Shown piece after piece: positions 1-64,000 of a stretch of 64,000 nucleotides of DNA. Each line of letters starts with the position of its first letter. Positions within the stretch are counted from its first letter, which is position 1. The notes under the pieces are model-generated. The model was not told the origin of the DNA. It did not search any database and worked only from the letters and a program-made list of their open reading frames with translations. The position numbers were made by a program, and so were the translations under genes. Origin of the DNA: Promicromonospora sp. MEB111 (GTDB lineage: Bacteria > Actinomycetota > Actinomycetes > Actinomycetales > Cellulomonadaceae); assembly GCF_030209445.1 (NCBI RefSeq), contig NZ_JARVSD010000004.1, positions 1 through 64,000 of the forward strand, given 5' to 3'.

Positions 1-54
1 GGTGTCTGATCCTGCGGTGTCTGATCCTGCGGTGTCTGATCCTGCGGTGTCTGA
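1..54. repeat. 15-bp tandem repeat at window edge
   Basis: Three exact 15-bp copies of GGTGTCTGATCCTGC plus a partial fourth. Each unit contains TGA. The gene that would end here lies outside the window, so its relation to a stop codon cannot be tested. It resembles other stop-codon-associated repeats in this window. The following bases up to about 330 are GC-rich and low in complexity with no gene I can support. Confidence 0.9.
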
Positions 55-333
55 TTCACGGCGTCCGATATCGCGGCGCTGACGCGTCGGGTCCTGCGGC
101 GTTCGAGCTGGCGCGGGTGAGCCGCGGGTGATCCCGGGGCGACGTTCGATCCGGCCCGGGCCCGGTCGGTTGCCCCGGTCCCGACGACGTCGCGGCAGGC
201 CCTGACCAGGTCCGTCAGGCCCTGTCCGGGTCCGGGGCCGTCGGACCGCCGGTCCCGGGCCTGGTCCAGGGCTCCGTCGCGGGCCTGGTCCAGCGCCTGG
301 TCCAGCGCGAGTTCGCCGCAGATTCGCCGAACT

Positions 334-360
334 GGGAATGGTGCGGGGGTGCCAGTCGTT
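334..360 (+). promoter_or_regulatory. SigR-type (ECF) promoter of rpoD
   Basis: GGGAAT at 334-339, an 18-base spacer, then GTT at 358-360. This matches the consensus of the thiol-stress ECF sigma factor SigR/SigH of actinobacteria (GGGAAT-N18-GTT). The principal sigma gene hrdB of Streptomyces is known to have a SigR-dependent second promoter. Assignment to rpoD here rests on position and orientation only. Confidence 0.55.
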
Positions 361-472
361 GACTCTTGGCACGCGAAATCAGAAACCCCGCGGGGTAGTC
401 CCGCCCGACGTGACTTCGCACTGACTTTGCCCATATCACCGCGTTCGTCGCGGGGTACAGGGAGGCCGACGG

Positions 473-478
473 TACAAT
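473..478 (+). promoter_or_regulatory. -10 box of housekeeping rpoD promoter
   Basis: TACAAT matches the actinobacterial -10 consensus. No good -35 is visible. Transcription would start near 484-486, which rules out the ATG at 483 as a leaderless start and favours the internal starts of rpoD. Confidence 0.5.
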
Positions 479-563
479 ATATATGTTCGCCGGCGGAAGA
501 AGAAGGTCCAGTGACGGCCCCGCCGGCGGTACACCGCCCCCTCGAATGCCGAAAGGTCGGTTT

Positions 564-2237
<1,674 letters not shown>

Positions 2238-2274
2238 GCGACTTCCTCCATCGAGCCCGGCGCGATCCGGGACC

Positions 2275-2320
2275 GACGCCGGGCGGGTGAACTTCTTCGG
2301 AAGGTCACCCGCCCGGCGTC
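2275..2320 (+). terminator. intrinsic terminator of rpoD
   Basis: Perfect 16-bp inverted repeat (arms 2275-2290 and 2305-2320, 14-base loop), 38 bases after the rpoD stop and before the next gene. There is no long T-run, as is usual in actinobacteria. Confidence 0.85.
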
Positions 2321-2333
2321 TTCGTATGGAAGC

Positions 2334-3935
2334 GTGCCCGATGTGTCCCCATCGATCAGCGCCGCTCCCGGAGCACGACGTGTCCGGACGCTCGCGGCAG
2401 TCCTCGTCACGTGCCTCGCAGTCACGCTCCTCACGGTCGGCCTGTCCGCCGTCCCCGCCGCCGCCGCGGGGTACACGCTGACGGCGTCCGGCTCCGCCAC
2501 GACCACGGCGGCCACAGCCAAGACCCTCTCGGTGGTCTACCGCTACAACGGCGCCGCCCGGAAGAACGCGTCGGTGGCCGTCCAGCAGTACCGCGACGGC
2601 GCCTGGGTGCGGATCAAGACCGTGACCACAGGTTCCACCGGCAAGGCGACGACGTCGGTCAAGCCGTCCGTCACCACGAAGTACCGCTTCAAGACGGTGA
2701 AGGCCACCAGCGCCACCCTCACGATCACGGTCGTGCCGGGGTCGTGGGCGATCGCCGGCTCGGGCAACGGGCACGGCGTGGGCATGGCCCAGTACGGCGC
2801 CTATCAGATGGCGCGCACCGGCAGCACGGCGACCCAGATCCTGGGGCACTACTACCCGGGTGCGACCGTGGGCACCGCCAACAACCCGCGCACGTCGATC
2901 GACGTCCAGGTGCTGGGCAAGGCGGCCGACCCGACCACCACCACGATCAGCCTGTCCGCCGGCTCGTGGCGGCTGCTCGACGGCGCACGGGCGCAGCTCG
3001 CCACCGGCACGTCGGCCCGCAAGCTCTCGATCGCCCGGACCACGGCGGGCGTGACCGCCAAGATCACCGAGAACGGCACGGTGCGCCAGACGATCAGCGC
3101 CCGCCGCACGCTCTGGCTGGAATGGACGGGCACCGACTACTGGACGGGCACCGCCGGCACCGTGACCGTCTCCGGGGCGCAGGGCAGCTACCGGCACGGC
3201 CGGCTGCGGATCACCAGCCCCAACCCGCGCCCCAACGTGGTCAACCAGGTGGTCCTCAACGACGAGTACCTCTACGGGCTCGACGAGATGCCGTCGCTGT
3301 GGGGCACCAGCGGCTACGGCGGCGCCGCCGCGCTCCAGGCGCAGGCGATCGTCGCGCGCAACTATGCCGTCCTGGCCAAGACCGCCGGCCTGAAGACCTC
3401 GTGCGACTGCCACCTCTACGACGACACCAGCAGCCAGAACTACACCGGCTGGAAGAAGGAGGGCGGCGAGGCGGGCTCGACGTGGCGCGCCGCCGTCGAC
3501 GCGACCCGGCAGGACGGCGCCTCGACCGTCTCGATCGTCCGCAACCCCGCCGGCGAGATCGCCGAGACGCCGTACTTCGCCTCGACCGGCCACGGCGGCA
3601 GCTACTCCGGAACCACGAACAACCAGGACGCGTTCGGGACCGCCGCGCAGTCCCACCTCGCGCACGTCGCCGACCCCTACTCGGCCCAGGCGCCGGGTAA
3701 CCCGAACACCTCCTGGACCGGGACGCTCACGCAGACGAAGGCGAAGACGGTCTTCGACCTGGCCTGGGTCAAGTCCGTCAAGGTCACGGCCCGCTACTCC
3801 AGCGGCCAGATCAAGACGATGCAGGCGGTCTCGGTGCAGGGCACCACCCGCAACCTGACCAAGACGGCGGAGGGCTGGCGCACCACTCTCGGGTTCCGGG
3901 CCTCCTGGGCGGACACGGTGACCGCGCGGAAGTGA
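2334..3935 (+). CDS. secreted SpoIID/LytB-domain protein
   Basis: Protein of 533 residues with an N-terminal signal peptide ending near residue 43 (AVPAAAAG), so probably exported. The central part holds the SpoIID signature: GNGHGVGMAQYGA near residue 145, then GLDEMPSLWG and ALQAQAIVARNYA near 320-345. SpoIID-family proteins are peptidoglycan-modifying lytic transglycosylases or amidase enhancers; in non-sporulating actinobacteria the role is general wall remodelling. Residues about 45-135 look like a Thr/Lys-rich beta domain of surface-protein type. The GTG start has GGAAGC about 6 bases upstream. The gene stands alone between two hairpin terminators. The enzymatic role is inferred from the family. 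Confidence 0.85.
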   Translation: MPDVSPSISAAPGARRVRTLAAVLVTCLAVTLLTVGLSAVPAAAAGYTLTASGSATTTAATAKTLSVVYRYNGAARKNASVAVQQYRDGAWVRIKTVTTGSTGKATTSVKPSVTTKYRFKTVKATSATLTITVVPGSWAIAGSGNGHGVGMAQYGAYQMARTGSTATQILGHYYPGATVGTANNPRTSIDVQVLGKAADPTTTTISLSAGSWRLLDGARAQLATGTSARKLSIARTTAGVTAKITENGTVRQTISARRTLWLEWTGTDYWTGTAGTVTVSGAQGSYRHGRLRITSPNPRPNVVNQVVLNDEYLYGLDEMPSLWGTSGYGGAAALQAQAIVARNYAVLAKTAGLKTSCDCHLYDDTSSQNYTGWKKEGGEAGSTWRAAVDATRQDGASTVSIVRNPAGEIAETPYFASTGHGGSYSGTTNNQDAFGTAAQSHLAHVADPYSAQAPGNPNTSWTGTLTQTKAKTVFDLAWVKSVKVTARYSSGQIKTMQAVSVQGTTRNLTKTAEGWRTTLGFRASWADTVTARK

Positions 3936-3964
3936 GCCAGGCGGCAGCTCTGCCCGGACATGAC

Positions 3965-4010
3965 GACGCCGGCGGTGGGTCACCCTTCGGGGTGGCTCAC
4001 CGCCGGCGTC
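3965..4010. terminator. hairpin terminator between convergent genes
   Basis: Arms GACGCCGGCGGTG (3965-3977) and its complement (3998-4010) enclose an inner CACCC-TTCG-GGGTG hairpin. It sits between the SpoIID gene and the convergent DUF7455 gene and could serve both. Confidence 0.8.
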
Positions 4011-4054
4011 GGTCTGTCGGCGTCTGTGGGTCCGGTGGTCGTCCGGCCTGGGTG

Positions 4055-4294
4055 TCAGGCCTGGCCGTGCTCCGCGTGGAGCCGGTCGGTCTCGTCCTGG
4101 ACATGGGTGGCGACGTCCGCGTAGGCGGACGCGTGTGCGCGCGCGTGGTGGCCGCAGAAGAGCAGCTCGCCAACGGGCAGAACGACGCGCACGTAGGCCT
4201 GCGCGCCGCAGCGGTCGCAGCGGTCGAGGGCGGTGAGCGGTTCGGTCGTCAAGGTCGTCACATCTCCATCCAACCATTCGCTCGCGCGGTTCAT
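4055..4294 (-). CDS. DUF7455 family small zinc-ribbon-like protein
   Basis: A 79-residue soluble protein with the conserved core DRCDRCGAQAYVRV followed by LLFCGHHARAH, giving a C-x2-C and C-x2-H arrangement that could bind one zinc ion. This small family is conserved across actinobacteria and often lies between the principal sigma gene and parE, as here. Its function is unknown. It is divergent from parE; the 198-bp gap holds a possible -10 box (TATGCT, minus strand, 4327 to 4322). The ATG at 4294 has only a weak ribosome site. An alternative GTG at 4261 would remove the first 11 residues. Confidence 0.8.
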   Translation of the reverse strand: MNRASEWLDGDVTTLTTEPLTALDRCDRCGAQAYVRVVLPVGELLFCGHHARAHASAYADVATHVQDETDRLHAEHGQA

Positions 4295-4480
4295 GCCAGC
4301 CCATGTGGCCGGTTCGCTGCGAGCATAGCGGCGTCGCTCACACTTCTGGTGCCCTTCCGCCCCCAATTGCGCTGAAAGGGTAATTTCCGTCATGGGGTGA
4401 ATCTTGGCGTCACACGGCTGTTCGCACGGCGTTCGAGTCACGTCACGGGGCGCCTGACGTGGGATGTCGGTGACCTCGTC

Positions 4481-4486
4481 TACGCT
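4481..4486 (+). promoter_or_regulatory. -10 box of leaderless parE transcript
   Basis: TACGCT ends 6 bases before the GTG at 4493, the geometry of a leaderless mRNA start. It fixes the parE start in preference to an upstream in-frame GTG at 4397. Confidence 0.6.
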
Positions 4487-4492
4487 GTCGCC

Positions 4493-6616
4493 GTGACCGC
4501 AACGTCCGAGTCGTACACCGCTCGCCACCTGTCCGTCCTCGAGGGCCTCGAGGCGGTTCGTAAGCGTCCCGGTATGTACATCGGGACCACCGACTCCCGT
4601 GGCCTGATGCACTGCCTCTGGGAAGTCATCGACAACTCCGTCGACGAGGCCCTGGGCGGCCACGCCACGAAGATCGGCGTCGTGCTGCACGCCGACACCT
4701 CGGTGACCGTCTCGGACGACGGGCGCGGCATCCCCGTCGACATCGAGCCCAAGACGGGTCTGAGCGGCGTCGAGGTGGTCTACACCAAGCTGCACGCGGG
4801 CGGTAAGTTCGGCGGCGGCTCCTACCAGGCGTCCGGTGGTCTGCACGGTGTCGGCGCCTCCGTGGTGAACGCGCTGTCCTCGCGCCTCGACGTCGAGGTG
4901 GACCGCGGCGGCAAGACGCACCGCATGACCTTCCACCGGGGCGAGCCGGGCACGTTCTCCGACCCGGCCTCGGGCCCCAGCCCGGACGCGGTGTTCCACC
5001 CCTTCGTGGACCACTCCGAGCTCGGCGTGGTCGGCAAGGTGCCGCGCGGCCGCACCGGCACGCGCGTGCGCTACTGGGCCGACCGGCAGATCTTCCCCAA
5101 GTCCGCGGTCTTCAGCTACGACGAGCTGGTCACGCGCGTCCGGCAGACCACGTTCCTGGTGCCGGGCCTCGAGATCGTGGTGCGGGACGAGCGCGGCCTG
5201 CCCGGCACGCCGGGCGAGAACGGCCCGCACGAGGAGTCCTTCAAGCACACCGGCGGCGCCGCCGACTTCGTCGAGTTCCTGGCCCCCGACACGCCCGTCA
5301 CGGCGACGTGGGTGCTGCAGGGGTCGGGCAACTTCACCGAGACGGTGCCGGTGCTGGACGAGCGCGGCCACATGTCGCCGCGCGAGGTGCAGCGCGAGTG
5401 CGAGGTCGACATCGCGCTGCGCTGGGGCACGGGCTACGACACCGAGGTGCGGTCCTTCGTCAACATCATCTCGACCCCCAAGGGCGGCACGCACCTGACG
5501 GGCTTCGAGCAGGGCCTGCTCAAGGTGATCCGCAAGGGCGTGGAGACCAACGCGCGCAAGCTCAAGGTGTCCACGAAGGACGGCGCGGAGCGCATCGAGA
5601 AGGACGACGTGCTCGCGGGCCTCACGGCCGTGGTCACGGTGCGCCTGTCCGAGCCGCAGTTCGAGGGGCAGACCAAGGAGGTGCTGGGCACCGGGCCGGT
5701 GCGCCAGATCGTCTCCCGTGTGGTCGAGAAGGAGATCCAGGCCCGCCTGACCTCCACCACGCGCGACGGCAAGACGCAGGCCTCGCTGCTCCTGGACAAG
5801 ATCGTCGCCGAGATGCGCGCACGCATCACGGCCCGCAAGCAGAAGGAGATCTCGCGCCGCAAGAACGCGCTGGAGACCTCCTCGCTGCCGGCCAAGCTGG
5901 CGGACTGCCGCTCGAACGACGTGGACCGCTCCGAGCTGTTCATCGTCGAGGGCGACAGCGCGCTCGGCACCGCCAAGCTCGCCCGGTCCAGCGACTTCCA
6001 GGCGCTGCTGCCGATCCGCGGCAAGATCCTGAACGTCCAGAAGGCGTCGATCAGCGACATGCTGCGCAACGCCGAGTGCGCGGCGATCATCCAGGTGCTC
6101 GGCGCGGGCTCCGGCCGGTCCTTCGACATCGAGGCCGCGCGCTACGGCAAGATCATCATGATGACCGACGCCGACGTGGACGGCGCGCACATCCGCACCC
6201 TCCTGCTGACCCTCTTCTACCGCTACATGAAGCCGATGGTGGAGGCCGGCCGCGTGTTCGCGGCGGTGCCCCCGCTGCACCGGGTCGAGGTGATCGGCAA
6301 CGGCCGGCGCAAGAACGAGTACATCTACACGTACTCCGAGGCCGAGCTGGGCATCACGCTGAAGAAGCTCGACCGGGCGGGCCGGCGCTACAAGCCGGAC
6401 ATCCAGCGGTACAAGGGCCTGGGCGAGATGGACGCCGACCAGCTCGCGGAGACCACGATGGACCCGCGCCACCGCACGCTGCGTCGCGTGACCGCGGAGC
6501 ACGCCGAGGCGGCCGAGCGGGCGTTCGAGCTGCTCATGGGCACCGACGTGGCGCCGCGCAAGGAGTTCCTCATCGCCGGCGCGGCCGAGCTGGACCGGTC
6601 CCGGATCGACGCCTGA
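4493..6616 (+). CDS. parE: DNA topoisomerase IV subunit B (type IIA ATPase subunit)
   Basis: ATPase/TOPRIM subunit of a type IIA topoisomerase, 707 residues. The N-terminal GHKL ATPase shows EVIDNSVDEAL, VSDDGRGIP and HGVGASVVNALS. The transducer domain follows to about residue 400. The TOPRIM part has IVEGDSALG near 483 and MTDADVDGAHIR near 556. The C-terminus carries QRYKGLGEMDADQL. It could be called GyrB, but the position beside rpoD matches parE in Streptomyces (hrdB-parE linkage), and gyrB normally lies beside dnaN/recF. The ATPase drives strand passage for chromosome decatenation, with ParC as partner; parC is not in this window. The start is set by a leaderless promoter. An upstream extension from 4397 lacks family similarity. 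Confidence 0.9.
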   Translation: MTATSESYTARHLSVLEGLEAVRKRPGMYIGTTDSRGLMHCLWEVIDNSVDEALGGHATKIGVVLHADTSVTVSDDGRGIPVDIEPKTGLSGVEVVYTKLHAGGKFGGGSYQASGGLHGVGASVVNALSSRLDVEVDRGGKTHRMTFHRGEPGTFSDPASGPSPDAVFHPFVDHSELGVVGKVPRGRTGTRVRYWADRQIFPKSAVFSYDELVTRVRQTTFLVPGLEIVVRDERGLPGTPGENGPHEESFKHTGGAADFVEFLAPDTPVTATWVLQGSGNFTETVPVLDERGHMSPREVQRECEVDIALRWGTGYDTEVRSFVNIISTPKGGTHLTGFEQGLLKVIRKGVETNARKLKVSTKDGAERIEKDDVLAGLTAVVTVRLSEPQFEGQTKEVLGTGPVRQIVSRVVEKEIQARLTSTTRDGKTQASLLLDKIVAEMRARITARKQKEISRRKNALETSSLPAKLADCRSNDVDRSELFIVEGDSALGTAKLARSSDFQALLPIRGKILNVQKASISDMLRNAECAAIIQVLGAGSGRSFDIEAARYGKIIMMTDADVDGAHIRTLLLTLFYRYMKPMVEAGRVFAAVPPLHRVEVIGNGRRKNEYIYTYSEAELGITLKKLDRAGRRYKPDIQRYKGLGEMDADQLAETTMDPRHRTLRRVTAEHAEAAERAFELLMGTDVAPRKEFLIAGAAELDRSRIDA

Positions 6617-6646
6617 GACGGCGGCGCCGTCGTGTCCACGCCGACC

Positions 6647-6652
6647 TAGACT
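6647..6652 (+). promoter_or_regulatory. -10 box of leaderless lipoprotein transcript
   Basis: TAGACT ends 7 bases before the GTG at 6660, which has no ribosome binding site. A leaderless start is likely. Confidence 0.55.
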
Positions 6653-6659
6653 GGCCGGC

Positions 6660-7109
6660 GTGAACACGACTTCCCGCCATCCCCTCCGGACCGTCGCCTC
6701 CGCGGCGGCCGCCCTTCTCGTCGCCGGCCTGCTCGCGGCCTGTGGCGGTACGACGGCGGAGCCGGAGCCGATGGTCTCGGCCACGCTGGGCCAGCAGTCG
6801 GCCGCCGAGGCGTCGCCGTCCGCCGAGGCCTCGCTGTCGACCGACGCGTCGGGCGAGGTCGAGAGCCTCAGCTATTCCGGTCGGACGGGTGCGACCGCCC
6901 TGGAGCTGCTGCTCGAGGCGGACCCGTCGGCCGAGGTCACGGGAGAGGGCGCGAACGCGTTCGTCACCGCGATCGGCGGCCGGGTCGCCGACGACTCGAA
7001 GAGCGAGTTCTGGTCGCTCTCCGTGGACGGCGAGCTCGCGCAGGTCGGTGCCGGATCGCTGGAGACCGAGGACGGCCAGGAGATCACGTGGACACTCGAG
7101 ACGTACTGA
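6660..7109 (+). CDS. DUF4430-domain lipoprotein
   Basis: A 149-residue lipoprotein. Signal peptide with lipobox LLAACGG (lipidated Cys near residue 28), then a Ser/Ala/Glu-rich linker and a DUF4430-like domain from about residue 70 (GATALELLL, FVTAIGGRV, FWSLSVDGE, GQEITWTLE). DUF4430 is related to the C-terminal ligand-binding domain of transcobalamin/intrinsic factor, so small-molecule (possibly corrinoid) capture on the outer membrane face is plausible but unproven. It overlaps the next gene by 22 bases, implying translational coupling to that membrane protein. A leaderless promoter precedes it. Confidence 0.75.
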   Translation: MNTTSRHPLRTVASAAAALLVAGLLAACGGTTAEPEPMVSATLGQQSAAEASPSAEASLSTDASGEVESLSYSGRTGATALELLLEADPSAEVTGEGANAFVTAIGGRVADDSKSEFWSLSVDGELAQVGAGSLETEDGQEITWTLETY

Positions 7110-7717
7110 CGCCGTCGTCGGACGGGCGCGATGGGGCGCGTCGTGACCTGACGGTCCGGGAGCTGGCCCACCGCTGGTGGCGGCCCGCGACCGTGGTGCT
7201 GGTGCTGGCCACCGCTGTGGTGTGGCGGCTGGTCGCGCCGGGGCTCAGCGCGCCACCGAACCTGGAGATCGCCACCGCGGCGACCTTTCTCGCCGTGCTC
7301 CTGCTGCGCAACCGGTGGGCTGCCGTGGTCCCGTTCGCCGTGGTCGCGGTGAGCGACGCGGTGCTCGGCAACACGCAGATCATGTGGTTCACCTGGTCGG
7401 CGTGGGCCGTCGTGGGCGCCGGCGCGATCTTCGCGCGGCACCTGCGCGGGCCCGGCCGGTACGCGGCCGCGCTCGGCGTGGGCGTGGGCGGCTCGCTGTG
7501 GTTCTTCGCCTGGACCAACTTCGGTGTCTGGCTGCTGGACGGGCTGTACCCGTCGACCCTGGACGGGCTGCTGGCGAGCTACGTCGCGGGGCTGCCGTTC
7601 CTGCGCACCATGCTGCTCGGCAACCTGGTGCTGGTGCCGTTCGCCGCGCTGCTCGCCGGCCTGGTGGAGCGCGCCGAGGCGGCCGCGTCGCCGGCCCCGG
7701 CGGTCGCCAAGGGCTAG
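7088..7717 (+). CDS. polytopic membrane protein, DUF6580/ECF S-component-like
   Basis: A 209-residue integral membrane protein with five to six hydrophobic segments (about residues 35-52, 58-72, 78-93, 100-115, 125-150, 178-198). Features such as NLEIATAATFLA and GGSLWFFAWTNFG fit DUF6580, a family with ECF-transporter substrate-subunit topology. It starts inside the end of the DUF4430 lipoprotein gene with AGGAGA four bases before the GTG, so the two are co-translated. Together they look like a capture lipoprotein plus membrane subunit for a vitamin-like substrate. No ATPase subunit (EcfA) or EcfT is nearby, so a shared energising module would be needed. Family assignment is moderate, function speculative. 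Confidence 0.65.
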   Translation: MDTRDVLTPSSDGRDGARRDLTVRELAHRWWRPATVVLVLATAVVWRLVAPGLSAPPNLEIATAATFLAVLLLRNRWAAVVPFAVVAVSDAVLGNTQIMWFTWSAWAVVGAGAIFARHLRGPGRYAAALGVGVGGSLWFFAWTNFGVWLLDGLYPSTLDGLLASYVAGLPFLRTMLLGNLVLVPFAALLAGLVERAEAAASPAPAVAKG

Positions 7718-7739
7718 CCCGGCCGCCGCGCGGGCCGGG
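7718..7739 (+). terminator. possible weak terminator
   Basis: CCCGGCC (7718-7724) and GGCCGGG (7733-7739) form a 7-bp stem right after the stop of the preceding membrane-protein gene. No T-run follows. The rest of the gap to 7924 holds a possible -10 (TAGAGT, 7850-7855) for the lipase gene. Confidence 0.4.
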
Positions 7740-7924
7740 AGCGCACTCCGGCACGCTGCACAGGATCTGCTGCTGACCGAGCTCGGCGACCTCCTGGTCC
7801 GGAAGCGGACTCTTCTGTCCGGATGCTGTTCGGGTCGCGTTATTGCGGTTAGAGTCAGTAGCGGCCCGCTCGCGGGCGCGGGCGCTCAAGGCCGAGCGTC
7901 CGAGGACCTCACCGAGGAGATCCG

Positions 7925-9277
7925 ATGCCGCTCGTCCACCGTTCGCACGCCTCCCACGCCTCGTCCGCCGTCCCGAAGGCTGTTCCCCAGGCAGGTCGAC
8001 GCCGCACCCGGCTCCGCTGGACCGCCGTCGCCGCCGCCCTGACCGTGCTGGCGCTGCCCGCGGTCGCCGTCCCGGCCGCCGCGACCTCCGACCGGTCCGA
8101 GCCGGCCGGCCCGTCCAGCACGGCGGCCGCCTCGCCCAACCGGTCCAGCTCGGCGTCCGACGTGCCCGACGTGCCCGACGTGCCCGTCGTACCGAACCAG
8201 GCCGTCCCGCTCGACGACTTCTACACCCCGCCGACGCCCCTGCCCGACGGTGCGAACGGCGAGGTGGTCCGGTGGCGCGAGGAGCCTCGGCAGCTCAGCG
8301 CCCGCAACTACCTGGTGATGTACCACTCGACGAACGCGACCGGCCAGGACATCCCGGTGACCGGCCGGGTGCTGGTGCCGACCACGCCCTGGCGGGGCGA
8401 AGGCCCGCGGCCGATCGTGTCCGTGGCGAGCGGGACGCGCGGCGTCGGCGACACGTGCGCGCCGTCGCGCTGGCTCGACTACGAGCGGCCCTTCATCGAG
8501 CCGATGCTGCTGGCGGGCTGGGCGGTCGTGGTGACCGACTACGAGGGGCTCGGCACGCCGGGCGGGCACACCTACGTCGTCGGGCAGTCGGAGGGGCGCA
8601 CCGTCATCGACATCGTGCGCGCGGCCACGAACCTGCCGGCCACCGGGCTGCAGGCCGGTGGCCGGGTCGCGTTCTCCGGCTACTCGCAGGGCGGCGGGGG
8701 AGCGATGTGGGCGGGTGAGCTGCAGCCCGAGTACGCGCCGGAGCTCGACCTCGTCGGCGTCGCGGCGGGCGGCGTGCCCGCCGACCTGAGCGAGGTCGCC
8801 GAGGGACTCGACGGGCAGGTCGGGTTCGGTTTCCTCCTGTTCGCGGCCTACGGGCTCGACGCCGCCTACCCCGAGCTCGATCTCGGGTCCTACCTCAACG
8901 AGCGCGGCCGGGAGACGTACGAGCGCGAGAAGGTCGCCTGCGTCGAGGCCACGATCGCCCACGCGTTCCAGAACATCGGGATGTTCACCTCGACCAACCC
9001 GCTCCAGTCGCCGCAGTGGCGGGCGCGCCTCGACGAGAACCGGCTCGGGGACAACCCGCCGGACGTCCCGATCCGCCTGTTCCACGGGACGCTCGACGAG
9101 ATCGTCGCACCGGGCCAGGCGCGGGCGCTGCGGGACGAGTACTGCGCCGCCGGCGCGGAGGTCCAGTGGGAGTGGCACCTCGGCGAGCACGTCTCGACGA
9201 TGGTGACCGGGGCGCCGGGTGTCATCGCGTTCCTCGACCGGCGGTTCGAGGACCGGCCGTTCCTGGCGCACTGCTGA
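7925..9277 (+). CDS. secreted lipase, LIP-family alpha/beta hydrolase
   Basis: A 450-residue protein with a long Arg-rich signal peptide (cleavage near residue 57 after VPAAA) and then a Ser/Pro linker with a DVP repeat. The catalytic domain is of the secretory lipase (LIP) type: oxyanion region SVASGTRGVGDTCAPS, nucleophile elbow GYSQGG with the Ser near residue 254, a late acid in HGTLDEIV, and the His in LGEHVST. The family hydrolyses triacylglycerols or other carboxyl esters outside the cell. The ATG is preceded by AGGAG 5 bases upstream. The gene stands alone, with a strong hairpin downstream. Substrate is not predictable. Confidence 0.85.
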   Translation: MPLVHRSHASHASSAVPKAVPQAGRRRTRLRWTAVAAALTVLALPAVAVPAAATSDRSEPAGPSSTAAASPNRSSSASDVPDVPDVPVVPNQAVPLDDFYTPPTPLPDGANGEVVRWREEPRQLSARNYLVMYHSTNATGQDIPVTGRVLVPTTPWRGEGPRPIVSVASGTRGVGDTCAPSRWLDYERPFIEPMLLAGWAVVVTDYEGLGTPGGHTYVVGQSEGRTVIDIVRAATNLPATGLQAGGRVAFSGYSQGGGGAMWAGELQPEYAPELDLVGVAAGGVPADLSEVAEGLDGQVGFGFLLFAAYGLDAAYPELDLGSYLNERGRETYEREKVACVEATIAHAFQNIGMFTSTNPLQSPQWRARLDENRLGDNPPDVPIRLFHGTLDEIVAPGQARALRDEYCAAGAEVQWEWHLGEHVSTMVTGAPGVIAFLDRRFEDRPFLAHC

Positions 9278-9338
9278 TGCGCTGCCGCTGACTGAAACTC
9301 CATGCAAAAGCGCAGGTAGGACCCACTTTTTGCGCGAC

Positions 9339-9376
9339 CGACGACGGGCCCGGGGTGATCCCCGGGCCCGTCGTCG
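9339..9376 (+). terminator. strong hairpin terminator after lipase
   Basis: Perfect 17-bp stem (9339-9355 with 9360-9376) and a TGAT loop. It separates the lipase gene from the secretion locus. The remaining bases to 9501 carry the ribosome site GAGGGG for the next gene and no clear promoter. Confidence 0.85.
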
Positions 9377-9501
9377 CCATGCCGCGTGCCGTTCCCCGGC
9401 TGTTCACTCGCGCGTCGCCGTCCGGTTAGTCCCATTGATGACGATTGCCGGGTACGTGAGTCCGTCCGAGCACGACCAACGCACGAACGAGGGGTTCTGT
9501 C

Positions 9502-9798
9502 ATGGCCAACATCAATGTGACCTTCCAGCAGATGGAGGACGCTTCCCAGCGCATGAAGCAGGAGGCGGACGACATGCAGGCGAAGCTGGACCAGCTGCGC
9601 ACCATGGTCGACAACCTGGTGCAGGACGGTTACGTGACGGACAAGTCCTCCAAGCGGTTCGACGAGTCCTACAAGGAGCTCGACAAGGGTGGCAAGCAGG
9701 TCATGGAGGGTCTGACCGGTATCGGCGAGTACCTCAAGCAGGCCGCCGAGGCGCTCCGCAAGACCGACGAAGAGCTCGCGAACGCCCTGAACAAGTAG
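9502..9798 (+). CDS. WXG100-family protein (ESAT-6-like), cassette 1
   Basis: A 98-residue helical-hairpin protein of WXG100 size without signal peptide. Two amphipathic helices flank a turn where DGYVTDKSS stands in the place of Trp-x-Gly; the C-terminal helix has a Y-x3-L pattern (SYKELDKG). Such proteins are dimeric substrates or structural partners of type VII secretion. It is 96/98 identical to the protein at 13252-13548, with long runs of identical nucleotides. It is the first gene of a five-gene cassette and starts at an ATG with GAGGGG 7 bases upstream. The missing Trp means it belongs to the Gly-Tyr/Phe-Val variant of the family. The link to secretion rests on size, context and the ATPase gene at 20277. 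Confidence 0.82.
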   Translation: MANINVTFQQMEDASQRMKQEADDMQAKLDQLRTMVDNLVQDGYVTDKSSKRFDESYKELDKGGKQVMEGLTGIGEYLKQAAEALRKTDEELANALNK

Positions 9799-9802
9799 CC
9801 CC

Positions 9803-10084
9803 GTGGCCGACCTCGTAGTCACGTCGGTCGCCGTCGACGAGGCCGCCGAGCAGCTGGCGGCGATCGTCGACGAGTTCAAGAACATGGGAAAGCTGTGGGA
9901 GGACGGCACCGTCTGGGGCCACGACACGGTCAAGAAGGCGATGGACGACTTCGTCGACGACTGGTGGGTCAAGCGGGAGAAGCTGACCACCAACCTCTCG
10001 GACCTGCAGAAGAAGATGGAGCAGGCCGCGGAGCAGTGGAACAACCTGGAGATCGAGCTCGCGGCCTCGTTCGACGAGCAGTAG
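9803..10084 (+). CDS. second small WXG-like helical protein, cassette 1
   Basis: A 93-residue, mostly helical, acidic protein. It has a Trp-Gly turn (LWEDGTVWGHDTV near residues 31-43) between two predicted helices and a WWVKREKL block near residue 53, so it resembles a WXG100 partner. It starts only 4 bases after the WXG100 stop, in the same operon, and may form the heterodimer partner as EsxA/EsxB do. It is paralogous to 13556-13840 (MADLVVTS and WWVKREKL conserved). I do not recognise a named family. The start is GTG at 9803. Confidence 0.72.
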   Translation: MADLVVTSVAVDEAAEQLAAIVDEFKNMGKLWEDGTVWGHDTVKKAMDDFVDDWWVKREKLTTNLSDLQKKMEQAAEQWNNLEIELAASFDEQ

Positions 10085-10174
10085 CTCCCCAGGGAACGGG
10101 CCGACGCCCAGCAGCCCGACGCCCAGCAGTCCTGTGCCCAGAAGTTCGGTGCCCCGCAGTTCGATGAGCAGTTC
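10070..10174 (+). repeat. degenerate 15-bp tandem repeat spanning a stop codon
   Basis: Seven 15-bp units in register. The first (10070-10084) is the last five codons of the preceding gene including its TAG stop, and the last (10160-10174) is nearly the same sequence without the stop. Middle units resemble CCGACGCCCAGCAG. They fill most of the gap before the next gene. Confidence 0.6.
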
Positions 10175-10195
10175 ACGCGCAGTAGGAGGACGAGG

Positions 10196-11644
10196 ATGGG
10201 CGACACCCGGGCCGGGGAATGGCATCTGCTCGACTACGACTCCGACCCCGTCCCGGCCGACGTGGCCGGGTTGGACCCGGTGATCAAGCACTACGAGGAC
10301 ATCGCGCTGGCGATGTCGACACAGGCCAAGCTGCTCAAGAAGATCGGCGACGGCGACGAGACCCTGCTCAAGGGCAAGGCGGCCGACGCCATGCGCAAGC
10401 GCTCCCGGGAGAGCGCCGACGCGCTGAACAAGGCGTCCGGCCGGTACGACGACATCCGGGACGCGCTGCGCACCTTCCGGCCGGAGCTGGAGTACGCACG
10501 CTCGGAGACGGGCCTGGCACTGACGGCCGCCCAGGACGCGGCCGCCGCCCAGAAGGGTGCCGAGGGCCTGCCCGACCCGGTGAACGCCGACCGGCCGGAC
10601 GACGCGCCGCCGCTCACCGACAAGGAGAAGCAGGAGTCCGAGAGCCGCACGGGCAAGATCAACGAGGCCAAGGGTGACCTGGAGGCGGCAAAGGCCAAGG
10701 CGCGTGCGGCCATGGTCAGGTTCGACGCCGCTGCCACCGCAGCCGCGAACAAGATCCGGGAGAACTGGGGCGACGACGGTCTGCACCACAGCGGCTGGGA
10801 AGCGTTCCTGCACAAGCTGAACAAGTTCCTCAAGAAGCTGGTCGAGATCCTGATGTACATCGGGATGGCGCTGGCGGTGCTCAGCATCCTCATCCCGGGC
10901 CTGGGCATGCTCACGCTGCTGAGCGTGATCGCGACAGTGGTCTCCGTCGCCGCGAGCTTCATCCTGGCGGTGCAGGGCGAGGGCAGCTGGCTGAGCGTCA
11001 TCATCGGCATCCTCAGCCTGGGCCTGATCGGCGTCGCGGCGAAGATGGCCGGCTCGCTCAAGACCATCCAGGCCGCGCAGCTCGGCTCCAAGGTGAAGTT
11101 CACGCCGGGAGCGATCAAGGAGCTCAACAGCCTCGCCAGCCGCCTGGCCATCTACTCGAAGAACCCGATGCGTCCGTTCGACCGGTTCATGACCGGCAAG
11201 CTCGGGGCCCAGATCAAGCCGTTCACGAACTGGGGCAACTTCATCCAGACCACTCGCGTCTCACCCGGCTGGTGGCAGATCGGGAAGCCGAACGCGTGGG
11301 TCAAGGGCGACTTCAGCAAGTTCGGTGCGTGGTTCAAGAACGACTCGAGCCGCTTCATGACCGCGATCAAGGGCGGCCCGTGGCGCTGGGACCGGCTGAT
11401 CGGCATCAGCGACATCAAGGACGTGCAGAAGATCAACGCGGCCCTCGGCCAGCTCGGGATCACCGGATTCGCGATCAAGCCGTGGATGTACATCGGCCCC
11501 ATCTCGTACACGTTCGGCTGGTCGATGCGGCCGTTCAGCCTGATCAACCCGTCGAACTTCAACCCGACCGACCCGCGCTGGAGCCTCGACGGCTGGCGGG
11601 ACGCCGACTACAGCGGCCTCTACTCGGAGCAGACGGGCCTGTGA
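10196..11644 (+). CDS. putative T7SS-secreted protein with membrane hairpin, cassette 1
   Basis: A 482-residue protein in three parts. Residues 1-200 are the helical type VII signal domain (GEWHLLDYDSDPVPAD at the start, GDGDETLLKGKAADAMRKR near 60, then long charged helices). Residues about 220-285 are two or three hydrophobic helices (LVEILMYIGMALAVL and onward) that would insert in a membrane. Residues 290-482 are a Trp/Lys/Phe-rich C-terminal domain that differs from its paralogue except for IKPWMYIGP near residue 425. There is no signal peptide, as expected for T7SS cargo. AGGAGG precedes the ATG by 5 bases. It could be an effector or a machine component. The C-terminal function is unknown. 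Confidence 0.75.
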   Translation: MGDTRAGEWHLLDYDSDPVPADVAGLDPVIKHYEDIALAMSTQAKLLKKIGDGDETLLKGKAADAMRKRSRESADALNKASGRYDDIRDALRTFRPELEYARSETGLALTAAQDAAAAQKGAEGLPDPVNADRPDDAPPLTDKEKQESESRTGKINEAKGDLEAAKAKARAAMVRFDAAATAAANKIRENWGDDGLHHSGWEAFLHKLNKFLKKLVEILMYIGMALAVLSILIPGLGMLTLLSVIATVVSVAASFILAVQGEGSWLSVIIGILSLGLIGVAAKMAGSLKTIQAAQLGSKVKFTPGAIKELNSLASRLAIYSKNPMRPFDRFMTGKLGAQIKPFTNWGNFIQTTRVSPGWWQIGKPNAWVKGDFSKFGAWFKNDSSRFMTAIKGGPWRWDRLIGISDIKDVQKINAALGQLGITGFAIKPWMYIGPISYTFGWSMRPFSLINPSNFNPTDPRWSLDGWRDADYSGLYSEQTGL

Positions 11645-12327
11645 CGACACCGGAGACGAGCACGACCGGCACACCCCGTGCCCTGGCGTCGTCCTGGGAG
11701 TGGCGGCTGGACCTGCCCGAGGGCTGGCTCGAGGTCCCGGGCGGCATCACCGGGGCGTCCCACGACCTCGCCGCCTGGGAGCGCGGGGCCACGGCAGTCG
11801 TGCGTGAGTCGCTCGAGCCCGTACCCGACGAGTCCGGCACGACGGTCGAGCTGGACGACGACGCACGCGCCCAGCTCGACCAGCTTGCCGCCATCTCGGT
11901 GGCGAACCTCCGGGAGTTCGCCGACGGCATGGCCCCCGGCGACCATCGCGTCGTCGCGGCCCTCGGGGTGATGGGGCGCGGGCCGGTGCCGGTGCTCGTC
12001 GCCGTCGGGACCAGTGACCCGGCGGCGCCCGACGACGACCTCATGGCCGCGCTGGGCGCAACGGGCGGCTACCCCGCGGCGCCGCCCACGGTCGAGTACC
12101 CCGACATGCCCGACGGCGACGGCGTGCGGGTGATCCGCCTCGACATCGGCGAGGAGTCCGGCGGTGCCTGGATGAGCGTGGGACTGGGGCGGCGCACCGA
12201 GCACCCGGACGCGGTGGTGGACACGGTACTGGTCTGGCGCACCCAGGACCTCGTGCTCGGCGCGGTGATGGTGGAGCTGCTCGACCAGCTGATGCCTACC
12301 GTGCGGATCGACCGGACCGCGGCATGA
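11641..12327 (+). CDS. LPxGW protein A, cassette 1 (unknown function)
   Basis: A 228-residue soluble protein with no signal peptide or membrane segment. It opens with a Thr-rich stretch and then WEWRLDLPEGWLEVPGG, a beta-rich acidic body and a last helix near LVLGAVMVELLDQLM. The LPxGW opening recalls PsbP/Mog1-fold proteins, a group that includes the DUF1795 (EagR) effector chaperones of type VI secretion; this is a suggestion from a short motif only. The start overlaps the previous stop (GTGA) and its own stop overlaps the next start (ATGA), so it is tightly coupled to the membrane-hairpin protein. Paralogue at 15260-15907. No family recognised. Confidence 0.65.
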   Translation: MTTPETSTTGTPRALASSWEWRLDLPEGWLEVPGGITGASHDLAAWERGATAVVRESLEPVPDESGTTVELDDDARAQLDQLAAISVANLREFADGMAPGDHRVVAALGVMGRGPVPVLVAVGTSDPAAPDDDLMAALGATGGYPAAPPTVEYPDMPDGDGVRVIRLDIGEESGGAWMSVGLGRRTEHPDAVVDTVLVWRTQDLVLGAVMVELLDQLMPTVRIDRTAA

Positions 12328-13166
12328 CCGGGCCTGCGACAGGACCGGTGGCAGGACCGGTGACAGGCCCGGCGGCAGGATCAGCGACAGGGTCGCCGGC
12401 GACGCCTACCGATACCTGGGCCTTCCTCCTGCCCCCGGGCTGGGCGCGGTTCCCGCTCGGCGCGGGGCGCGGCAAGGAGCGCGACGCCGCCGTCGACGAG
12501 GTGGTCGCACGTGCGCTGCCCCGGGACCGGGCCCTCGCGGGCGGTCCGCAGGACGCCGACCTCGCCGCGCGCCGGGAGCTGCTCCGGGCCTCGCTCCGCG
12601 CGGCGCTCACCGGTGCGGGCGGCGCCGACGACGAAGCGGGCACGAGCACCAGCTCCGTCACGAGCACCAGCACCGTCACGAGCACCAGCACCGTCACGAG
12701 CACCAGCACGAGCACCAGCACCGGAGCCGTCTACCTCCCGACCGTTCCGATCGCCGGCATCGCCGTCCCGGCGTCGATCACCGAGTCCGAGCTCTTCGGC
12801 GAGGTGGGGCGCAGCCCCGCCGAGGTCGCGGAGCGCGTGCTGGGCCGGACCCGCGACACGAGCGAGGCGGTTGACCTGGACGGACGTCCGGGTGCGCGGG
12901 TGGTGCGGACCGGGCACGATGTGCACCGAGAGGGCGGTCGGCCGGCGCGCTCCACGCGTGAGGTGACGTATGTCGTCTCCCGGGACGAGGCGGCCGGCGA
13001 CTGGCTGGTGCTGTCCTTCAGCACCGGCTGGAGCAGCCGGGACACCGAGCGGCTGGCCGAGACACTGGTCGAGTTCTTCGACGCCGTCATGGCCACTTTC
13101 CGCTGGACCGGTCCCGGTTCGAACCCCGTGAACCTGCCCGAACGGAGGGTCCCCGGATCCGCGTAA
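12324..13166 (+). CDS. LPxGW protein B, cassette 1 (unknown function)
   Basis: A 280-residue soluble protein. A Gly/Pro/Ala/Thr repeat head (MTGPATGPVAGPVTGP) is followed by TWAFLLPPGWARFPLG near residue 31, a Ser/Thr repeat insert near 107-131 encoded by an 18-bp tandem repeat, then a conserved C-terminal half with VVSRDEAAGDWLVLSFST and TFRWTGPGSNPVNLPER. The paralogue at 15904-16650 lacks the Ser/Thr insert. It appears distantly similar to protein A in the opening motif and final helix, so the two may share one fold and pair. ATGA overlap with protein A. Function unknown; a chaperone or immunity-like role for the adjacent large protein is possible. Confidence 0.65.
   Translation: MTGPATGPVAGPVTGPAAGSATGSPATPTDTWAFLLPPGWARFPLGAGRGKERDAAVDEVVARALPRDRALAGGPQDADLAARRELLRASLRAALTGAGGADDEAGTSTSSVTSTSTVTSTSTVTSTSTSTSTGAVYLPTVPIAGIAVPASITESELFGEVGRSPAEVAERVLGRTRDTSEAVDLDGRPGARVVRTGHDVHREGGRPARSTREVTYVVSRDEAAGDWLVLSFSTGWSSRDTERLAETLVEFFDAVMATFRWTGPGSNPVNLPERRVPGSA
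12643..12720 (+). repeat. 18-bp in-frame tandem repeat inside LPxGW protein B
   Basis: Three consecutive units of CGAGCACCAGCACCGTCA type plus shorter 9- to 12-bp derivatives encode Thr-Ser-Thr-Ser-Thr-Val runs. The paralogous gene lacks them, so they arose after duplication, and length variation between strains is likely. Confidence 0.8.
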
Positions 13167-13183
13167 GGGATAACCCGAAGATT

Positions 13184-13213
13184 CACCCCAGGGGTGTCCG
13201 GTTCATGTACGAT
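13184..13213 (+). promoter_or_regulatory. promoter and operator of cassette 2
   Basis: TACGAT (13208-13213) is a good -10 box. Just upstream, CACCCC and GGGGTG (13184-13196, one base between) form a palindrome covering the -35 zone, a possible regulator site. Cassette 2 therefore seems to have its own promoter, 39 bases before its first ATG. Confidence 0.5.
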
Positions 13214-13251
13214 CGCCCTGTTTTCCACGAGGCAACCTGAGAGGACCGATC

Positions 13252-13548
13252 ATGGCCAACATCAATGTGACCTTCCAGCAGATGGAGGACGCTTCCCAGC
13301 GCATGAAGCAGGAGGCGGACGACATGCAGCACAAGCTGGACCAGCTGCGTTCGATGGTGGACAACCTCGTCCAGGACGGTTACGTGACGGACAAGTCCTC
13401 CAAGCGGTTCGACGAGTCCTACAAGGAGCTCGACAAGGGTGGCAAGCAGGTCATGGAGGGTCTGACCGGTATCGGCGAGTACCTCAAGCAGGCCGCCGAG
13501 GCGCTGCGCAAGACCGACGAGGAACTCGCCAACGCGCTGAACAAGTAG
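13252..13548 (+). CDS. WXG100-family protein (ESAT-6-like), cassette 2
   Basis: A 98-residue WXG100-family protein differing from the cassette 1 copy only at two residues (Ala27 to His, Thr34 to Ser). The first 78 coding bases are identical to those of the first copy, and a second identical block covers roughly codons 42-85, including silent positions. Flanking genes are far more diverged. The helical-hairpin, Trp-less turn and lack of signal peptide are as in its twin. It may form homodimers or pair with the 94-residue protein starting 8 bases after its stop. Secretion by the ATPase encoded at 20277 is the likely fate. It follows its own promoter and the ribosome site GAGAGGA. Confidence 0.82.
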   Translation: MANINVTFQQMEDASQRMKQEADDMQHKLDQLRSMVDNLVQDGYVTDKSSKRFDESYKELDKGGKQVMEGLTGIGEYLKQAAEALRKTDEELANALNK

Positions 13549-13555
13549 TCGTCGG

Positions 13556-13840
13556 ATGGCCGACCTCGTCGTTACCTCGATCGCCGTCGACGAAGCTGCC
13601 GAGCAGCTGAAGTCGGTGCTCCACGAGCTCGAGAACATGAAAGAGCTCTGGGACGACGGCGACCTCTGGGGTCACAGGACGGTGAAGAACGCCATGGGCG
13701 ACTTCGTCGACAGCTGGTGGGTCAAGCGGGAGAAGCTCCAGGAAAACCTCAAGGACCTCCAGGACAAGATGGAGAAGGCCGCCGAGACCTGGAACGACAC
13801 CGAGATCGAGCTGGAGAAGTCACTGACGCCCGAGGGCTGA
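13556..13840 (+). CDS. second small WXG-like helical protein, cassette 2
   Basis: A 94-residue helical protein paralogous to 9803-10084. It keeps MADLVVTS, AVDEAAEQL, the Trp-Gly turn (LWDDGDLWGHRTV) and WWVKREKL. The C-terminal residues differ (EKSLTPEG). It starts 8 bases after the WXG100 stop and is likely co-expressed and co-folded with it. No named family is recognised; the WXG-like turn between two helices suggests an ESX partner. Confidence 0.72.
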   Translation: MADLVVTSIAVDEAAEQLKSVLHELENMKELWDDGDLWGHRTVKNAMGDFVDSWWVKREKLQENLKDLQDKMEKAAETWNDTEIELEKSLTPEG

Positions 13841-13924
13841 CCCGACACACCTGAAGCTCGACAGACCCGAAGACCTGGTCGACGCCGGACGGCGCGACAC
13901 AGGCCCGAACTATGAGGAGGCCGG

Positions 13925-15199
13925 ATGAGCGCCGCCCGCGTGGGTGAGTGGCATCTGCTGGACTACGACGACGACCCTGTTCCGGCCGAGGCGTCCGGTC
14001 TGGATGCGGTGATCAAGCACTACAAAGAGATCGCCGAGATGATGACCACGCAGGCGGCGCTCCTCAAGAAGATCGGCGACGGCGACGAGACCCTGCTCAA
14101 GGGTGAGGCGGCCGACGCCATGCGAGGACGCGCCGGGGAGAGCCACGAGCACCTTGCCGCCGCCGCGGGTCGTTACGACGACGTCCGCGCGGCCCTGGAG
14201 GCCTATCGTCCCGAGCTGGAGACCGCGCGCTCGGAGACGGGCAAGGCCCTGGCGAAGGCCGAGGACGCGGCCGCGGCCCAGAAGGGCGCCGAGGGCATGC
14301 CCGACCCGGTGAACGCGGACCGGCCGGACGACGCGCCGCCGCTCACCGAGCAGCAGAAGCAGGAGTCCCAGAACCGAGCGAACAAGATCGAGGGCGCCAA
14401 GGGCGAGCTGGCGGCGGCCAAGGCCATCGCCGTCGCCGCGATGTCGGCCCTCGACTCGGCCGCCGAGCGGGCGGCCGCCAAGATCAAGGAGAACTGGGGC
14501 GACGACGGGCTCAAGCACAGCGGCTGGGAAGCCTTCGTGCACGGGTTCAACAAGTTCCTCAAGGGGCTGGTCGAGATCCTCGGCTACATCGGCATGGCGC
14601 TCGCCGTGCTCGCCATCCTCCTGCCCGGGGTGGGTGCGCTGGCGCTGGCCGGTCTGATCGTCGGCGTCGTGAGCCTGGTCGCCTCGATCGTGCTCGCCGC
14701 CCAGGGCGAGGCGAGCTGGATGGGTGTCATCCTCGGCGTCATCGGCGTCGCGGCGGCCGGTGTCGGCATGGTCGTGGCCAAGTCGATCACGGCGTCGGTG
14801 AAGGCGGCACAGGGTGCGGTGCTCGCCGGCAAGGGCGCCTCGGGCCCCTTCATCGGCACCCTGGGCGGCCTCATCATCAAGCCCATGGCGATCCAGAAGA
14901 TCTCGATCATGATCTCGACGAAGCTGCCCGGCTGGGCCTCGATCGTCGCCCCGATCAAGTCCTGGTCGCTCAGCGGCGCGCTCGGCCTCGGCGGGCTCAG
15001 GGAGCTCAGCCTGCTCGGGCTCTGGGGCGCGAAGTTCACGATCAAGCCGTGGATCTACGTGGCCGGTCCGGGTGCCATGCTGTCAGGCCTGATCAGCGGT
15101 CTCTGGGGTGCCGTGCCGCCCACGAGCTTCCCCGGCGAGGACAAGCGCGGGGACTGGACCGCGCCGACGGACTACGAGTACAACCACCTCACCACCTGA
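13925..15199 (+). CDS. putative T7SS-secreted protein with membrane hairpin, cassette 2
   Basis: A 424-residue paralogue of 10196-11644. The first 200 residues align throughout (GEWHLLDYDDDPVPAE, GDGDETLLKGEAADAMRGR, GMPDPVNADRPDDAPPLT). A hydrophobic hairpin follows at about 218-285 (ILGYIGMALAVLAILLPGVG). The C-terminal part is unrelated in most positions and more hydrophobic, but shares IKPWIYVAGPG near residue 375. GAGGAGG lies 4 bases before the ATG. The constant head with variable tail is the pattern expected of modular secreted effectors, though both copies could equally be membrane components. Confidence 0.75.
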   Translation: MSAARVGEWHLLDYDDDPVPAEASGLDAVIKHYKEIAEMMTTQAALLKKIGDGDETLLKGEAADAMRGRAGESHEHLAAAAGRYDDVRAALEAYRPELETARSETGKALAKAEDAAAAQKGAEGMPDPVNADRPDDAPPLTEQQKQESQNRANKIEGAKGELAAAKAIAVAAMSALDSAAERAAAKIKENWGDDGLKHSGWEAFVHGFNKFLKGLVEILGYIGMALAVLAILLPGVGALALAGLIVGVVSLVASIVLAAQGEASWMGVILGVIGVAAAGVGMVVAKSITASVKAAQGAVLAGKGASGPFIGTLGGLIIKPMAIQKISIMISTKLPGWASIVAPIKSWSLSGALGLGGLRELSLLGLWGAKFTIKPWIYVAGPGAMLSGLISGLWGAVPPTSFPGEDKRGDWTAPTDYEYNHLTT

Positions 15200-15259
15200 G
15201 CCAGGAGCCGATTCAGTGTTTGCGACTTCGCTGTGTGCGACGAGACGTAGGGGGCCGGC

Positions 15260-15907
15260 ATGAGCGGCGTCGGCGTCCAGGACTGGACCTGGACCATCGA
15301 GGCCCCGGCCGGCTGGCTGGTCGTGCCCTCCACGGTGACCGAGCCCGCCGAGACGGTCGGCGCGTGGCAGGGGGAGGCCGTCGAGCTCCTGCTCACGTCG
15401 TTCCTGCCGCAGGACTCGGACGGCGGGGCGCAGCCCGATGCCGGCCACGTGGAGCTCGTCCGTGACTCCCTGACGCAGACGGTCGCGAGCCTGGTGGCGT
15501 TCGCCGACGAGGCGGCGACCGAGGGAGCCCGGGCGATCGCGGGCCTCGGCCTGCTGGACCGCGGCCCCGTCCCCGTGCTCGTCACCGTCGGCATGATGGA
15601 CCCGGCCGAGTCGGACGACGCGCTCATGACGGTGCTCGGCGCGACCGGCGGCAACCCGGTGAACCCGCCGAGCATCGAGTACCCCGAGCTGCCCGACGGC
15701 GACGGCATCCAGGTCACCCGCGTGGACATCGACGAGGCGGGCGGCGCCTGGGTGACGGTCGCCGTCGGCCGGCGCACCGAGCACCCGGAGGCGGTGGTGG
15801 ACACGGCCCTGATCTGGCGCAGCCAGGACCTCGTGCTCGTCCCCACGATCCTGGAGACGCTCGTCGGCCTGCTGTCGGCCGTGAAGATCATCCGGAGCGA
15901 ACCGTGA
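15260..15907 (+). CDS. LPxGW protein A, cassette 2 (unknown function)
   Basis: A 215-residue soluble protein paralogous to 11641-12327. The opening is DWTWTIEAPAGWLVVPS, so the LPxGW motif reads APAGW. Shared blocks are RGPVPVLV, LGATGGNP, YPELPDGDGI and GRRTEHPEAVVDTALIWRSQ. No signal peptide or membrane helix. Its ATG has TAGGGGG about 6 bases upstream, 60 bases after the membrane-hairpin gene, so here the coupling to that gene is looser than in cassette 1. GTGA overlap with the next gene. Function unknown. Confidence 0.65.
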   Translation: MSGVGVQDWTWTIEAPAGWLVVPSTVTEPAETVGAWQGEAVELLLTSFLPQDSDGGAQPDAGHVELVRDSLTQTVASLVAFADEAATEGARAIAGLGLLDRGPVPVLVTVGMMDPAESDDALMTVLGATGGNPVNPPSIEYPELPDGDGIQVTRVDIDEAGGAWVTVAVGRRTEHPEAVVDTALIWRSQDLVLVPTILETLVGLLSAVKIIRSEP

Positions 15908-16650
15908 GCGAGAGCCCCGTGAACGAGAACCCTGCGAGCCAGACCCCCGCGAGCGAGACCCGGGCGGGCGAGACCCCCGGGAACGGGCAGGCGGGCGGCA
16001 AGCCGACCGATGCCTGGGTGATGCTCCTGCCACCCGGCTGGGCCCGGTTCCCGACGGGCGAGGGCCGCCAGCGCGAGCTGGACGAGGCGGTCGAGCAGGT
16101 CGTCGCCCGGGCCCTGCCGGACTCGCTGCCCCGCGACAAGGCCGAGCCGTTCCGGCGCATGCTGCGCGACGAGCTGCACAAGACCCTGGGCCAGGCGCGC
16201 GACGCCGGCACCGGCGCGGTCTACCTGCCGACGGAGCCCATGGAGGGCGTGATCGTCCCGGGTTCGATCGCGGAGATCGAGGTGGTCAGCGACGTCGGCA
16301 CCGACCCGACCCGGATCGTCACCAGCATCCTGAGCGACGGGTACGAGCAGAGCGAGCTGGTCGAGATCGACGGCCGCCCCGGCGTCCGCGTGGTGCACAC
16401 CGAGCACGGCGTCAAGAGCGAGGACCTGGAGCTGTCGACCCGGCAGGTGCTGTACGCGGTCTCCCGGGACGAGGCCGACGGCGAGTGGCTGGTCCTGTCG
16501 TTCACCACGATCTGGAACAGCGAGAACACCGAGCGCCTGGCCGAGGCCATGGTGCTCTTCTTCGACGCGGTGATGACGACCTTCCGCTGGGCCGGCCCCG
16601 GCACGAACCCCCTCAGGCTGCCGGAGCGAAGCGTTCCCGGCTCGGCCTGA
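15904..16650 (+). CDS. LPxGW protein B, cassette 2 (unknown function)
   Basis: A 248-residue paralogue of 12324-13166. The head is a degenerate ENPASQTPASETRAGETP repeat, then DAWVMLLPPGWARFPTGEG near residue 38, and the shared tail VSRDEADGEWLVLSFTT with TTFRWAGPGTNPLRLPER. No Ser/Thr insert. The start overlaps the stop of protein A (GTGA). No signal peptide is visible, so it probably acts in the cytoplasm. Role unknown. The paired retention of proteins A and B in both cassettes suggests they work together with the large protein of their own cassette. Confidence 0.65.
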   Translation: MSESPVNENPASQTPASETRAGETPGNGQAGGKPTDAWVMLLPPGWARFPTGEGRQRELDEAVEQVVARALPDSLPRDKAEPFRRMLRDELHKTLGQARDAGTGAVYLPTEPMEGVIVPGSIAEIEVVSDVGTDPTRIVTSILSDGYEQSELVEIDGRPGVRVVHTEHGVKSEDLELSTRQVLYAVSRDEADGEWLVLSFTTIWNSENTERLAEAMVLFFDAVMTTFRWAGPGTNPLRLPERSVPGSA

Positions 16651-16764
16651 GCGAGCCTCCTGCGCGAGACCCTTCTTGAACCACCCGGGCCTGAACCACC
16701 CGGCGCACCACCCCTGACTGACGCGGCTCACCTGGAGCGCGACACATCTGAAGACGGAGCAACT

Positions 16765-18447
16765 GTGCAGCACGCACCCCGTATCGCCGCCGCTATCGCA
16801 GCGGCGGCCCTGTTCACGACAGCCGTCACGGTTCCTCTCGCGGCCGCCGCCCAGGCGGCCACCACGGGTCCCGTTCTCGTGGGCGCCGCCCACACCGCGG
16901 TCCACGCCGGCCCTGTCACGCACCACCTCGCCACGCACCACCTCGCCACGGCCACGAAGGACGGCGAGAAGGTCAAGTACTACGTGGTGCCGGCCAAGCC
17001 GGAGGGTGAGCAGGAGTTCCTGTTCGACATCGCCCAGCGCCTCCTCGGCGACGGCAACCGGTACAAGGAGATCTTCGAGCTCAACAAGGGCCGCACGCAG
17101 CCCGACGGCAACGCCCTGACCGACGAGACCGTCCTGCTGCCGGGCTGGGTGCTGCAGCTGCCCGACGACGCCGAGGGCGAGGGCATCGAGGTCGGCGTGC
17201 TGCCGACCGGGCCCGCGGAGGGCGCCGGAGAGGCGAGCGGCTCGCCCGAGGCGCCGGCCGCGCCGTCGGTCCCCTACTACGTGATCGCGACGACGCCGGA
17301 GGGCGAGCCCGAGTACCTCCACATGATCGCCGAGCGGTTCCTGGGCGACGGCGAGCGGTACACGGAGATCTTCGAGCTGAACAAGGGCCGCACGCAGCCC
17401 GACGGCGGCAAGCTCACCGACGCGGCGGTCGTGACGGTGGGCTGGGTGCTCCAGCTTCCCGAGGACGCGGAGGGCGAGGGGCTGCAGCACGGCCCGCTCC
17501 CGGGCGCGAGCCCGTCTGCGGAGGCGAACGCCCCGACCGAGGCGACCGCGCCGGCCGGCTCGGGCGAGCAGTCCACCGGCGGGTCCGGGCTGGAGCCCGT
17601 CCTGATCGGCGTCGGCCTCGCCGTGGTCGCGGCGGCCCTCGTGCTCGTAGTGGTCTACGCGGTGCGCCGTTCGCGCGCCGGCCGTGAGGCGCCGTTCGAC
17701 GACAGCCTGCTGCGCACCGACACCTCGGCGTCGTGGATGGTGGACCGCGCGCTGCGGGTGCTGCTCGCGTCGTGCGAGCGCGACGGCGTCGAGGTGCCGG
17801 GCATCACCGGCGTCTTCATCGAGGGCGGCGCGATGCGCCTGCGGCTGGCCGGCCCGGTCTCCCCGGCGCCCGAGCCGTGGGTGGCGAACGAGGACGGCCA
17901 GAGCTGGTCGGCCCCGCTGGCGCGGCTGCAGGCGGCGCCTGCCAGCGAGGCCTCGACCGCGCGGTTCTCGCGCCTGGTCACGATCGGCGTGGCCGAGACC
18001 GGCCGGGTGCTGGTCGACTTCGCCCGCGCCCGCGGCGTCATCAGCCTGGACGGGCCCACCCGCGCGCGGCACGAGGTGCTGCGCCGCTGGCTGGGCGAGC
18101 TGACGGGCAACCCCTGGTCGAACGACCCGCGCGTCGTCATGGTCGGCAACGGCCTGCCGCAGCCGGAGCAGGTGGAGCACCTGGCGGCGATCGAGCAGGT
18201 GATCCCGGAGCTCGACGCCACCGGCGGTGGCGTGCTCGTGCTGTCGCAGGCGCCGTCGGTGGCGCAGCAGGACCTGCTGGCCGCCCGGTTCGCCGACCCG
18301 CGCTTCGCCTGGGTGGTCATCGTGCTCGGCGAGTCGACGTCGGCGAAGTGGCGGATCACCGCCGGCGACGACGGCTGGCTGCGCAGCGGCTTCCTGCCCG
18401 ACGTCCGCTACACGGAGCAGACGGCGGTGCGTCGGGCCGGTGAGTGA
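16765..18447 (+). CDS. bitopic membrane protein with two LysM-like domains
   Basis: A 560-residue protein. Signal peptide 1 to about 33 (AAAAQAATT). Two extracytoplasmic repeats of about 75 residues start near 72 and 171 (YYVVPAKPEGEQEF, YYVIATTPEGEPEY; each with LLGDG or FLGDG, ELNKGRTQPDG and PGWVLQLP or VGWVLQLP), which look like LysM domains that would bind peptidoglycan. A single membrane helix lies at about 276-298 (VLIGVGLAVVAAALVLVVVYAV), then a cytoplasmic domain of about 255 residues from DDSLLRTDTSASW. That cytoplasmic domain recurs in the next gene and resembles the part after the membrane helix of actinobacterial LysM/BTAD proteins. Likely a wall-anchored component of the secretion machine; inference from context. 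Confidence 0.7.
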   Translation: MQHAPRIAAAIAAAALFTTAVTVPLAAAAQAATTGPVLVGAAHTAVHAGPVTHHLATHHLATATKDGEKVKYYVVPAKPEGEQEFLFDIAQRLLGDGNRYKEIFELNKGRTQPDGNALTDETVLLPGWVLQLPDDAEGEGIEVGVLPTGPAEGAGEASGSPEAPAAPSVPYYVIATTPEGEPEYLHMIAERFLGDGERYTEIFELNKGRTQPDGGKLTDAAVVTVGWVLQLPEDAEGEGLQHGPLPGASPSAEANAPTEATAPAGSGEQSTGGSGLEPVLIGVGLAVVAAALVLVVVYAVRRSRAGREAPFDDSLLRTDTSASWMVDRALRVLLASCERDGVEVPGITGVFIEGGAMRLRLAGPVSPAPEPWVANEDGQSWSAPLARLQAAPASEASTARFSRLVTIGVAETGRVLVDFARARGVISLDGPTRARHEVLRRWLGELTGNPWSNDPRVVMVGNGLPQPEQVEHLAAIEQVIPELDATGGGVLVLSQAPSVAQQDLLAARFADPRFAWVVIVLGESTSAKWRITAGDDGWLRSGFLPDVRYTEQTAVRRAGE

Positions 18448-20275
18448 ACGACTGACAAGGGTCGCGCGCCTCTGCCTGGCGACGACCCTGGTGACCGCAC
18501 TGCTCGTCGCGCTCGTCGGCACCGTTCTCCCGGGGGTCACCCCGGCGCAGGCGCAGGAGGACCCGGTACTGCTCTCGCAGGGCAAGCCGGCCGTCGCGTC
18601 GTCGCTCGAGAAGCCCGAGTTCCCCGCGCGCCAGGCCGTGGACGGCAACCCGAACACCCGGTGGTCGAGCGCGTTCAGCGACCCGCAGTGGCTCCGGATC
18701 GACCTGGGACGGTCCACGACCATCCACCGGGTCGAGATCGACTGGGAGGTCTCCTACTCCACGGACTACCGGATCGAGCTGTCGAACGACGGCGAGACCT
18801 GGGAGGCGGCCTCGATCCAAGCGGGCGACGGCGGCAACGACGTGCTCAACTTCCTTGGTGAGGGCCGCTACGTGCGGATGTACTCCGGGGCGCGCGTCGG
18901 CACGGCCGGCAACTCCATCTGGGAGATGCGGGTCTACGGCGAGCCGGAGCCCACGCCGACCCCGACGCCGACCCCGAAGAAGCCGACCCCGAAGCCCAGC
19001 GTGACGCAGCAGGCGGAGGTCTCGCCGACCCCCACGCCCACGCCGGTGCCGAGCCGCAGCGGCCCGCCGGGCTCGGTGCTGTACTACGTGGTCAGGGCGA
19101 CGCCCGACGACAACGTGGAGAAGCTCAACGACATCGCCGAGCGGTTCCTGGGCGACCGGGAGCGCTGGCCGGAGATCGCCGCGCTCACCGAGGGGCACCG
19201 GCAGCCCGACGGCGAGTACCTCACCGACCCGAGGACCCTGACGCCCGGCTGGGTGCTCAGGATGCCGAAGGACGCGGTGGGCGAGGGCCTGGAGTTCGGC
19301 CCGCTGCCGGGGTACGAGGGGGCGTCCCCCTCGCCGTCGGCCACGCCCTCGCTCGAGCCGACCCCGACCCCGACGCCGACCAGCGACGTGGCCGGGGCCG
19401 AGGAGGCCGCCGTCTCCGTACCCGTCGTCCCGATCCTGCTGGTCGTCGGCGGTCTGGTGCTCGTCGCGCTCCTGGGGCTGGTGCCGTTCTGGCTGGTGCG
19501 CAGGCGCAAGCGGCACGAGCCGTTCGACGACAGCCTGCTGCGTACCGACACCTCGGCGGCGTGGACGGTCGACCGGGCGCTACGGGTGCTGATGGCGGCC
19601 TGCGAGCGCGACGGCCTGGACGTGCCGGGCACGACCGGGGTGTTCATCGAGGGCAGCTCCCTGCGGCTGCGGCTGACGAACCCGGCCTCCCCGGCCCCGG
19701 CCCCGTGGCAGGTGAGCGAGGACGGGCAGAGCTGGTCCGCGCCGCTGGCGAGGCTGCAGTCCGGGGCGGCGTCGGAGAGCCCGACCACCCGGTTCTCGCG
19801 GCTGGTCAACCTGGGTATGGGGGAGACGGGCCGGGTGCTCGTGGACTTCTCCGTGGCCCGCGGCGTGATCAGCCTGGACGGCCCCACCCGGGTGCGGCAC
19901 GAGGTGCTGCGCCGGTGGCTGGGCGAGCTGACGGGCAACCCGTGGTCGAACGACCCGCGCGTGGTCATGGTGGGCAACGGCCTGCCCCGGCCCGAGCAGG
20001 TGGAGCACCTGGCGGGGATCGAGCAGGTGCTGCCCGAGCTGGAGGTGGGCGACGGCGGCGTGCTGGTCCTGTCGCAGGCGCCTTCCGCGGCGCAGCAGGA
20101 CCTGCTCGCGGCCCGGTTCGCGAGCCCGGAGTTCACCTGGGTGGTGATCGTCCTCGGCCAGTCCCCGTCCGCGAAGTGGCGCTTCACCGCGGGCGACGAC
20201 GGCTGGCTGCGCAGCGGGTTCCTGCCCGACGTGCGCTTCGACGAGCAGACCGCCGTGCGGCGGGGAGGCGAATGA
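18440..20275 (+). CDS. bitopic membrane protein with discoidin and LysM-like domains
   Basis: A 611-residue paralogue of the preceding protein with a different outside. Signal peptide 1 to about 35 (TPAQAQ). An F5/8 type C (discoidin) domain spans about 40-170 (AVDGNPNTRWSSAFSDPQWL, YVRMYSGARVG). A Pro/Thr linker follows, then one LysM-like domain near 214-290 (YYVVRATPDDNVEKL, RFLGDRERWPEI, TPGWVLRMP), a second Pro/Thr linker, a membrane helix at about 327-352, and the cytoplasmic domain starting FDDSLLRTDTSAAW, closely similar to that of its neighbour. Discoidin domains bind carbohydrate or lipid, so it may grip the wall. The GTG start overlaps the previous gene by 8 bases. The next gene follows after 1 base. 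Confidence 0.7.
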   Translation: MSERLTRVARLCLATTLVTALLVALVGTVLPGVTPAQAQEDPVLLSQGKPAVASSLEKPEFPARQAVDGNPNTRWSSAFSDPQWLRIDLGRSTTIHRVEIDWEVSYSTDYRIELSNDGETWEAASIQAGDGGNDVLNFLGEGRYVRMYSGARVGTAGNSIWEMRVYGEPEPTPTPTPTPKKPTPKPSVTQQAEVSPTPTPTPVPSRSGPPGSVLYYVVRATPDDNVEKLNDIAERFLGDRERWPEIAALTEGHRQPDGEYLTDPRTLTPGWVLRMPKDAVGEGLEFGPLPGYEGASPSPSATPSLEPTPTPTPTSDVAGAEEAAVSVPVVPILLVVGGLVLVALLGLVPFWLVRRRKRHEPFDDSLLRTDTSAAWTVDRALRVLMAACERDGLDVPGTTGVFIEGSSLRLRLTNPASPAPAPWQVSEDGQSWSAPLARLQSGAASESPTTRFSRLVNLGMGETGRVLVDFSVARGVISLDGPTRVRHEVLRRWLGELTGNPWSNDPRVVMVGNGLPRPEQVEHLAGIEQVLPELEVGDGGVLVLSQAPSAAQQDLLAARFASPEFTWVVIVLGQSPSAKWRFTAGDDGWLRSGFLPDVRFDEQTAVRRGGE

Positions 20276-20276
20276 C

Positions 20277-23200
20277 ATGCACGCTCTGATCACCGTGCGC
20301 CACGGTGCGCGCGAGACGCTCCTGTCCCTGGACCTGGACGAGCGCACCAAGGCGGCCGACCTGGCCGAGCGGCTGGCCGCCGAGGTGGGCGCGCCCCGGG
20401 GCAGCACCATGTACGTGGACGGCCGGGCCGTCCAGGGCTACGGGGTGCAGGACCGCTCCGTGCACGGCGACGCGGTCGCGGCCGGCCCGGGCGCCGAGCT
20501 GCTCGTCGCCGACTCGGGGATCCGGGACGGCGCCGTCGTCTCGTTCGCCGAGCCGGTGATCGACAGCGCCGGCTCGGGCGGCCCCGTCGACCTGTGCGTC
20601 ACGGGCGGCACGGGCACCGGAGCCGTCGTCCGCCTCGGTGTCGGTGAGTCCGTCCTGCAGGTGGGTCCCGACGGCCGGGTCCGGGTGGACGAGCCGCGCG
20701 AGGGCGGGCTCGCCGCCGTCGCCGTCGTCGTGGGACTGGACGGCGCCGTGCGGGTGCGGCGCGTGCCGGACCCGCGCTCGGTCGGCCGACCGGTCCACCT
20801 GGACCGGTCCGAGGACCCGCTGGGCGAGGAGGACGCGCCGTGGCCCGCGGGCACGCAGCTGCGGATCGGCCCGAGCGTGCTGACGGTCCAGCCGGCCACG
20901 CGGCCCGACGCCGACCTGCGACCCGCCAGCGAGCCGGGGCACCTGGACTACAACCGGCCGCCGCGGCTGCTGCCGCCCATGCCGCCGACGCACTTCCGGT
21001 TGCCCTCCGAGCCCGCGGCGCCCGCCCGCAACCCGCTGCCGTGGCTCGGAATGGCCATGCCCGCGGTGCTGGGCATCGTCATGGCGATCGTGTTCCGGCA
21101 GCCGTACTACCTGATGTTCGCCCTGGCCTCGCCCCTGATGGGCTGGGGCAACTGGTGGATGCAGAAGCGCAACGGCGTGACCACCCACAAGGAGCGGCTC
21201 AAGCAGCACGCCGAGGAGCGGGCGGCGCTGGAGGAGGAGGTGCTGGAGGCGGTGCGGCGCGAGCAGCACCGACGCCGGGTCTCCAGCCCGGGTGCCGCCG
21301 AGCTGCGGCTCATCGCCACCACGCCGACGCGCCGCCTGTGGGAGCGCCGCAGCACGGACGGCGACCACCTCACGGTGCGGCTCGGGCTCGCGGACGCGAC
21401 CAGCCGGGTCGAGGTGGAGGACAGCGCCGAGCCGGAGCACCGCCGCAAGACCCGCGCGACCGTCCGGTCCGTGCCGGTCACGGTGTCGCTCAAGGAGGCC
21501 GGCGTGGTCGGCCTGGCCGGCCCCGGGGACTGGCCGCGCCGCCGCGCGCGGTGGATGGTGGGCCAGCTCGGCGTGCTGCAGAGCCCGCGTGACGTGCAGG
21601 TCTACGTGCTGACCAGCTCCGAGCACGTGCAGGACTGGGCCTGGGCGGCGTGGCTGCCGCACGCTCGCCCGGCGTTCGGCCAGGAGGCCGTCGCCCTCAT
21701 CGGTACGACGACGGACACGCTCGCCGCCCGCGTCGCCGAGGTGAACTCCCTGATCACGCAGCGCCGCGCCGCCATGGAGGGGGCCGGCGGCAAGGTCATG
21801 TCCGGCCCGCAGGTCGTGGTGGTGCTCGACGGCGCCCGCCGCCTGCGCGCCCTGCCCGGCGTCGTGTCCATCCTGCGCGACGGCCCCGGCGTCGGCGTGA
21901 GCGTCGTCTGCCTGGACGGCGACGAGCAGATGCTGCCGGAGGAGTGCACGGTCGTGGCGCTCGCCCGTGTGGACGGCGGCATGACGCTGCGCCGGCAGGA
22001 CGCCGACGACCTGCGCACCATCCTGGTCGACGAGGTGAACGACGACTGGTACGAGCCGGTGGCCCGCGCCGTCGCCGCGGTGCACGACGTGACCGCCAGC
22101 GAGGGCGAGGGCCTGATCCCCGACTCGGCGCGCCTGGTGGAGGTGCTCGACATCGAGGAGGTCGACGCCGAGCAGATGGTGGCCCGGTGGCGGATGATCT
22201 CCAGCGGCGGCAAGGGCAGCACCGCCGCCGTCGTCGGCGTGTCCCTGGACGGGCCGTTCGTGCTCGACATGGTCCGCGACGGGCCGCACGCCCTGGTGGG
22301 CGGCACCACCGGTTCCGGCAAGTCCGAGTTCCTGCAGACCGTCGTCGCCTCGCTGGCCGTGGTGAACACGCCGGAGACCATGAACTTCGTGCTGGTCGAC
22401 TACAAGGGCGGTGCCGCGTTCAGCCAGTGCGAGCAGCTGCCGCACACGGTCGGCATGGTCACGGACCTCGACACGCACCTCGTGGAGCGCGCGCTCGACT
22501 CCCTCCGCGCCGAGCTCACCTTCCGGGAGCACGTGCTGGCCGCCGCGGGCGCGAAGGACCTGGAGGACTACCTCGACGCGCAGAGCCGCGGGTACGTCGG
22601 CCCCACGCTGCCGCGCCTGATGATCGTCATCGACGAGTTCGCCTCGATGGTGCGCGAGCTGCCCGACTTCGTCACCGGGCTCGTCAACATCGCCCAGCGG
22701 GGCCGGTCGCTCGGCATCCACCTCATCCTCGCCACGCAGCGCCCGTCCGGCGTCATCTCCCCGGAGATCCGCGCCAACACGAACCTGCGCATCGCCCTGC
22801 GGATGACGGACAAGAGCGAGTCCAAGGACGTCATCGACGCGAACGAGGCGGCGGAGATCGCCAAGTCGCAGCCCGGCCGCGCGTACGCCCGGCTCGGGCA
22901 CTCGTCGCTGGTCCCGTTCCAGTCCGCGCGCGTGGGCGGACGGCGCCTGTCGCTGTCCGACGTCGGGCAGGTCGAGGCGCCGTTCGTCGCGCGGATCTCC
23001 GTGACCGATCTCGGGGCCCCGGCGCCCGCCCGCCCCCGGGTCAAGCGGAGCGAGGACGTCGAGACCGACCTCGCGGCGCTGGTCGAGACGCTGCGCGAGA
23101 CGGCGCGCGTGGGCGGCTGGGACGAGCCGCGGCGGCCGTGGCTGCCCGCGCTGCCGGACCTGCTGCCGTTCGACGACCTGGTGCAGACCAGCGCGCAGTC

Positions 23201-24707
23201 GCAGTTCGCCTGGGCGCTGGAGGACTCGCCGTCCGACCAGCGGCAGGGTCCCGCCCTGATCGACCTGGACGAGTTCGGGCACCGGTACGTGGTGGGCGCA
23301 CCAGGCAGCGGCCGGTCGACGGTGCTGCGCACCAGCGCGTTCGCCGCGGCCAGCCAGATGGCGGTGGCCGACCTGCACCTGTACGCGATCGACTGCGGCA
23401 ACGGCGCGCTGACGGTGCTCAACGAGCTGCCGCACACGGGCGCCGTCGTGCAGCGCGGGCAGGCGGAGCGGGCCAAGCGCCTGCTCACCCGCCTGCAGGC
23501 CGAGCTCGGCCGGCGCCAGCAGGTGCTCGCCGCCGGCAACTTCGCCAGCGTGACCGAGCAGCGCGAGCTCGCCGAGCCGGGCACCCGCCTGCCGCGCGTG
23601 CTCGTGCTGATCGACCGCTGGGAGAGCTTCATGAGCACCTACGGCGAGGTCGACAGCGGCAAGCTGGTCGAGACCGTCCAGGAGCTCCTGCGCGACGGTG
23701 CGAGCGCGGGCATCCACCTGCTGGTGTCCGGCGACCGCAGCCTGCTCTCCAGCCGGATGAGCGTGCTGACCGACGACGCGCTCGTGCTGCGGCTCACCGA
23801 CCGGTTCGACTACGGGATGGTGGGCATCGACCACAAGAAGCTGCCCGAGGAGATCCAGCCGGGCCGCGCGTTCCGGTCGGGCAGCGGGCTCGAGGTGCAG
23901 GTGGCGATCCTCGGCGACGACCCGTCGGGTCGCGCCCAGACCAGCGCCGCGCGGCTCATGGCCGCCACGATCCGCGAGCGGGAGGACGTCGTGCCCGGCA
24001 CCGGTCCCTTCCGCGTGGACGACCTGCCCTCCACGATCACGGTCGACGCCGCCTACCAGTACGTGGGCCCGGAGGCGGCCCAGCCGATGTGGGCGCTGCT
24101 CGGCGTCGGCGGCGACGACCTGACCGCGTTCGGCATGGATCTCGCCGGGGACGCGCCCGCGTTCCTGGTGGGCGGCCCGTCCAAGTCGGGGCGGTCCACC
24201 ATGCTGGCGGTCATGACGGAGTCGCTGCTGCGCGGCGGCACCCAGGTGGTCGTCCTGGCGCCGCGCCCGAGCATCCTGCGCGACCTCGAGGGCAGGGCGG
24301 GCGTGCGCGCCGTCCTGACCGGCACGGAGATCACCGAGGAGGAGCTGGCGCCGCACCTCGACCCCGACGGCGAGCCCGTGGTGCTCGTCGTGGACGACGG
24401 CGAGCTGGTGGCCGACGTCCCCGCCAAGACCTGGCTGCGCGCGTACCTGCGCACGGCCGCCGACAACCGGCGCGGCCTGATCCTCGGCGGCGACGCCTCC
24501 GAGGTGGCCAGCGGGTTCTCCGGCTGGCAGGTCGACGTCAAGAAGAGCCGGCGCGGTGCGCTGCTCAGCCCACAGGACCGGTTCGACGGCGACCTCGTCG
24601 GGGCGAGCCTGCCGCGCTCGGCGGTCTCGACGCAGGTGACACCGGGCAAGGCGCTGGTGCACCTGGGGTCGGGCGAGCTGATGACGGTGCTGGTGCCGAC
24701 GCTGTAG
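20277..24707 (+). CDS. type VII secretion ATPase, EssC/EccC-like (FtsK/SpoIIIE)
   Basis: A 1476-residue motor ATPase. Residues 1 to about 230 are beta-rich with forkhead-associated-like halves, as in firmicute EssC. Two membrane helices lie near 253-290. Then come three FtsK/SpoIIIE ATPase modules: the first with GGTTGSGKSE near 676 and LMIVIDEF near 781; the second with VGAPGSGRST near 1005; the third with VGGPSKSGRST near 1298. ATPase 1 is the canonical one; the later two have the weaker P-loops usual in EssC/EccC. It would recognise WXG100 substrates and power export. The fused single chain with FHA-like head is closer to EssC (T7SSb) than to the EccCa/EccCb plan of mycobacteria. Last gene of the locus; GGGGAGG precedes the ATG. 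Confidence 0.9.
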   Translation: MHALITVRHGARETLLSLDLDERTKAADLAERLAAEVGAPRGSTMYVDGRAVQGYGVQDRSVHGDAVAAGPGAELLVADSGIRDGAVVSFAEPVIDSAGSGGPVDLCVTGGTGTGAVVRLGVGESVLQVGPDGRVRVDEPREGGLAAVAVVVGLDGAVRVRRVPDPRSVGRPVHLDRSEDPLGEEDAPWPAGTQLRIGPSVLTVQPATRPDADLRPASEPGHLDYNRPPRLLPPMPPTHFRLPSEPAAPARNPLPWLGMAMPAVLGIVMAIVFRQPYYLMFALASPLMGWGNWWMQKRNGVTTHKERLKQHAEERAALEEEVLEAVRREQHRRRVSSPGAAELRLIATTPTRRLWERRSTDGDHLTVRLGLADATSRVEVEDSAEPEHRRKTRATVRSVPVTVSLKEAGVVGLAGPGDWPRRRARWMVGQLGVLQSPRDVQVYVLTSSEHVQDWAWAAWLPHARPAFGQEAVALIGTTTDTLAARVAEVNSLITQRRAAMEGAGGKVMSGPQVVVVLDGARRLRALPGVVSILRDGPGVGVSVVCLDGDEQMLPEECTVVALARVDGGMTLRRQDADDLRTILVDEVNDDWYEPVARAVAAVHDVTASEGEGLIPDSARLVEVLDIEEVDAEQMVARWRMISSGGKGSTAAVVGVSLDGPFVLDMVRDGPHALVGGTTGSGKSEFLQTVVASLAVVNTPETMNFVLVDYKGGAAFSQCEQLPHTVGMVTDLDTHLVERALDSLRAELTFREHVLAAAGAKDLEDYLDAQSRGYVGPTLPRLMIVIDEFASMVRELPDFVTGLVNIAQRGRSLGIHLILATQRPSGVISPEIRANTNLRIALRMTDKSESKDVIDANEAAEIAKSQPGRAYARLGHSSLVPFQSARVGGRRLSLSDVGQVEAPFVARISVTDLGAPAPARPRVKRSEDVETDLAALVETLRETARVGGWDEPRRPWLPALPDLLPFDDLVQTSAQSQFAWALEDSPSDQRQGPALIDLDEFGHRYVVGAPGSGRSTVLRTSAFAAASQMAVADLHLYAIDCGNGALTVLNELPHTGAVVQRGQAERAKRLLTRLQAELGRRQQVLAAGNFASVTEQRELAEPGTRLPRVLVLIDRWESFMSTYGEVDSGKLVETVQELLRDGASAGIHLLVSGDRSLLSSRMSVLTDDALVLRLTDRFDYGMVGIDHKKLPEEIQPGRAFRSGSGLEVQVAILGDDPSGRAQTSAARLMAATIREREDVVPGTGPFRVDDLPSTITVDAAYQYVGPEAAQPMWALLGVGGDDLTAFGMDLAGDAPAFLVGGPSKSGRSTMLAVMTESLLRGGTQVVVLAPRPSILRDLEGRAGVRAVLTGTEITEEELAPHLDPDGEPVVLVVDDGELVADVPAKTWLRAYLRTAADNRRGLILGGDASEVASGFSGWQVDVKKSRRGALLSPQDRFDGDLVGASLPRSAVSTQVTPGKALVHLGSGELMTVLVPTL

Positions 24708-24734
24708 CTGGTGTCGCTGCTGGAGGAGGCTGTC

Positions 24735-24768
24735 GCGAGCCGGGGCCGGACTGCCGGTCCCGGCTCGC
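24735..24768 (+). terminator. terminator of the secretion locus
   Basis: 15-bp stem with one G-U pair (24735-24749 with 24754-24768, loop ACTG), starting 28 bases after the ATPase stop and followed by a T-rich stretch. It lies inside the upstream extension of the next reading frame, which supports the downstream start chosen there. Confidence 0.8.
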
Positions 24769-24854
24769 TGGTCTTGCTGGCCGGGACTGGTTCGCCGGGA
24801 ATGGTTCGCCGGGTGTTCGCGGGCCGTTCATCCCGGTGGTGGAGGGTGCCGCCC

Positions 24855-26096
24855 GTGCGTCGCTCTCCGACTGTCGCGGCAGCCTCCGCGCTGCTCGCGT
24901 TCCTCCTCCTGCCCGCGCTCGCCCCCTCGGCGGGCGCGCACGGCTTCACGTCCACCGTCTACGCCGACGCCTCGACCCCTGAGCCCGGCGTCGTGCGCAC
25001 CGAGCTCGGCCTGGAGTACGACCTGCTCGTCGTCTCCGCCGCCGAGTACCAGGACGACCGCGCCTTCTTCGACGAGGGGATGGCCGTCTGGGAGACCGGC
25101 GAGGAGCCGACGGCGCTCGCCGCCCACGCCGACACCGTGCTCGGCTACGTCACCGACCGCTTCGAGGTGACGGCCGACGGCGTGGCGTGCGCCCCGGCGC
25201 AGGTCGGCGACGTCGAGATCACCGACCGCGAGGGTGTGCCGTACGCCGTGCTGGTGCTCGACCACGACTGCGGGGCTCCGACCGACTCGGGCGAGCCCGT
25301 CGACTACGAGGTGCGCAGCACCCTCTTCGCCGACGACGAGGGCTACGTCACCGGCACCACGACGATCCTCGACTACGAGCTCGACGGCGCCGCCGGCAGC
25401 GCCGCGCTCACGCAGCACACGCCGTCCTTCTCGACGGTCGAACACTGGTACGAGCGCATGGGGCACTTCTTCGTGCTGGGCGCGGAGCACCTGCTGCTCG
25501 GCCCGGACCACCTGCTGTTCCTGCTCGCGCTCATCGTGGGCTCGCGCCGCCTGCGGGACGTGGTGCTCGCCGCGACGTCGTTCACGCTGGCGCACTCGGT
25601 GACGTTCCTGCTGGCCGCGCTGGGCGTGGTCAGCGCGCCGGCGGCCGTCGTCGAGCCGGTCATCGCGCTGTCGATCGCGGTGGTGGCGGCCTGGCACGTG
25701 TGGGGGATGTGGCGGGGACGCGCGGCGGCGCCACACGAGGGCGTGCTGGAGCCGGCTCGGGTCGGGCGGCTCCACCTCGACAGGGCCGGACTGGATCGAG
25801 CCGACTGGTTCCGGCTCGCCGTGGTCTTCGGCTTCGGCCTGGTCCACGGCCTCGGGTTCGCCGGTGCGCTCGGCATCGACGAGCCGTTCTCGTGGACGCT
25901 GCTGTGGTCGCTCCTGGTGTTCAACGTGGGCATCGAGGTGGTGCAGCTCGGCGTCATCGCCGTCGTCTTCCCGCTGCTGACCCTGCTGCGCCGCCGCGCA
26001 CCGCGCACCGCGCTGTGGACGGGCGTCGTGGTCGCGGCCGGGGTGACGCTCGTCGGGCTGTTCTGGTTCGGCCAGCGGCTGCTCGGGCTGGGTTGA
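24855..26096 (+). CDS. HupE/UreJ-like membrane protein
   Basis: A 413-residue protein. Signal peptide 1-32 (APSAGAHG), an extracellular domain of about 170 residues, then a six- to seven-helix membrane part with the HupE/UreJ_2 hallmarks GAEHLLLGPDHLLFLLAL near residue 210, ATSFTLAHSVTF near 240 and FGFGLVHGLGFAGALG near 330. Conserved His and Asp in these helices suggest divalent metal (nickel or cobalt) transport, as inferred for HupE/UreJ; the substrate here is unknown. The GTG at 24855 has GGAGG 9 bases upstream and starts the signal peptide directly. Upstream in-frame starts at 24711 and 24801 would place the secretion-locus terminator inside the gene. No urease or hydrogenase genes are nearby. 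Confidence 0.8.
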   Translation: MRRSPTVAAASALLAFLLLPALAPSAGAHGFTSTVYADASTPEPGVVRTELGLEYDLLVVSAAEYQDDRAFFDEGMAVWETGEEPTALAAHADTVLGYVTDRFEVTADGVACAPAQVGDVEITDREGVPYAVLVLDHDCGAPTDSGEPVDYEVRSTLFADDEGYVTGTTTILDYELDGAAGSAALTQHTPSFSTVEHWYERMGHFFVLGAEHLLLGPDHLLFLLALIVGSRRLRDVVLAATSFTLAHSVTFLLAALGVVSAPAAVVEPVIALSIAVVAAWHVWGMWRGRAAAPHEGVLEPARVGRLHLDRAGLDRADWFRLAVVFGFGLVHGLGFAGALGIDEPFSWTLLWSLLVFNVGIEVVQLGVIAVVFPLLTLLRRRAPRTALWTGVVVAAGVTLVGLFWFGQRLLGLG

Positions 26097-26100
26097 TCTC

Positions 26101-26162
26101 CTGGGCTGACCTGCTGGGCTGACCTGCTGGGCTGACCGGATGGGCTGACCGGCTGGCTGACC
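26101..26162 (+). repeat. 13-bp tandem repeat after stop codon
   Basis: Two exact copies of CTGGGCTGACCTG and three degenerate ones begin 5 bases after the TGA of the HupE gene. Each carries TGA. The rest of the gap to 26305 has no gene; the ribosome site CTGGAGG precedes the next ATG. Confidence 0.8.
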
Positions 26163-26305
26163 AGGGGCTTCGCGTCCAGGGCCGAAAGATCACCCGCCGC
26201 CGCGCCGCATGTTCATCTGCCGCTCACCCCGGCGTCGGCACCGATTCGTCTCCCGGGGCAAGTGTCTGCTCGGCGCCGCTCGGCGCTCCCTTCACTGGAG
26301 GACTC

Positions 26306-28756
26306 ATGCAAGCGAATGACCATCGCCCGGCCGCGTCCGTGCGCGGCTGGGGTCGTTCAGCCGTCGCGGCGGTGGGGCTCGTCTCCGTCGTCGCCGGCGG
26401 CCTGACCTACGCCGCGACGTCGGCGGGCGCGGCTGACCTGCCCTCGACGTTCCTGGGCGGCACGACCACCTGGGCGTACTCGGACACCAACACCGACCCG
26501 GCCGCAGGCAGCAGCGACCGGCTCACCTGGACCTACGCCGGGTTCGACGACGCGGGCTGGAAGCGCGCCACCGGACCGTTCGGTGCGAAGAACGGCTCGG
26601 CGACGCCGGACCTCGGCTCGGGCTTCCCCGTGACCACGGTGCTCGACCACTACGTGGACCCGGCCGCGGCGACCAAGGTCGCGATCCCCACGTACCACCT
26701 GCGCACCACGTTCGACGTCACGGCGGACCAGCTCGCGGACATCGCGTCGCTGCGTGGCGACGTGACGTTCGACGACGCGGTGCAGATCTTCGTCAACGGC
26801 ACCAAGGTGGCCGGCTTCGTCGACGAGCGTGTCGAGGCCGTCCCCGACGCGCAGAAGAACCTCACCTACGCCGGCTCCAGCGCCGGCGACCCGGTGAACC
26901 AGCAGTTCAGCGTGCCCGCCGACGTGCTGCAGGCCGGCGTGAACACGCTGGCGATCGGCCTCTACAACGACCGGGCGGCCAGCTCCGACGTGTACCTCGA
27001 CCTCAAGTCGCTGGTTCCCGTCGAGGTGCCGGAGGAGGAGCCGACCACCACGGTGACCGACCTCGTGCTCGGCATCGGCGCGACCCAGGCCGAGCGCAAC
27101 CTGGCGTGGTACTCGGACCAGGACACCGAGCAGGTGGCCCAGATCGCGCCCGCGGGCGAGGTCGTGGACGGCGTCTTCCCGGCCGACGCGATCAGCGTGG
27201 CGGCCACGGGCGGGCCGTCGTCGAGCGGCGAGTTCTACCGCCACGCGACGTTCACGGGGCTGCAGGAGAACACCGCGTACTCCTACCGGGTCGGTACTGA
27301 GGGCCGGGCCGGCACCGAGGGTGCCTGGTCGGCGGTCTCCACGTTCCGTACGCAGGACTTCGACGGCGACTTCGACTTCCTGTTCTTCGGCGACCCGCAG
27401 CTCGGCTCCTCGGGCAACGTGCCGCGCGACACCGAGGGCTGGGTCGACACGCTCGACGTCGCCACGGCCGCCTACCCGGACGCCGAGATGCTCTTCTCGG
27501 CCGGTGACCAGGTGGAGTCGGCGAGCAGCGAGGCGCAGTACGACGCCTTCCTGTCGACCGACCACCTGCGCCAGATCCCGTTCGTGGCGAACAACGGCAA
27601 CCACGACGTCGGCAACAAGGCGTACCGCCAGCACTTCAACACGCCGAACCTCGACGAGACGGCCGGCCCTGGTTCCGGCACGAGCTCGGGCGGCGACTAC
27701 TGGTTCGTCTACAACGACGTGCTGTTCCTCAACCTCAACTCCAACAGCCGGGACTACGCCTCGCACGAGCGGTTCGTGCGCGACGTCGTCGCGGAGCACG
27801 GCGACGAGGCGAAGTGGAAGGTCGTGTCGTTCCACCACTCGATCTACTCGGTGGGCCCGCACGCCACCGACAGCGACGTGATCGACCGCCGCAACACGTG
27901 GCCCACGCTCTTCTCCGAGCTCGGCATCGACCTGGTGCTCCAGGGCCACGACCACAGCTACGCCCGCTCGTACCTGATCCGCAACGGCGAGAAGGCCGAC
28001 CCCGCCGAGGAGGCGGGCGCCGACGTCCTCACCCCGGGTCCCGGCGGCGTGCTGTACGTGACGGCCAACTCGGCGTCCGGCTCGAAGTACTACTCGGCGA
28101 ACGCGGCCGGCTCGTGGTGGCTCTCCGCCTTCAACCAGGAGAACGTGCGCAACTACACGGCCGTGGAGGTGTCCGACGACGCCATCTCGGTGCGCACCAT
28201 CCGCTCCGAGGCCAAGGACGCCGACCGCCCCGTGAACTCGGTGGTGGACCAGGTGACCATCGCCAAGCCGGTCGACCCCGACACGCAGAAGCTGCAGGTC
28301 GTGGTGCCGCAGGGCGCCCCGGGCGAGTTCGTCTGGAGCATCGACGGCGCCAACACACTGGTCGACCTCGGCACCGCCGAGGCCGCCGGTGACCACTACG
28401 CCGCCGACGGTTCGATCAACCCGATCCGGGTGACCGACACGCGCCGCGGCGGCCCGCAGTGGTCGCTGTCGGCCCAGGTGGGCGACTTCACCTCCGGTGA
28501 CCAGTCGTTCTCCGGCAAGTACCTCGGCTGGACGCCGGACGTGATCGAGGCGGGCGGCGGATCCGTCGCCGGCGCGCAGGTCGCGACCGGGTTCACCGGC
28601 GGACCGGGCCTGTCCCAGTCGGCGACCCTCGGCCGCGCCGCGGCCGGGCACACCACGGGTTCGGCGCTCTTCGGCGCCGACCTCGACCTGAAGATCCCCG
28701 TCGACGTCACCGACGGGACCTACCGGGCCACGCTCACGCTCACCGCGCTGAGCTGA
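26306..28756 (+). CDS. secreted metallophosphoesterase, purple acid phosphatase type
   Basis: An 816-residue exported enzyme. Signal peptide 1 to about 42 (SAGAADL). Residues 45-235 form a beta-sandwich of glycosidase-accessory type (FVNGTKVAGFVDE). About 245-350 is a fibronectin-like purple-acid-phosphatase N-domain. The catalytic metallophosphatase domain carries FFGDPQLG near 360, AGDQVES near 398, NNGNHD near 429, SFHHS near 509 and GHDHSYARS near 546. These supply the Asp, Asn and His ligands of a two-metal centre that hydrolyses phosphate mono- or diesters. A C-terminal region from about 650 resembles an adhesion or sortase-type beta domain, without an LPxTG anchor. Monocistronic, with repeats and a hairpin downstream. 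Natural substrate unknown. Confidence 0.85.
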   Translation: MQANDHRPAASVRGWGRSAVAAVGLVSVVAGGLTYAATSAGAADLPSTFLGGTTTWAYSDTNTDPAAGSSDRLTWTYAGFDDAGWKRATGPFGAKNGSATPDLGSGFPVTTVLDHYVDPAAATKVAIPTYHLRTTFDVTADQLADIASLRGDVTFDDAVQIFVNGTKVAGFVDERVEAVPDAQKNLTYAGSSAGDPVNQQFSVPADVLQAGVNTLAIGLYNDRAASSDVYLDLKSLVPVEVPEEEPTTTVTDLVLGIGATQAERNLAWYSDQDTEQVAQIAPAGEVVDGVFPADAISVAATGGPSSSGEFYRHATFTGLQENTAYSYRVGTEGRAGTEGAWSAVSTFRTQDFDGDFDFLFFGDPQLGSSGNVPRDTEGWVDTLDVATAAYPDAEMLFSAGDQVESASSEAQYDAFLSTDHLRQIPFVANNGNHDVGNKAYRQHFNTPNLDETAGPGSGTSSGGDYWFVYNDVLFLNLNSNSRDYASHERFVRDVVAEHGDEAKWKVVSFHHSIYSVGPHATDSDVIDRRNTWPTLFSELGIDLVLQGHDHSYARSYLIRNGEKADPAEEAGADVLTPGPGGVLYVTANSASGSKYYSANAAGSWWLSAFNQENVRNYTAVEVSDDAISVRTIRSEAKDADRPVNSVVDQVTIAKPVDPDTQKLQVVVPQGAPGEFVWSIDGANTLVDLGTAEAAGDHYAADGSINPIRVTDTRRGGPQWSLSAQVGDFTSGDQSFSGKYLGWTPDVIEAGGGSVAGAQVATGFTGGPGLSQSATLGRAAAGHTTGSALFGADLDLKIPVDVTDGTYRATLTLTALS

Positions 28757-28866
28757 CCTGAGCGGGGCTGACCTGAGCGGGGCTGACCTGAGCGGGGCTG
28801 ACCTGAGCGGGGCTGACCCGAGCGGGGCTGACCCGAGCGGGGCTGACCCGAGCGGGGCTGACCCGC
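28752..28866 (+). repeat. 15-bp tandem repeat overlapping a stop codon
   Basis: Seven units of GCTGACCTGAGCGGG (later units with CCCGAG) and a partial eighth. The first unit includes the TGA stop of the metallophosphoesterase gene, and every unit repeats that TGA in the same frame. There are no spacers, so it is not a CRISPR array. Confidence 0.92.
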
Positions 28867-28867
28867 G

Positions 28868-28908
28868 CCGGGCGGGCGGCGCTCTCACGAGGAGCGTCGC
28901 CCGCCCGG
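28868..28908 (+). terminator. hairpin terminator after metallophosphoesterase gene
   Basis: 17-bp stem with one G-U pair (28868-28884 with 28892-28908), directly after the repeat tract. The remaining bases to 28966 carry the ribosome site AAGGAA for the next gene. Confidence 0.8.
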
Positions 28909-28966
28909 TGACCCGGTCAACCCTCTTCCCGAAACCTGTCTGTCCGGCACCATCGAAGGAACCTCC

Positions 28967-30250
28967 ATGCCCGTGCCTGCCGCCCGCGCGACCACGCGCC
29001 GTGTCGCCGCTCGCTCCTCAGCCGCGCTCAGGGCTCTGCCCGTGGGGCTCGTGGCCCTGGTCGTCACCCTCGGGACGGCGCTCGCCGGGCCCTCGGCCGT
29101 TGCTGTGCCGGTCGCTGCTGTGCCGATCGCTGCTGCGCCGTCCGCCGTACCCACCGACGACGTCACCTGGGGCGTGCGCACCGCGACCAACGACCAGGGG
29201 ACCGAGCGGGAGAACTTCCGCTACACGGTGGACCCGGGCGCCAAGGTGTCGGACGAGCTCGTCGTCACCAACCACGGCGAGACCCCGCTGAGGCTCGACA
29301 TCTACGCGGCCGACGGCTACACGACGACGGCGGGGCAGCTCGACGTGCTGACGCGGGATGACGCCGCTGACACCGGGTCCGACGACACAGGGCCCGACGA
29401 CACCGGGTCCAACGACACCGGCTCCGTGAACGTCGGGTCCTGGCTCGACCCCGCCGTCGACCAGGTGCGCCTCGCGCCCGGCGAGAGCGCCGACGTCCCC
29501 TTCACGCTCCAGGTGCCCGACGACGCGACGCCCGGCGACTACGCGGGAGCGATCCTGACCTCGCGCACCGTCACCGCCCAGGACGCGGGGCTCGACTACG
29601 AGACCCGGTCCGGCATCCGCGTGTACCTGCGGGTCGCCGGCGACCTCGCGCCGAGCCTGACGGTCACCGACGCGCACGTCGAGTACCACCAGACCCTCAA
29701 CCCCTTCGGGCCGGGGGACGCGACGGTCACCTACACCGTCCGCAACGACGGCAACGTCCGCCTGGCCGCGAACCAGCAGGTCGGCGTCGCCGGCCCGTTC
29801 GGCTGGCTCGGCGCGCAGGGCGCCGCCGACGACGTGCCCGAGCTCCTCCCGGGTGAGTCCTGGCCGGTGTCCGTGCCGGTCGACGGCGTGGCTCCGCTGT
29901 TCTGGCTCGGTGCCGACATCGTGCTCGTCGCCCAGCTGCCCGACGTCGCGGGCGCGACCCCCGGCGTCGCCCCCGTCGAGGCCCACGCGTCCGGGTGGGC
30001 CGTGCCGTGGCTGCCGCTCGTCGTCGTCGTGCTGCTGGTCGGAGCCGTCGTCGTGATGGTGCGCCGCCGCCGGACCCGCGGGCAGCGCGAGGACGCCCGT
30101 GTCCAGGCGGCCGTCGCGAAGGCGCTCGCGGAGCGCGCGGCGGCGGAGGGTGTTCCTGTGGAAGGCGCGGTGAAGGAGGCGGTCCGGGCCGAGGGGGCAA
30201 CGGGCTCTGACAAGGCAGCCGCCGAGGAGTCCGAGGTGGTCGCGCCGTGA
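28967..30250 (+). CDS. DUF916 (WxL-interacting type) surface membrane protein
   Basis: A 427-residue protein. Signal peptide to about residue 45 with an extra Ala/Val/Pro repeat (VPVAAVPIAAAP). A peptidoglycan-binding immunoglobulin-like domain follows at about 63-215 (NFRYTVDPGAKVSDELVVTN, WLDPAVDQVRLAPGES), then a second beta domain to about 335, a membrane helix at 345-363 (WLPLVVVVLLVGAVVVMV) and a charged cytoplasmic tail. This is the DUF916/DUF3324 layout of firmicute WxL-interacting proteins; here no WxL protein is next door. A DTGSDDTGPDDTGSNDTG linker repeat lies near residue 133. GTGA overlap with the following lipoprotein gene indicates a two-gene operon. Confidence 0.8.
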   Translation: MPVPAARATTRRVAARSSAALRALPVGLVALVVTLGTALAGPSAVAVPVAAVPIAAAPSAVPTDDVTWGVRTATNDQGTERENFRYTVDPGAKVSDELVVTNHGETPLRLDIYAADGYTTTAGQLDVLTRDDAADTGSDDTGPDDTGSNDTGSVNVGSWLDPAVDQVRLAPGESADVPFTLQVPDDATPGDYAGAILTSRTVTAQDAGLDYETRSGIRVYLRVAGDLAPSLTVTDAHVEYHQTLNPFGPGDATVTYTVRNDGNVRLAANQQVGVAGPFGWLGAQGAADDVPELLPGESWPVSVPVDGVAPLFWLGADIVLVAQLPDVAGATPGVAPVEAHASGWAVPWLPLVVVVLLVGAVVVMVRRRRTRGQREDARVQAAVAKALAERAAAEGVPVEGAVKEAVRAEGATGSDKAAAEESEVVAP

Positions 30251-30924
30251 GGCGGCCGGCAGTGGGACTCACCGTGAGCCTGGCGGCGGTCGCCGTCGCG
30301 CTCACCCTCGCCGCGTGTGGCGCCGTCACGCCCGGCCCGACGTCGGACGGTGTCGCCAGCCCGGCGTCCCTGACCGGGTTCGCCGCGCGGTTCGTCGGGT
30401 CGAGCCACGAGCCGGCGCCGGAGGCGACGGTCCGCCCCACGCCGGGCACGTGGGACGACGTCGCCGTCCCCGCCGGGTACACGATCGTCGTCGTCGCCCG
30501 CGGCGACGACGCCGCGACCGCGACCCTGACGGACGCCGTCGAGCACTATGCCGCGGAGCACGGGGCGGACCTGACGGTCCTGCCGGCCCGGAGCGACGAC
30601 GAGGTCGAGCGCCGCATCGACGAGGCCGTGGCGGCCGCGCCGGACCTCGTGGTCGGCGTCGGCGACGGGGTGGTGGACGTGTTCTCCCTGATCACCGCCC
30701 AGTACCTGGAGACCGACTTCCTGGTGGTCGGTGCGCAGCTTCCGGAGCCGACCCACAACGTGACCGCCGTCGTCTGGCCGGGGGCGGAGTTCCGCGGAAC
30801 GGGGCTGGGGAACGACGACGCCCACCCTGCCGCCGTCACGGCGGGCCGTGCGCGCGAGGCGGTCGCCGCCGGGGCGGCGAGCGTGCTGCACGACCTGACG
30901 GGCATCGTCATCGAGCTCGGCTAG
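30247..30924 (+). CDS. lipoprotein with BMP/periplasmic-binding-like domain
   Basis: A 225-residue lipoprotein with lipobox TLAACG near residue 24. After a linker, residues 75-190 show alternating beta strands and helices: IVVVARGDD, LTVLPARSDDEVERRI, PDLVVGVGDGVVDVF, FLVVGAQLPEP, NVTAVVWPGAEF, RGTGLG. This matches one lobe of the basic membrane protein (BMP)/PnrA binding-protein fold, though it is only about 60 percent of usual length and lacks the second lobe. It may be a degenerate sensor-type binding protein. Its start overlaps the stop of the DUF916 gene. No transporter genes are adjacent. Confidence 0.6.
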   Translation: MRRPAVGLTVSLAAVAVALTLAACGAVTPGPTSDGVASPASLTGFAARFVGSSHEPAPEATVRPTPGTWDDVAVPAGYTIVVVARGDDAATATLTDAVEHYAAEHGADLTVLPARSDDEVERRIDEAVAAAPDLVVGVGDGVVDVFSLITAQYLETDFLVVGAQLPEPTHNVTAVVWPGAEFRGTGLGNDDAHPAAVTAGRAREAVAAGAASVLHDLTGIVIELG

Positions 30925-30951
30925 CTCCTTCGGGGTGTCGGTGGGCCCGGA

Positions 30952-30957
30952 TACAGT
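30952..30957 (+). promoter_or_regulatory. -10 box of leaderless DUF2200 transcript
   Basis: TACAGT ends 6 bases before the ATG at 30964. The intervening CGGGAG could also serve as a poor ribosome site. Confidence 0.5.
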
Positions 30958-30963
30958 CGGGAG

Positions 30964-31332
30964 ATGGCACGAGACCGGATCTTCGCGATGAGCTTTGCCA
31001 GCATCTACCCGCTCTACGTGCAGAAGGTGGAGCGGAAGGGCCACACCACGGCCGAGCTGGACCAGGTGCTCTCCTGGCTCACGGGCTACGACGACGCCGG
31101 CCTCCGGCAGGCGATCGACAGCGGGGTCGACCTGGAGACCTTCTTCGCGCAGGCCCCCGCGATGAACCCGAACGTGTCCCTGATCAAGGGCGTCATCTGC
31201 GGGTACCGCGTCGAGGACATCGAGGACCCGCTGATGCAGCAGATCCGGTACATGGACAAGCTGGTCGACGAGCTGGCACGCGGCAAGAAGATGACCTCGA
31301 TCCTGCGGGGGAGCGCGACGGCCGGCATCTGA
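30964..31332 (+). CDS. DUF2200 family protein
   Basis: A 122-residue soluble protein matching DUF2200 over its whole length: MSFASIYPLYVQKVERKGHT, WLTGYDD, ICGYRVEDIEDPLMQQIRYMDKLVDELARGK. The family is widespread in bacteria, about 110-120 residues, with no established function; DUF1801-like folds have been suggested. Stand-alone gene with a leaderless promoter and a hairpin behind it. Confidence 0.88.
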   Translation: MARDRIFAMSFASIYPLYVQKVERKGHTTAELDQVLSWLTGYDDAGLRQAIDSGVDLETFFAQAPAMNPNVSLIKGVICGYRVEDIEDPLMQQIRYMDKLVDELARGKKMTSILRGSATAGI

Positions 31333-31346
31333 GCCCGCACTCCACG

Positions 31347-31381
31347 GGCGCCGCTGCCGGGACGATGTCCGGGACGGCGCC
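31347..31381 (+). terminator. hairpin terminator after DUF2200 gene
   Basis: GGCGCCG (31347-31353) pairs with CGGCGCC (31375-31381); inner CCGG blocks can extend the stem. The rest of the gap to 31633 holds an AT-richer patch around 31550-31610 that probably carries the promoter of the next gene; no clear boxes were assigned. Confidence 0.55.
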
Positions 31382-31633
31382 GGGCCCGGGGCGGCTGTGT
31401 CGACGTGCACCTCGGTGAGGTCGTGCCCCTCTCCGGGAGCCTCCGTGCGTAGCGGGGCACGCTGCCGTAACGGCCGTGGCCGAGCCAGGTCCTCCTGATC
31501 AAGGTCAGCCTGCCTTCCGCGTGGCGCGAAGCCTTCTCGCGCGCGAAGAGTTATCCACAGATTTCATGTGTGCCTCGCGATGCGTATGAATGTTCGAGAC
31601 AATGGTGTCAGGCGAGCACAGGGGGTGGCACGG

Positions 31634-33367
31634 GTGGATTCGATGGGGGTGGCGTCCGGTGGTGTGTCCCCGGGTTCGCTGGAGGGGGTGCTGGCCCGGA
31701 TCGAGGCCGTGGTCGGGGAGCTGGCGGAGTTGGTCGCGCCGGGGGTGGCGGATGGTTGGGGTGCGCTGTCGGTGGCGCGTCTGGTGGACGCGCATGCCCG
31801 GATCCGGCGGGTGACGGGTCGTTTGGAGGGCGTGCGGTTGACGGTGTTGCCGCGGATCGAGGACGACGGGTCGTGGCGTAGTGGTGGGATGTCGCGCACG
31901 TTCTCTGCGTGGTTGCGGCTGCGGGAGGGTGTGTCGGCGTCCACGGCGCGGAAGGACGTGGTGATGGCGCGTCGGTTGGCGCGGGCGTTGCCGGCCACGC
32001 GTGAGGGTCTGGTCGCGGGCGTCCTGGGTGTGGATCATGCGCGGGTGATGAGCGAGGTCGCGCCCACGAGCCGGAGCCGTGAGGACGCGTTGGCGTGGTT
32101 GGTCGATGCCCGCACCGGGGAGACCACGACGCCGGAGGCGTTCGTGGACACGGTCGCGGTGGATCTGCCTGACCCGGCTGATGATCCGGACGGGTCGGAG
32201 ACCAGGGCCCGGATCACGAAAGTGCTGGAGGGAGCCGTGGCCGAGGGGACGTTGGTGACGGGTGAGGGCCTGGTCCTGCGGGAGGCCGGGGTACTCAACG
32301 CAGATCAGTTTCGGGTGGTGGCGCGCCGGTTCGCGACGGTCACGGATCCGGATACCGATGACGTGGACGACGACAGGGCTGCCCGGGGTGAGTTCCTGGA
32401 TGTGTCCAGGACCCTGGGCGGGTTCCATGTGGCGGGGTTCTTGACCGATGAGCACGGTCTGCTGTTGACCACGGCGTTGAACGCGGTGGTCGGTGCACCG
32501 GCCGCGGAGGACTCCAGGACTCCTGGTCAGCGCCGTGCGCAGGGCCTGGCCGATGTGGCGCGTTTGGTGCTGGACACGAATCAGGTCTCGCCGGGCGCGT
32601 CGATCCGGCCGCACCTGAGTGTGACGGTGTCCTGGTCGGAGCTGGTCACTCAGGTCACCCGCACGCGTGAGGGGTCGTGCCTGACCTGCGGACAGAGGGT
32701 CCCGGACCGGTCGGCGACCGGGGATGCGTCGAACCCAGGTGCATCGAACCCAGGCGTGCCGAACCCAGGTGTGCCGAACTCAGGGGCGCCGAACTCGGAC
32801 GTGGGTGCTGGCACGGGGTTGTTGGGTTCCGGTGGTGCGGTGTTCACGGAGTCGGGTGGACGGATCCCGCGAGGGTTGTTGCGCAGGTTGGCGTGTGACA
32901 GTGCGGTGACGCGGGTGGTGTTCGGTGCGGATGGTGCGGTGTTGGATGTGGGGCGGGCGCAGCGCACGGTGTCGGGGCAGATGCGGCGTGGGGTGATCGC
33001 GCGGGATGGGCATTGTGTGTTCCCGGGGTGTGATCAGCCGCCGTCGCGGTGCGAGGTCCATCACGCGGTGACGCACTGGGCGGATGGTGGCGCCACGTCG
33101 GTGGCCAATAGTGCGTTGTTGTGCTGGTTCCATCACCAGCTCGTCGATACCCGGGGCATCACGATGTCCTGGGCCGGCAAACCCCTCCACGCCAACACCG
33201 CGGGCGGTGTGCTGGTGGAGACGGGGTTGGTCTTCACCGATCCGCGTGGTCACCGCATCCGTGTGCCCGAACCCTTCGACCCAGCACCCATCGACCCCGC
33301 ACCTGCACCCGGCGAGGCTGCCGACCCCGACGACCCGTCCGCCATGCCACCCGCAACGGCGGCATGA
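31634..33367 (+). CDS. DUF222 / HNH endonuclease (13E12-type) protein
   Basis: 577 residues from the GTG at 31634, with an AGGGGG ribosome site 8 bases upstream; longer starts from 31568 are possible. An N-terminal DUF222 domain spans about 15-330 (ALSVARLVDAHARIRRVTGRLEG, FLTDEHGLLLTTALNAVVG). A C-terminal HNH nuclease carries RDGHCVFPGCDQPPSRCEVHH near 455-475 and ALLCWFHHQLV near 495, with the HH, Asn and His ligands present. These multi-copy actinobacterial genes are thought to be linked to mobile introns or elements; their role is unknown. Codon choice is unusual for this window (many TTG, GGT, GTG and CGT codons). A 15-bp in-frame repeat encodes an ASNPG-type linker near residue 370. 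Confidence 0.88.
   Translation: MDSMGVASGGVSPGSLEGVLARIEAVVGELAELVAPGVADGWGALSVARLVDAHARIRRVTGRLEGVRLTVLPRIEDDGSWRSGGMSRTFSAWLRLREGVSASTARKDVVMARRLARALPATREGLVAGVLGVDHARVMSEVAPTSRSREDALAWLVDARTGETTTPEAFVDTVAVDLPDPADDPDGSETRARITKVLEGAVAEGTLVTGEGLVLREAGVLNADQFRVVARRFATVTDPDTDDVDDDRAARGEFLDVSRTLGGFHVAGFLTDEHGLLLTTALNAVVGAPAAEDSRTPGQRRAQGLADVARLVLDTNQVSPGASIRPHLSVTVSWSELVTQVTRTREGSCLTCGQRVPDRSATGDASNPGASNPGVPNPGVPNSGAPNSDVGAGTGLLGSGGAVFTESGGRIPRGLLRRLACDSAVTRVVFGADGAVLDVGRAQRTVSGQMRRGVIARDGHCVFPGCDQPPSRCEVHHAVTHWADGGATSVANSALLCWFHHQLVDTRGITMSWAGKPLHANTAGGVLVETGLVFTDPRGHRIRVPEPFDPAPIDPAPAPGEAADPDDPSAMPPATAA
32726..32800 (+). repeat. 15-bp in-frame tandem repeat in DUF222/HNH gene
   Basis: Five 15-bp units of the GCGTCGAACCCAGGT type encode a linker of Ala/Val-Ser/Pro-Asn-Pro/Ser-Gly repeats between the DUF222 and HNH domains. 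Confidence 0.85.
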
Positions 33368-33371
33368 CCAT

Positions 33372-33432
33372 GCCCTGGCTCTGCCTCTTCTCGCCTGTTC
33401 GACGGCTGTGCGAGGTGGTGACGAGCCAGGGC
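33372..33432. terminator. bidirectional terminator between convergent genes
   Basis: GCCCTGGCTC (33372-33381) pairs perfectly with 33423-33432; inner GCCTC and GAGG blocks extend the stem. It sits between the HNH gene and the convergent SDR gene. Confidence 0.6.
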
Positions 33433-33446
33433 CACGGTGACGCCGG

Positions 33447-34262
33447 TCAGACCGCGTTCGGGACGAGCGCGTTGAAGACGACCTCGCGTTCGGCGCCTGT
33501 TGCGATGCGCCAGACCGCATCAGCGAGGTCGTCGGGGTCGAGAACCGGGATGGGAGCCGAGCCGGGAGCCGGGTCCGACGTCAGGTCCGACGCGAGGTCG
33601 GGCGCCGGATCGAGCGTTGCTTGCGGCGCATCCGTCCCGCCGACGTCCATCTGGCCCGCGGTCAGCATCCTGTGGATGTCGCCGCGTTCGATGAGCCCGC
33701 CGACAACGAGCGAGCCCACGTGGACGCCGTCGGGCGCGGCAGCCTCGGCGAGGGTCAGGGCGTAGGTGCGCAGCGCGGCCGAGGCCGGCGCGAACGGACC
33801 GAGGAACGGCAGCGGGACGACGGCGCTGAGCCCCGACACGTAGACGATCGCTCCGCTGCCGCGCTCCCGCATACCCGGCAGCACCAGCCCGGCGAGCTCG
33901 ACGGCGGGGTCCACGACCTGGGCGGCTGCGCCGCGGACGTCGTCGGCGCTCGTGTCGAGGATGCCGATCGGGGCGGCCGCCGGGTTGTCGGCGCCCGGCC
34001 CGTGATAGACGACCTCGACGGGCCCGAGCTCCGCCTCGACCTCGTTGATCGCGCGTCGCAGGTCACCAGGCCGACGCACGTCCGCGGCGACGGCGACCGC
34101 GCGAGCGCCGGCCGAGCGGAGGTCGTCCAGGTAACCGGGGTGACGGTCGGCACTGCGGGAGACCAGACCGACCTGGTACCCCTCCTTGCCGAACCGCCGG
34201 GCCACCGACATGCCGAGGCCGGGTCCGGCGCCCAGGACCAGCAGCGTGGGGGAAGTGCTCAC
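33447..34262 (-). CDS. SDR-family protein lacking the catalytic Tyr-Lys
   Basis: A 271-residue Rossmann-fold protein. The dinucleotide loop is VLGAGPGLGMSVARRF near residue 9. The usual NNAG is replaced by HGPGADN. The strand with the catalytic Ser reads IVYVSGLS. Where SDRs carry Tyr-x3-Lys, this protein has FAPASAALR, so both Tyr and Lys are absent. It may bind NAD(P) without classical dehydrogenase activity. A Pro/Asp/Ala repeat (DPAPDLASDLTSDPAPG) sits near residue 225. It is divergent from a HxlR regulator 95 bp away, which probably controls it. Confidence 0.75.
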   Translation of the reverse strand: MSTSPTLLVLGAGPGLGMSVARRFGKEGYQVGLVSRSADRHPGYLDDLRSAGARAVAVAADVRRPGDLRRAINEVEAELGPVEVVYHGPGADNPAAAPIGILDTSADDVRGAAAQVVDPAVELAGLVLPGMRERGSGAIVYVSGLSAVVPLPFLGPFAPASAALRTYALTLAEAAAPDGVHVGSLVVGGLIERGDIHRMLTAGQMDVGGTDAPQATLDPAPDLASDLTSDPAPGSAPIPVLDPDDLADAVWRIATGAEREVVFNALVPNAV

Positions 34263-34357
34263 TCGTGTCTCCTCGTCGTCTCGCGGTCGTGACCGTTGGG
34301 TACGGTGACGTCATCGATCCTCACGGCACCGCGGACGTCTCGGAAGAAGGCACTTTC

Positions 34358-34756
34358 ATGTCAGATGGGAACACCGATGTGCCCCACCCCGACGCCCACA
34401 TGGTTGCCGCCGCCGTCGGCGGCCGCCTGCCGGGACGGGTCCCGACCGAGGAGTACGAGGCGTGCCCCGTCACGCACGTGGTGCGGATGCTGGGCGACAA
34501 GTGGACGCTGCTCGTGCTGATGCTGCTCGCCGAACGCGCACACCGGTTCAACGAGCTCCACCGGCGCGTCGACGGGATCAGCCAGCGGATGCTGACCCGT
34601 ACCCTCCGGGCGCTCGAGGACGACGGGCTGGTCGCCCGGACCGTCTTCCCCACGGTTCCGCCCGGGGTCGAGTACGAGCTCACCGAACGGGGCCGCGAGC
34701 TGCTGGTCCCGCTGTCGGCCCTCGCGGACTGGGTCGTGCGGGACCGGGCAGCCTAG
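34358..34756 (+). CDS. HxlR-family transcriptional regulator
   Basis: A 132-residue winged-helix regulator with the HxlR pattern: CPVTHVVRMLGDKWTLLVLMLL near residue 36, RFNELHRRVDGISQRMLTRTLR near 64, then the wing EYELTERGRELLVPL. The N-proximal Cys in the CPVTH motif is the residue that senses reactive electrophiles or redox in HypR/YodB relatives. The ATG at 34358 has a purine-rich GAAGAAGG 7 bases upstream; a longer frame from 34265 has no family similarity. It likely regulates the divergent SDR gene and itself; a -10-like TACGGT lies at 34299-34304. Confidence 0.85.
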   Translation: MSDGNTDVPHPDAHMVAAAVGGRLPGRVPTEEYEACPVTHVVRMLGDKWTLLVLMLLAERAHRFNELHRRVDGISQRMLTRTLRALEDDGLVARTVFPTVPPGVEYELTERGRELLVPLSALADWVVRDRAA

Positions 34757-34774
34757 CGGGACCGGGCAGCCTAG
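34739..34774 (+). repeat. exact 18-bp duplication at a stop codon
   Basis: CGGGACCGGGCAGCCTAG occurs twice in direct succession. The first copy ends exactly with the TAG stop of the HxlR gene. Each copy carries the stop. Confidence 0.9.
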
Positions 34775-35107
34775 GCGGCCCGCCCGTTCGCGCCCATTCG
34801 CGCCAGCCTCTCCGCCCGTGCCGCCGCGCGCGCCGTCCGCCCCCTGCGGGCCGTTCGCCCGTCCGCGGGCTGTCCGCCCGACCGCGCGCCGTCGGCCTCA
34901 CTGCGCGGCGCGCCCGCCCCACCGCGCGCCGTCCGCCTCACCGCGGGCGCGACCGCACTCGCCTCCCGGACCTCATGGTCACGTCTTGAGCGGCGGAATT
35001 CCGCCGATTAGCGGCGCGTCGGATGCGCGGCGGCAGCGCCGTCGCCCGGACACCCCGCCGGCCGTCCCGCACAGGACTGAACCGCCCGTCCAGCCGCACG
35101 ACCTGTT
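34775..35107. other. intergenic, low-complexity GC-rich
   Basis: No gene supported. It holds imperfect repeats of CGCGCGCCGTCCGCC type (about 34825-34945) and a 16-bp perfect palindrome CGGCGGAATTCCGCCG (34991-35006). Open frames across it have no recognisable motifs and biased Arg/Pro composition. Confidence 0.6.
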
Positions 35108-35162
35108 GAGTGCTGGGCATGTGCGGGATCAGGTAGCCCGATCCCGCACATGCCCAGCACTC
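35108..35162. repeat. long perfect hairpin, element type TTGAGTGCTGGG
   Basis: Perfect 23-bp inverted repeat (35108-35130 with 35140-35162) around a 9-base loop, located 26 bases beyond the stop of the minus-strand solute-binding gene. Its outer 10 bp (GAGTGCTGGG) are shared with the hairpin at 40469-40529, while the inner stems differ. It can act as terminator of the ABC operon. Confidence 0.85.
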
Positions 35163-35187
35163 CGCGGTGGACGAGGGCGGGTGCGGG

Positions 35188-36819
35188 TCAGCCCTGCCGC
35201 TCCGCCAGCGCCGTCTGGTACTCGTCGCGGATCTTGTCGCCGCCGCCCTTCGCCCACGCCGCGGCGGCGTCGGCCCAGGCGGTGACGGGCTTGCGCCCGG
35301 CGAGGATGTCGGACTCCACGGAGACGAGCTTCTCGCCGAGCTGGCCGCCCTTGCGGCTGGCCGTGTCGCTGAACAGACCCTGCACCGGGTTGGCCACGGC
35401 GGTCGGCACGACGGCGGCCTGGGCGTCGTGCTCGGCCTGCGCGACGTCGGGGTCGCCGGCCTGGAAGTTGACCCAGGGGCCCTCGACGACGTACTTGAGC
35501 CCGAGCTGGATCTCGGTGCGGCCCTTCTCGGTGAGCACCGGGTCCGTCCCGTCGAGCTCGTGGTGCACGCCCTCGACGCCGTAGGTCCGGAAGAGGTGCT
35601 CCTCCGAGCCGAACGGGGCGGCGAGGTAGTTGAGCACGTCGAGCAGCGCCTCCACGCGGCCGGCGGACTTCTTGCTGATCGACGTGATGTTCTGGACGGG
35701 CGCCCCGAGGTGGATGCCCGCCGTGCCGCCGCCCTCGGCGAGCGGGGGCGGTGCGACGGAGAGCCGGAAGTTCTCGTCGATCGGGTAGTTCGAGAAGTCG
35801 GGCCACGCGCTGAACGTGTCGTCGAGCATGCGGATGGTGCCGTTGACGAGCCACGTCTTGCGCTGCGGCTGGGTGGCGGGGACGCCGTCCGGGTGCACGA
35901 ACCCGTCCGCGACCAGGCGCCGCCCGAGCTCCAGGGCCTCCTGCTGACGCTCGTGCAGGTTGGCGCTGGTGAGCTTGCCGCCGTCCTCGGACCAGCCGTT
36001 CGGGATCTCGTACATCTGGCGCAGGTGCCCGAGCGGCACACGCCCGAGCGCCCAGGTGTTGCCGCCCGAGAGCTCCTTGCACAGGTCGTAGAACTCCTCG
36101 GCCGACGTCACCTGCGGGTCGATGCCCTCGGCCTCGAACCAGTCCTGGCGCGCGTAGAACACACCGCTCTGCGCCGGGCCGCGGGGGACCGGCACGGCGA
36201 AGATCTTGCCGTTGTAGACGCAGGACTGCCAGCTCTCCGTGGGGATGTTCGCGAGGAACGGGTACTTCTTGACCGCGTCTCCCGAGAGGAACTCGGTCAG
36301 GTCGGTCGCCCGCTCCTCCAGCAGGCTCGGCAGGCCGGGGACGTCGCCGGGGAACATCTCGAAGATGTCCGGCAGCCGGTCGCCGGCCACCGTCGTCTGG
36401 AACCGGTCGGAGAAGTCGCCGGCCGGCGTGAGTGCGATCGTCAGGGCGAACCCGAGCCGTTCGTGCAGCTCCTGCCAGTAGGCGTTGTTGTCGACCGACG
36501 GCGGCACCGGGGTGTTGGTCATCCCGAAGATGCCGACGTCCTCGCCGTCGCCGGGCTGGCCGCTGGTGACCTTCTGGGGGCTGGCGGGGTACTTCAGCAT
36601 GGTGTCGGGCACGCCGTCGGCGCCCTTGATGTCCATCGGCACGCCGTCGTACGGGACGTACGTGGGCAGGGCGACGGTGGCGTTGCCGGTCAGGGCACCG
36701 CCACCGCGGCCCTCGTTGCTGCAGCCGGCGAGGCCGAGCACGGCGAACGCGCCGAGGCCCATGCCTCCCATCAGCAGGCTGCGGCGGCTGATGTTCGTCT
36801 CCGTGAGCAAACGGTTCAT
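35188..36819 (-). CDS. ABC sugar transporter substrate-binding lipoprotein (LplA-like)
   Basis: A 543-residue extracellular solute-binding protein. The N-terminus ISRRSLLMGG has a twin-Arg-like pair followed by lipobox LGLAGCS (Cys near residue 33), so it is a lipoprotein, possibly Tat-exported. The long binding-protein fold (YWQELHERLG, PDIFEMFPGDVPG, IFAVPVPRGP, WLVNGTIRMLDD, VQGLFSDTASRKGGQL) matches the Lpl/Ytc family that feeds LplB/LplC-type permeases with complex oligosaccharides such as pectin or xylan fragments. GAGGAG lies 7 bases before the ATG. First permease gene follows upstream at 133 bp. No ATPase gene is in the cluster; this family usually shares the MsiK/MalK ATPase encoded elsewhere. 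Confidence 0.88.
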   Translation of the reverse strand: MNRLLTETNISRRSLLMGGMGLGAFAVLGLAGCSNEGRGGGALTGNATVALPTYVPYDGVPMDIKGADGVPDTMLKYPASPQKVTSGQPGDGEDVGIFGMTNTPVPPSVDNNAYWQELHERLGFALTIALTPAGDFSDRFQTTVAGDRLPDIFEMFPGDVPGLPSLLEERATDLTEFLSGDAVKKYPFLANIPTESWQSCVYNGKIFAVPVPRGPAQSGVFYARQDWFEAEGIDPQVTSAEEFYDLCKELSGGNTWALGRVPLGHLRQMYEIPNGWSEDGGKLTSANLHERQQEALELGRRLVADGFVHPDGVPATQPQRKTWLVNGTIRMLDDTFSAWPDFSNYPIDENFRLSVAPPPLAEGGGTAGIHLGAPVQNITSISKKSAGRVEALLDVLNYLAAPFGSEEHLFRTYGVEGVHHELDGTDPVLTEKGRTEIQLGLKYVVEGPWVNFQAGDPDVAQAEHDAQAAVVPTAVANPVQGLFSDTASRKGGQLGEKLVSVESDILAGRKPVTAWADAAAAWAKGGGDKIRDEYQTALAERQG

Positions 36820-36955
36820 GACTACTCCTCATCGAGCGGGGGGAGAAAGCGGAGAAAGCAGGGTTGAGCAGGGGAAAGCGGGGACAACGGGGACAGCCGC
36901 AAGGGAAGAACGGGAAGGAGACCGGGCAGGCGCCCGACGACGCCGGCCGCGCGGG

Positions 36956-37924
36956 TCAGCCCTTGACCGCGCCCGTGAGCATCCCCTTGGCGAAGTGGCG
37001 CTGCAGGAAGGGGTAGACCAGCAGCACCGGCACGATGGAGACCACGAGGATCGCCATCTGCAGCGACGTCTGGGGCGGCAGGGACGCGGCGTCGATGCCC
37101 AGGTCCTGGGAGCCGAGCTGGGCGCCGTCGACCACGTAGGTGCGCAGCACGAGCTGCAGGGGCCACTTGCTCGCGTCCGACATGTAGAGCAGCGCGTTGA
37201 AGAACGCGTTCCAGTAGCCGACGCCGTAGAACAGGCCGACGACGGCGAGCACCGGCTTGGACAGCGGCAGCCCGATGCGCCAGAAGAGCTGCCACTCGGT
37301 GGCGCCGTCGATGCGCGCGGCGTCGATCACCTCGTTCGGGAGCTGCACGAAGAACGCGCGCACGACCACCACGTTGAAGGCCGAGACCGACGTCGGGATG
37401 ATCAGCGCCCACAGCGTGTCCAGCAGGCCGAGCCGCTGGACCACGAGATAGCTCGGGATGATCCCGGGGTTGAAGAGCAGGCTGATCAGCACCACGAGCA
37501 GCATCGCCCGGACGCCGAACGCACCCTTGCGGCTCAGGGCCCAGCCGAGCGTCGTCGTCAGCGCGAGGCTCAGCGTGGTGCCGATGCCCGTGACGAGGAT
37601 GCTGATCCACAGCGCCTGCGTGACGACGCCGCCGGCGAAGATCATCCGGTAGGCGCTCAGGTCGATCCCGGTGGGCAGGAGCACGAAGCCGCCCGCCTCG
37701 GTGACCTGCTCCGGCGTGGCCAGGCTCGTGGAGATGATGCCGACGAACGGCAGGATCACCAGCGCGCAGGCGATCGTCAGGACGATGCCCTTGACGGTGC
37801 GTTCCATGGGGCCGGGCATCGCCACGCCGTCGATCACGGGGCGCATGCGGCCGCGCGGTCGGTCGTCGTTCATGGTGGGGCCCGCCGTGGTCGGGGCAGG
37901 TCCTGCGGTGGTGGTGGTGCTCAT
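36956..37924 (-). CDS. carbohydrate ABC permease (LplC/YtcP-like)
   Basis: A 322-residue permease with six hydrophobic helices. The EAA loop reads EVIDAARIDGATEWQLFWRIGLPLSKP near residue 215; the C-terminus is LQRHFAKGMLTGAVKG, typical of MalG/LplC-class subunits. It forms the membrane channel with the permease at 37921-38922. The ATG at 37924 overlaps the TGA of that gene (ATGA), which fixes the start. The first 35 residues are a Thr/Pro-rich cytoplasmic tail; a later ATG at 37873 is possible. A purine-rich 133-bp spacer separates it from the binding-protein gene. Confidence 0.88.
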   Translation of the reverse strand: MSTTTTAGPAPTTAGPTMNDDRPRGRMRPVIDGVAMPGPMERTVKGIVLTIACALVILPFVGIISTSLATPEQVTEAGGFVLLPTGIDLSAYRMIFAGGVVTQALWISILVTGIGTTLSLALTTTLGWALSRKGAFGVRAMLLVVLISLLFNPGIIPSYLVVQRLGLLDTLWALIIPTSVSAFNVVVVRAFFVQLPNEVIDAARIDGATEWQLFWRIGLPLSKPVLAVVGLFYGVGYWNAFFNALLYMSDASKWPLQLVLRTYVVDGAQLGSQDLGIDAASLPPQTSLQMAILVVSIVPVLLVYPFLQRHFAKGMLTGAVKG

Positions 37925-38922
37925 GCTCGGTACACCCCTTCCTCGCCGAAGGCGTGGGCGGTCTTGTTGGCGACGAGGACCAGGACCAGCCCGATCGCTC
38001 CCTTCACGAGGCCGACGGCGGCCGCGACGCCCCAGAACCCGCCCAAGACGCCCTGGTTGTAGACATAGGTGTCCAGCACGTCCGACACGCCGAGCCCGAC
38101 CGCCTGCTGCTGAAGGATCAGCTGCTCGAACCCGACGCTCAGGGAGTCGCCGAGCTTGAGGATGAGCAGCATGATGATGATCGGCCGCATCCCGGGCAGG
38201 GTGATGTGCCAGGTCTGGCGCCAGCGCGACGCGCCGTCGACGGCCGAGGCCTCGTACAGCGACTTGTCGATCCCGGCCAGCACGGCGAGGAACAGGATGG
38301 TGGCCCACCCGGTGTCCTTCCAGATCACCTGCGACGTGATGAGCGCGTAGAAGGCGTCGGAGTTGCCGATGATGTCGATGGGCTGCCAGCCGTGCGACCG
38401 GAGGAAGTTGTTGATCAGCCCGGCCCCGCCGAGGATCTGTTGGAACACCGCGACGACGATCACCCACGACAGGAAGTGGGGCAGGTACAGGATCGACTGC
38501 ACCCACTGGCGCACGCGGTTGGACACCAGGCTGTGCAGCAGCAGGGCCAGGACGATCGGCGCGGGGAAGACGAAGACCGTCTGCAGCAGCGTGATGACCA
38601 GGGTGTTGCGCAGCGCGGCCAGGAACTCGGGGTCGCCGGAGAACAGGATCTGGAAGTTCTCGAACCCGACCCAGAGGCTGCGCTCGATGCCGAGGTACGG
38701 CTGGTAGTCCTGGAAGGCGATGACGTTGCCGCCGAGGGCCAGGTACTGGAAGACGACGATGACCGCCATCCCGGGCAGCGCCAGCAGCAGCACGGCCCGG
38801 TCGCGCGCCAGCCGCCGCCACCAGGGCATGGGCCGGCGGATCGGCGGTGATCCGTCGCCGCCTTCCGGCGCGCGAGGACGGGAACCGGCGCGTCCCGCGC
38901 GGGTCTCGTCGACCGCGGTCAT
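37921..38922 (-). CDS. carbohydrate ABC permease (LplB/YteP-like)
   Basis: A 333-residue permease with six helices starting near residue 43 (AVLLLALPGMAVIVVFQYLAL). The EAA loop is LYEASAVDGASRWRQTWHITLPG near residue 220. Other family marks are NTLVITLLQTVFVFPAPI and ILYLPHFLSWVI. First gene of the three-gene importer operon on the minus strand. Upstream lie a 5-prime leader with an 8-bp hairpin (39011-39031) and two LacI-type operators. No clear ribosome site precedes the ATG. Substrate probably an oligosaccharide; identity not predictable. Confidence 0.88.
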   Translation of the reverse strand: MTAVDETRAGRAGSRPRAPEGGDGSPPIRRPMPWWRRLARDRAVLLLALPGMAVIVVFQYLALGGNVIAFQDYQPYLGIERSLWVGFENFQILFSGDPEFLAALRNTLVITLLQTVFVFPAPIVLALLLHSLVSNRVRQWVQSILYLPHFLSWVIVVAVFQQILGGAGLINNFLRSHGWQPIDIIGNSDAFYALITSQVIWKDTGWATILFLAVLAGIDKSLYEASAVDGASRWRQTWHITLPGMRPIIIMLLILKLGDSLSVGFEQLILQQQAVGLGVSDVLDTYVYNQGVLGGFWGVAAAVGLVKGAIGLVLVLVANKTAHAFGEEGVYRA

Positions 38923-39010
38923 CCCGCGATCCCCGGCACGTCACGGACGTGCGGCGCGTTCTCAGGCATGGTGTCGCTCCTCGGTGAACGGACTGATGGT
39001 GAACTTGATG

Positions 39011-39031
39011 GCCCGGGGCCTCTCCCCGGGC
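39011..39031. repeat. 8-bp hairpin in leader of ABC operon
   Basis: GCCCGGGG (39011-39018) pairs with CCCCGGGC (39024-39031). It would form in the transcribed leader of the minus-strand ABC operon, about 90 bases before its ATG. Could slow or terminate transcription. No other gene is supported in 38923-39165. Confidence 0.5.
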
Positions 39032-39165
39032 TCGGACGACCCGCCATGCGGGTCCGGGCGCTGCCGGCTCATTCGTCGTTGGGTGGTACATCGTTGTTCC
39101 AAGGGCGATCTGCCACGACCTGCTCCATCGCCAGCTCCATTGCCACGGGGCTGCACCATTGCAGA

Positions 39166-39177
39166 GTGATCGATCAC
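39166..39177. promoter_or_regulatory. LacI-type operator 1
   Basis: Perfect 12-bp palindrome GTGATCGATCAC in the divergent region between the ABC operon and the LacI gene. Confidence 0.75.
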
Positions 39178-39199
39178 CGCTTGCGGGTTAGGCTAGGAG

Positions 39200-39211
39200 G
39201 TGATCGATCAC
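39200..39211. promoter_or_regulatory. LacI-type operator 2
   Basis: Second perfect copy of GTGATCGATCAC, 34 bp centre to centre from operator 1. Two identical palindromes beside a LacI-family gene strongly suggest cooperative binding by that regulator to control both directions. Confidence 0.75.
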
Positions 39212-39285
39212 TTCGCAAGGGCCTCTCACGCGACGGTGATCTGCGGGGGCGTGCCAGAATGCTCGCGTGCCACACGGACGCGGGC

Positions 39286-39380
39286 GCTGACCAGCGGTGA
39301 TGAGCGGCGCTGACCAGCGTTGACAACCAACGGTGATGACCAGCGGTGACCAGCCGTGATGACCAGCAGTGACGACCAGC
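39286..39380 (+). repeat. imperfect GACCAGCGGTGA tandem repeat
   Basis: Irregular copies of TGACCAGCGGTGA-like sequence fill the leader of the LacI gene. Most contain TGA in one or more frames. No promoter boxes could be assigned within it. Confidence 0.65.
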
Positions 39381-39391
39381 GAGGACGGGGC

Positions 39392-40450
39392 ATGGCGAAC
39401 GAGAGCTCGACCGACACGTCGACGGACACTGCGACCGACCGGCGGCGCGCCACGATCTGGGAGGTCGCGAAGGCCGCCGGGGTCTCCCACCAGACCGTCT
39501 CCCGCTACCTGCGCAACGACGCCAAGATGCGGCCCGAGACCGTGGCGCGCGTGCGCCAGGCCGTCGAGGAGCTCGACTACCGCCCCAACCTGACCGCCCG
39601 GTCCATGCGCACCCGGCGCAGCGGCCGGGTGGCCGTGCTGCTCCCGGCGGTGGCCACGTACGGCCCGCCGCAGATCCTGAGCGGGGTGATGGAGGTGGCC
39701 CACGAGCACGGCTACACCGTCGAGGCGTTCAGCGTCGAGGGCACGCCGGCCGACCGCTTCGAGCGGGTGCGGGAGCTCGCCGACTCGGGTCAGGTCGAGG
39801 GCGTCCTCGCCCTCGCGCCGCTGCCGCCGGGTTCCGGCGGGAGGTTTCCCGAGCGGGCCGCGATCGTCGTGTCCGCCGACTACGACGACAAGTTCCGCGG
39901 CGTCGGCGAGCTGGCCGACGGCTCGCCCGTCGAGGACCTGGTCGTACGCCTCGCGGAGCTGGGTCACCGCCGGTTCCTGCACGTGACCGGCGCGCTCGAC
40001 TACGCCTCCGCCCGCGGCCGCCGCGACGTCTTCGTCGCCACGGTCGAACGGCTCGGGCTGGGCCCGGCCCAGGTCATCGAGAGCGACTGGTCGGCCGAGG
40101 GTGCCCACGCCGCCGTCCTGTCCCTGCCCGAGAAGGACCACCCGACCGCCGTCATCGCCGCGAGCGACGTCGGCGCGGCCGGCGTGGTGCTGGGCGCCCG
40201 GGAGCGCGGGTGGACCATTCCGGGCGACCTCAGCGTGACCGGCTGGGACAACAACCAGCTCGGGGCGTACCTGGAGCCCACGCTGACCACCGTCAACGTC
40301 GACCACCGCAAGCTCGGCCGGGCGGCCATGGCGCGGCTGGTCGCCACGCTCCAGCCGGAGACGGCCGCAGCGCGCGAGGCCGAGGCGGCGTCGGACGGGC
40401 CGCTGAACACGATCATCTGGCGCGGCTCGACGGGCCCGGCGCCCTCCTGA
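39392..40450 (+). CDS. LacI-family transcriptional regulator
   Basis: A 352-residue sugar-responsive repressor. N-terminal LacI helix-turn-helix at about 23-70 (TIWEVAKAAGVSHQTVSRYLRND, VEELDYRPNLTARSMRT), then a periplasmic-binding-like sensor domain with GHRRFLHVTG near 199 and SVTGWDNNQLGAYLEPTLTTV near 290. It is divergent from the Lpl-type ABC importer and two identical palindromic operators lie between them, so it is the likely local repressor induced by the imported sugar. The ATG at 39392 was preferred over 39356 because the HTH normally begins close to the start and the upstream bases are repeat sequence. Confidence 0.9.
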   Translation: MANESSTDTSTDTATDRRRATIWEVAKAAGVSHQTVSRYLRNDAKMRPETVARVRQAVEELDYRPNLTARSMRTRRSGRVAVLLPAVATYGPPQILSGVMEVAHEHGYTVEAFSVEGTPADRFERVRELADSGQVEGVLALAPLPPGSGGRFPERAAIVVSADYDDKFRGVGELADGSPVEDLVVRLAELGHRRFLHVTGALDYASARGRRDVFVATVERLGLGPAQVIESDWSAEGAHAAVLSLPEKDHPTAVIAASDVGAAGVVLGARERGWTIPGDLSVTGWDNNQLGAYLEPTLTTVNVDHRKLGRAAMARLVATLQPETAAAREAEAASDGPLNTIIWRGSTGPAPS

Positions 40451-40468
40451 CCGCCCGCCGGGGTCATC

Positions 40469-40529
40469 GTTGAGTGCTGGGTTTTCGCCCTTTTTCGTGT
40501 GCCAGAAGGGCGAAAACCCAGCACTCAAC
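40469..40529. repeat. long perfect hairpin, element type TTGAGTGCTGGG
   Basis: Perfect 24-bp inverted repeat (40469-40492 with 40506-40529), 13-base loop, 18 bases after the LacI stop. Outer ends TTGAGTGCTGGG match the hairpin at 35108-35162; the inner stem (TTTTCGCCCTT) is different but fully complementary. Likely terminator of the LacI gene. No gene is supported between it and 40746. Confidence 0.85.
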
Positions 40530-40746
40530 TCTCGACAACGGATGGCGTATGGGGACGACGCCGTGTCCGCGACGGTCGTGCGGGCTGAGGAGCGGTGATC
40601 CAGCGGGCGCGAGGCCGCGCACCGCGATGGCCGGATCTGTGGGGTACCGGTCCGTCCGGACGGTGCGCCGACGGCCCGGCACCGGGGACGGTGGGCGGGT
40701 GCGACGACGTACGCACCGTGCCCAGCCATCGACCGAGGAGCCCCAC

Positions 40747-41385
40747 ATGCCTGAGACCATCGCCGGGATCGCCGTCCCGGACACCGAGCTCGTCCGGGAC
40801 GCGACCGCGCTGGTGCGGCAGGCCGCCGACGACCTCGTGTTCCACCACTCCCGCCGGGTCTTCGTCTGGGGGATGCTCAAGGCGGCCGCCCGTGGTCTGC
40901 CGGTCGATCCCGAGCTCGCCTATGTCGGGGCGATGTTCCACGATCTCGGTCTGACGGCGGCGTACGGCACCCAGGACCGTCGCTTCGAGATCGACGGTGC
41001 CGAGGCGGCGTCGGCGTTCCTGCGCGGCCACGGCCGCTCGCCGGAGGAGGTCCGCGCCGTCTGGCTTGCCGTCGCCCTGCACACGACGCCGGAGGTGCCG
41101 CACCTGCTCGCGCCCGAGGTCGCCGTCGTGACCCTGGGGGTGGAGACCGACGTGCTCGGCCTCGACCTCGGTGAGATCGCACCCTGGCAGCGCGCCGAGA
41201 CAGTCGCCGCGCACCCGCGGCCGGACTTCAAGAACCGCATCCTGCGGGCCTTCTACGAGGGCATGGCCGGCCGGCCCGGCACGACGTTCGGCACCATGAA
41301 CGACGACGTGCTCGCGCACTTCGACCCGTCGTTCCGGCGGCAGGACTTCGTGCGGATCATCCAGGACAACGACTGGCCCGAGTGA
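40747..41385 (+). CDS. HD-domain phosphohydrolase-like protein
   Basis: A 212-residue protein with an HD domain: VFHHSRRVFVWGM near residue 37 (first His), YVGAMFHDLGLTAAYG near 58 (His-Asp pair) and WLAVALHTTPEV near 105. This arrangement resembles the cyanamide hydratase-like/HDIG group, with metal-bound His and Asp residues acting on a phosphate or nitrile substrate; no substrate can be named. The ATG at 40747 has AGGAG 6 bases upstream; the long open frame upstream of it crosses the palindrome and is not coding. Stand-alone gene. Confidence 0.8.
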   Translation: MPETIAGIAVPDTELVRDATALVRQAADDLVFHHSRRVFVWGMLKAAARGLPVDPELAYVGAMFHDLGLTAAYGTQDRRFEIDGAEAASAFLRGHGRSPEEVRAVWLAVALHTTPEVPHLLAPEVAVVTLGVETDVLGLDLGEIAPWQRAETVAAHPRPDFKNRILRAFYEGMAGRPGTTFGTMNDDVLAHFDPSFRRQDFVRIIQDNDWPE

Positions 41386-41458
41386 CCGCCCCTCCAGGTC
41401 GTGCTTGAGTGTGACCGCTGGGCCGCCGGGCCCGCAGAGCGTGACGGAGGTGAGCCAG

Positions 41459-42448
41459 GTGGTGACCGAGCGGGACGTCGTGTTCGTCGTGTTCGACGGC
41501 ATGAAGATGCTCGACGTCTCCGGTCCGGCCGAGGTTCTCGCCGAGGCCAACACCTTCGGTGCGGCGTACCGCCTCAGCTATGCCTCGGTGTCGGGCGAGC
41601 CCGTGCGCACGTCGATCGGGACCCGGTTGCCCGTCGACGCGGCGGTGTCCGGTCTCGGGGAGGTGGACACGGTCGTCGTCGCAGGCGGGGACGAGCTCGT
41701 CCGCCGGCCGGTGCCGGGCGGGCTGACCGCCGCCGTCCGCGAGGTCGGGCCCCGAGCGCGCAGGCTCGTATCGATCTGCACCGGATCGTTCGTCCTGGCC
41801 GCGGCCGGTCTCCTCGACGGGCACCGTGCCACCACCCACTGGAGGCACGGTCAGGTCCTCGCCCGGACCTACCCGGACGTCGTCGTCGAGCTCGACGCGC
41901 TGTTCGTCGAGGACCGCGGTGTGTTCACGTCCGCGGGGGTCTCGGCCGGCATGGACCTCGCACTCGCGCTCGTCGAGCAGGACCACGGCCCCGAGCTCGC
42001 GCGGGACGTCGCGCGCAACCTGGTGATGTTCATGCGGCGGCCCGGCGGCCAGTCGCAGTTCTCCGCTCCGCTCGAGCTGCGTCCGCCCCGTTCCTCCGCG
42101 CTGCGGGAGGTGGTCGACCTGGTCGCGGCGCAGCCCGCGCTCGATCACACCGCGACGTCGCTCGCCGCCGTCGCCGGCGTCTCACCGAGGCACCTCACCC
42201 GCCTGTTCGCGGCCGAGCTCGGCACCTCACCGGCGCGGTTCGTCGAGGACGCCCGCCTGGACCGCGCCCGGTCGCTGCTCGACGCGGGCCACTCGGTCAC
42301 CGCGGCCGCGGGTGCGGCCGGGTTCGGGAGCCCCGAGACGATGCGCCGCCGCTTCGTCGCCCGCCTCGGCACCTCGCCGAGCCAGTACCGCGCGCGTTTT
42401 GCCGCGACCTGGGGTCGCGGGCTGGACAGGACCGCCCGCCTGCGCTGA
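41459..42448 (+). CDS. GlxA-family AraC-type transcriptional regulator
   Basis: About 329 residues. An N-terminal DJ-1/PfpI-like domain runs to about 180 (VFVVFDGMKMLDVSGPAEVL, VAGGDELV, ICTGSFVLAAAGLLDGHRATTHW with the nucleophile-elbow Cys), then an AraC double HTH from about 225 (TATSLAAVAGVSPRHLTRLF, AAAGAAGFGSPETMRRRFVARLGTSPSQYR). GlxA-type regulators act in amino-acid or quaternary-amine catabolism, but no such genes are adjacent. The start at 41459 is supported by GGAGG 8 bases upstream; longer starts at 41405 (TTG) or 41411 are possible. The b561 gene follows after 10 bases and may be co-transcribed. Confidence 0.85.
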   Translation: MVTERDVVFVVFDGMKMLDVSGPAEVLAEANTFGAAYRLSYASVSGEPVRTSIGTRLPVDAAVSGLGEVDTVVVAGGDELVRRPVPGGLTAAVREVGPRARRLVSICTGSFVLAAAGLLDGHRATTHWRHGQVLARTYPDVVVELDALFVEDRGVFTSAGVSAGMDLALALVEQDHGPELARDVARNLVMFMRRPGGQSQFSAPLELRPPRSSALREVVDLVAAQPALDHTATSLAAVAGVSPRHLTRLFAAELGTSPARFVEDARLDRARSLLDAGHSVTAAAGAAGFGSPETMRRRFVARLGTSPSQYRARFAATWGRGLDRTARLR

Positions 42449-42458
42449 GGTTGCCCGC

Positions 42459-43154
42459 ATGAGGTGGCGCAACGGCGGGCACGGCTACGGCATCGTCACG
42501 AAGGTCCTGCACTGGTCGACGGTCGCGCTCCTGGCCGCCCAGCTCGCGGTGGGCTACGCGATGGACGACGACGGCGACGTGCCCGACGTCGACTGCGACC
42601 CGGTGGGGGAGGACCGCAGCGGCGGCGACACGACCGACGCCGAGGAGGACCGGTTCGACCGGCTCGAGGAGGCCTGCGAGCAGGCCCAGGACCTGCGTGA
42701 GCAGGACGCCGACGACGCCGTCGGCTCCGCGTGGGCGGACCTGTGGACGGGCGACTGGGCGGGGAGCGGGACAGGTAGCGGTGCGAGTGGCCTCCTCGAC
42801 GGCCAGGGCGGGCTCGCGCTGCCGGCGTGGCACGTCCTGCTCGGGCTGGCGATCGTCGCGATCGGCGTGCTGCGCGTGGTGTGGCGCAGCACCACGCCGC
42901 TCCCGCCCTGGGACCCGCGGCTGACCAGGACCGACCGGAAGGTGCTGCACCACGCCGAGCGCATCCTGCTCGCGATGCTCTTCGTGGTCCCCGCGACCGG
43001 GATCGCGCTGGTGCTGGGCAGCTCCGACCTCCTGCCGCTGCACATCGCCGCGCACCTGTGCTTCTACGCCGCACTGGCGGTGCACGTCGGCGTGGTGGTC
43101 CGACGGCGGGTGGTGGGCCGGATGCTCTGGGGGCGGTCGGCGGCCGCGCGGTGA
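42459..43154 (+). CDS. cytochrome b561-family protein with acidic insert
   Basis: A 231-residue membrane haem protein. The first helix carries VLHWSTVALLAAQLAVGYAM. Then comes an unusual acidic, hydrophilic stretch of about 85 residues (38-122, rich in Asp/Glu with a Cys in VDCDP and another in EEACEQ). Helices 2-4 follow: LPAWHVLLGLAIVAIGVLR, VLHHAERILLAMLFVVPATGIAL, LHIAAHLCFYAALAVHVGVVV. His residues in LHW, AWH, LHH and AVH fit the two b-haem ligand pairs of CybB-type cytochrome b561, which moves electrons between quinol and acceptors. Ordinary CybB proteins lack the insert. Confidence 0.82.
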   Translation: MRWRNGGHGYGIVTKVLHWSTVALLAAQLAVGYAMDDDGDVPDVDCDPVGEDRSGGDTTDAEEDRFDRLEEACEQAQDLREQDADDAVGSAWADLWTGDWAGSGTGSGASGLLDGQGGLALPAWHVLLGLAIVAIGVLRVVWRSTTPLPPWDPRLTRTDRKVLHHAERILLAMLFVVPATGIALVLGSSDLLPLHIAAHLCFYAALAVHVGVVVRRRVVGRMLWGRSAAAR

Positions 43155-43203
43155 GTTTCCCGCCCGACGTGCGGCCTTCCGTCGCGGCACCGACGATCGG
43201 GGG

Positions 43204-44748
43204 ATGAGCACAGGCTCGGCGACACCGCCGTCAGGAACCGGACCGGACCCGACCCCACCCGCCGCAGTGGCGGGCGACCGGCGCTTCTTCGGGCATCCCC
43301 TCGGTCTGATGACGCTGTTCACGACCGAGCTGTGGGAGCGGTTCAGCTACTACGGCATGCGCGCGATCCTGGTCTTCTACCTGACCGACACGATCGCGAA
43401 CGGCGGCCTGGGCCTCGAGGAGACGCTGGGCGAGGCCGTGGTCTCGATCTACGGCACCGGCGTCTACCTGCTGTCCGTGGTCGGCGGCTGGCTCGCCGAC
43501 CGGGTCATCGGCGCCCGGCGCTCCACGCTCTACGGCGGCATCATCATCGCCGCCGGCCACGTGTGCCTCACGGTCCCCACCGCCGGGTTCTCCTACCTGG
43601 GCATCGTGCTCGTCGCGCTCGGCACCGGCCTGCTCAAGCCCAACGTGTCCTCGATGGTGGGCGCGCTGTACGAGCGGCAGGACCCCCGGCGCGAGTCGGC
43701 GTTCTCGATCTTCTACATGGGCATCAACATCGGCTCGTTCTTCTCGCCGATCATCGTCGGCGCCGTGCGGGCCGTCTGGGGTTACCACGCCGCCTTCTCC
43801 GTGGCCGCGATCGGCATGGGCATCGCGCTCGTGTTCTTCGTGCTCGGCCGCAAGAACCTGCAGGGCGCGGGCGACGTCGTGCCCAACCCCGTGCGGCCCG
43901 GGGAGCGGCCGGCGGTGGTGCGCATGTTCGCGATCATCCTCGGCGCCGTGATCCTGGTGTACCTCGTGGCCCGGCTCGTCTCGGGCGAGTGGGGCGTGCA
44001 CGCCCTCATCGACACCCTCAGCTACATCGCGTTCCTCGCGCCGATCGCGTTCTTCATCACCATGTACCGGTCGCCGCGCGTGACCGACGCCGAGCGGCCC
44101 CGCCTGGTCGCCTACATCCCCCTGTTCGTCGCGGCCATGCTCTTCTTCATGATCTTCGAGCAGGCGGCGACGACGCTCGCGACGTTCGCCGCCGACCGGA
44201 CCTCGCGCGAGATCCTCGGGTTCACAGTCAGCCCGGAGTTCTTCCAGTCGATCAACCCTGCCGCGATCATCATCCTGGCCCCCGCGTTCGCCTGGCTGTG
44301 GGTCCGCACCAAGGACCGGCCGCCGACGCCGTACAAGTTTGCGATCGGCCTGGCGCTCGCGGCCCTGTCGTTCCTGGTGCTGGCCGGCGCCTCGGCCCTG
44401 GCGGGTGACGACCTCACGCCCGGCTGGGTGCTCGTCGTCGTGTACGTGATCCAGACCCTCGGCGAGCTGTGCCTCTCGCCCGTGGGCCTGGCCGCCACGA
44501 CCCTGCTCGCGCCGCGCGCCTACCAGGGGCAGGCCATGGCGCTGTGGTTCCTCGCGCCCGCCGCCGGGCAGGCCATCACGGCGCAGCTCGTCCAGGCCAC
44601 CGAGGGCGCGTCCGACACCGCGTACTTCGGCGGCATCGGCCTCGTCGCCCTGGGCTTCGCGGCCGTCCTCGCGCTGCTCGGGCCGTGGGTCACCCGGCAC
44701 GTGCGCCGGGCCGACCAGCTCGAAGGGGTGCACACGAGCGGGGAATAG
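43204..44748 (+). CDS. POT/PTR-family proton-dependent oligopeptide transporter
   Basis: A 514-residue 12-14 helix transporter. The family signature WERFSYYGMRAILVFYLT is near residue 43 (ExxERFxYYG), the second signature GGWLADRVIGARRSTLYGG near 92, and FSIFYMGINIGSF near 165. It imports di- and tripeptides with protons. A loop of low hydrophobicity near residue 225 precedes the C-terminal bundle. The ATG follows GGGGG directly; GACGAT six bases upstream of the ATG could alternatively be a leaderless -10. The stop codon is embedded in the promoter of the next gene. Confidence 0.92.
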   Translation: MSTGSATPPSGTGPDPTPPAAVAGDRRFFGHPLGLMTLFTTELWERFSYYGMRAILVFYLTDTIANGGLGLEETLGEAVVSIYGTGVYLLSVVGGWLADRVIGARRSTLYGGIIIAAGHVCLTVPTAGFSYLGIVLVALGTGLLKPNVSSMVGALYERQDPRRESAFSIFYMGINIGSFFSPIIVGAVRAVWGYHAAFSVAAIGMGIALVFFVLGRKNLQGAGDVVPNPVRPGERPAVVRMFAIILGAVILVYLVARLVSGEWGVHALIDTLSYIAFLAPIAFFITMYRSPRVTDAERPRLVAYIPLFVAAMLFFMIFEQAATTLATFAADRTSREILGFTVSPEFFQSINPAAIIILAPAFAWLWVRTKDRPPTPYKFAIGLALAALSFLVLAGASALAGDDLTPGWVLVVVYVIQTLGELCLSPVGLAATTLLAPRAYQGQAMALWFLAPAAGQAITAQLVQATEGASDTAYFGGIGLVALGFAAVLALLGPWVTRHVRRADQLEGVHTSGE

Positions 44749-44751
44749 GGT
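44746..44751 (+). promoter_or_regulatory. -10 box overlapping the POT stop codon
   Basis: TAGGGT, whose first three bases are the TAG stop of the peptide transporter, ends 6 bases before the ATG of the LysE gene: a leaderless start packed onto the upstream stop. Confidence 0.5.
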
Positions 44752-44757
44752 GGCGCC

Positions 44758-45411
44758 ATGCCGACCATCGAGACCCTCGTCGCGTTCGTCGCGGCGTCCG
44801 TGATCCTCATCGTGATCCCCGGGCCGAGCGTCCTGTTCGTCGTCGGACGCTCGCTCTCCCTGGGCCGCCCCGGCGGCCTGCTCAGTGTGCTCGGGAACGA
44901 GCTCGGCGCCCTGCCGCTGGTCGCGGCCGTCGCGCTCGGCGTCGGCACCGTCGTGGCCGAGTCGATCGTGGCGTTCACGGTGCTCAAGCTGCTGGGCGCC
45001 GGCTACCTGGTCTACCTGGGCGTGCAGGCGATCCGGCACCGGCGTGACGGCGTGGGGCCGGACGGCGAGGTGGACGGCGCACCGGGGCGCCGGGCGCCGT
45101 CGCGCTGGGTGATCCTGCGCCAGGGCTTCGTCGTGGGCGTGACCAACCCCAAGACGATCGTGTTCTTCGTGGCCGCGCTGCCCCAGTTCGTGGACGTGCG
45201 CGCCGGGCACGTGCCGCTGCAGATGATGGTGCTCGGCCTGGTGTTCACGCTCGTCGCCCTGGTCTTCGACAGCCTGTGGGCGCTCCTGGCGGGTGCCGCG
45301 CGCACGTGGTTCGCGTCGTCGCCGAGCCGCCTCTCCGCGATCAGGGCCACCGGCGGCGGCATGATGATCGGCCTCGGCGGGACGCTCGCGCTCACCGGCA
45401 GCAGGGCTTGA
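44758..45411 (+). CDS. LysE/RhtB-family exporter
   Basis: A 217-residue membrane protein with six hydrophobic segments and the LysE hallmarks VILIVIPGPSVLFVVGRSLSLG near residue 16 and FVVGVTNPKTIVFFVAALPQF near 124. Members export amino acids such as threonine, homoserine or lysine. Likely transcribed from its own leaderless promoter. Its end lies in an exact 15-bp direct repeat (45401-45430) that also contains two candidate TTG starts for the next gene. Confidence 0.88.
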   Translation: MPTIETLVAFVAASVILIVIPGPSVLFVVGRSLSLGRPGGLLSVLGNELGALPLVAAVALGVGTVVAESIVAFTVLKLLGAGYLVYLGVQAIRHRRDGVGPDGEVDGAPGRRAPSRWVILRQGFVVGVTNPKTIVFFVAALPQFVDVRAGHVPLQMMVLGLVFTLVALVFDSLWALLAGAARTWFASSPSRLSAIRATGGGMMIGLGGTLALTGSRA

Positions 45412-45430
45412 GCGGGCAGGGCTTGAGCGG
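45401..45430 (+). repeat. exact 15-bp direct repeat at a stop codon
   Basis: GCAGGGCTTGAGCGG twice in succession. The first copy contains the TGA stop of the LysE gene. Confidence 0.9.
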
Positions 45431-45935
45431 GAGCGCCGAGACCCGCCTCGCCGTCGTACGCGGCCCGTCCGGGGCGGGCAAGTCGACCGTGGCCGCGGAG
45501 CTGCGCCGCCGGATGGGCCGGGGGACGGCGCTCGTGCAGCAGGACTACCTGCGCCGCATCCTGCTGTGGGAGAAGGACGTGCCCGGCGGGGTCAACATCG
45601 GGCTGATCGACACCGTGGTGCGCCACTCGCTCGACGCCGGCTGCTCCGTGGTGCTGGAGGGCATCCTGGCCGGCGACCACTACGGGCCCATGCTCACCGC
45701 CCTGGTCGCCGACCACGCCGGAACGACGGCGTGCGCGTACCTGGACGTGCCGTTCGACGAGACGCTCCGCCGGCACACGACCCGGCCGCAGGCGGCCGAA
45801 TTCACGCCGGAGCAGATGGCGGACTGGTTCACCCCCGACGACCGGCTGCGCGTCGAGGAGGAGTTCGTCGTGGGGCAGGAGTCGACCGTCGAGGAGACCG
45901 TGGAGAAGCTGTTGGTGGCGCTTGGTGGCCCCTGA
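45423..45935 (+). CDS. P-loop kinase (AAA_33/zeta-like)
   Basis: About 170 residues. Walker A VVRGPSGAGKSTVAAEL near residue 11, then ALVQQDYLRRILL, a Walker-B-like VVLEGILAGDHY near 75 and an Arg-rich lid ETLRRHTTRPQAAEF near 107. This is the layout of small nucleotide or sugar-type kinases of the AAA_33 group; the phosphate acceptor is unknown. No ATG or GTG lies before the P-loop, so a TTG start at 45423, or at 45408 overlapping the LysE stop, is assumed; both lie in the 15-bp repeat. Probably read through from the LysE transcript. Confidence 0.7.
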   Translation: MSGSAETRLAVVRGPSGAGKSTVAAELRRRMGRGTALVQQDYLRRILLWEKDVPGGVNIGLIDTVVRHSLDAGCSVVLEGILAGDHYGPMLTALVADHAGTTACAYLDVPFDETLRRHTTRPQAAEFTPEQMADWFTPDDRLRVEEEFVVGQESTVEETVEKLLVALGGP

Positions 45936-46092
45936 CGGGCCGGCCGGTCCGGCCGACGTCCGGCCGTCTTCGCGATAAGAAATCTCCGGGGGCGAGAGGG
46001 GTGACAAAGGTGGATGAATTGATCTAGCTCATTACCGACTTTCCGCGCATTCTTGCGGGTGAAGGCCACATCCCACCTGATACGTTGCGATT

Positions 46093-46123
46093 GGTAGTTC
46101 CCGTGTCTGGGACGGGAACTACC
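46093..46123. repeat. 12-bp hairpin in leader of MerR gene
   Basis: GGTAGTTCCCGT (46093-46104) and its exact complement (46112-46123) with a 7-base loop. TACGTT at 46081-46086 could be a -10 placing transcription start at the base of this hairpin. It may be an operator dyad or an RNA structure. The region 45936-46080 is AT-richer than average and carries no gene. Confidence 0.65.
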
Positions 46124-46130
46124 GAGCAAA

Positions 46131-46159
46131 CCCCTCCGCAGCGGGCCCCTGCGGAGGGG
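46131..46159 (+). repeat. 11-bp hairpin in leader of MerR gene
   Basis: CCCCTCCGCAG (46131-46141) pairs with 46149-46159, 7-base loop. Second of two tandem hairpins between the putative promoter and the MerR start 56 bases on. It could be an attenuator or a terminator. Confidence 0.65.
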
Positions 46160-46214
46160 CAGGCAGGCCTTCCGCTCGGGGGCGTACGTCGTCGAGCCGC
46201 CGAAGGAGGTGACC

Positions 46215-46622
46215 GTGCGCAGCAGCGAGCTGGCAGGTCTCGCCGGCGTGACGATCCGTGCCCTGAGGCACTATCACCAGATCGGGCTGCTCGAGGAGCC
46301 GAGACGTACGGCCGACGACGACCACGAGTACGACGTGCGCCACCTGGCCCGGCTGCTACGGATCGCGCGACTGACCGAGCTGGGCGTGCCGCCGGCAGAG
46401 CTGCCGGACGTGCTCGACGACCCCGCCGCCGCCGCTGAGCTCCTGGACCGGCTCGACCGCGAGGCGGCCGCCGAGATCCGGCGGCACACCAGCCGGCGGG
46501 CCGTGATCGCCGTGCTCCGGGAGCACGGGGCCACGCCGGACCTCGGACCGGATGCGGCGCCGGTCGACGACCAGCACGTCCGGGTGCTGCACACGGTCCG
46601 GGAGCCCGGCCCGGACGACTGA
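46215..46622 (+). CDS. MerR-family transcriptional regulator
   Basis: A 135-residue regulator. The winged helix-turn-helix is at the very N-terminus (SSELAGLAGVTIRALRHYHQIGLL, then YDVRHLARLLRIARLTELGVPPAEL), followed by a short coiled-coil and a C-terminal acidic tail of unknown ligand specificity; no Cys residues, so not a metal sensor of the classic type. The GTG at 46215 has a near-perfect AAGGAGG 5 bases upstream; the in-frame GTG at 46209 overlaps that site. The long structured leader suggests post-transcriptional control. Target genes unknown. Confidence 0.85.
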   Translation: MRSSELAGLAGVTIRALRHYHQIGLLEEPRRTADDDHEYDVRHLARLLRIARLTELGVPPAELPDVLDDPAAAAELLDRLDREAAAEIRRHTSRRAVIAVLREHGATPDLGPDAAPVDDQHVRVLHTVREPGPDD

Positions 46623-46649
46623 CGTCCTGCCGGCACTCAGCGCCCGCAC

Positions 46650-47654
46650 TCAGCGCCCCCGCGCCGCCCGGCGACGACGGCGGGCCTGCGCCGCACGCGC
46701 CTCCGCGTCGTCGAGCTCCTCCTCGACGGCGGTCAGGCCGGTGCGCGCCTCGTCCGCCGCCGCCCGGGCCTCGTCGAGGACACGGCGCGCCGCGTCGCGC
46801 TCGGCGGTCAGCCGTGCGAGCTCCTCGTCCAGGCGTGCCGTCTCGCCCTCCGCGTGCTCGACGGCGGCGTCCGCGGCGCGCAGGCGGTCGCTGGCGTCGT
46901 CGCGTCGGGCCTCCAGCCGGTCCACCTGCGCGGAGGTCTCCTCGACGGCCCGTTCGGCGGCCTCCGCCGTGTCCCGCCCGCTGTCCGGCTCTGCGGCGAC
47001 CTTGTCCGGCTCGGTCTCTGCCGTCTCCGGCTCTGCCTCTGTCGCGTCCGGCTCCGCCGCTTCCGGGCGCAGTGCCACGAGGTCTGCCTCCTCGCCGAGC
47101 TCGTCCACGATCCCGAACCCGGCGTGCTGCAGGCCGCGCGAGAGGCGTCCGGCGCGCACGGCCGCGCCGGCGTCCGCGTCCATGACGGCGGCGGTCAGGG
47201 TCTCGGTGAGACGGTCGAGGACGGCGGCCGAGACGGGCCGCCCGTCCACCTCGCCGGCGTCCCGCACCGCGCCGACCAGGGCCTCCGTCCGCTCGCGGCG
47301 CAGGTGGTCCAGCGCCTTGATCCGGGCGCGGTCGCGGTCCTGCGTGGCGGCGCGGAGCTCGTCGCCCACGGTGGTGAGCGCCGCGACGTCGTCAGGCCGC
47401 TCCCGCACCACGTGGTTGATCACCCAGGCCGCGACCGACGGCTTGGGCAGCCGCTTGAGGCGCTCCGCGCCGAGCCGGTCGCCGCCGTCGGCCACCTTGC
47501 GGGCCGCAGCGTCGCGGGCGGCCACGAAACCGTCGAGCGGCTGCGTGTAGAGGGCGTCGACGGCTGCGTCGATGGCGGCCGGGCTGGCCGGGCTGGCCGG
47601 GCCTGTCGGGTCAGCGGACTCAGCCGGGTCCGGAGGTGCGGGCGACGCTGTCAC
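46650..47654 (-). CDS. actinobacterial coiled-coil protein, unknown function
   Basis: A 334-residue, highly charged protein without membrane helices. It has a Pro/Ala head, a conserved part near 30-100 (VDALYTQPLDGFVAARDAAARK, LKRLPKPSVAAWVINHVVRE), an acidic Glu/Thr/Ala repeat near 195-225, and a heptad coiled-coil from about 230 to the Arg-rich end (ARRRRRAARGR). The LPKPSVAAWVINHLVR block is typical of a conserved but uncharacterised family in actinobacteria. Convergent with the MerR gene over a 27-bp gap. Followed on the same strand by the MFS gene after 42 bp of spacing. Confidence 0.72.
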   Translation of the reverse strand: MTASPAPPDPAESADPTGPASPASPAAIDAAVDALYTQPLDGFVAARDAAARKVADGGDRLGAERLKRLPKPSVAAWVINHVVRERPDDVAALTTVGDELRAATQDRDRARIKALDHLRRERTEALVGAVRDAGEVDGRPVSAAVLDRLTETLTAAVMDADAGAAVRAGRLSRGLQHAGFGIVDELGEEADLVALRPEAAEPDATEAEPETAETEPDKVAAEPDSGRDTAEAAERAVEETSAQVDRLEARRDDASDRLRAADAAVEHAEGETARLDEELARLTAERDAARRVLDEARAAADEARTGLTAVEEELDDAEARAAQARRRRRAARGR

Positions 47655-47696
47655 GGTCTCACCGTGGCACGGAGGAGCGCGTCGCGCCCGCCGTCC

Positions 47697-48926
47697 CTAC
47701 GCGGGGGCGGCGCCGCCCCCGGCGCGGCGGTCCCGGTCGGCCTTGCCGGTCCAGTGCCCCACCCAGATCGCGCCGAGCAGCGCCAGCACGCCGATGAGGA
47801 CGGGCGCGGCGGCGAGCGGCGCGATCGCGGCCACCGCCGAGACGAGCAGCGGCCCGCCGGTGTTGCCGATGTCGCCGCACAGCCGCCAGCCGCCGAGGAA
47901 CTGCGACCGGCCCTCCTCGGGCGCGACGTCGGCGCCCAGGGTCATGACGATCCCCGAGCCCAGCCCGTTGCCGAGCGCGATGAGCGCCATCACCAGGCCG
48001 ACGGTGAGCGCCGAGTCGGCGAGGGGAAGGAGCAGGCAGCCGACGCCGACGGCGAGCACGACCGGCACCGCCACCACCCGGCGGCCCTTGGTGTCGAGCA
48101 GCCAGCCGCCCGGCAGGGTGAGCGCGATGTCGATCGTCGCGGCGACCGCGAACAGCAGGGAGACCACCGCGGCGGAGATGTGCACGTGGTCGGCCCACAG
48201 CGGCAGCAGGCCGGTGCGCACCGACCGCGACGCGCCGATGATGATGACGGCCACGCCGAGCGTGAGCAGCGTGCGGCGGTGCTCCCGGAGCACCGAGTGC
48301 ACCGGCAGCGGGACGGCGCCGCGGCGTACGCGGCCGAAGTCCGGCATCCGCGTGACGATCAGCGCGGACGCGACCGACGCGCACGCCGCGAGCAGGAACA
48401 CCGAGCGCACGTCGAACAGGTGGATCAGCAGCGCGCCCAGCAACGGGCCGACCAGGATGCCGAGCCGCATCGACCCGCCGAGCAGCGCCATGCCGCGCGC
48501 CCGGTGGCTCACCGGTACCGCGTCGATGAGGAACCCCTGCCGGGCCAGGAGGAACGCCGTCCAGCTCATGCCGCTGACGAAGACGCAGACGCACAGCAGC
48601 CAGACCGAGGGCACGAAGAACGCGACCAGCATCGCCACCGCGTCGACCAGCCCGGCGATCACCAGGGTGCGGCGCTCGCCGAGCCGCGCCACGAGCGCGC
48701 CCGACGGCAGCGAGTTGGCGAGCTGACCGATCCCCAGCAGCGCGACGACGAGCGCCGCCAGCGCGGTACCCGCCCCGAGGTCGCCGGCGTGGATCGCCAG
48801 CACGGGCATGACCGCGCCGTGGCCGATCGAGCTGACGACGGACGGCAGGTAGGCGACGACGGCGATGTCGCGAAAGCGGAAGTCCCGATCGTCCCCTGAA
48901 CCGCCGCTACCACCGTCGTTCGTCAC
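47697..48926 (-). CDS. MFS transporter (drug/metabolite exporter type)
   Basis: A 409-residue protein with 12 hydrophobic helices. Motif A between helices 2 and 3 reads SGALVARLGERRTL near residue 82. Other marks are HRARGMALLGGSMRLGILVGPLLGALL and, in the second half, GGWLLDTKGRRVV. This fits the DHA1 multidrug-type major facilitators. The GTG at 48926 opens a Gly/Ser/Asp-rich 23-residue cytoplasmic head. No regulator is adjacent, so substrate is unpredictable. The ilvD stop is 60 bp upstream on the same strand. Confidence 0.85.
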   Translation of the reverse strand: MTNDGGSGGSGDDRDFRFRDIAVVAYLPSVVSSIGHGAVMPVLAIHAGDLGAGTALAALVVALLGIGQLANSLPSGALVARLGERRTLVIAGLVDAVAMLVAFFVPSVWLLCVCVFVSGMSWTAFLLARQGFLIDAVPVSHRARGMALLGGSMRLGILVGPLLGALLIHLFDVRSVFLLAACASVASALIVTRMPDFGRVRRGAVPLPVHSVLREHRRTLLTLGVAVIIIGASRSVRTGLLPLWADHVHISAAVVSLLFAVAATIDIALTLPGGWLLDTKGRRVVAVPVVLAVGVGCLLLPLADSALTVGLVMALIALGNGLGSGIVMTLGADVAPEEGRSQFLGGWRLCGDIGNTGGPLLVSAVAAIAPLAAAPVLIGVLALLGAIWVGHWTGKADRDRRAGGGAAPA

Positions 48927-48985
48927 ACCGCCATCGTGCCAGATAGTTACCTTCGGCAACGACCTGGTCCGCAGTGTGGGCTTGT

Positions 48986-50695
48986 CTACTCGAGCACGGC
49001 CCCCTTCGACGCCGACTGGACCAGCTTCGAGTACTTGGCGAGCACGCCGCGCTGGTAGGAGTGGGGCAGGGGAGCCCAGCCCGCCGAGCGGGCCTCCAGC
49101 TCGACCGGGTCCACCAGGAGGTCGAGGGTCTTGCTCGCCACGTCGAGGCGGATGCGGTCGCCGTCGCGCACGAAGGCGATGGGTCCTGCGTCCACGGCCT
49201 CGGGCGCGATGTGCCCCACGCACAGGCCGGTGGTGCCGCCGGAGAAGCGACCGTCGGTGATGAGCAGCACGTCCTTGCCGAGGCCCGCGCCCTTGATGGC
49301 GCCGGTGATGGCGAGCATCTCGCGCATGCCCGGCCCGCCCTTGGGGCCCTCGTAGCGGATGACGACGACGTCGCCGGCCTGGATCGTCCCGTCCTCCAGC
49401 GCGTCGAGCGCGCCCCGCTCGCGCTCGAACACGCGCGCGGTGCCCTCGAACACGTCCGAGTCGAAGCCCGCCGACTTCACGACGGCGCCCTGCGGGGCCA
49501 GCGACCCGTTCAGGATCGTGATGCCGCCGGTGCGGTGGATCGGGTTGTCCATCGCGCGCAGGATCTTGCCGTCCGGGTCGGGCGGCGCGATGTCGGCGAG
49601 GTTCTCGGCCATGGTGCGGCCCGTGACGGTCAGGGCGTCCCCGTGCAGCAGCCCGGCGTCGAGCAGCGCCTTCATCACCACGGGCACGCCGCCGATGCGG
49701 TCGACGTCGTTCATCACGTACCGGCCGAACGGCTTGAGGTCGCCCAGGTGCGGCACGCGGTCGGCCACGCGGGAGAAGTCGTCGAGGGTGAGCTCCACCT
49801 CGGCCTCGTGCGCGATGGCGAGCAGGTGCAGCACCGCGTTCGTGGACCCGCCGAACGCCATGACCACGGCGATGGCGTTCTCGAACGCCTCCTTGGTCAG
49901 GATGTCGCGCGCCGTGATGCCCTTGCGCAGCAGGTTCACCACGGCCTCGCCCGACCGGTGCGCCCACGTGTCGCGGCGGCGGTCGGCCGCGGGCGGCGCC
50001 GCGGAGCCGGGCAGCGACATGCCGAGCGCCTCGGCCGCCGACGCCATCGTGTTGGCGGTGTACATGCCGCCGCAGGCGCCCTCGCCGGGGCAGATCGCCC
50101 GCTCGATGCGGTCGACGTCCTCCTGGCTCATCAGCCCGCGCGCGCACGCGCCGACCGCCTCGAAGGCGTCGATGATGGTGACCTGCTTCTCGGTGCCGTC
50201 CGTCAGCTTGACCCAGCCCGGCATGATCGAGCCCGCGTAGAGGAACACGCTGGACAGGTCCAGGCGGGCGGCGGCCATCAGCATGCCCGGCAGCGACTTG
50301 TCGCACCCGGCCAGCAGCACCGAGCCGTCCAGGCGCTCGGCCTGCATGACGGTCTCGACGGAGTCGGCGATCACCTCGCGCGACACGAGCGAGAAGTGCA
50401 TGCCCTCGTGCCCCATCGAGATGCCGTCCGAGACGGAGATGGTGCCGAACTCCAGCGGGTAGCCGCCCGCGGCGTGCACACCCTCCTTGCTCGCCTTCGC
50501 GAGCCGGTCCAGCGAGAGGTTGCAGGGCGTGATCTCGTTCCACGAGCTCGCGACGCCGATCTGCGGTTTGGCGAAGTCGTCGTCACCCAGCCCGACGGCG
50601 CGGAGCATGCCGCGCGACGCGGTGGCCTCGAGGCCGTCGGTCACCTGGCGGGAGCGGGGCTTGACGTCGACCGGGGGGTTCTCGTCAGTGGTCAT
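48986..50695 (-). CDS. ilvD: dihydroxy-acid dehydratase
   Basis: Iron-sulfur dehydratase that converts 2,3-dihydroxy-isovalerate (and the methylvalerate analogue) to the 2-keto acids in valine/isoleucine synthesis. 569 residues. Cluster-binding cysteines are in TPCNLSL near residue 53, [11 protein letters not shown] near 123 and [14 protein letters not shown] near 195. [11 protein letters not shown] and [16 protein letters not shown] are also present. The length and cysteine pattern fit IlvD rather than sugar-acid dehydratases, although a fuconate cluster lies next door. CACAAT ends 5 bases before the ATG, so the transcript may be leaderless. It is divergent from the aldo/keto reductase over 111 bp. 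Confidence 0.94.
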
Positions 50696-50766
50696 CCTGC
50701 ATTGTGCCTCGTGCGAGCCGGCCGAGCAGCCGCTGGGAGGACCCGCTCCGGGCGCAGGCGTGCTAT

Positions 50767-50777
50767 ACATCTGATGT
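50767..50777. promoter_or_regulatory. CATCYGATG operator, aldo/keto reductase promoter
   Basis: ACATCTGATGT, a near-perfect palindrome overlapping a TATACA -10-like sequence (50764-50769) 30-40 bases before the reductase ATG. One of three such sites in the sugar cluster. Confidence 0.65.
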
Positions 50778-50806
50778 TTTCGCCGGTGCCGTCGAGGAGG
50801 ACCCCC

Positions 50807-51826
50807 ATGCTGACCACCGAGGTGCGCGCCACCGGCGTCCGGCTCACCACGCTCGGATGCGGTGCCGCCCCGGCCGGCAACCTGTACCGGGCGACCACGG
50901 ACGAGGCGGTCCACGCGACCTTCGAGGCCGCGTGGGACGCCGGGATCCGCTACTTCGACACGGCGCCGCACTACGGCCTCGGCCTGTCGGAGCGCCGGCT
51001 CGGCGCCTACCTGCGCACCCGGCCGCGCGGCGAGGTGGTGGTCTCCACGAAGGTCGGACGACTGCTCGTCCCGTCGCCCGAGACCGCCGACCGCACCGAC
51101 TCCGAGATGTTCGACGTGCCGGCCACCGCGCGCCGGGTCTGGGACTTCTCCCGCGACGGTGTGCTGGCCTCGATCGAGGCCAGCCTGGAGCGCACGGGCC
51201 TGGACCGGTTCGACGTCGTCTACCTGCACGACCCCGACGAGCACTGGGCGCAGGCGGCCTACGAGGCGCTGCCCGCGCTCGTCGAGCTGCGCGACCAGGG
51301 TGTGGTCGGCGCGATCGGCGCCGGGATGAACCAGTCCGCGATGCTGACCCGGTTCGTGCGCGAGACCGACGTCGACGTCGTCATGTGCGCCGGGCGGTTC
51401 ACGCTCCTGGAGCAGCCCGCGCTGGCCGACCTGCTCCCCGCCGCTGCCGAGCGCGGCGTGGCGGTCGTCGCGGCCGCCGTCTACAACTCGGGGCTCCTGG
51501 CGCACGACCGGCCGCCGTCGGACGCGACCTACGACTACGCGCCCGTCCCCGCCGGACCGCTCGACCGCGCCCGCCGCATCGCGGCGGTGTGCGAGGAGCA
51601 CGGCGTCACGCTGCCCCAGGCGGCGCTCGCCTACGTGCGCACGCACCCGGCGGTGGCGAGCACCGTCGTGGGGCTCGGGGAGCCCGGGCACGCGGTGCAG
51701 GCCGCGCAGCGGGCGGCCGTGCGGGTTCCGGGGGAGCTGTGGCAGGCGCTCGCCGACGCCGGCCTGCTCGCCCCGGACGCGGTCCCGGAAACAGTGCCGG
51801 ACGCAGTGCCGGACGCAGAGCTCTGA
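50807..51826 (+). CDS. aldo/keto reductase, L-fucose dehydrogenase type
   Basis: A 339-residue (alpha/beta)8 NAD(P)-dependent oxidoreductase. The catalytic tetrad is visible as Asp and Tyr in [20 protein letters not shown] near residue 45, Lys in VVSTKVGR near 80, and His in [11 protein letters not shown] near 140. It resembles D-threo-aldose 1-dehydrogenases that oxidise L-fucose to the lactone, and sits beside an L-fuconate dehydratase, which supports that role. [18 protein letters not shown] repeat ends the protein. GAGGAGG lies 6 bases before the ATG. It shares the CATCYGATG operator with the ABC and dehydratase genes. Confidence 0.85.
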
Positions 51827-51861
51827 CCGGACGGTAAACGTCCGATCTATCTGTGCCCCAC

Positions 51862-51876
51862 CCCCGTCGAACGGGG
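51862..51876 (+). terminator. possible short terminator
   Basis: CCCCGT (51862-51867) and ACGGGG (51871-51876) with a 3-base loop followed by CAAATT, between the reductase and ABC genes. Weak. Confidence 0.35.
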
Positions 51877-51911
51877 CAAATTCGCATGAATCTTGCCGAA
51901 AGTCTTGAGAT

Positions 51912-51922
51912 GCATCCGATGT
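51912..51922. promoter_or_regulatory. CATCYGATG operator, ABC importer promoter
   Basis: GCATCCGATGT, 54 bases upstream of the ATP-binding protein start. Same 9-bp core as the sites at 50767 and 57699. Confidence 0.65.
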
Positions 51923-51975
51923 CTGCGGTTGAATGCCAGCGGTTGGATGCGAGGCACGTACGCAAGGGAGCTCAC

Positions 51976-53514
51976 GTGACGGACGGCCCGGCACTTCTTC
52001 GTGCCACGGGGATCAGCAAGTCCTTCCCCGGGGTGCGCGCGCTCGACGACGTCCACCTCGACCTGCGGCACGGCGAGGTGCTGGCGCTCGTCGGCGAGAA
52101 CGGGGCGGGCAAGTCCACGCTCCTCAAGCTGCTGTCCGGGATCCACCGGCCCGACGCGGGGACCATGGAGCTCGACGGTGCGCCCATGAGCCCTGCAGGC
52201 CCGCGGCAGGCCAACGAGCTCGGCATCAGCGTGATCCACCAGGAGTTCCACCTCATGCCCGACCTCACGGTCGCGCAGAACATCTTCATCGGTCGCGAGC
52301 CCCGGCGCGCCGGGCTGCTCATCCGCGACGACGAGCTGGAGCGTCGCGCGGGCAGGCTCTTCGAGCGGCTCGGCATCCCCCTGGACCCGCGGCAGCCCGT
52401 GGCGCACCTGAGTGTCGCCGGCCAGCAGATGGTCGAGATCGCCAAGGCGCTCTCGTTCGACGCCCGCGTGCTGATCATGGACGAGCCGACGGCGGCGCTG
52501 ACCGAGACCGAGGTCGCCACGCTGTTCCGCATCGTGCGCGACTTCGTCTCCCCGCGCACCGGCGTCATCTACGTGTCGCACCGGATGGACGAGATCAAGG
52601 AGATCTCCGACCGCATCACCGTGCTGCGCGACGGCCGGTACGTCGACACGCTGCCCACGGCGGGGACCGCGACGCGGGACGTCATCGCCGCCATGGTGGG
52701 GCGACAGCTCGCGACCGGGGTGCGGCCGGAGCCCGCACCCGGGGTGGCGGACCGTGAGGTGGCGCTCGCGGTGCGGGGCCTCAGCACCCGCGCTCTGCTC
52801 AAGGACGTGTCCTTCGAGCTGTACCGCGGCGAGATCCTCGGCCTCGCGGGGCTCATGGGCGCCGGCCGCACGGAGGTGGCCCGGGCGATCATCGGGGCGG
52901 ACCGGTCCTCGGGCGCGGTCGAGGTGAACGGCAAGCCGGTCACGGTGCGCAGTCCCGCCGACGCCGTCCGGCACGGCATCGGCTACCTCTCCGAGGACCG
53001 CAAGCGCTACGGCCTGCTGCTGGACCAGGACGTGGTCCGCAACGTCATGCTGTCCTCGCTGCCCGGCATGACGCGGGGCGGGTTCGTGCGGGACGCCGAC
53101 GGGCGCCGGGTCGCCGCCGAGATGGTGGACCGGCTCTCGATCCGGACCCCGTCGGTGACCCAGCGGGCCAAGAACCTCTCGGGCGGCAACCAGCAGAAGG
53201 TGGTCCTGGCCAAGTGGCTGGTGCGGGACTGCGACGTGCTGATCGTCGACGAGCCGACGCGCGGGATCGACGTCGGCGCCAAGGACGAGATCTACACCCT
53301 GCTCACGGGCCTGGCCGCGCAGGGCAAGTCGATCGTCGTCATCTCGTCGGAGCTGCCGGAGGTGCTGCGGCTGGCCGACCGGATCGTCGTCATGTGCGAG
53401 GGCCGGGTCACCGGCACGCTCGCCAACGCCGACGCGACCCAGCACCACATCATGGAGCTCGCGACGCGGTTCGGTGCCGACCGCTCGCTCGTCACGACCG
53501 GAGGCGACGCATGA
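51976..53514 (+). CDS. sugar ABC importer ATP-binding protein (RbsA-like)
   Basis: A 512-residue protein with two fused ABC domains. Domain 1: Walker [12 protein letters not shown] near 38, signature [15 protein letters not shown] (Q-loop IHQEFHL) and Walker [12 protein letters not shown] near 170. Domain 2: a degenerate P-loop [14 protein letters not shown] near 295, intact signature [15 protein letters not shown] near 395 and [12 protein letters not shown]. This is the RbsA/RhaT/XylG class feeding a single permease and a periplasmic-type binding protein. The GTG at 51976 has AGGGAG 6 bases upstream. First gene of a three-gene operon; ATGA overlap with the permease. Substrate inferred to be L-fucose or a related deoxyhexose from neighbours. 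Confidence 0.9.
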
Positions 53515-54470
53515 ATGTCACCAGGCTCGGCAACCGCCAGCAGCTCCAGCAGCTCCTCGCCTTCGGCGGGCTGGTGGTCATCTTCGTGTTCTTCTCGGTG
53601 GCCAGCCCGTACTTCCTCGACTGGGCCAACGTGAAGGGCATCCTGCTCGCCACCGCCGTCACCGGGATCATGGCGCTGGGCGCCACGCTCGTCATCGCGA
53701 CGGGCGGGATCGACCTGTCCGTGGGTACCGGCATGACGCTGTGCTCGGTGATGACCGGCGTGTTCCTGGCGAACCTCGGGCTGCCGCTCGTGGTCGGGGT
53801 GCTGGGCGGGCTGGCGATCGGGGCGCTGATCGGCCTGCTCAACGGGCTGAACGTCGCGTACCTCCGGCTGCCGCCGTTCATCGCCACGCTCGCGATGATG
53901 ATGGTGGCGCAGGGGCTCTCGCTGGTCATCTCGGGGACCAAGCCCATCTACTTCAGCGACGTGCCCGGGTTCGGCCAGCTCGCGGGCGGCGAGCTCGTGC
54001 CCGGGCTGCCCAACGCCGTCCTCATCTTCTTCGTCGCCGCCGTGCTGGCGGGCGTGACGCTCAGCAAGACGCTCACGGGGCGCTACGCCCTGTCGATCGG
54101 CTCCAACGAGGAGGCGACGGCGATCTCCGGCGTCGACGTGCGTCGGTGGAAGGTGGTCATCTACGTCGTGGCCGGCCTGTTCACGGGGCTCGCCGGCGTC
54201 GTCATGGCCTCGCGCCTCAACTCCGCGCAGCCCGGCCTCGGGCTGGGGTACGAGCTGGAGGCCATCGCCGCCGTCGTCATCGGCGGCACCTCGCTGCGTG
54301 GCGGCAAGGCGACGATCCTCGGCACCGTCATCGGCGCGCTGATCATGGCGACGCTCACCAACGGCCTGCGGATCATGTCGATCCCGCAGGAGTGGCAGAA
54401 GGTCGCCGTCGGCATCGTGATCGTGCTGGCGGTGTACGCCGACATGTTGCGGCGGGGCAAGGAAGCCTGA
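53511..54470 (+). CDS. sugar ABC importer permease (RbsC-like)
   Basis: A 319-residue permease with eight to ten helices and the BPD_transp_2 signature: LVIATGGIDLSVGTGMTLCS near residue 61, GLLNGLNVAYLRLPPFIATLAMM near 107, and AIAAVVIGGTSLRGGKATILGTVIGAL near 250. It forms a homodimeric channel with the RbsA-like ATPase. The ATG overlaps the preceding stop (ATGA). After the stop come two exact 19-bp repeats leading into the binding-protein gene. Confidence 0.9.
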   Translation: MNVTRLGNRQQLQQLLAFGGLVVIFVFFSVASPYFLDWANVKGILLATAVTGIMALGATLVIATGGIDLSVGTGMTLCSVMTGVFLANLGLPLVVGVLGGLAIGALIGLLNGLNVAYLRLPPFIATLAMMMVAQGLSLVISGTKPIYFSDVPGFGQLAGGELVPGLPNAVLIFFVAAVLAGVTLSKTLTGRYALSIGSNEEATAISGVDVRRWKVVIYVVAGLFTGLAGVVMASRLNSAQPGLGLGYELEAIAAVVIGGTSLRGGKATILGTVIGALIMATLTNGLRIMSIPQEWQKVAVGIVIVLAVYADMLRRGKEA

Positions 54471-54480
54471 CGCCGCCGTC

Positions 54481-54518
54481 CGACCACGGACGTTCGAACC
54501 GACCACGGACGTTCGAAC
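54481..54518 (+). repeat. 19-bp tandem duplication before binding-protein gene
   Basis: CGACCACGGACGTTCGAAC twice exactly, then a third partial copy leading into GAAGGAG, the ribosome site. Each full unit contains the palindrome GTTCGAAC. It may simply be repeat expansion in an operon spacer. Confidence 0.85.
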
Positions 54519-54543
54519 CGACCACCGAAGGAGCTGGACCCGG

Positions 54544-55530
54544 ATGAACAGCAGCAGCACCACGCGCAGGCGCCTGATGGCCCTCGCCGCGTCCGTCGCC
54601 GTCCTCGCCCTCGGGGCGTGCGCCTCGGGCGGCTCGGGAGGCGGGGCGCCCGGGACGGGGGACAAGCCCTACGTGGCCCTGGTCTCGAAGGGTTTCCAGC
54701 ACCAGTTCTGGCAGGCGGTCAAGCAGGGCGCCGACGACGCCGCGGCCGAGCTCGGCGTCGAGGTCACGTTCGAGGGGCCGGAGACCGAGACCGAGGTGGA
54801 GAAGCAGCTCACCATGCTGCAGACGGCCCTGGACAAGAGCCCGGACGCGATCGGCTACGCGGCCCTGGACTCCGAGGCGTCCATCCCGATGATGACGGAC
54901 GCGCAGTCGCGGGGCATCCCCGTCATCGCCTTCGACTCGGGCGTGGACTCCGACGTGCCGGTGACCACGGTGTCCACGGACAACCTCGCCGCGTCGGCCG
55001 AGGCGGCCAAGCACATGGCCGAGCTGGTCGGCAGCGGCAAGATCGCGATCGTGGGGCACGACCAGACGTCGCAGACCGGGCAGCAGCGCGTCGAGGGGTT
55101 CACCGCGTACATCCACGAGAACGCGCCGGACATCGAGATCGTCGACACCCAGTACGCCGCGGGCGACCAGCTCAAGTCGGCCGACGCCGCGAAGGCGATC
55201 ATGCAGGCCCACCCCGACCTCAAGGGCATCTACGGCACCAACGAGGGGTCGGCGATCGGCGTCGTCAAGGCGGTCCAGGAGTCCGGGCGGTCGGGCGAGC
55301 TCACCGTGATCGGCTTCGACTCCGGCAAGGCGCAGACCGACGCGATCCGCGACGGCCTGATGGCCGGGGCGATCACCCAGGACCCGATCAAGATGGGCTA
55401 CGAGACGGTGAAGGCCGCCGTCGCCGCGATCGACGGCGAGGAGGTCGAGCCCGTCATCGACTCCGGCTTCTACTGGTACGACCAGACGAACATCGACGAC
55501 GAGGAGATCGCCGCGGTGCTGTACGAGTAG
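54544..55530 (+). CDS. sugar ABC importer binding lipoprotein (RbsB-like)
   Basis: A 328-residue lipoprotein. Lipobox ALGACAS near residue 21. A Peripla_BP_4 fold follows: KPYVALVSKGFQHQFWQAVK near 40, IPVIAFDSGVDSD near 123, GTNEGSAIGVVKAVQESG near 232 and VIGFDSGKAQTDAIRDG near 256. It captures a monosaccharide for the RbsA/RbsC-type importer. GAAGGAG precedes the ATG. It is the last gene of the operon and converges on the GntR gene over 25 bp without a visible hairpin. Confidence 0.9.
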   Translation: MNSSSTTRRRLMALAASVAVLALGACASGGSGGGAPGTGDKPYVALVSKGFQHQFWQAVKQGADDAAAELGVEVTFEGPETETEVEKQLTMLQTALDKSPDAIGYAALDSEASIPMMTDAQSRGIPVIAFDSGVDSDVPVTTVSTDNLAASAEAAKHMAELVGSGKIAIVGHDQTSQTGQQRVEGFTAYIHENAPDIEIVDTQYAAGDQLKSADAAKAIMQAHPDLKGIYGTNEGSAIGVVKAVQESGRSGELTVIGFDSGKAQTDAIRDGLMAGAITQDPIKMGYETVKAAVAAIDGEEVEPVIDSGFYWYDQTNIDDEEIAAVLYE

Positions 55531-55555
55531 CGCGTGGCAGACCCTCCCGCACGTG

Positions 55556-56260
55556 TCAGGAGTCCTCGTCCAGGTTCTCCGGCTTCGGCAGCCAGTCCTC
55601 GACGCCCAGGAGGTGGGCCGCCATCCGGATCCGGGCGGCCTCGGGATCACGCGCGGCGAGCGCACGCCAGACGGCCTCGTGCTCGCCGTGCGTGCGCGCC
55701 TCGATGCCCTCGGCGTGCAGCACGCGCCACAGGCGCGCCCGCACGGTGCGGCCGGCGAACGACTCGATCAGCGCCTCCAGCACCGGGTTGCCGGTGTGCG
55801 CCGCGATCACGCGGTGGAACGCGATGTCGACCTCGATGAACCGGTCGTGGTCCACCTCTGCGCCGTCCAGCACCCCGGCGACCTGGTCCAGGACGGCCCG
55901 GGCCTCGGCGAGCGCCTCGTCGGTCATCCGGGTGGCCGCCAGCCCGGCGGCCTCCGTCTCCAGGACGCGGCGGACGCTGTGGAAGGCGGGCAGCGCGCCG
56001 TCGTCCTGCAGGTCGAGGACCAGGGCCATGGGGGAGAGCAGGCGCGCGGCGTCGAGGCTGGTGACGTACGTGCCGTCACCCTGCCGGGTGTGCAGCACGC
56101 CGAGGATCGACAGCGCGCGCACGCCCTCGCGCAGGGAGCCGCGGGAGACCTGGAGCTCGTCGGCCAGGTCCTTCTCCACCGGCAGGCGGTCGCCGGGTCG
56201 CAGCCTGCCGTCGAGGATCATCCTGCGGATGCCGTCGACGACCTCGTCAGTGCGGGACAT
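55556..56260 (-). CDS. GntR-family (FCD) regulator of the sugar cluster
   Basis: A 234-residue regulator. GntR winged helix at 5-72 (VVDGIRRMILDGRLRPGDRLP, ADELQVSRGSLREGVRALSILGVL), then an all-helical FCD ligand domain with metal-binding residues in DIAFHRVIAAHTGN near 145 and HGEHEAVWRAL near 192. FCD regulators bind hydroxy- or sugar-acids. It is co-transcribed with the fuconate dehydratase (14-base overlap), and three CATCYGATG palindromes lie upstream of the units it should control, so it is the probable repressor responding to fuconate or keto-deoxy-fuconate. Confidence 0.88.
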   Translation of the reverse strand: MSRTDEVVDGIRRMILDGRLRPGDRLPVEKDLADELQVSRGSLREGVRALSILGVLHTRQGDGTYVTSLDAARLLSPMALVLDLQDDGALPAFHSVRRVLETEAAGLAATRMTDEALAEARAVLDQVAGVLDGAEVDHDRFIEVDIAFHRVIAAHTGNPVLEALIESFAGRTVRARLWRVLHAEGIEARTHGEHEAVWRALAARDPEAARIRMAAHLLGVEDWLPKPENLDEDS

Positions 56261-57683
56261 GCCCCGAAGTATCCCGCACAGAAGTATCCGGCACAGGTGT
56301 GTCGCGTACCGGAGCGCCGCCCACCGAGGTCTCGCCCACCCAGTACGTCCCGTCCGGGAACCGGAACCGGTCGATCGACTCCTCGTACATCTGCGTGGAG
56401 TAGCCGGGCAGCGCCGGCAGCACGTACGCGGTGCCCGCGCCCCGGTCGGCGACGACGCACGGGTCGGTGAAGTGCTCGTGCAGGTGGTCCACGTACTCGG
56501 TCACGCGGCCGGTGAGGTCGCCGCCGATCGCCACGTAGTCCAGCACGGAGACGTGCTGCACCATCTCGCACAGGCCGACGCCGCCCGCGTGCGGGCACAC
56601 CGGCACGCCGAACCTGGCCGCGAGCAGCAGCACGGCGACGATCTCGTTGATGCTGGCCAGCCGCCCGGTGTCGAGCTGGCAGTAGTCGATCGCCTCGGCC
56701 TGGAAGAGCTGCTTGAACATCACGCGGTTGTGGCAGTGCTCGCCCGTCGCGACGCCGACCGGCGCGACGGCGCGGCGCACCGCGGCGTGGCCCAGGATGT
56801 CGTCGGGCGAGGTGGGCTCCTCGATCCACAGGGGGTCGAACCGCGCCAGCTCGCGCATCCACTCGATCGCCTGCGGCACGTCCCACACCTGGTTGGCGTC
56901 GATCATCAGGTTCCGGTCGGGGCCCAGCACCTCGCGCGCGATGGTCAGCCGGCGGACGTCCTCGTCGAGGTTCGCCCCGACCTTCAGCTTCACGTGCTGG
57001 TACCCGGCGTCCACGGCCTCCTGGCACAGCCGCCGCAGCTTGTCGTCGCTGTAGCCGAGCCAGCCGGCCGACGTCGTGTAGACGGGGTAGCCGGTGCGCT
57101 CCAGGTGGTCCAGGCGCTCCTGCCGTCCTGCTTCCCGGGACCTCAGGATCGCCAGCGCCTCGTCGCGGGTCAGGGCGTCGGAGAGGTAGCGCAGGTCGGC
57201 GACGTCGACGAGCTGCTCGGGGGTCATGTCCACGAGCAGCCGCCACAGCGGCTTGCCCGCGCGGCGCGCCGCCAGGTCCCAGGCGGCGTTGAGCACGGCC
57301 GCCAGCGACAAGTGCACCACGCCCTTCTCGGGTCCGAGCCAGCGCAGCTGGCTGTCGGCGGTCAGGTCGCGGTAGACCGCGCCCATGTCCGCGACGAGCT
57401 CGTCGACGTCGCGGCCCACGAGCACCGCGGCCTGCTGCCGCGCGGCCTCCGCCACGATGTCGTTGCCCCGGCCGATCGTGAACGTCAGGCCGTACCCGCC
57501 GAGCGTGCCTCCGGATCCGGACGGGCCGGCGGAATCCGAGGCGGCGGGGTCGGGCGCGTCGGTCTCCAGCACGACGTAGGCCGCCGAGTAGTCGGCGTCC
57601 TTGTTCATCGCGTCCGAGCCGTCGGCGGTGGCCGACGTCGGGAACCGCACGTCCTCGACGCGCACTCCGGTGATCGTGGCCAT
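56247..57683 (-). CDS. L-fuconate dehydratase (enolase superfamily)
   Basis: A 478-residue enolase-superfamily enzyme that dehydrates L-fuconate to 2-keto-3-deoxy-L-fuconate. Seen: catalytic KxK in QHVKLKVGAN near residue 230, metal ligands in MIDANQVWD near 259 and WIEEPTSPDD near 287, a further block GVATGEHCHNRVMFKQLFQ near 313, and VCPHAGGVGLCEMVQH near 365 with the general-base His. These match FucD closely. An insert (DAPDPAASDSAGPSGSG) sits near residue 45, and the tail carries RDTPVPDTSVRDT repeats absent from typical FucD. The ATG at 57683 has GAGGGAG upstream and the CATCYGATG operator about 20 bases before that. First gene of the fucD-gntR operon. Confidence 0.9.
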   Translation of the reverse strand: MATITGVRVEDVRFPTSATADGSDAMNKDADYSAAYVVLETDAPDPAASDSAGPSGSGGTLGGYGLTFTIGRGNDIVAEAARQQAAVLVGRDVDELVADMGAVYRDLTADSQLRWLGPEKGVVHLSLAAVLNAAWDLAARRAGKPLWRLLVDMTPEQLVDVADLRYLSDALTRDEALAILRSREAGRQERLDHLERTGYPVYTTSAGWLGYSDDKLRRLCQEAVDAGYQHVKLKVGANLDEDVRRLTIAREVLGPDRNLMIDANQVWDVPQAIEWMRELARFDPLWIEEPTSPDDILGHAAVRRAVAPVGVATGEHCHNRVMFKQLFQAEAIDYCQLDTGRLASINEIVAVLLLAARFGVPVCPHAGGVGLCEMVQHVSVLDYVAIGGDLTGRVTEYVDHLHEHFTDPCVVADRGAGTAYVLPALPGYSTQMYEESIDRFRFPDGTYWVGETSVGGAPVRDTPVPDTSVRDTSGHVPH

Positions 57684-57698
57684 GCCGCTCCCTCGCAA

Positions 57699-57709
57699 AC
57701 ATCCGATGA
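57699..57709. promoter_or_regulatory. CATCYGATG operator, fuconate dehydratase promoter
   Basis: ACATCCGATGA, 16 bases upstream of the dehydratase ATG on the minus strand. The rest of the gap to 57847 carries no gene. Confidence 0.65.
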
Positions 57710-57847
57710 AATGCCTGCAATCTACGGACGGGGGCGCTGCGGGTCAAGGTGTTGCGTGGGACGGCTACGGGATCGCGGGGCGATTGGTTCGATCAATGCG
57801 ATGGGCCGATGACGGGCACCGGGCCTGCCGTCGGCTCACCCCTCACC

Positions 57848-59095
57848 TCAGACCAGGACCTCGCCGTCCCTGGCGACGACCCGGCCGGCCGCGACCACGA
57901 GGGCGCGGCGCGGGGCGCGGACCACGGCGTCGGGCACGTTCTGGGCGTCGACCAGCACGACGTCGGCCGGTGCGCCGGCGACCAGGTCGTGCGCCGCGCG
58001 GCCGACGAAGCGGGCGGCGTCGGCCGAGGCGATGCGGGCCGCGGTGACCAGGTCCTCGTCGCGCCGGAAGCCGGACAGGCGGGCGAGCTGCGTGGTCAGC
58101 GTGAGCAGGTCCCCGGTGCCGTAGGGGGACCACAGGTCACGGATGCCGTCCGTGCCCAGGCCCACGGCGACGCCGGCGGCGCGCAGCGCGTGCAGCGGCA
58201 GGGGAGCGGCGCCGATCGGCGCGACCGTGGTCATCGTGATGCCCGCCTCGCCCATCGCCGCGACCAGGTCGGCCTGGCGGGTGCCCGCGAGCTGCCCGAC
58301 GGCGAAGCCGTGCGCCACGTTGACCTTGCCCTGCAGGCCGGACCGGACGGTGCGGTCGATCATCAGCTCGATCTGGAACGCGCCCAGCTCGCCGCCGTCG
58401 TGCAGGTGCACGTCGATGCCGACGCCGCGCCGCTCCGCGATCGCGAACAGGCCGTCGAGCTGGCCCACCGGGTCGCGGTCGATGGACGCCGGGTCCAGGC
58501 CGCCGACGTGCTCGGCCCCGGCGGCCGCCGCCTGGTCGAGCAGGTCCAGCACGCCCGGGCGACGCAGCACGCCGTCCTGCGGGAACGCCACGATCTCGGC
58601 GTGCACCGCACCGCCCAGGGCGGCGACGGCCTCGCGCACCACCTCGATGCCGCGCAGCCCCACACCCAGGTCGACGTCCACGTGCGAGCGGACGGCGGTG
58701 GTGCCGGTGCGGACCGACTCGCGCAGCACGGCGAGCGTCACGTCGACGCCCGGGATGCCGAGCTCGTCGCGGTGCGCGCGCTCGTGCGCGATCCGGCCCT
58801 GCGTGCCCGGCTCCCCGCCGTAGCTCACCCACGGCTTGCCCCACCACGACTTGTCGACGTGCGCGTGCGCGTTGACCAGGCCGGGCAACGCGAGCAGGCC
58901 GCCGCCGTCGACGACGCCGGGCGCGCCCTCGACGGTCCCGCCGGGCGCGCCGCCGCCGGTGTCGCGGGCGGCGCCGCCCGCTGCCGGGTCGTGGGGGAGG
59001 ACGGCGGTGATCACGCCGTCGGCGATGTGCAGGTCGCTGCGCTCGCCGCCCCAGGGGCGCACGTCGCGCAGGACGGTGACGGGGGTGGTGCTCAT
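57848..59095 (-). CDS. cytosine-deaminase-like amidohydrolase
   Basis: A 415-residue metal-dependent hydrolase of the amidohydrolase superfamily, cytosine deaminase/AtzC branch. Metal ligands: NAHAHVDKSW near residue 74 (HxH), HLHDGG near 222 (His), AHGFAVG near 261 (His), GTDGIRD near 324 (Asp). An Ala/Gly-rich insert (AAGGAARDTGGGAPGG) sits near residue 40. It would deaminate or dechlorinate a ring amine; the exact substrate is unknown. It is divergent from a GntR regulator over 72 bp and was probably acquired as a unit with it; relation to the fucose genes is doubtful. Confidence 0.82.
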   Translation of the reverse strand: MSTTPVTVLRDVRPWGGERSDLHIADGVITAVLPHDPAAGGAARDTGGGAPGGTVEGAPGVVDGGGLLALPGLVNAHAHVDKSWWGKPWVSYGGEPGTQGRIAHERAHRDELGIPGVDVTLAVLRESVRTGTTAVRSHVDVDLGVGLRGIEVVREAVAALGGAVHAEIVAFPQDGVLRRPGVLDLLDQAAAAGAEHVGGLDPASIDRDPVGQLDGLFAIAERRGVGIDVHLHDGGELGAFQIELMIDRTVRSGLQGKVNVAHGFAVGQLAGTRQADLVAAMGEAGITMTTVAPIGAAPLPLHALRAAGVAVGLGTDGIRDLWSPYGTGDLLTLTTQLARLSGFRRDEDLVTAARIASADAARFVGRAAHDLVAGAPADVVLVDAQNVPDAVVRAPRRALVVAAGRVVARDGEVLV

Positions 59096-59126
59096 GAGGG
59101 TTCCTTCCTCGGTGGGGCAGGCGGCG

Positions 59127-59144
59127 TAAAATGGTATCCCATTT
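59127..59144. promoter_or_regulatory. divergent promoter and GntR operator
   Basis: TAAAAT (59127-59132) is a consensus -10 for the plus-strand GntR gene. It overlaps the inverted repeat AAATGG/CCATTT (59129-59144, centre TATC), which contains TGGTATCCCA, close to the TGGTATACCA type bound by FCD GntR regulators. Binding there would block both promoters. Confidence 0.65.
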
Positions 59145-59167
59145 CAGTTCCTGGCAGGATGGCGCCC

Positions 59168-59827
59168 ATGAGCATGCCGCCGGACGGCGACTTCGAGCCC
59201 GAGTCGGTGCGGGTCGCGCGTGCCGTCCGCGAGCAGATCGTGGACGGCACCCGCGCGCCCGGCAGCCGGCTCGTCGAACGCGACCTCGCCGCGGAGCTGG
59301 GCGTGAGCCGCATCCCGGTGCGGGACGCCCTGCGGGCGCTCGTCGCGGAGGGGCTGGTCACGCCGCGCCCGCGGACCTGGGCCGTCGTGCGGGAGTTCAC
59401 CGACGCCGACGTCGCGCACCTGCAGGAGGTGCGCGAGGCGACCGACCCCACGCAGTTCCGGCTCGCCGCGCGGCGGCGCACCCCGGAGCAGCTCGCGGCC
59501 CTGACCGAGGCATGGGAGCGCGAGGACGCCGCCGCCCGGCGCGGCGACGCCCCGGCGGCACGGCGGGCGGCGGCGGACTTCCACGAGGCGGTCGTCGCGG
59601 CGTCGGGCAACCCCGTGCTCGCCGAGCTGCACGCCGTCACCGCCAGCCGGGTGCGGTGGCTCCTGGCCCAGCACTCCGACCTGACGGGCATCGCGGACGA
59701 GCACCGGGCGCTGCTCGACGCCGTCCGCGACCAGGACGCCGAGGCCGCCGCGCGGCTGGCCCGCGAGCACCTGCGCACGAGCCGCTCGGCGGCGGCCGAG
59801 CGCCGGGCGGCGCCGTCGCCGGGGTAG
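59168..59827 (+). CDS. GntR-family (FCD) regulator
   Basis: A 219-residue regulator. GntR winged helix at about 10-77 (VREQIVDGTRAPGSRLVERD, ELGVSRIPVRDALRALVAEGLV, RTWAVVREF), FCD domain with AADFHEAVVAASGNPVL near 137 and DEHRALLDAVRD near 178. It is divergent from the cytosine-deaminase-like gene, with an inverted-repeat operator between, so local control is likely. Starts at 59159, 59168 and 59174 are all in frame; AGGA 8 bases before 59168 favours that one. The stop codon opens a 15-bp repeat tract. Confidence 0.86.
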   Translation: MSMPPDGDFEPESVRVARAVREQIVDGTRAPGSRLVERDLAAELGVSRIPVRDALRALVAEGLVTPRPRTWAVVREFTDADVAHLQEVREATDPTQFRLAARRRTPEQLAALTEAWEREDAAARRGDAPAARRAAADFHEAVVAASGNPVLAELHAVTASRVRWLLAQHSDLTGIADEHRALLDAVRDQDAEAAARLAREHLRTSRSAAAERRAAPSPG

Positions 59828-59883
59828 GGCTCCGGGCAGTAGGGCTCCAGGCAGTAAGGCTCCAAGCAGTAAGGCTGCAGGGA
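59824..59883 (+). repeat. 15-bp tandem repeat starting at a stop codon
   Basis: Four 15-bp units of the GTAGGGCTCCAGGCA type, the first containing the TAG stop of the GntR gene. Every unit repeats TAG or TAA. The remaining bases to 59945 hold nothing recognisable. Confidence 0.9.
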
Positions 59884-59945
59884 CCCGGTTCACACCCTCG
59901 GCGCGAGGTTCCTTCCCCGGTGTGCCCTCTCCGGCGTCCGGGCGG

Positions 59946-61289
59946 TCACCACCGGACCTGCGGCAGACCGAGCTGCTCGCGCACCCGGCGCGGGCCCGGC
60001 GGGTGACGCACCACCTCCCGGATCAGGTCGTCACGGACCGGCACGTCGGCCCAGTCAGGCTCCAGCGAGTCGCCGTTGGCGGCCCTCGGCTCACCCACGG
60101 TGCAGTCGCCGAGGTCGGTCCAGCGCCCCGCACCCATCGGGGTGCCCCGGGGTGCGCACCGCACCTCCGCGGGCAGCCCCTCCAGCGGCGAGGGCAGCCC
60201 GGTCCGGAGGCGCCGCAGAGCGGCGGTCTCGGCGAAGTCGTGGAGCCGGCGGGCCTCCCGCGGCTCGTCCGGCCCGGCTCCGGCGGGCAGGAACTCGAGG
60301 TGGATCTCCTCGTGGTCCCCGACCGCGCAGAGCGAGACCCACGGTTCCTGGGCTCCGGCCGGGAGCAGCCGGGCCGCGGCATCCAGGACGTCCTCGGACA
60401 GCATCCGGAGGAAGACGGGGTGCAGGGCGCCCGAGCTGTCGCGCACCCCGCGGTAGATCGACCGGGCGACACGTTCCGTGGGCACGGCGGGGCCGGAGTA
60501 GGTGAACCCCAGGACGTTCACGTGGACGCTGTCGATCCAGCGCGCGTACTGGACCGGTGAGTGGGCGCCCAGCCATCGTCCGACGGCGTTGCCCGGCCCG
60601 AGGGCCAGGGCGACCGACATCATCGCCACACCCACGGCACCGGCGATCGTCGCCACGACCAGGAACGTCGTCACACCGGTGAGCAGGCCGGCCACGAACG
60701 ACGGCAGACCCCAGTCCTCGCGGGTGAGCGTCCAGACCGGGTCCCCGGCCCGGTCCCAGAACCAGTTCACGAACGCGGCGACGAGGCCCGCGGAGCCGGC
60801 GGTGACCGCCGCGACGACGATCGTGCCCAACCGGTTCAGCAGCCCCGTCCCGCGCAAGTCCTCGGCCGCCGTGACGAACCCCGCGGCATGCTGTCCGAGC
60901 TGGCCCACGGTGGCGAGCGTCATCGAGGCCGCGACCAGGGCCGCTGTCAGCGGCTGGAAGGCCGCCGAGTCGGCGTTCCACGTCACGACCCACGCGGCCG
61001 CACCGGTCGCCAGGCCACGCAGCAGCCAGCACACCCGCACCACCAGCCGGCCGAACGCGGCCACGCTCCGCCGTCGACGGCCGGACAGGGCGGGCAGCGG
61101 CGTGACCTCCGGCGGGACGAGCAGCCTGATGACGGCGAGCGAGACGGCGATCGTCGCGCACAGGACGACCCGCAGGTCCCGCGACTCGTCGTGCACCACG
61201 AGCACGGTCGACGAGACGGCCGACGCCAGCCACGCCAGGAGGCCGACGACCTGCAGGAACACGGAGACGCGACGCTGCCTTGATCTCAT
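59946..61289 (-). CDS. polytopic membrane protein, unknown function
   Basis: A 447-residue protein. Six to seven hydrophobic segments in the first 230 residues (about 9-30, 35-53, 75-95, 105-125, 150-172, 190-220), then a soluble region of about 215 residues (GFTYSGPAVPTERVARSIYRG, HPVFLRMLSEDVLDAAARLL, APRGTPMGAGRWTDLGDC) and a Pro/Arg-rich end. No family recognised. AAGGGGG lies 5 bases before the ATG, which supports the start. It is transcribed alone and converges with the GntR gene. Codon use is like the neighbours. Confidence 0.7.
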   Translation of the reverse strand: MRSRQRRVSVFLQVVGLLAWLASAVSSTVLVVHDESRDLRVVLCATIAVSLAVIRLLVPPEVTPLPALSGRRRRSVAAFGRLVVRVCWLLRGLATGAAAWVVTWNADSAAFQPLTAALVAASMTLATVGQLGQHAAGFVTAAEDLRGTGLLNRLGTIVVAAVTAGSAGLVAAFVNWFWDRAGDPVWTLTREDWGLPSFVAGLLTGVTTFLVVATIAGAVGVAMMSVALALGPGNAVGRWLGAHSPVQYARWIDSVHVNVLGFTYSGPAVPTERVARSIYRGVRDSSGALHPVFLRMLSEDVLDAAARLLPAGAQEPWVSLCAVGDHEEIHLEFLPAGAGPDEPREARRLHDFAETAALRRLRTGLPSPLEGLPAEVRCAPRGTPMGAGRWTDLGDCTVGEPRAANGDSLEPDWADVPVRDDLIREVVRHPPGPRRVREQLGLPQVRW

Positions 61290-61436
61290 GCGACCCCCTT
61301 CGCCCGGCATGCTCCGATGCAGCGTAGAGGGGTTGCCGGGTCGCGACCAGGGCTCCGCGCGATGAGTCGGGGCCCCGGTCGTCGTCGGTACGTGTGGGCG
61401 CCGTCCGGCGCCGGACCCGATGCCCAGGAGCAGACG

Positions 61437-62183
61437 ATGACCGAGACGCCCGAGACCACCCTGCCGAGAACCACCGCCCGTCCGCCCGTCGTCGACCGGG
61501 ACGCCTGGCAGGCCGCCCGCGACGAGCTCCTGGCCCTGGAGAAGGCGCACACCCGCGCGGGCGACGCGCTCGCGGCCGCCCGTCGCCGGCTGCCGATGAC
61601 GGAGCTCGACGGCACCGTCCCGGTCACCGGCGCCGACGGCCCGGTGCGGTTCGCCGACCTGTTCCAGGGGCGCGACGAGCTCGTGGTCTACCAGCACATG
61701 TGGCACGACGGCGACCCGATCAGCGGCCAGTGCCCCGGCTGCACCATGAACGCCTGGCACGTCCAGCAGGCCGCCCCCTACCTCCGGGCGCGCGGCGTGT
61801 CCTTCGCGATGCTGACCGAGGGTCCCTGGGCCGAGGTCGCGCCGTTCGTGGAGTTCATGGGCTACACCGAGCCCTGGTACTCGGTGCGCGACCTGCCCGC
61901 GCCGCTGGGCGTCGACATGGGTCACATCGCCTGCTTCCTGCGCGACGGCGACCGCGTCTACCTCACCTACCGGACCACGGGCCGGGGCAACGAGCCGGCC
62001 GCCGGGATCTTCGGCCTGCTGGACATAACGCCCTACGGACGCGGCGAGGCCTGGGAGGACGTGCCCGAGGGCTGGCCCGCTGGCCACACCTCGTGCTGGT
62101 ACTGGGCCGCCGACGCGGACGGCGAGGCCACCTGGGGACCGACCAGCCGGCCCACGCCGCAGTGGACCCGGCCGGGGGCCTGA
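61437..62183 (+). CDS. DUF899 family thioredoxin-like protein
   Basis: A 248-residue protein of the DUF899 family. Conserved opening WQAARDELLALEKAHTRAGD and RRRLPMTELD; the core has LVVYQHMWHD, then GQCPGCTMNAWHV near residue 98, where CPGC sits at the thioredoxin active-site position, and a late SCWYW. Thioredoxin-fold proteins of this family are assumed redox enzymes, with no confirmed substrate. CAGGAG is 6 bases before the ATG. Stand-alone gene, divergent from the membrane protein at 59946. Confidence 0.87.
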   Translation: MTETPETTLPRTTARPPVVDRDAWQAARDELLALEKAHTRAGDALAAARRRLPMTELDGTVPVTGADGPVRFADLFQGRDELVVYQHMWHDGDPISGQCPGCTMNAWHVQQAAPYLRARGVSFAMLTEGPWAEVAPFVEFMGYTEPWYSVRDLPAPLGVDMGHIACFLRDGDRVYLTYRTTGRGNEPAAGIFGLLDITPYGRGEAWEDVPEGWPAGHTSCWYWAADADGEATWGPTSRPTPQWTRPGA

Positions 62184-62203
62184 TGTTGACGGGCGCGATC
62201 GCC

Positions 62204-62219
62204 GGCACGGGGCCGTGCC
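62204..62219. terminator. short palindromic terminator between convergent genes
   Basis: GGCACGG and CCGTGCC separated by GG, between the DUF899 gene and the convergent NmrA-like gene. Suited to act in both directions but short. Confidence 0.45.
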
Positions 62220-62276
62220 ACACGCACGTCACGGGCGACGGGTGGTTCGTGCAGGAGCCGGACGACCGACCCGGCC

Positions 62277-63143
62277 TCAGGCCGGGAGCGTCCAGGCGCC
62301 CGACGCCGCGGCCCGGCGGGCGAAGGCGTCGAACGGCGTCGCGGGCCGGCCGAGCACCCGCTCGACCGTGTCCGTGGTCGCCGTGTTGCGCCCGTCGAGC
62401 ACCTCCTGGAAGAGCCAGGCGAGGCCCTCGGCTTCCTCGGGGTGCACGCCGGCGGCGGTGAGCTCGGCGACGAAGTCGGCGGGCGTGAGCGGCACGTGCT
62501 GGACCGTCCGTCCGGTCGCCGCGCTCAGCACGCGCGCGACCTCGGTGAACGTCAGGGCCTCGGGGCCCGTCAGCTCCAGGACCTCGCCGGCGTGGGTATC
62601 GCTGGTGAGCGCGAGGGTGGCGACGTCGGCGACGTCCTCCAGGCTGACGAACGGCTCGCGCACCTGGTCGGCAGGGACGGCGATGCGGCCGTCGAGCACG
62701 CCGCCGAGCAGGAAGTGCTCGCTGAAGTTCTCCTGGAACCAGGAGCAGCGCACCACGGTCGTGGCGGCCGAGGCGGCGAGGGCGAGGTCCTCGCAGGCCC
62801 GCGCGCCGTCCTCCCCGCGGCCCGAGAGCAGGACGATGCGCTCGACGCCGTGCCGGACGGCGCGCGCGGTGAACGCGTCGATCACCGCGTCGGCGCCGGG
62901 CAGTGCCAGGTCGGGGGAGTAGCAGACGTAGACGGCGGAGGTCCCGTCCAGTGCGGCGTCCCAGCCGGCGTCGTCGTGCCAGTCGAAGGGGGCCGCACCG
63001 GAGCGCGAGGCGATGCGGGGCTGGCGGCCCTGGGCGCGGAGCCGGTCGGCGACGCGGCGGCCGGTGCGGCCGGTGCCGCCGGTGACGAGGATCGGCGCGG
63101 TGATCGTGGTGGTGGTCCGTGCGGTGCTCTCCGAAGTGGTCAT
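62277..63143 (-). CDS. NmrA-like NAD(P)-binding protein
   Basis: A 288-residue atypical SDR with the loop ILVTGGTGRTGRRVADRL near residue 18, SAVYVCYSPDLALPG near 69, RIVLLSGRGEDGARACEDL near 102 and VRCSWFQENFSE near 131. It resembles NmrA/YwnB-type NAD(P)H-sensing or reductase proteins used in redox adaptation. The Thr-rich head (TARTTTTITAP) is variable. It is divergent from an AraC regulator; an inverted repeat lies between, so it is probably the regulated target. Confidence 0.85.
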   Translation of the reverse strand: MTTSESTARTTTTITAPILVTGGTGRTGRRVADRLRAQGRQPRIASRSGAAPFDWHDDAGWDAALDGTSAVYVCYSPDLALPGADAVIDAFTARAVRHGVERIVLLSGRGEDGARACEDLALAASAATTVVRCSWFQENFSEHFLLGGVLDGRIAVPADQVREPFVSLEDVADVATLALTSDTHAGEVLELTGPEALTFTEVARVLSAATGRTVQHVPLTPADFVAELTAAGVHPEEAEGLAWLFQEVLDGRNTATTDTVERVLGRPATPFDAFARRAAASGAWTLPA

Positions 63144-63168
63144 GGGTCCATCGAAGCGGCGCCGGCCT

Positions 63169-63191
63169 GGACTCTGAATAGCTCAGAATCC
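63169..63191. promoter_or_regulatory. inverted-repeat operator between nmrA-like and araC genes
   Basis: Nine-base arms GGACTCTGA and TCAGAATCC (one mismatch) around ATAGC, in an AT-richer stretch of the 80-bp divergent region. Likely binding site of the adjacent AraC regulator. Confidence 0.6.
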
Positions 63192-63211
63192 ATGCCTCAT
63201 GTTCCAGCGTC

Positions 63212-63217
63212 TAAGGT
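63212..63217 (+). promoter_or_regulatory. -10 box of leaderless araC-type gene
   Basis: TAAGGT ends 6 bases before the ATG at 63224. The six G between could also act as a poor ribosome site. Confidence 0.5.
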
Positions 63218-63223
63218 GGGGGG

Positions 63224-64000
63224 ATGGACCCCCTGTCGCAGCTCCTCGCGCACCCGCACGCCGAGGGCGCCTTCACGCTGCTGATGTCGATGCGCGCGCC
63301 CTGGGCGGTCCGGGTCGAGGACGAGGCCGCGCTCACGGTCGTGATCGTCACCTCGGGCGGCGGCCTGCTGGAGGCCGGCGACGCGGTGCACGAGCTGCGC
63401 ACGGGGGACGTCGCGCTGGTCCGCGGCCCGCTGCCCTACCGCGTGGCCGACGCCGCGGGCAGCGCGACGGTCGCGATCATCGAGCCCGGCCAGCGCTGCG
63501 TCACGCCGGACGGCGCCCCGCTCGACCTGGCCCTCGCGCACGGGCTGCGGCACTGGGGCAACGACCCCGACGGCCCCGACCGGATGATCGTCGCCTCCTA
63601 CGCCGACGTCGGCAGCGTCGGGCGGTTCGTCACCGAGGTGCTGCCCGACGCCGCCGTGGTCGATGCGGGGGCGCTCGACCCGGCGCTCGTCGGCCACCTG
63701 GCGCGGGAGATCGCGCGCGACGACCTCGGCCAGAGCGTGGTGCTGGACCGCCTGGTCGACGTGGTGACCATCGAGTCGATCCGCGCCTGGACCGGCGCGC
63801 ACCCGCCTGCCGGGCCCAGCTGGGTGGGTGGGATCGGCGACCCCGCGGTGAACGCGGCCCTCCGGGCGATGCACGCCGAACCCGAGCGCGCCTGGACCGT
63901 CGCCGGCCTCGCGCAGGCGTCCGCCGTCTCCCGCGCGACGCTCGCCGCGCGGTTCACCGAGCTCGTCGGCACGCCCCCGCTGCGGTACCTGACGAGCTGG
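63224..64000 (+). CDS. AraC-family regulator with cupin_6 domain (3-prime truncated)
   Basis: The first 259 codons are present; the gene runs off the window end without a stop. Residues 1-180 form a cupin_6 sensor (SQLLAHPHAEGAFTLLMSMRAPW, TGDVALVRGPLPYRV, PDRMIVASYAD). The first AraC helix-turn-helix begins near 212 (LRAMHAEPERAWTVAGLAQ, SAVSRATLAARFTELVGTPPLRYLTSW); the second half of the DNA-binding domain is missing. Full-length members have about 300-320 residues. Such genes often sit divergently from NAD(P)-binding oxidoreductases, as here, and regulate them. Likely leaderless. Confidence 0.85.
   Translation, partial: MDPLSQLLAHPHAEGAFTLLMSMRAPWAVRVEDEAALTVVIVTSGGGLLEAGDAVHELRTGDVALVRGPLPYRVADAAGSATVAIIEPGQRCVTPDGAPLDLALAHGLRHWGNDPDGPDRMIVASYADVGSVGRFVTEVLPDAAVVDAGALDPALVGHLAREIARDDLGQSVVLDRLVDVVTIESIRAWTGAHPPAGPSWVGGIGDPAVNAALRAMHAEPERAWTVAGLAQASAVSRATLAARFTELVGTPPLRYLTSW

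Follow-up and report, generated by a model that had tools for sequence, protein, structure and literature searches.

T7SSd, as described in the main text of Garrett, Higginson and Palmer 2024 (PMC11217815), is a type VII secretion system (T7SS) with a WXG100 protein (TsdA), an FHA-bearing ATPase (TsdC), a Ser/Thr kinase (TsdD), a large Ig-like envelope protein (TsdI) and a small single-helix protein (TsdH). The phosphothreonine signature of its FHA domain is reported there as conserved. The same text singles out T7SSd as the only type without a ubiquitin-like protein, which its authors judged surprising.

We compared the described systems with a block of genes from the soil actinobacterium Promicromonospora sp. 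MEB111, found in a window of 64,000 nucleotides (the whole stretch of DNA analysed, from contig NZ_JARVSD010000004.1). In common with T7SS in general, the block has an EccC/EssC-type ATPase with a functional-looking first NTPase and WXG100 proteins encoded alongside. As far as the available text of PMC11217815 goes, it resembles T7SSd in its host phylum (Actinomycetota), its EssC-type ATPase with an N-terminal FHA domain, its WXG100 proteins, the lack of a separate ubiquitin-like gene and an ATPase in one clade with that of L029, a T7SSd-like Pseudoscardovia locus whose own placement is unstable. It differs in lacking, at the locus, both a kinase and the Ig-like TsdI, in three protein families that we call D, E and F, in an FHA domain without the phosphothreonine signature, and in a ubiquitin-like domain fused to the ATPase, which that text does not report for T7SSd. 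Because the kinase and the Ig-like protein are missing at the locus, we do not file it as T7SSd.

With T7SSb (Ess/Yuk), the block shares a fused ATPase with an FHA head, one EsxA-kind WXG100 protein per cassette and an LXG-like candidate substrate, whereas EssB and free YukD are missing from the genome and one FHA plus a ubiquitin-like domain stand where T7SSb has two FHA domains. Its WXG100/partner pairs, a ubiquitin-like domain related to that of EccD and a domain of F whose fold resembles the DUF domain of EccC recall T7SSa (ESX), but the system lacks EccB and EccD, no mycosin is found over the cut-off and in the trees its ATPase is placed apart from the EccC references. Finally, T7SSg and T7SSh, according to the available text of PMC11217815, have a T7SS ATPase beside Tad genes, as do many relatives of the window ATPase; the window locus differs in belonging to Actinomycetota, in its LysM-type F and in a block that itself contains no Tad genes. 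We found no description of the fused ubiquitin-like domain or of families D, E and F in the available text of open-access PMC, PMC11217815 and PMC1779556.

Judged by its genes, the block is a genuine type VII-like unit that lacks those membrane components defining ESX and T7SSb for which a test was possible. We think it fairly probable, from sequence comparisons, that it forms a self-contained type VII-like secretion unit with an ATPase of an actinobacterial lineage, in which F and the fused head of the ATPase would serve for the membrane parts and C would be the substrate.

Layout of the block and its relatives

The block consists of 13 tightly packed, co-directional ORFs on the + strand (9502-24707), in the order A1-B1-C1-D1-E1, A2-B2-C2-D2-E2, F1, F2, ATPase (Table 1). 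A check of ORF starts and stops confirmed the gene block and each of the genes named in the first-pass annotation. Each A-E cassette encodes a WXG100 protein, its partner, a T7SS-signal-like membrane protein and two LPxGW-type proteins; overlaps of 4-8 bp join C1/D1, D1/E1, D2/E2 and F1/F2. We rejected the strong intrinsic terminator that had been proposed to close the block, as the hairpin found there has no T run.

Table 1. Coordinates of the genes and hairpins of the type VII-like block (positions in the window)
Feature	Position	Strand	Basis
Hairpin upstream of block, 17-nt perfect arms	9339..9376	no strand	
A1, WXG100 protein (TsxA/EsxA type)	9502..9798	+	PF06013, E 2.2e-17
B1, WXG100/EspC-like partner	9803..10084	+	PF10824 EspC 3.6e-4, 21.3 bits, under cut-off 23.5
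C1, N-terminal T7SS-signal-like domain, hydrophobic segments	10196..11644	+	PF21725 18.6 bits, below cut-off; hydropathy
D1, LPxGW-type, family D	11641..12327	+	Alignment
E1, LPxGW-type, family E	12324..13166	+	Alignment
A2, WXG100 protein	13252..13548	+	98% identical to A1
B2, WXG-like partner	13556..13840	+	66% identical to B1
C2, T7SS-signal-like/membrane protein	13925..15199	+	57% identical to C1; PF21725 21.2 bits, below cut-off
D2, family D, APAGW replaces LPxGW	15260..15907	+	48% identical to D1; alignment
E2, family E	15904..16650	+	56% identical to E1; alignment
F1, N-terminal hydrophobic stretch, LysM-like region, transmembrane helix, FtsK/EccC-fold pseudo-ATPase domain	16765..18447	+	
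F2, N-terminal hydrophobic stretch, F5/8 type C domain, LysM-like region, transmembrane helix, F1-type cytoplasmic domain	18440..20275	+	
T7SS ATPase, EccC/EssC-type	20277..24707	+	FtsK_SpoIIIE 2.9e-54
Hairpin just 3' of ATPase gene, 15-nt arms (93% complementary), no T run	24735..24768	no strand	

The eight ATPases closest to that of the window in a public genome collection are all from Promicromonospora (81-94% identity). Outside the genus, a compact form of the unit is carried by plasmid pTCL of Curtobacterium sp. TC1 (NZ_CP081962), where seven genes follow one another in the order A-B-C-D-E-F-ATPase. Models derived only from the window proteins matched its A (1.7e-31), B (8e-19), C (1.4e-77), D (5.6e-24), E (9.9e-38) and F (5e-35), these E-values being computed against eight proteins. 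The full set with an ATPase is also present at L098, and partial sets at L012, L029, L030, L099 and L100. In the neighbourhood survey, the A and B models were merged into one WXG-type model; F is encoded at 28 of the 42 loci listed. Labels such as Tad, kinase or EccD at the loci of relatives were given by eye or by similarity unless a family score is quoted.

Two diverged cassettes

The two cassettes are diverged tandem copies, with amino-acid identities of 98, 66, 57, 48 and 56% for A, B, C, D and E, respectively. The first-pass annotation named the locus after its twin cassettes. Among nine Promicromonospora loci, the window included, two cassettes are present in five and one in four over the stretch examined (within 10 kb upstream at L007, L008, L010 and L011), and we therefore rejected the twin cassette as a hallmark. 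Two T7SS-signal proteins and four LPxGW proteins had also been announced. Both C copies score under the Pfam cut-off for T7SS_signal (27 bits), but C is conserved in other genera; the strict LPxGW motif occurs in three of the four proteins and not in D2. B is conserved in relatives, including pTCL. No family was found for D1 in Pfam or NCBIfam, nor for E1 above the cut-off of any of their families, and D and E have no relatives among solved structures. A profile comparison of E with D was not significant (6.8%). Speculatively, D and E may adopt a Mog1/PsbP/DUF1795 (Eag-chaperone-like) fold.

Could the cassettes be toxin-immunity modules, C acting as the toxin and D and E as immunity proteins? 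The position of D and E directly 3' of C would fit, as would the C-terminus of C, its fastest-evolving part: C1 and C2 are 70, 64 and 33% identical over their N-terminal, middle and C-terminal parts. However, no recognised toxin domain was found in C1 and C2 (Pfam for both; NCBIfam), each cassette encodes two such proteins, D and E, and, among 17 E sequences drawn from three groups, 13 columns distributed over the whole protein are invariant. We hold this explanation to be somewhat doubtful.

A ubiquitin-like domain fused to the ATPase

The description of the motor as a fused EssC-like ATPase is borne out by its FtsK_SpoIIIE match and by a score of 561 bits with the NCBIfam EssC model, which stays under that model's cut-off of 778; EccCa and EccCb gave 402 and 317 bits (cut-offs 509 and 346.6), and none of the three cut-offs was reached. 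The 'FHA-like head' of the first-pass annotation does contain one FHA domain (about amino acids 102-208), but a ubiquitin-like domain of the YukD/EccD type (about amino acids 1-92) precedes it. A hydrophobic stretch starts at amino acid 254. The first NTPase has intact Walker motifs, with the Walker A motif GTTG[SA]GKSE in 23 of 23 aligned ATPases, and the two further NTPases are degenerate (SGRST in the window).

Few single members match Pfam over the ubiquitin-like part (YukD in 2 of 52). In a fold search with the head, FHA rows took up the result, which gave the ubiquitin-like half no confirmation of its own. With a head made of a ubiquitin-like and an FHA domain, the 'missing' ubiquitin-like part would therefore be fused to the motor, and the ATPase probably fills the role of free YukD/EsaB with this built-in domain. 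Inspection of the head found no phosphothreonine signature in the window FHA domain; motif calls were made by inspection only, the FHA-motif regular expression having also matched the ubiquitin-like part.

Missing components and other systems in the host genome

The host genome (6.23 Mb, 99.4% complete) was searched for the core membrane components, said to be absent in the first pass. The EccB model had no match in it nor in any of 13 genomes of the genus; it matched 2 of the 10 genomes taken from other families in the order and 0 of 14 controls; in all, 2 of the 29 genomes searched gave a match. The YukD/EccD model, also without a match in the host genome, matched in 2 of the 13 genomes searched and in the Bacillus subtilis control. 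For EssB/YukC there was again no match in the host genome, and the B. subtilis positive control was matched, in agreement with the earlier statement that EssB is not recognisable. Mycosin is a less clear case: 20 S8-protease matches were obtained in the host genome, the best at 195 bits against a cut-off of 278.75, which no control passed either. This best match (L087), the only one inspected, is an S8 protease with no recognised T7SS gene on the surrounding 14 kb. The EccE search is uninformative because the model matched nowhere, neither in the host genome nor in any control. The claimed absence of eccB, eccD, eccE and mycP consequently stands for EccB and EccD, is limited to the lack of a match over the cut-off for mycP, and receives no information from the EccE model.

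At the locus, no kinase was found by Pfam in 10 of the 13 block proteins (all but A2, B2 and D2, copies of A1, B1 and D1) and 10 flanking ORFs. The scanned block proteins contain no Ig-like domain, the largest after the ATPase having 611 amino acids; two flanking ORFs (816 and 427 amino acids) have Ig-like matches under the cut-off. The host genome contains a second system at L096, where a gene resembling the L029 kinase adjoins an ATPase whose head is of the same type, and, at L097, part of a third ATPase that runs off the contig end. In a congener region (L086), Tad-like genes accompany those for an EccC-like ATPase and an EccD-like protein, in a genome where the EccB model had no match; we rejected this region as a version of the window system, its ATPase being 25.7% identical.

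Phylogeny of the ATPase and the relation to T7SSd

Trees were computed for 85 ATPases (FastTree) and for 35 of them (IQ-TREE), omitting three short ATPase frames and repeat or overlapping loci. The window clade groups with pTCL (FastTree 0.998; UFBoot 100) and L098 (1.0; 100). A single clade unites the ubiquitin-FHA ATPases, with UFBoot 99 when L073 is left out and a FastTree support of 0.638 when this long-branched sequence is included. The first-pass annotation had placed the ATPase nearer to T7SSb. It does lie outside the EccC references, and two EssC references stand next to the ubiquitin-FHA clade (UFBoot 98; 0.991), but this link is uncertain because their branches are long, and identity is slightly higher to four EccC-type ATPases (25.7-29.1%) than to the two EssC references (22.5-24.5%).

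In the same trees, which include no Olsenella sequence, L029 and kinase-type systems fall in the clade of the window ATPase (UFBoot 99; 0.638). L029 is a locus of the published T7SSd kind, with a gene that reads by eye as a Ser/Thr kinase, an Ig-like protein of 1615 amino acids (Big_13 1.1e-10), a WXG100 protein and an ATPase, whose head stands in the same head alignment as that of the window. The notion of a distinct T7SS lineage is thus only half right: the clade is actinobacterial, but it also contains L029.

A second explanation would make the block the published T7SSd in another genus, with the kinase, TsdH and TsdI encoded elsewhere or lost. The clade common with L029, the homologues of C and E present at L029 and the kinase-type system at L096 all point this way. 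Nevertheless, the placement of L029 is unstable (0.009 in FastTree, UFBoot 59 in IQ-TREE), the Pfam scan around the block found no kinase, LysM is not mentioned in the main text of PMC11217815, and the phosphothreonine signature reported in its available text as conserved is present in the L096 head and absent from that of the window. We consider this explanation unlikely.

F, a membrane protein with a predicted FtsK-like domain

F spans the membrane once; on the outside lies a LysM region, which is not always present, and on the inside a cytoplasmic domain with a predicted FtsK fold. The LysM region of F1 matches the NCBIfam LysM model (1.8e-8, 34.9 bits, under its cut-off of 134), and the F profile retrieved a LysM protein among solved structures (1.9e-4). 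F2 is 56% identical to F1. The F5/8 type C domain of F2 (Pfam, 3.2e-21) is an additional feature, missing from the list of the first pass. Model and fold matches (modelled part of F1, 17584-18444) predict for the cytoplasmic domain a RecA/FtsK-like fold, like the ATPase domains of FtsK, EssC and EccC. At the P-loop position, the window row reads GVISLDGPTRARHEVL, with no Walker A lysine and no GK[ST]. A profile comparison of F with the ATPase gave 1.6%.

It had been suggested that the bitopic LysM proteins replace the missing ring parts. The F protein of pTCL (310 amino acids) consists of a membrane helix and a cytoplasmic domain without LysM; LysM is therefore accessory and we rejected it as a core replacement, while model and fold matches leave the rest of F a good candidate ring partner.

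How closely is F tied to the T7SS ATPase? We built a linkage table of 50 F and 70 ATPase rows chosen among the matches listed for 118 genomes across the class, leaving aside second frame pieces, F rows below about 120 bits and most ATPase rows below about 260 bits. Among the matches listed, all 19 F frames scoring at least 260 bits have an ATPase match at most 40 kb away (18 of them at most 20 kb), compared to 3 of 17 frames at 200-260 bits and 0 of 14 at 120-200 bits. Score and linkage are not independent here, as the loci used to build the F profile were themselves ATPase-linked. E is present in 11 of the 118 genomes, all of them among the 47 with an ATPase match of at least 440 bits (hypergeometric 1.8e-5; the genomes are not independent); by coordinates, E is within about 10 kb of the listed ATPase in six of the 11 and on another contig in five.

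In Cellulomonas, Phytoactinopolyspora, Actinomyces oris and others, Tad-type genes adjoin the ATPase (T2SSE 1.8e-31 at L019; by eye elsewhere). F in Tad loci has about 1000 amino acids and a BTAD-type end (PF03704 6.1e-5 at L019), and an F-type protein is encoded in the host's own Tad locus, with no T7SS ATPase on that stretch. These Tad-locus proteins, together with the E genes on contigs other than that of the listed ATPase, would favour a last explanation, in which the LysM proteins belong to the Tad pilus or sense wall stress, as mere neighbours of a minimal ATPase and WXG100 secretion unit, and any T7SS of the cell can serve C-D-E as an effector module; we find this improbable, as the compact pTCL operon keeps F with no Tad gene annotated in 31.6 kb, 1 bp separates the end of F2 from the start of the ATPase in the window, and the best F matches, among those listed, are all ATPase-linked.

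A possible mechanism

We return to our preferred reading, a self-contained type VII-like unit. Most likely, the ubiquitin-like domain of the motor and the neighbouring F stand in for the missing parts. The ATPase hexamer would push helical partners of the A/B type, together with C, across the membrane, the fused ubiquitin-like domain taking on, within the motor, the function that other systems give to free YukD or to the ubiquitin domain of EccD. The pseudo-ATPase domain of F would pack against the motor and, where LysM is present, F may tie the pore to peptidoglycan. F and the fused head would in this way take the place of EccB/EccD or of EssA/EssB/EsaA. With its T7SS-signal-like N-terminus, hydrophobic segments and fast-evolving C-terminus, C would be the main substrate and perhaps act on membranes; B may be its helical partner, and D and E chaperones or immunity-like partners of C.

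A bolder and rather speculative version, in which we place limited belief, is that the pore lost all known membrane partners and works with the motor, its fused ubiquitin-like regulator and F, a detached, wall-anchored pseudo-ATPase resembling the motor's inactive DUF domain and shared with Tad pili. F would be common to Tad pili through proteins combining LysM, pseudo-ATPase and BTAD regions, and one wall-tethered scaffold would then link type VII export with pilus assembly or signalling in Actinomycetota.

The ubiquitin-like fusion to the ATPase offers a simple, testable answer to the lack of a ubiquitin-like protein in T7SSd, as described in the available text of PMC11217815. F is a concrete candidate for the membrane partner in such systems, and the seven-gene plasmid form provides a small, tractable unit for studying the minimal requirements of type VII secretion. 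The strange point is a wall-tethered pseudo-ATPase that would be common to a secretion motor and to Tad pili.

The block and its downstream genes in the window

The two WXG100 genes of the block, A1 and A2, are 95% identical at the DNA level, against 70-76% for the adjoining cassette genes. This excess over their neighbours suggests, from the sequence comparison, either gene conversion or strong constraint. Downstream, the listed ORF of a HupE/UreJ_2 family protein opens 3 bp past the ATPase stop, and its real start may lie further inside. The PF06030 match further on is to a WxL-interacting peptidoglycan-binding domain, here in an actinobacterium.

Features of the window and of related loci
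Feature	Location	Basis
A1	window 9502-9798	
A2	window 13252-13548	
HupE/UreJ_2 family protein	window 24711-26096	family match
Protein with PF06030 domain	window 28967-30250	match 2.9e-9
L096, second type VII locus	host genome C30:144000-163000	gene content
L086, EccC-like ATPase system	congener G002, C11:66000-84000	gene content
L085, Tad-type locus	host genome C1:134000-152000	

Related loci in the genus

The second type VII locus of the host genome, L096, encodes an ATPase whose ubiquitin-FHA head has the canonical phosphothreonine motif; the locus also holds a gene of the WXG type and encodes a 362-amino-acid WXG-like protein. One of its genes resembles the Ser/Thr kinase-like gene of L029, a T7SSd-like locus of Pseudoscardovia, and a further one was read by eye as FHA-type.

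The L086 system of congener G002 is different from that of the block: it comprises an EccC-like ATPase, an EccD-like protein (YukD model match, 2.6e-11), an F6-like gene and small helical genes, with Tad-like genes adjoining. The EccB model had no match in the G002 genome; congener G003 also has a YukD model match.

Partners of F-type proteins and ubiquitin-FHA ATPases

A 1742-amino-acid frame of the type of F in the block (a protein with a transmembrane helix and a predicted pseudo-ATPase domain) lies in the host Tad-type locus L085, within which no T7SS ATPase was recognised. Elsewhere in Actinomycetota (L017, L019, L020, L023, L025, L027, L028, L054, L056, L061), Tad-type genes adjoin an ATPase of the EssC type together with an F-type protein about 1000 amino acids long, and in most of these loci a small WXG-like gene lies between these parts.

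In Microbacteriaceae (L033-L053, L055, L057-L060, L062-L068), ubiquitin-FHA ATPases have a different partner set, families F5, F6, F7, F9 and F4, and no F-type protein was found in these loci, which possibly represent a further subtype.
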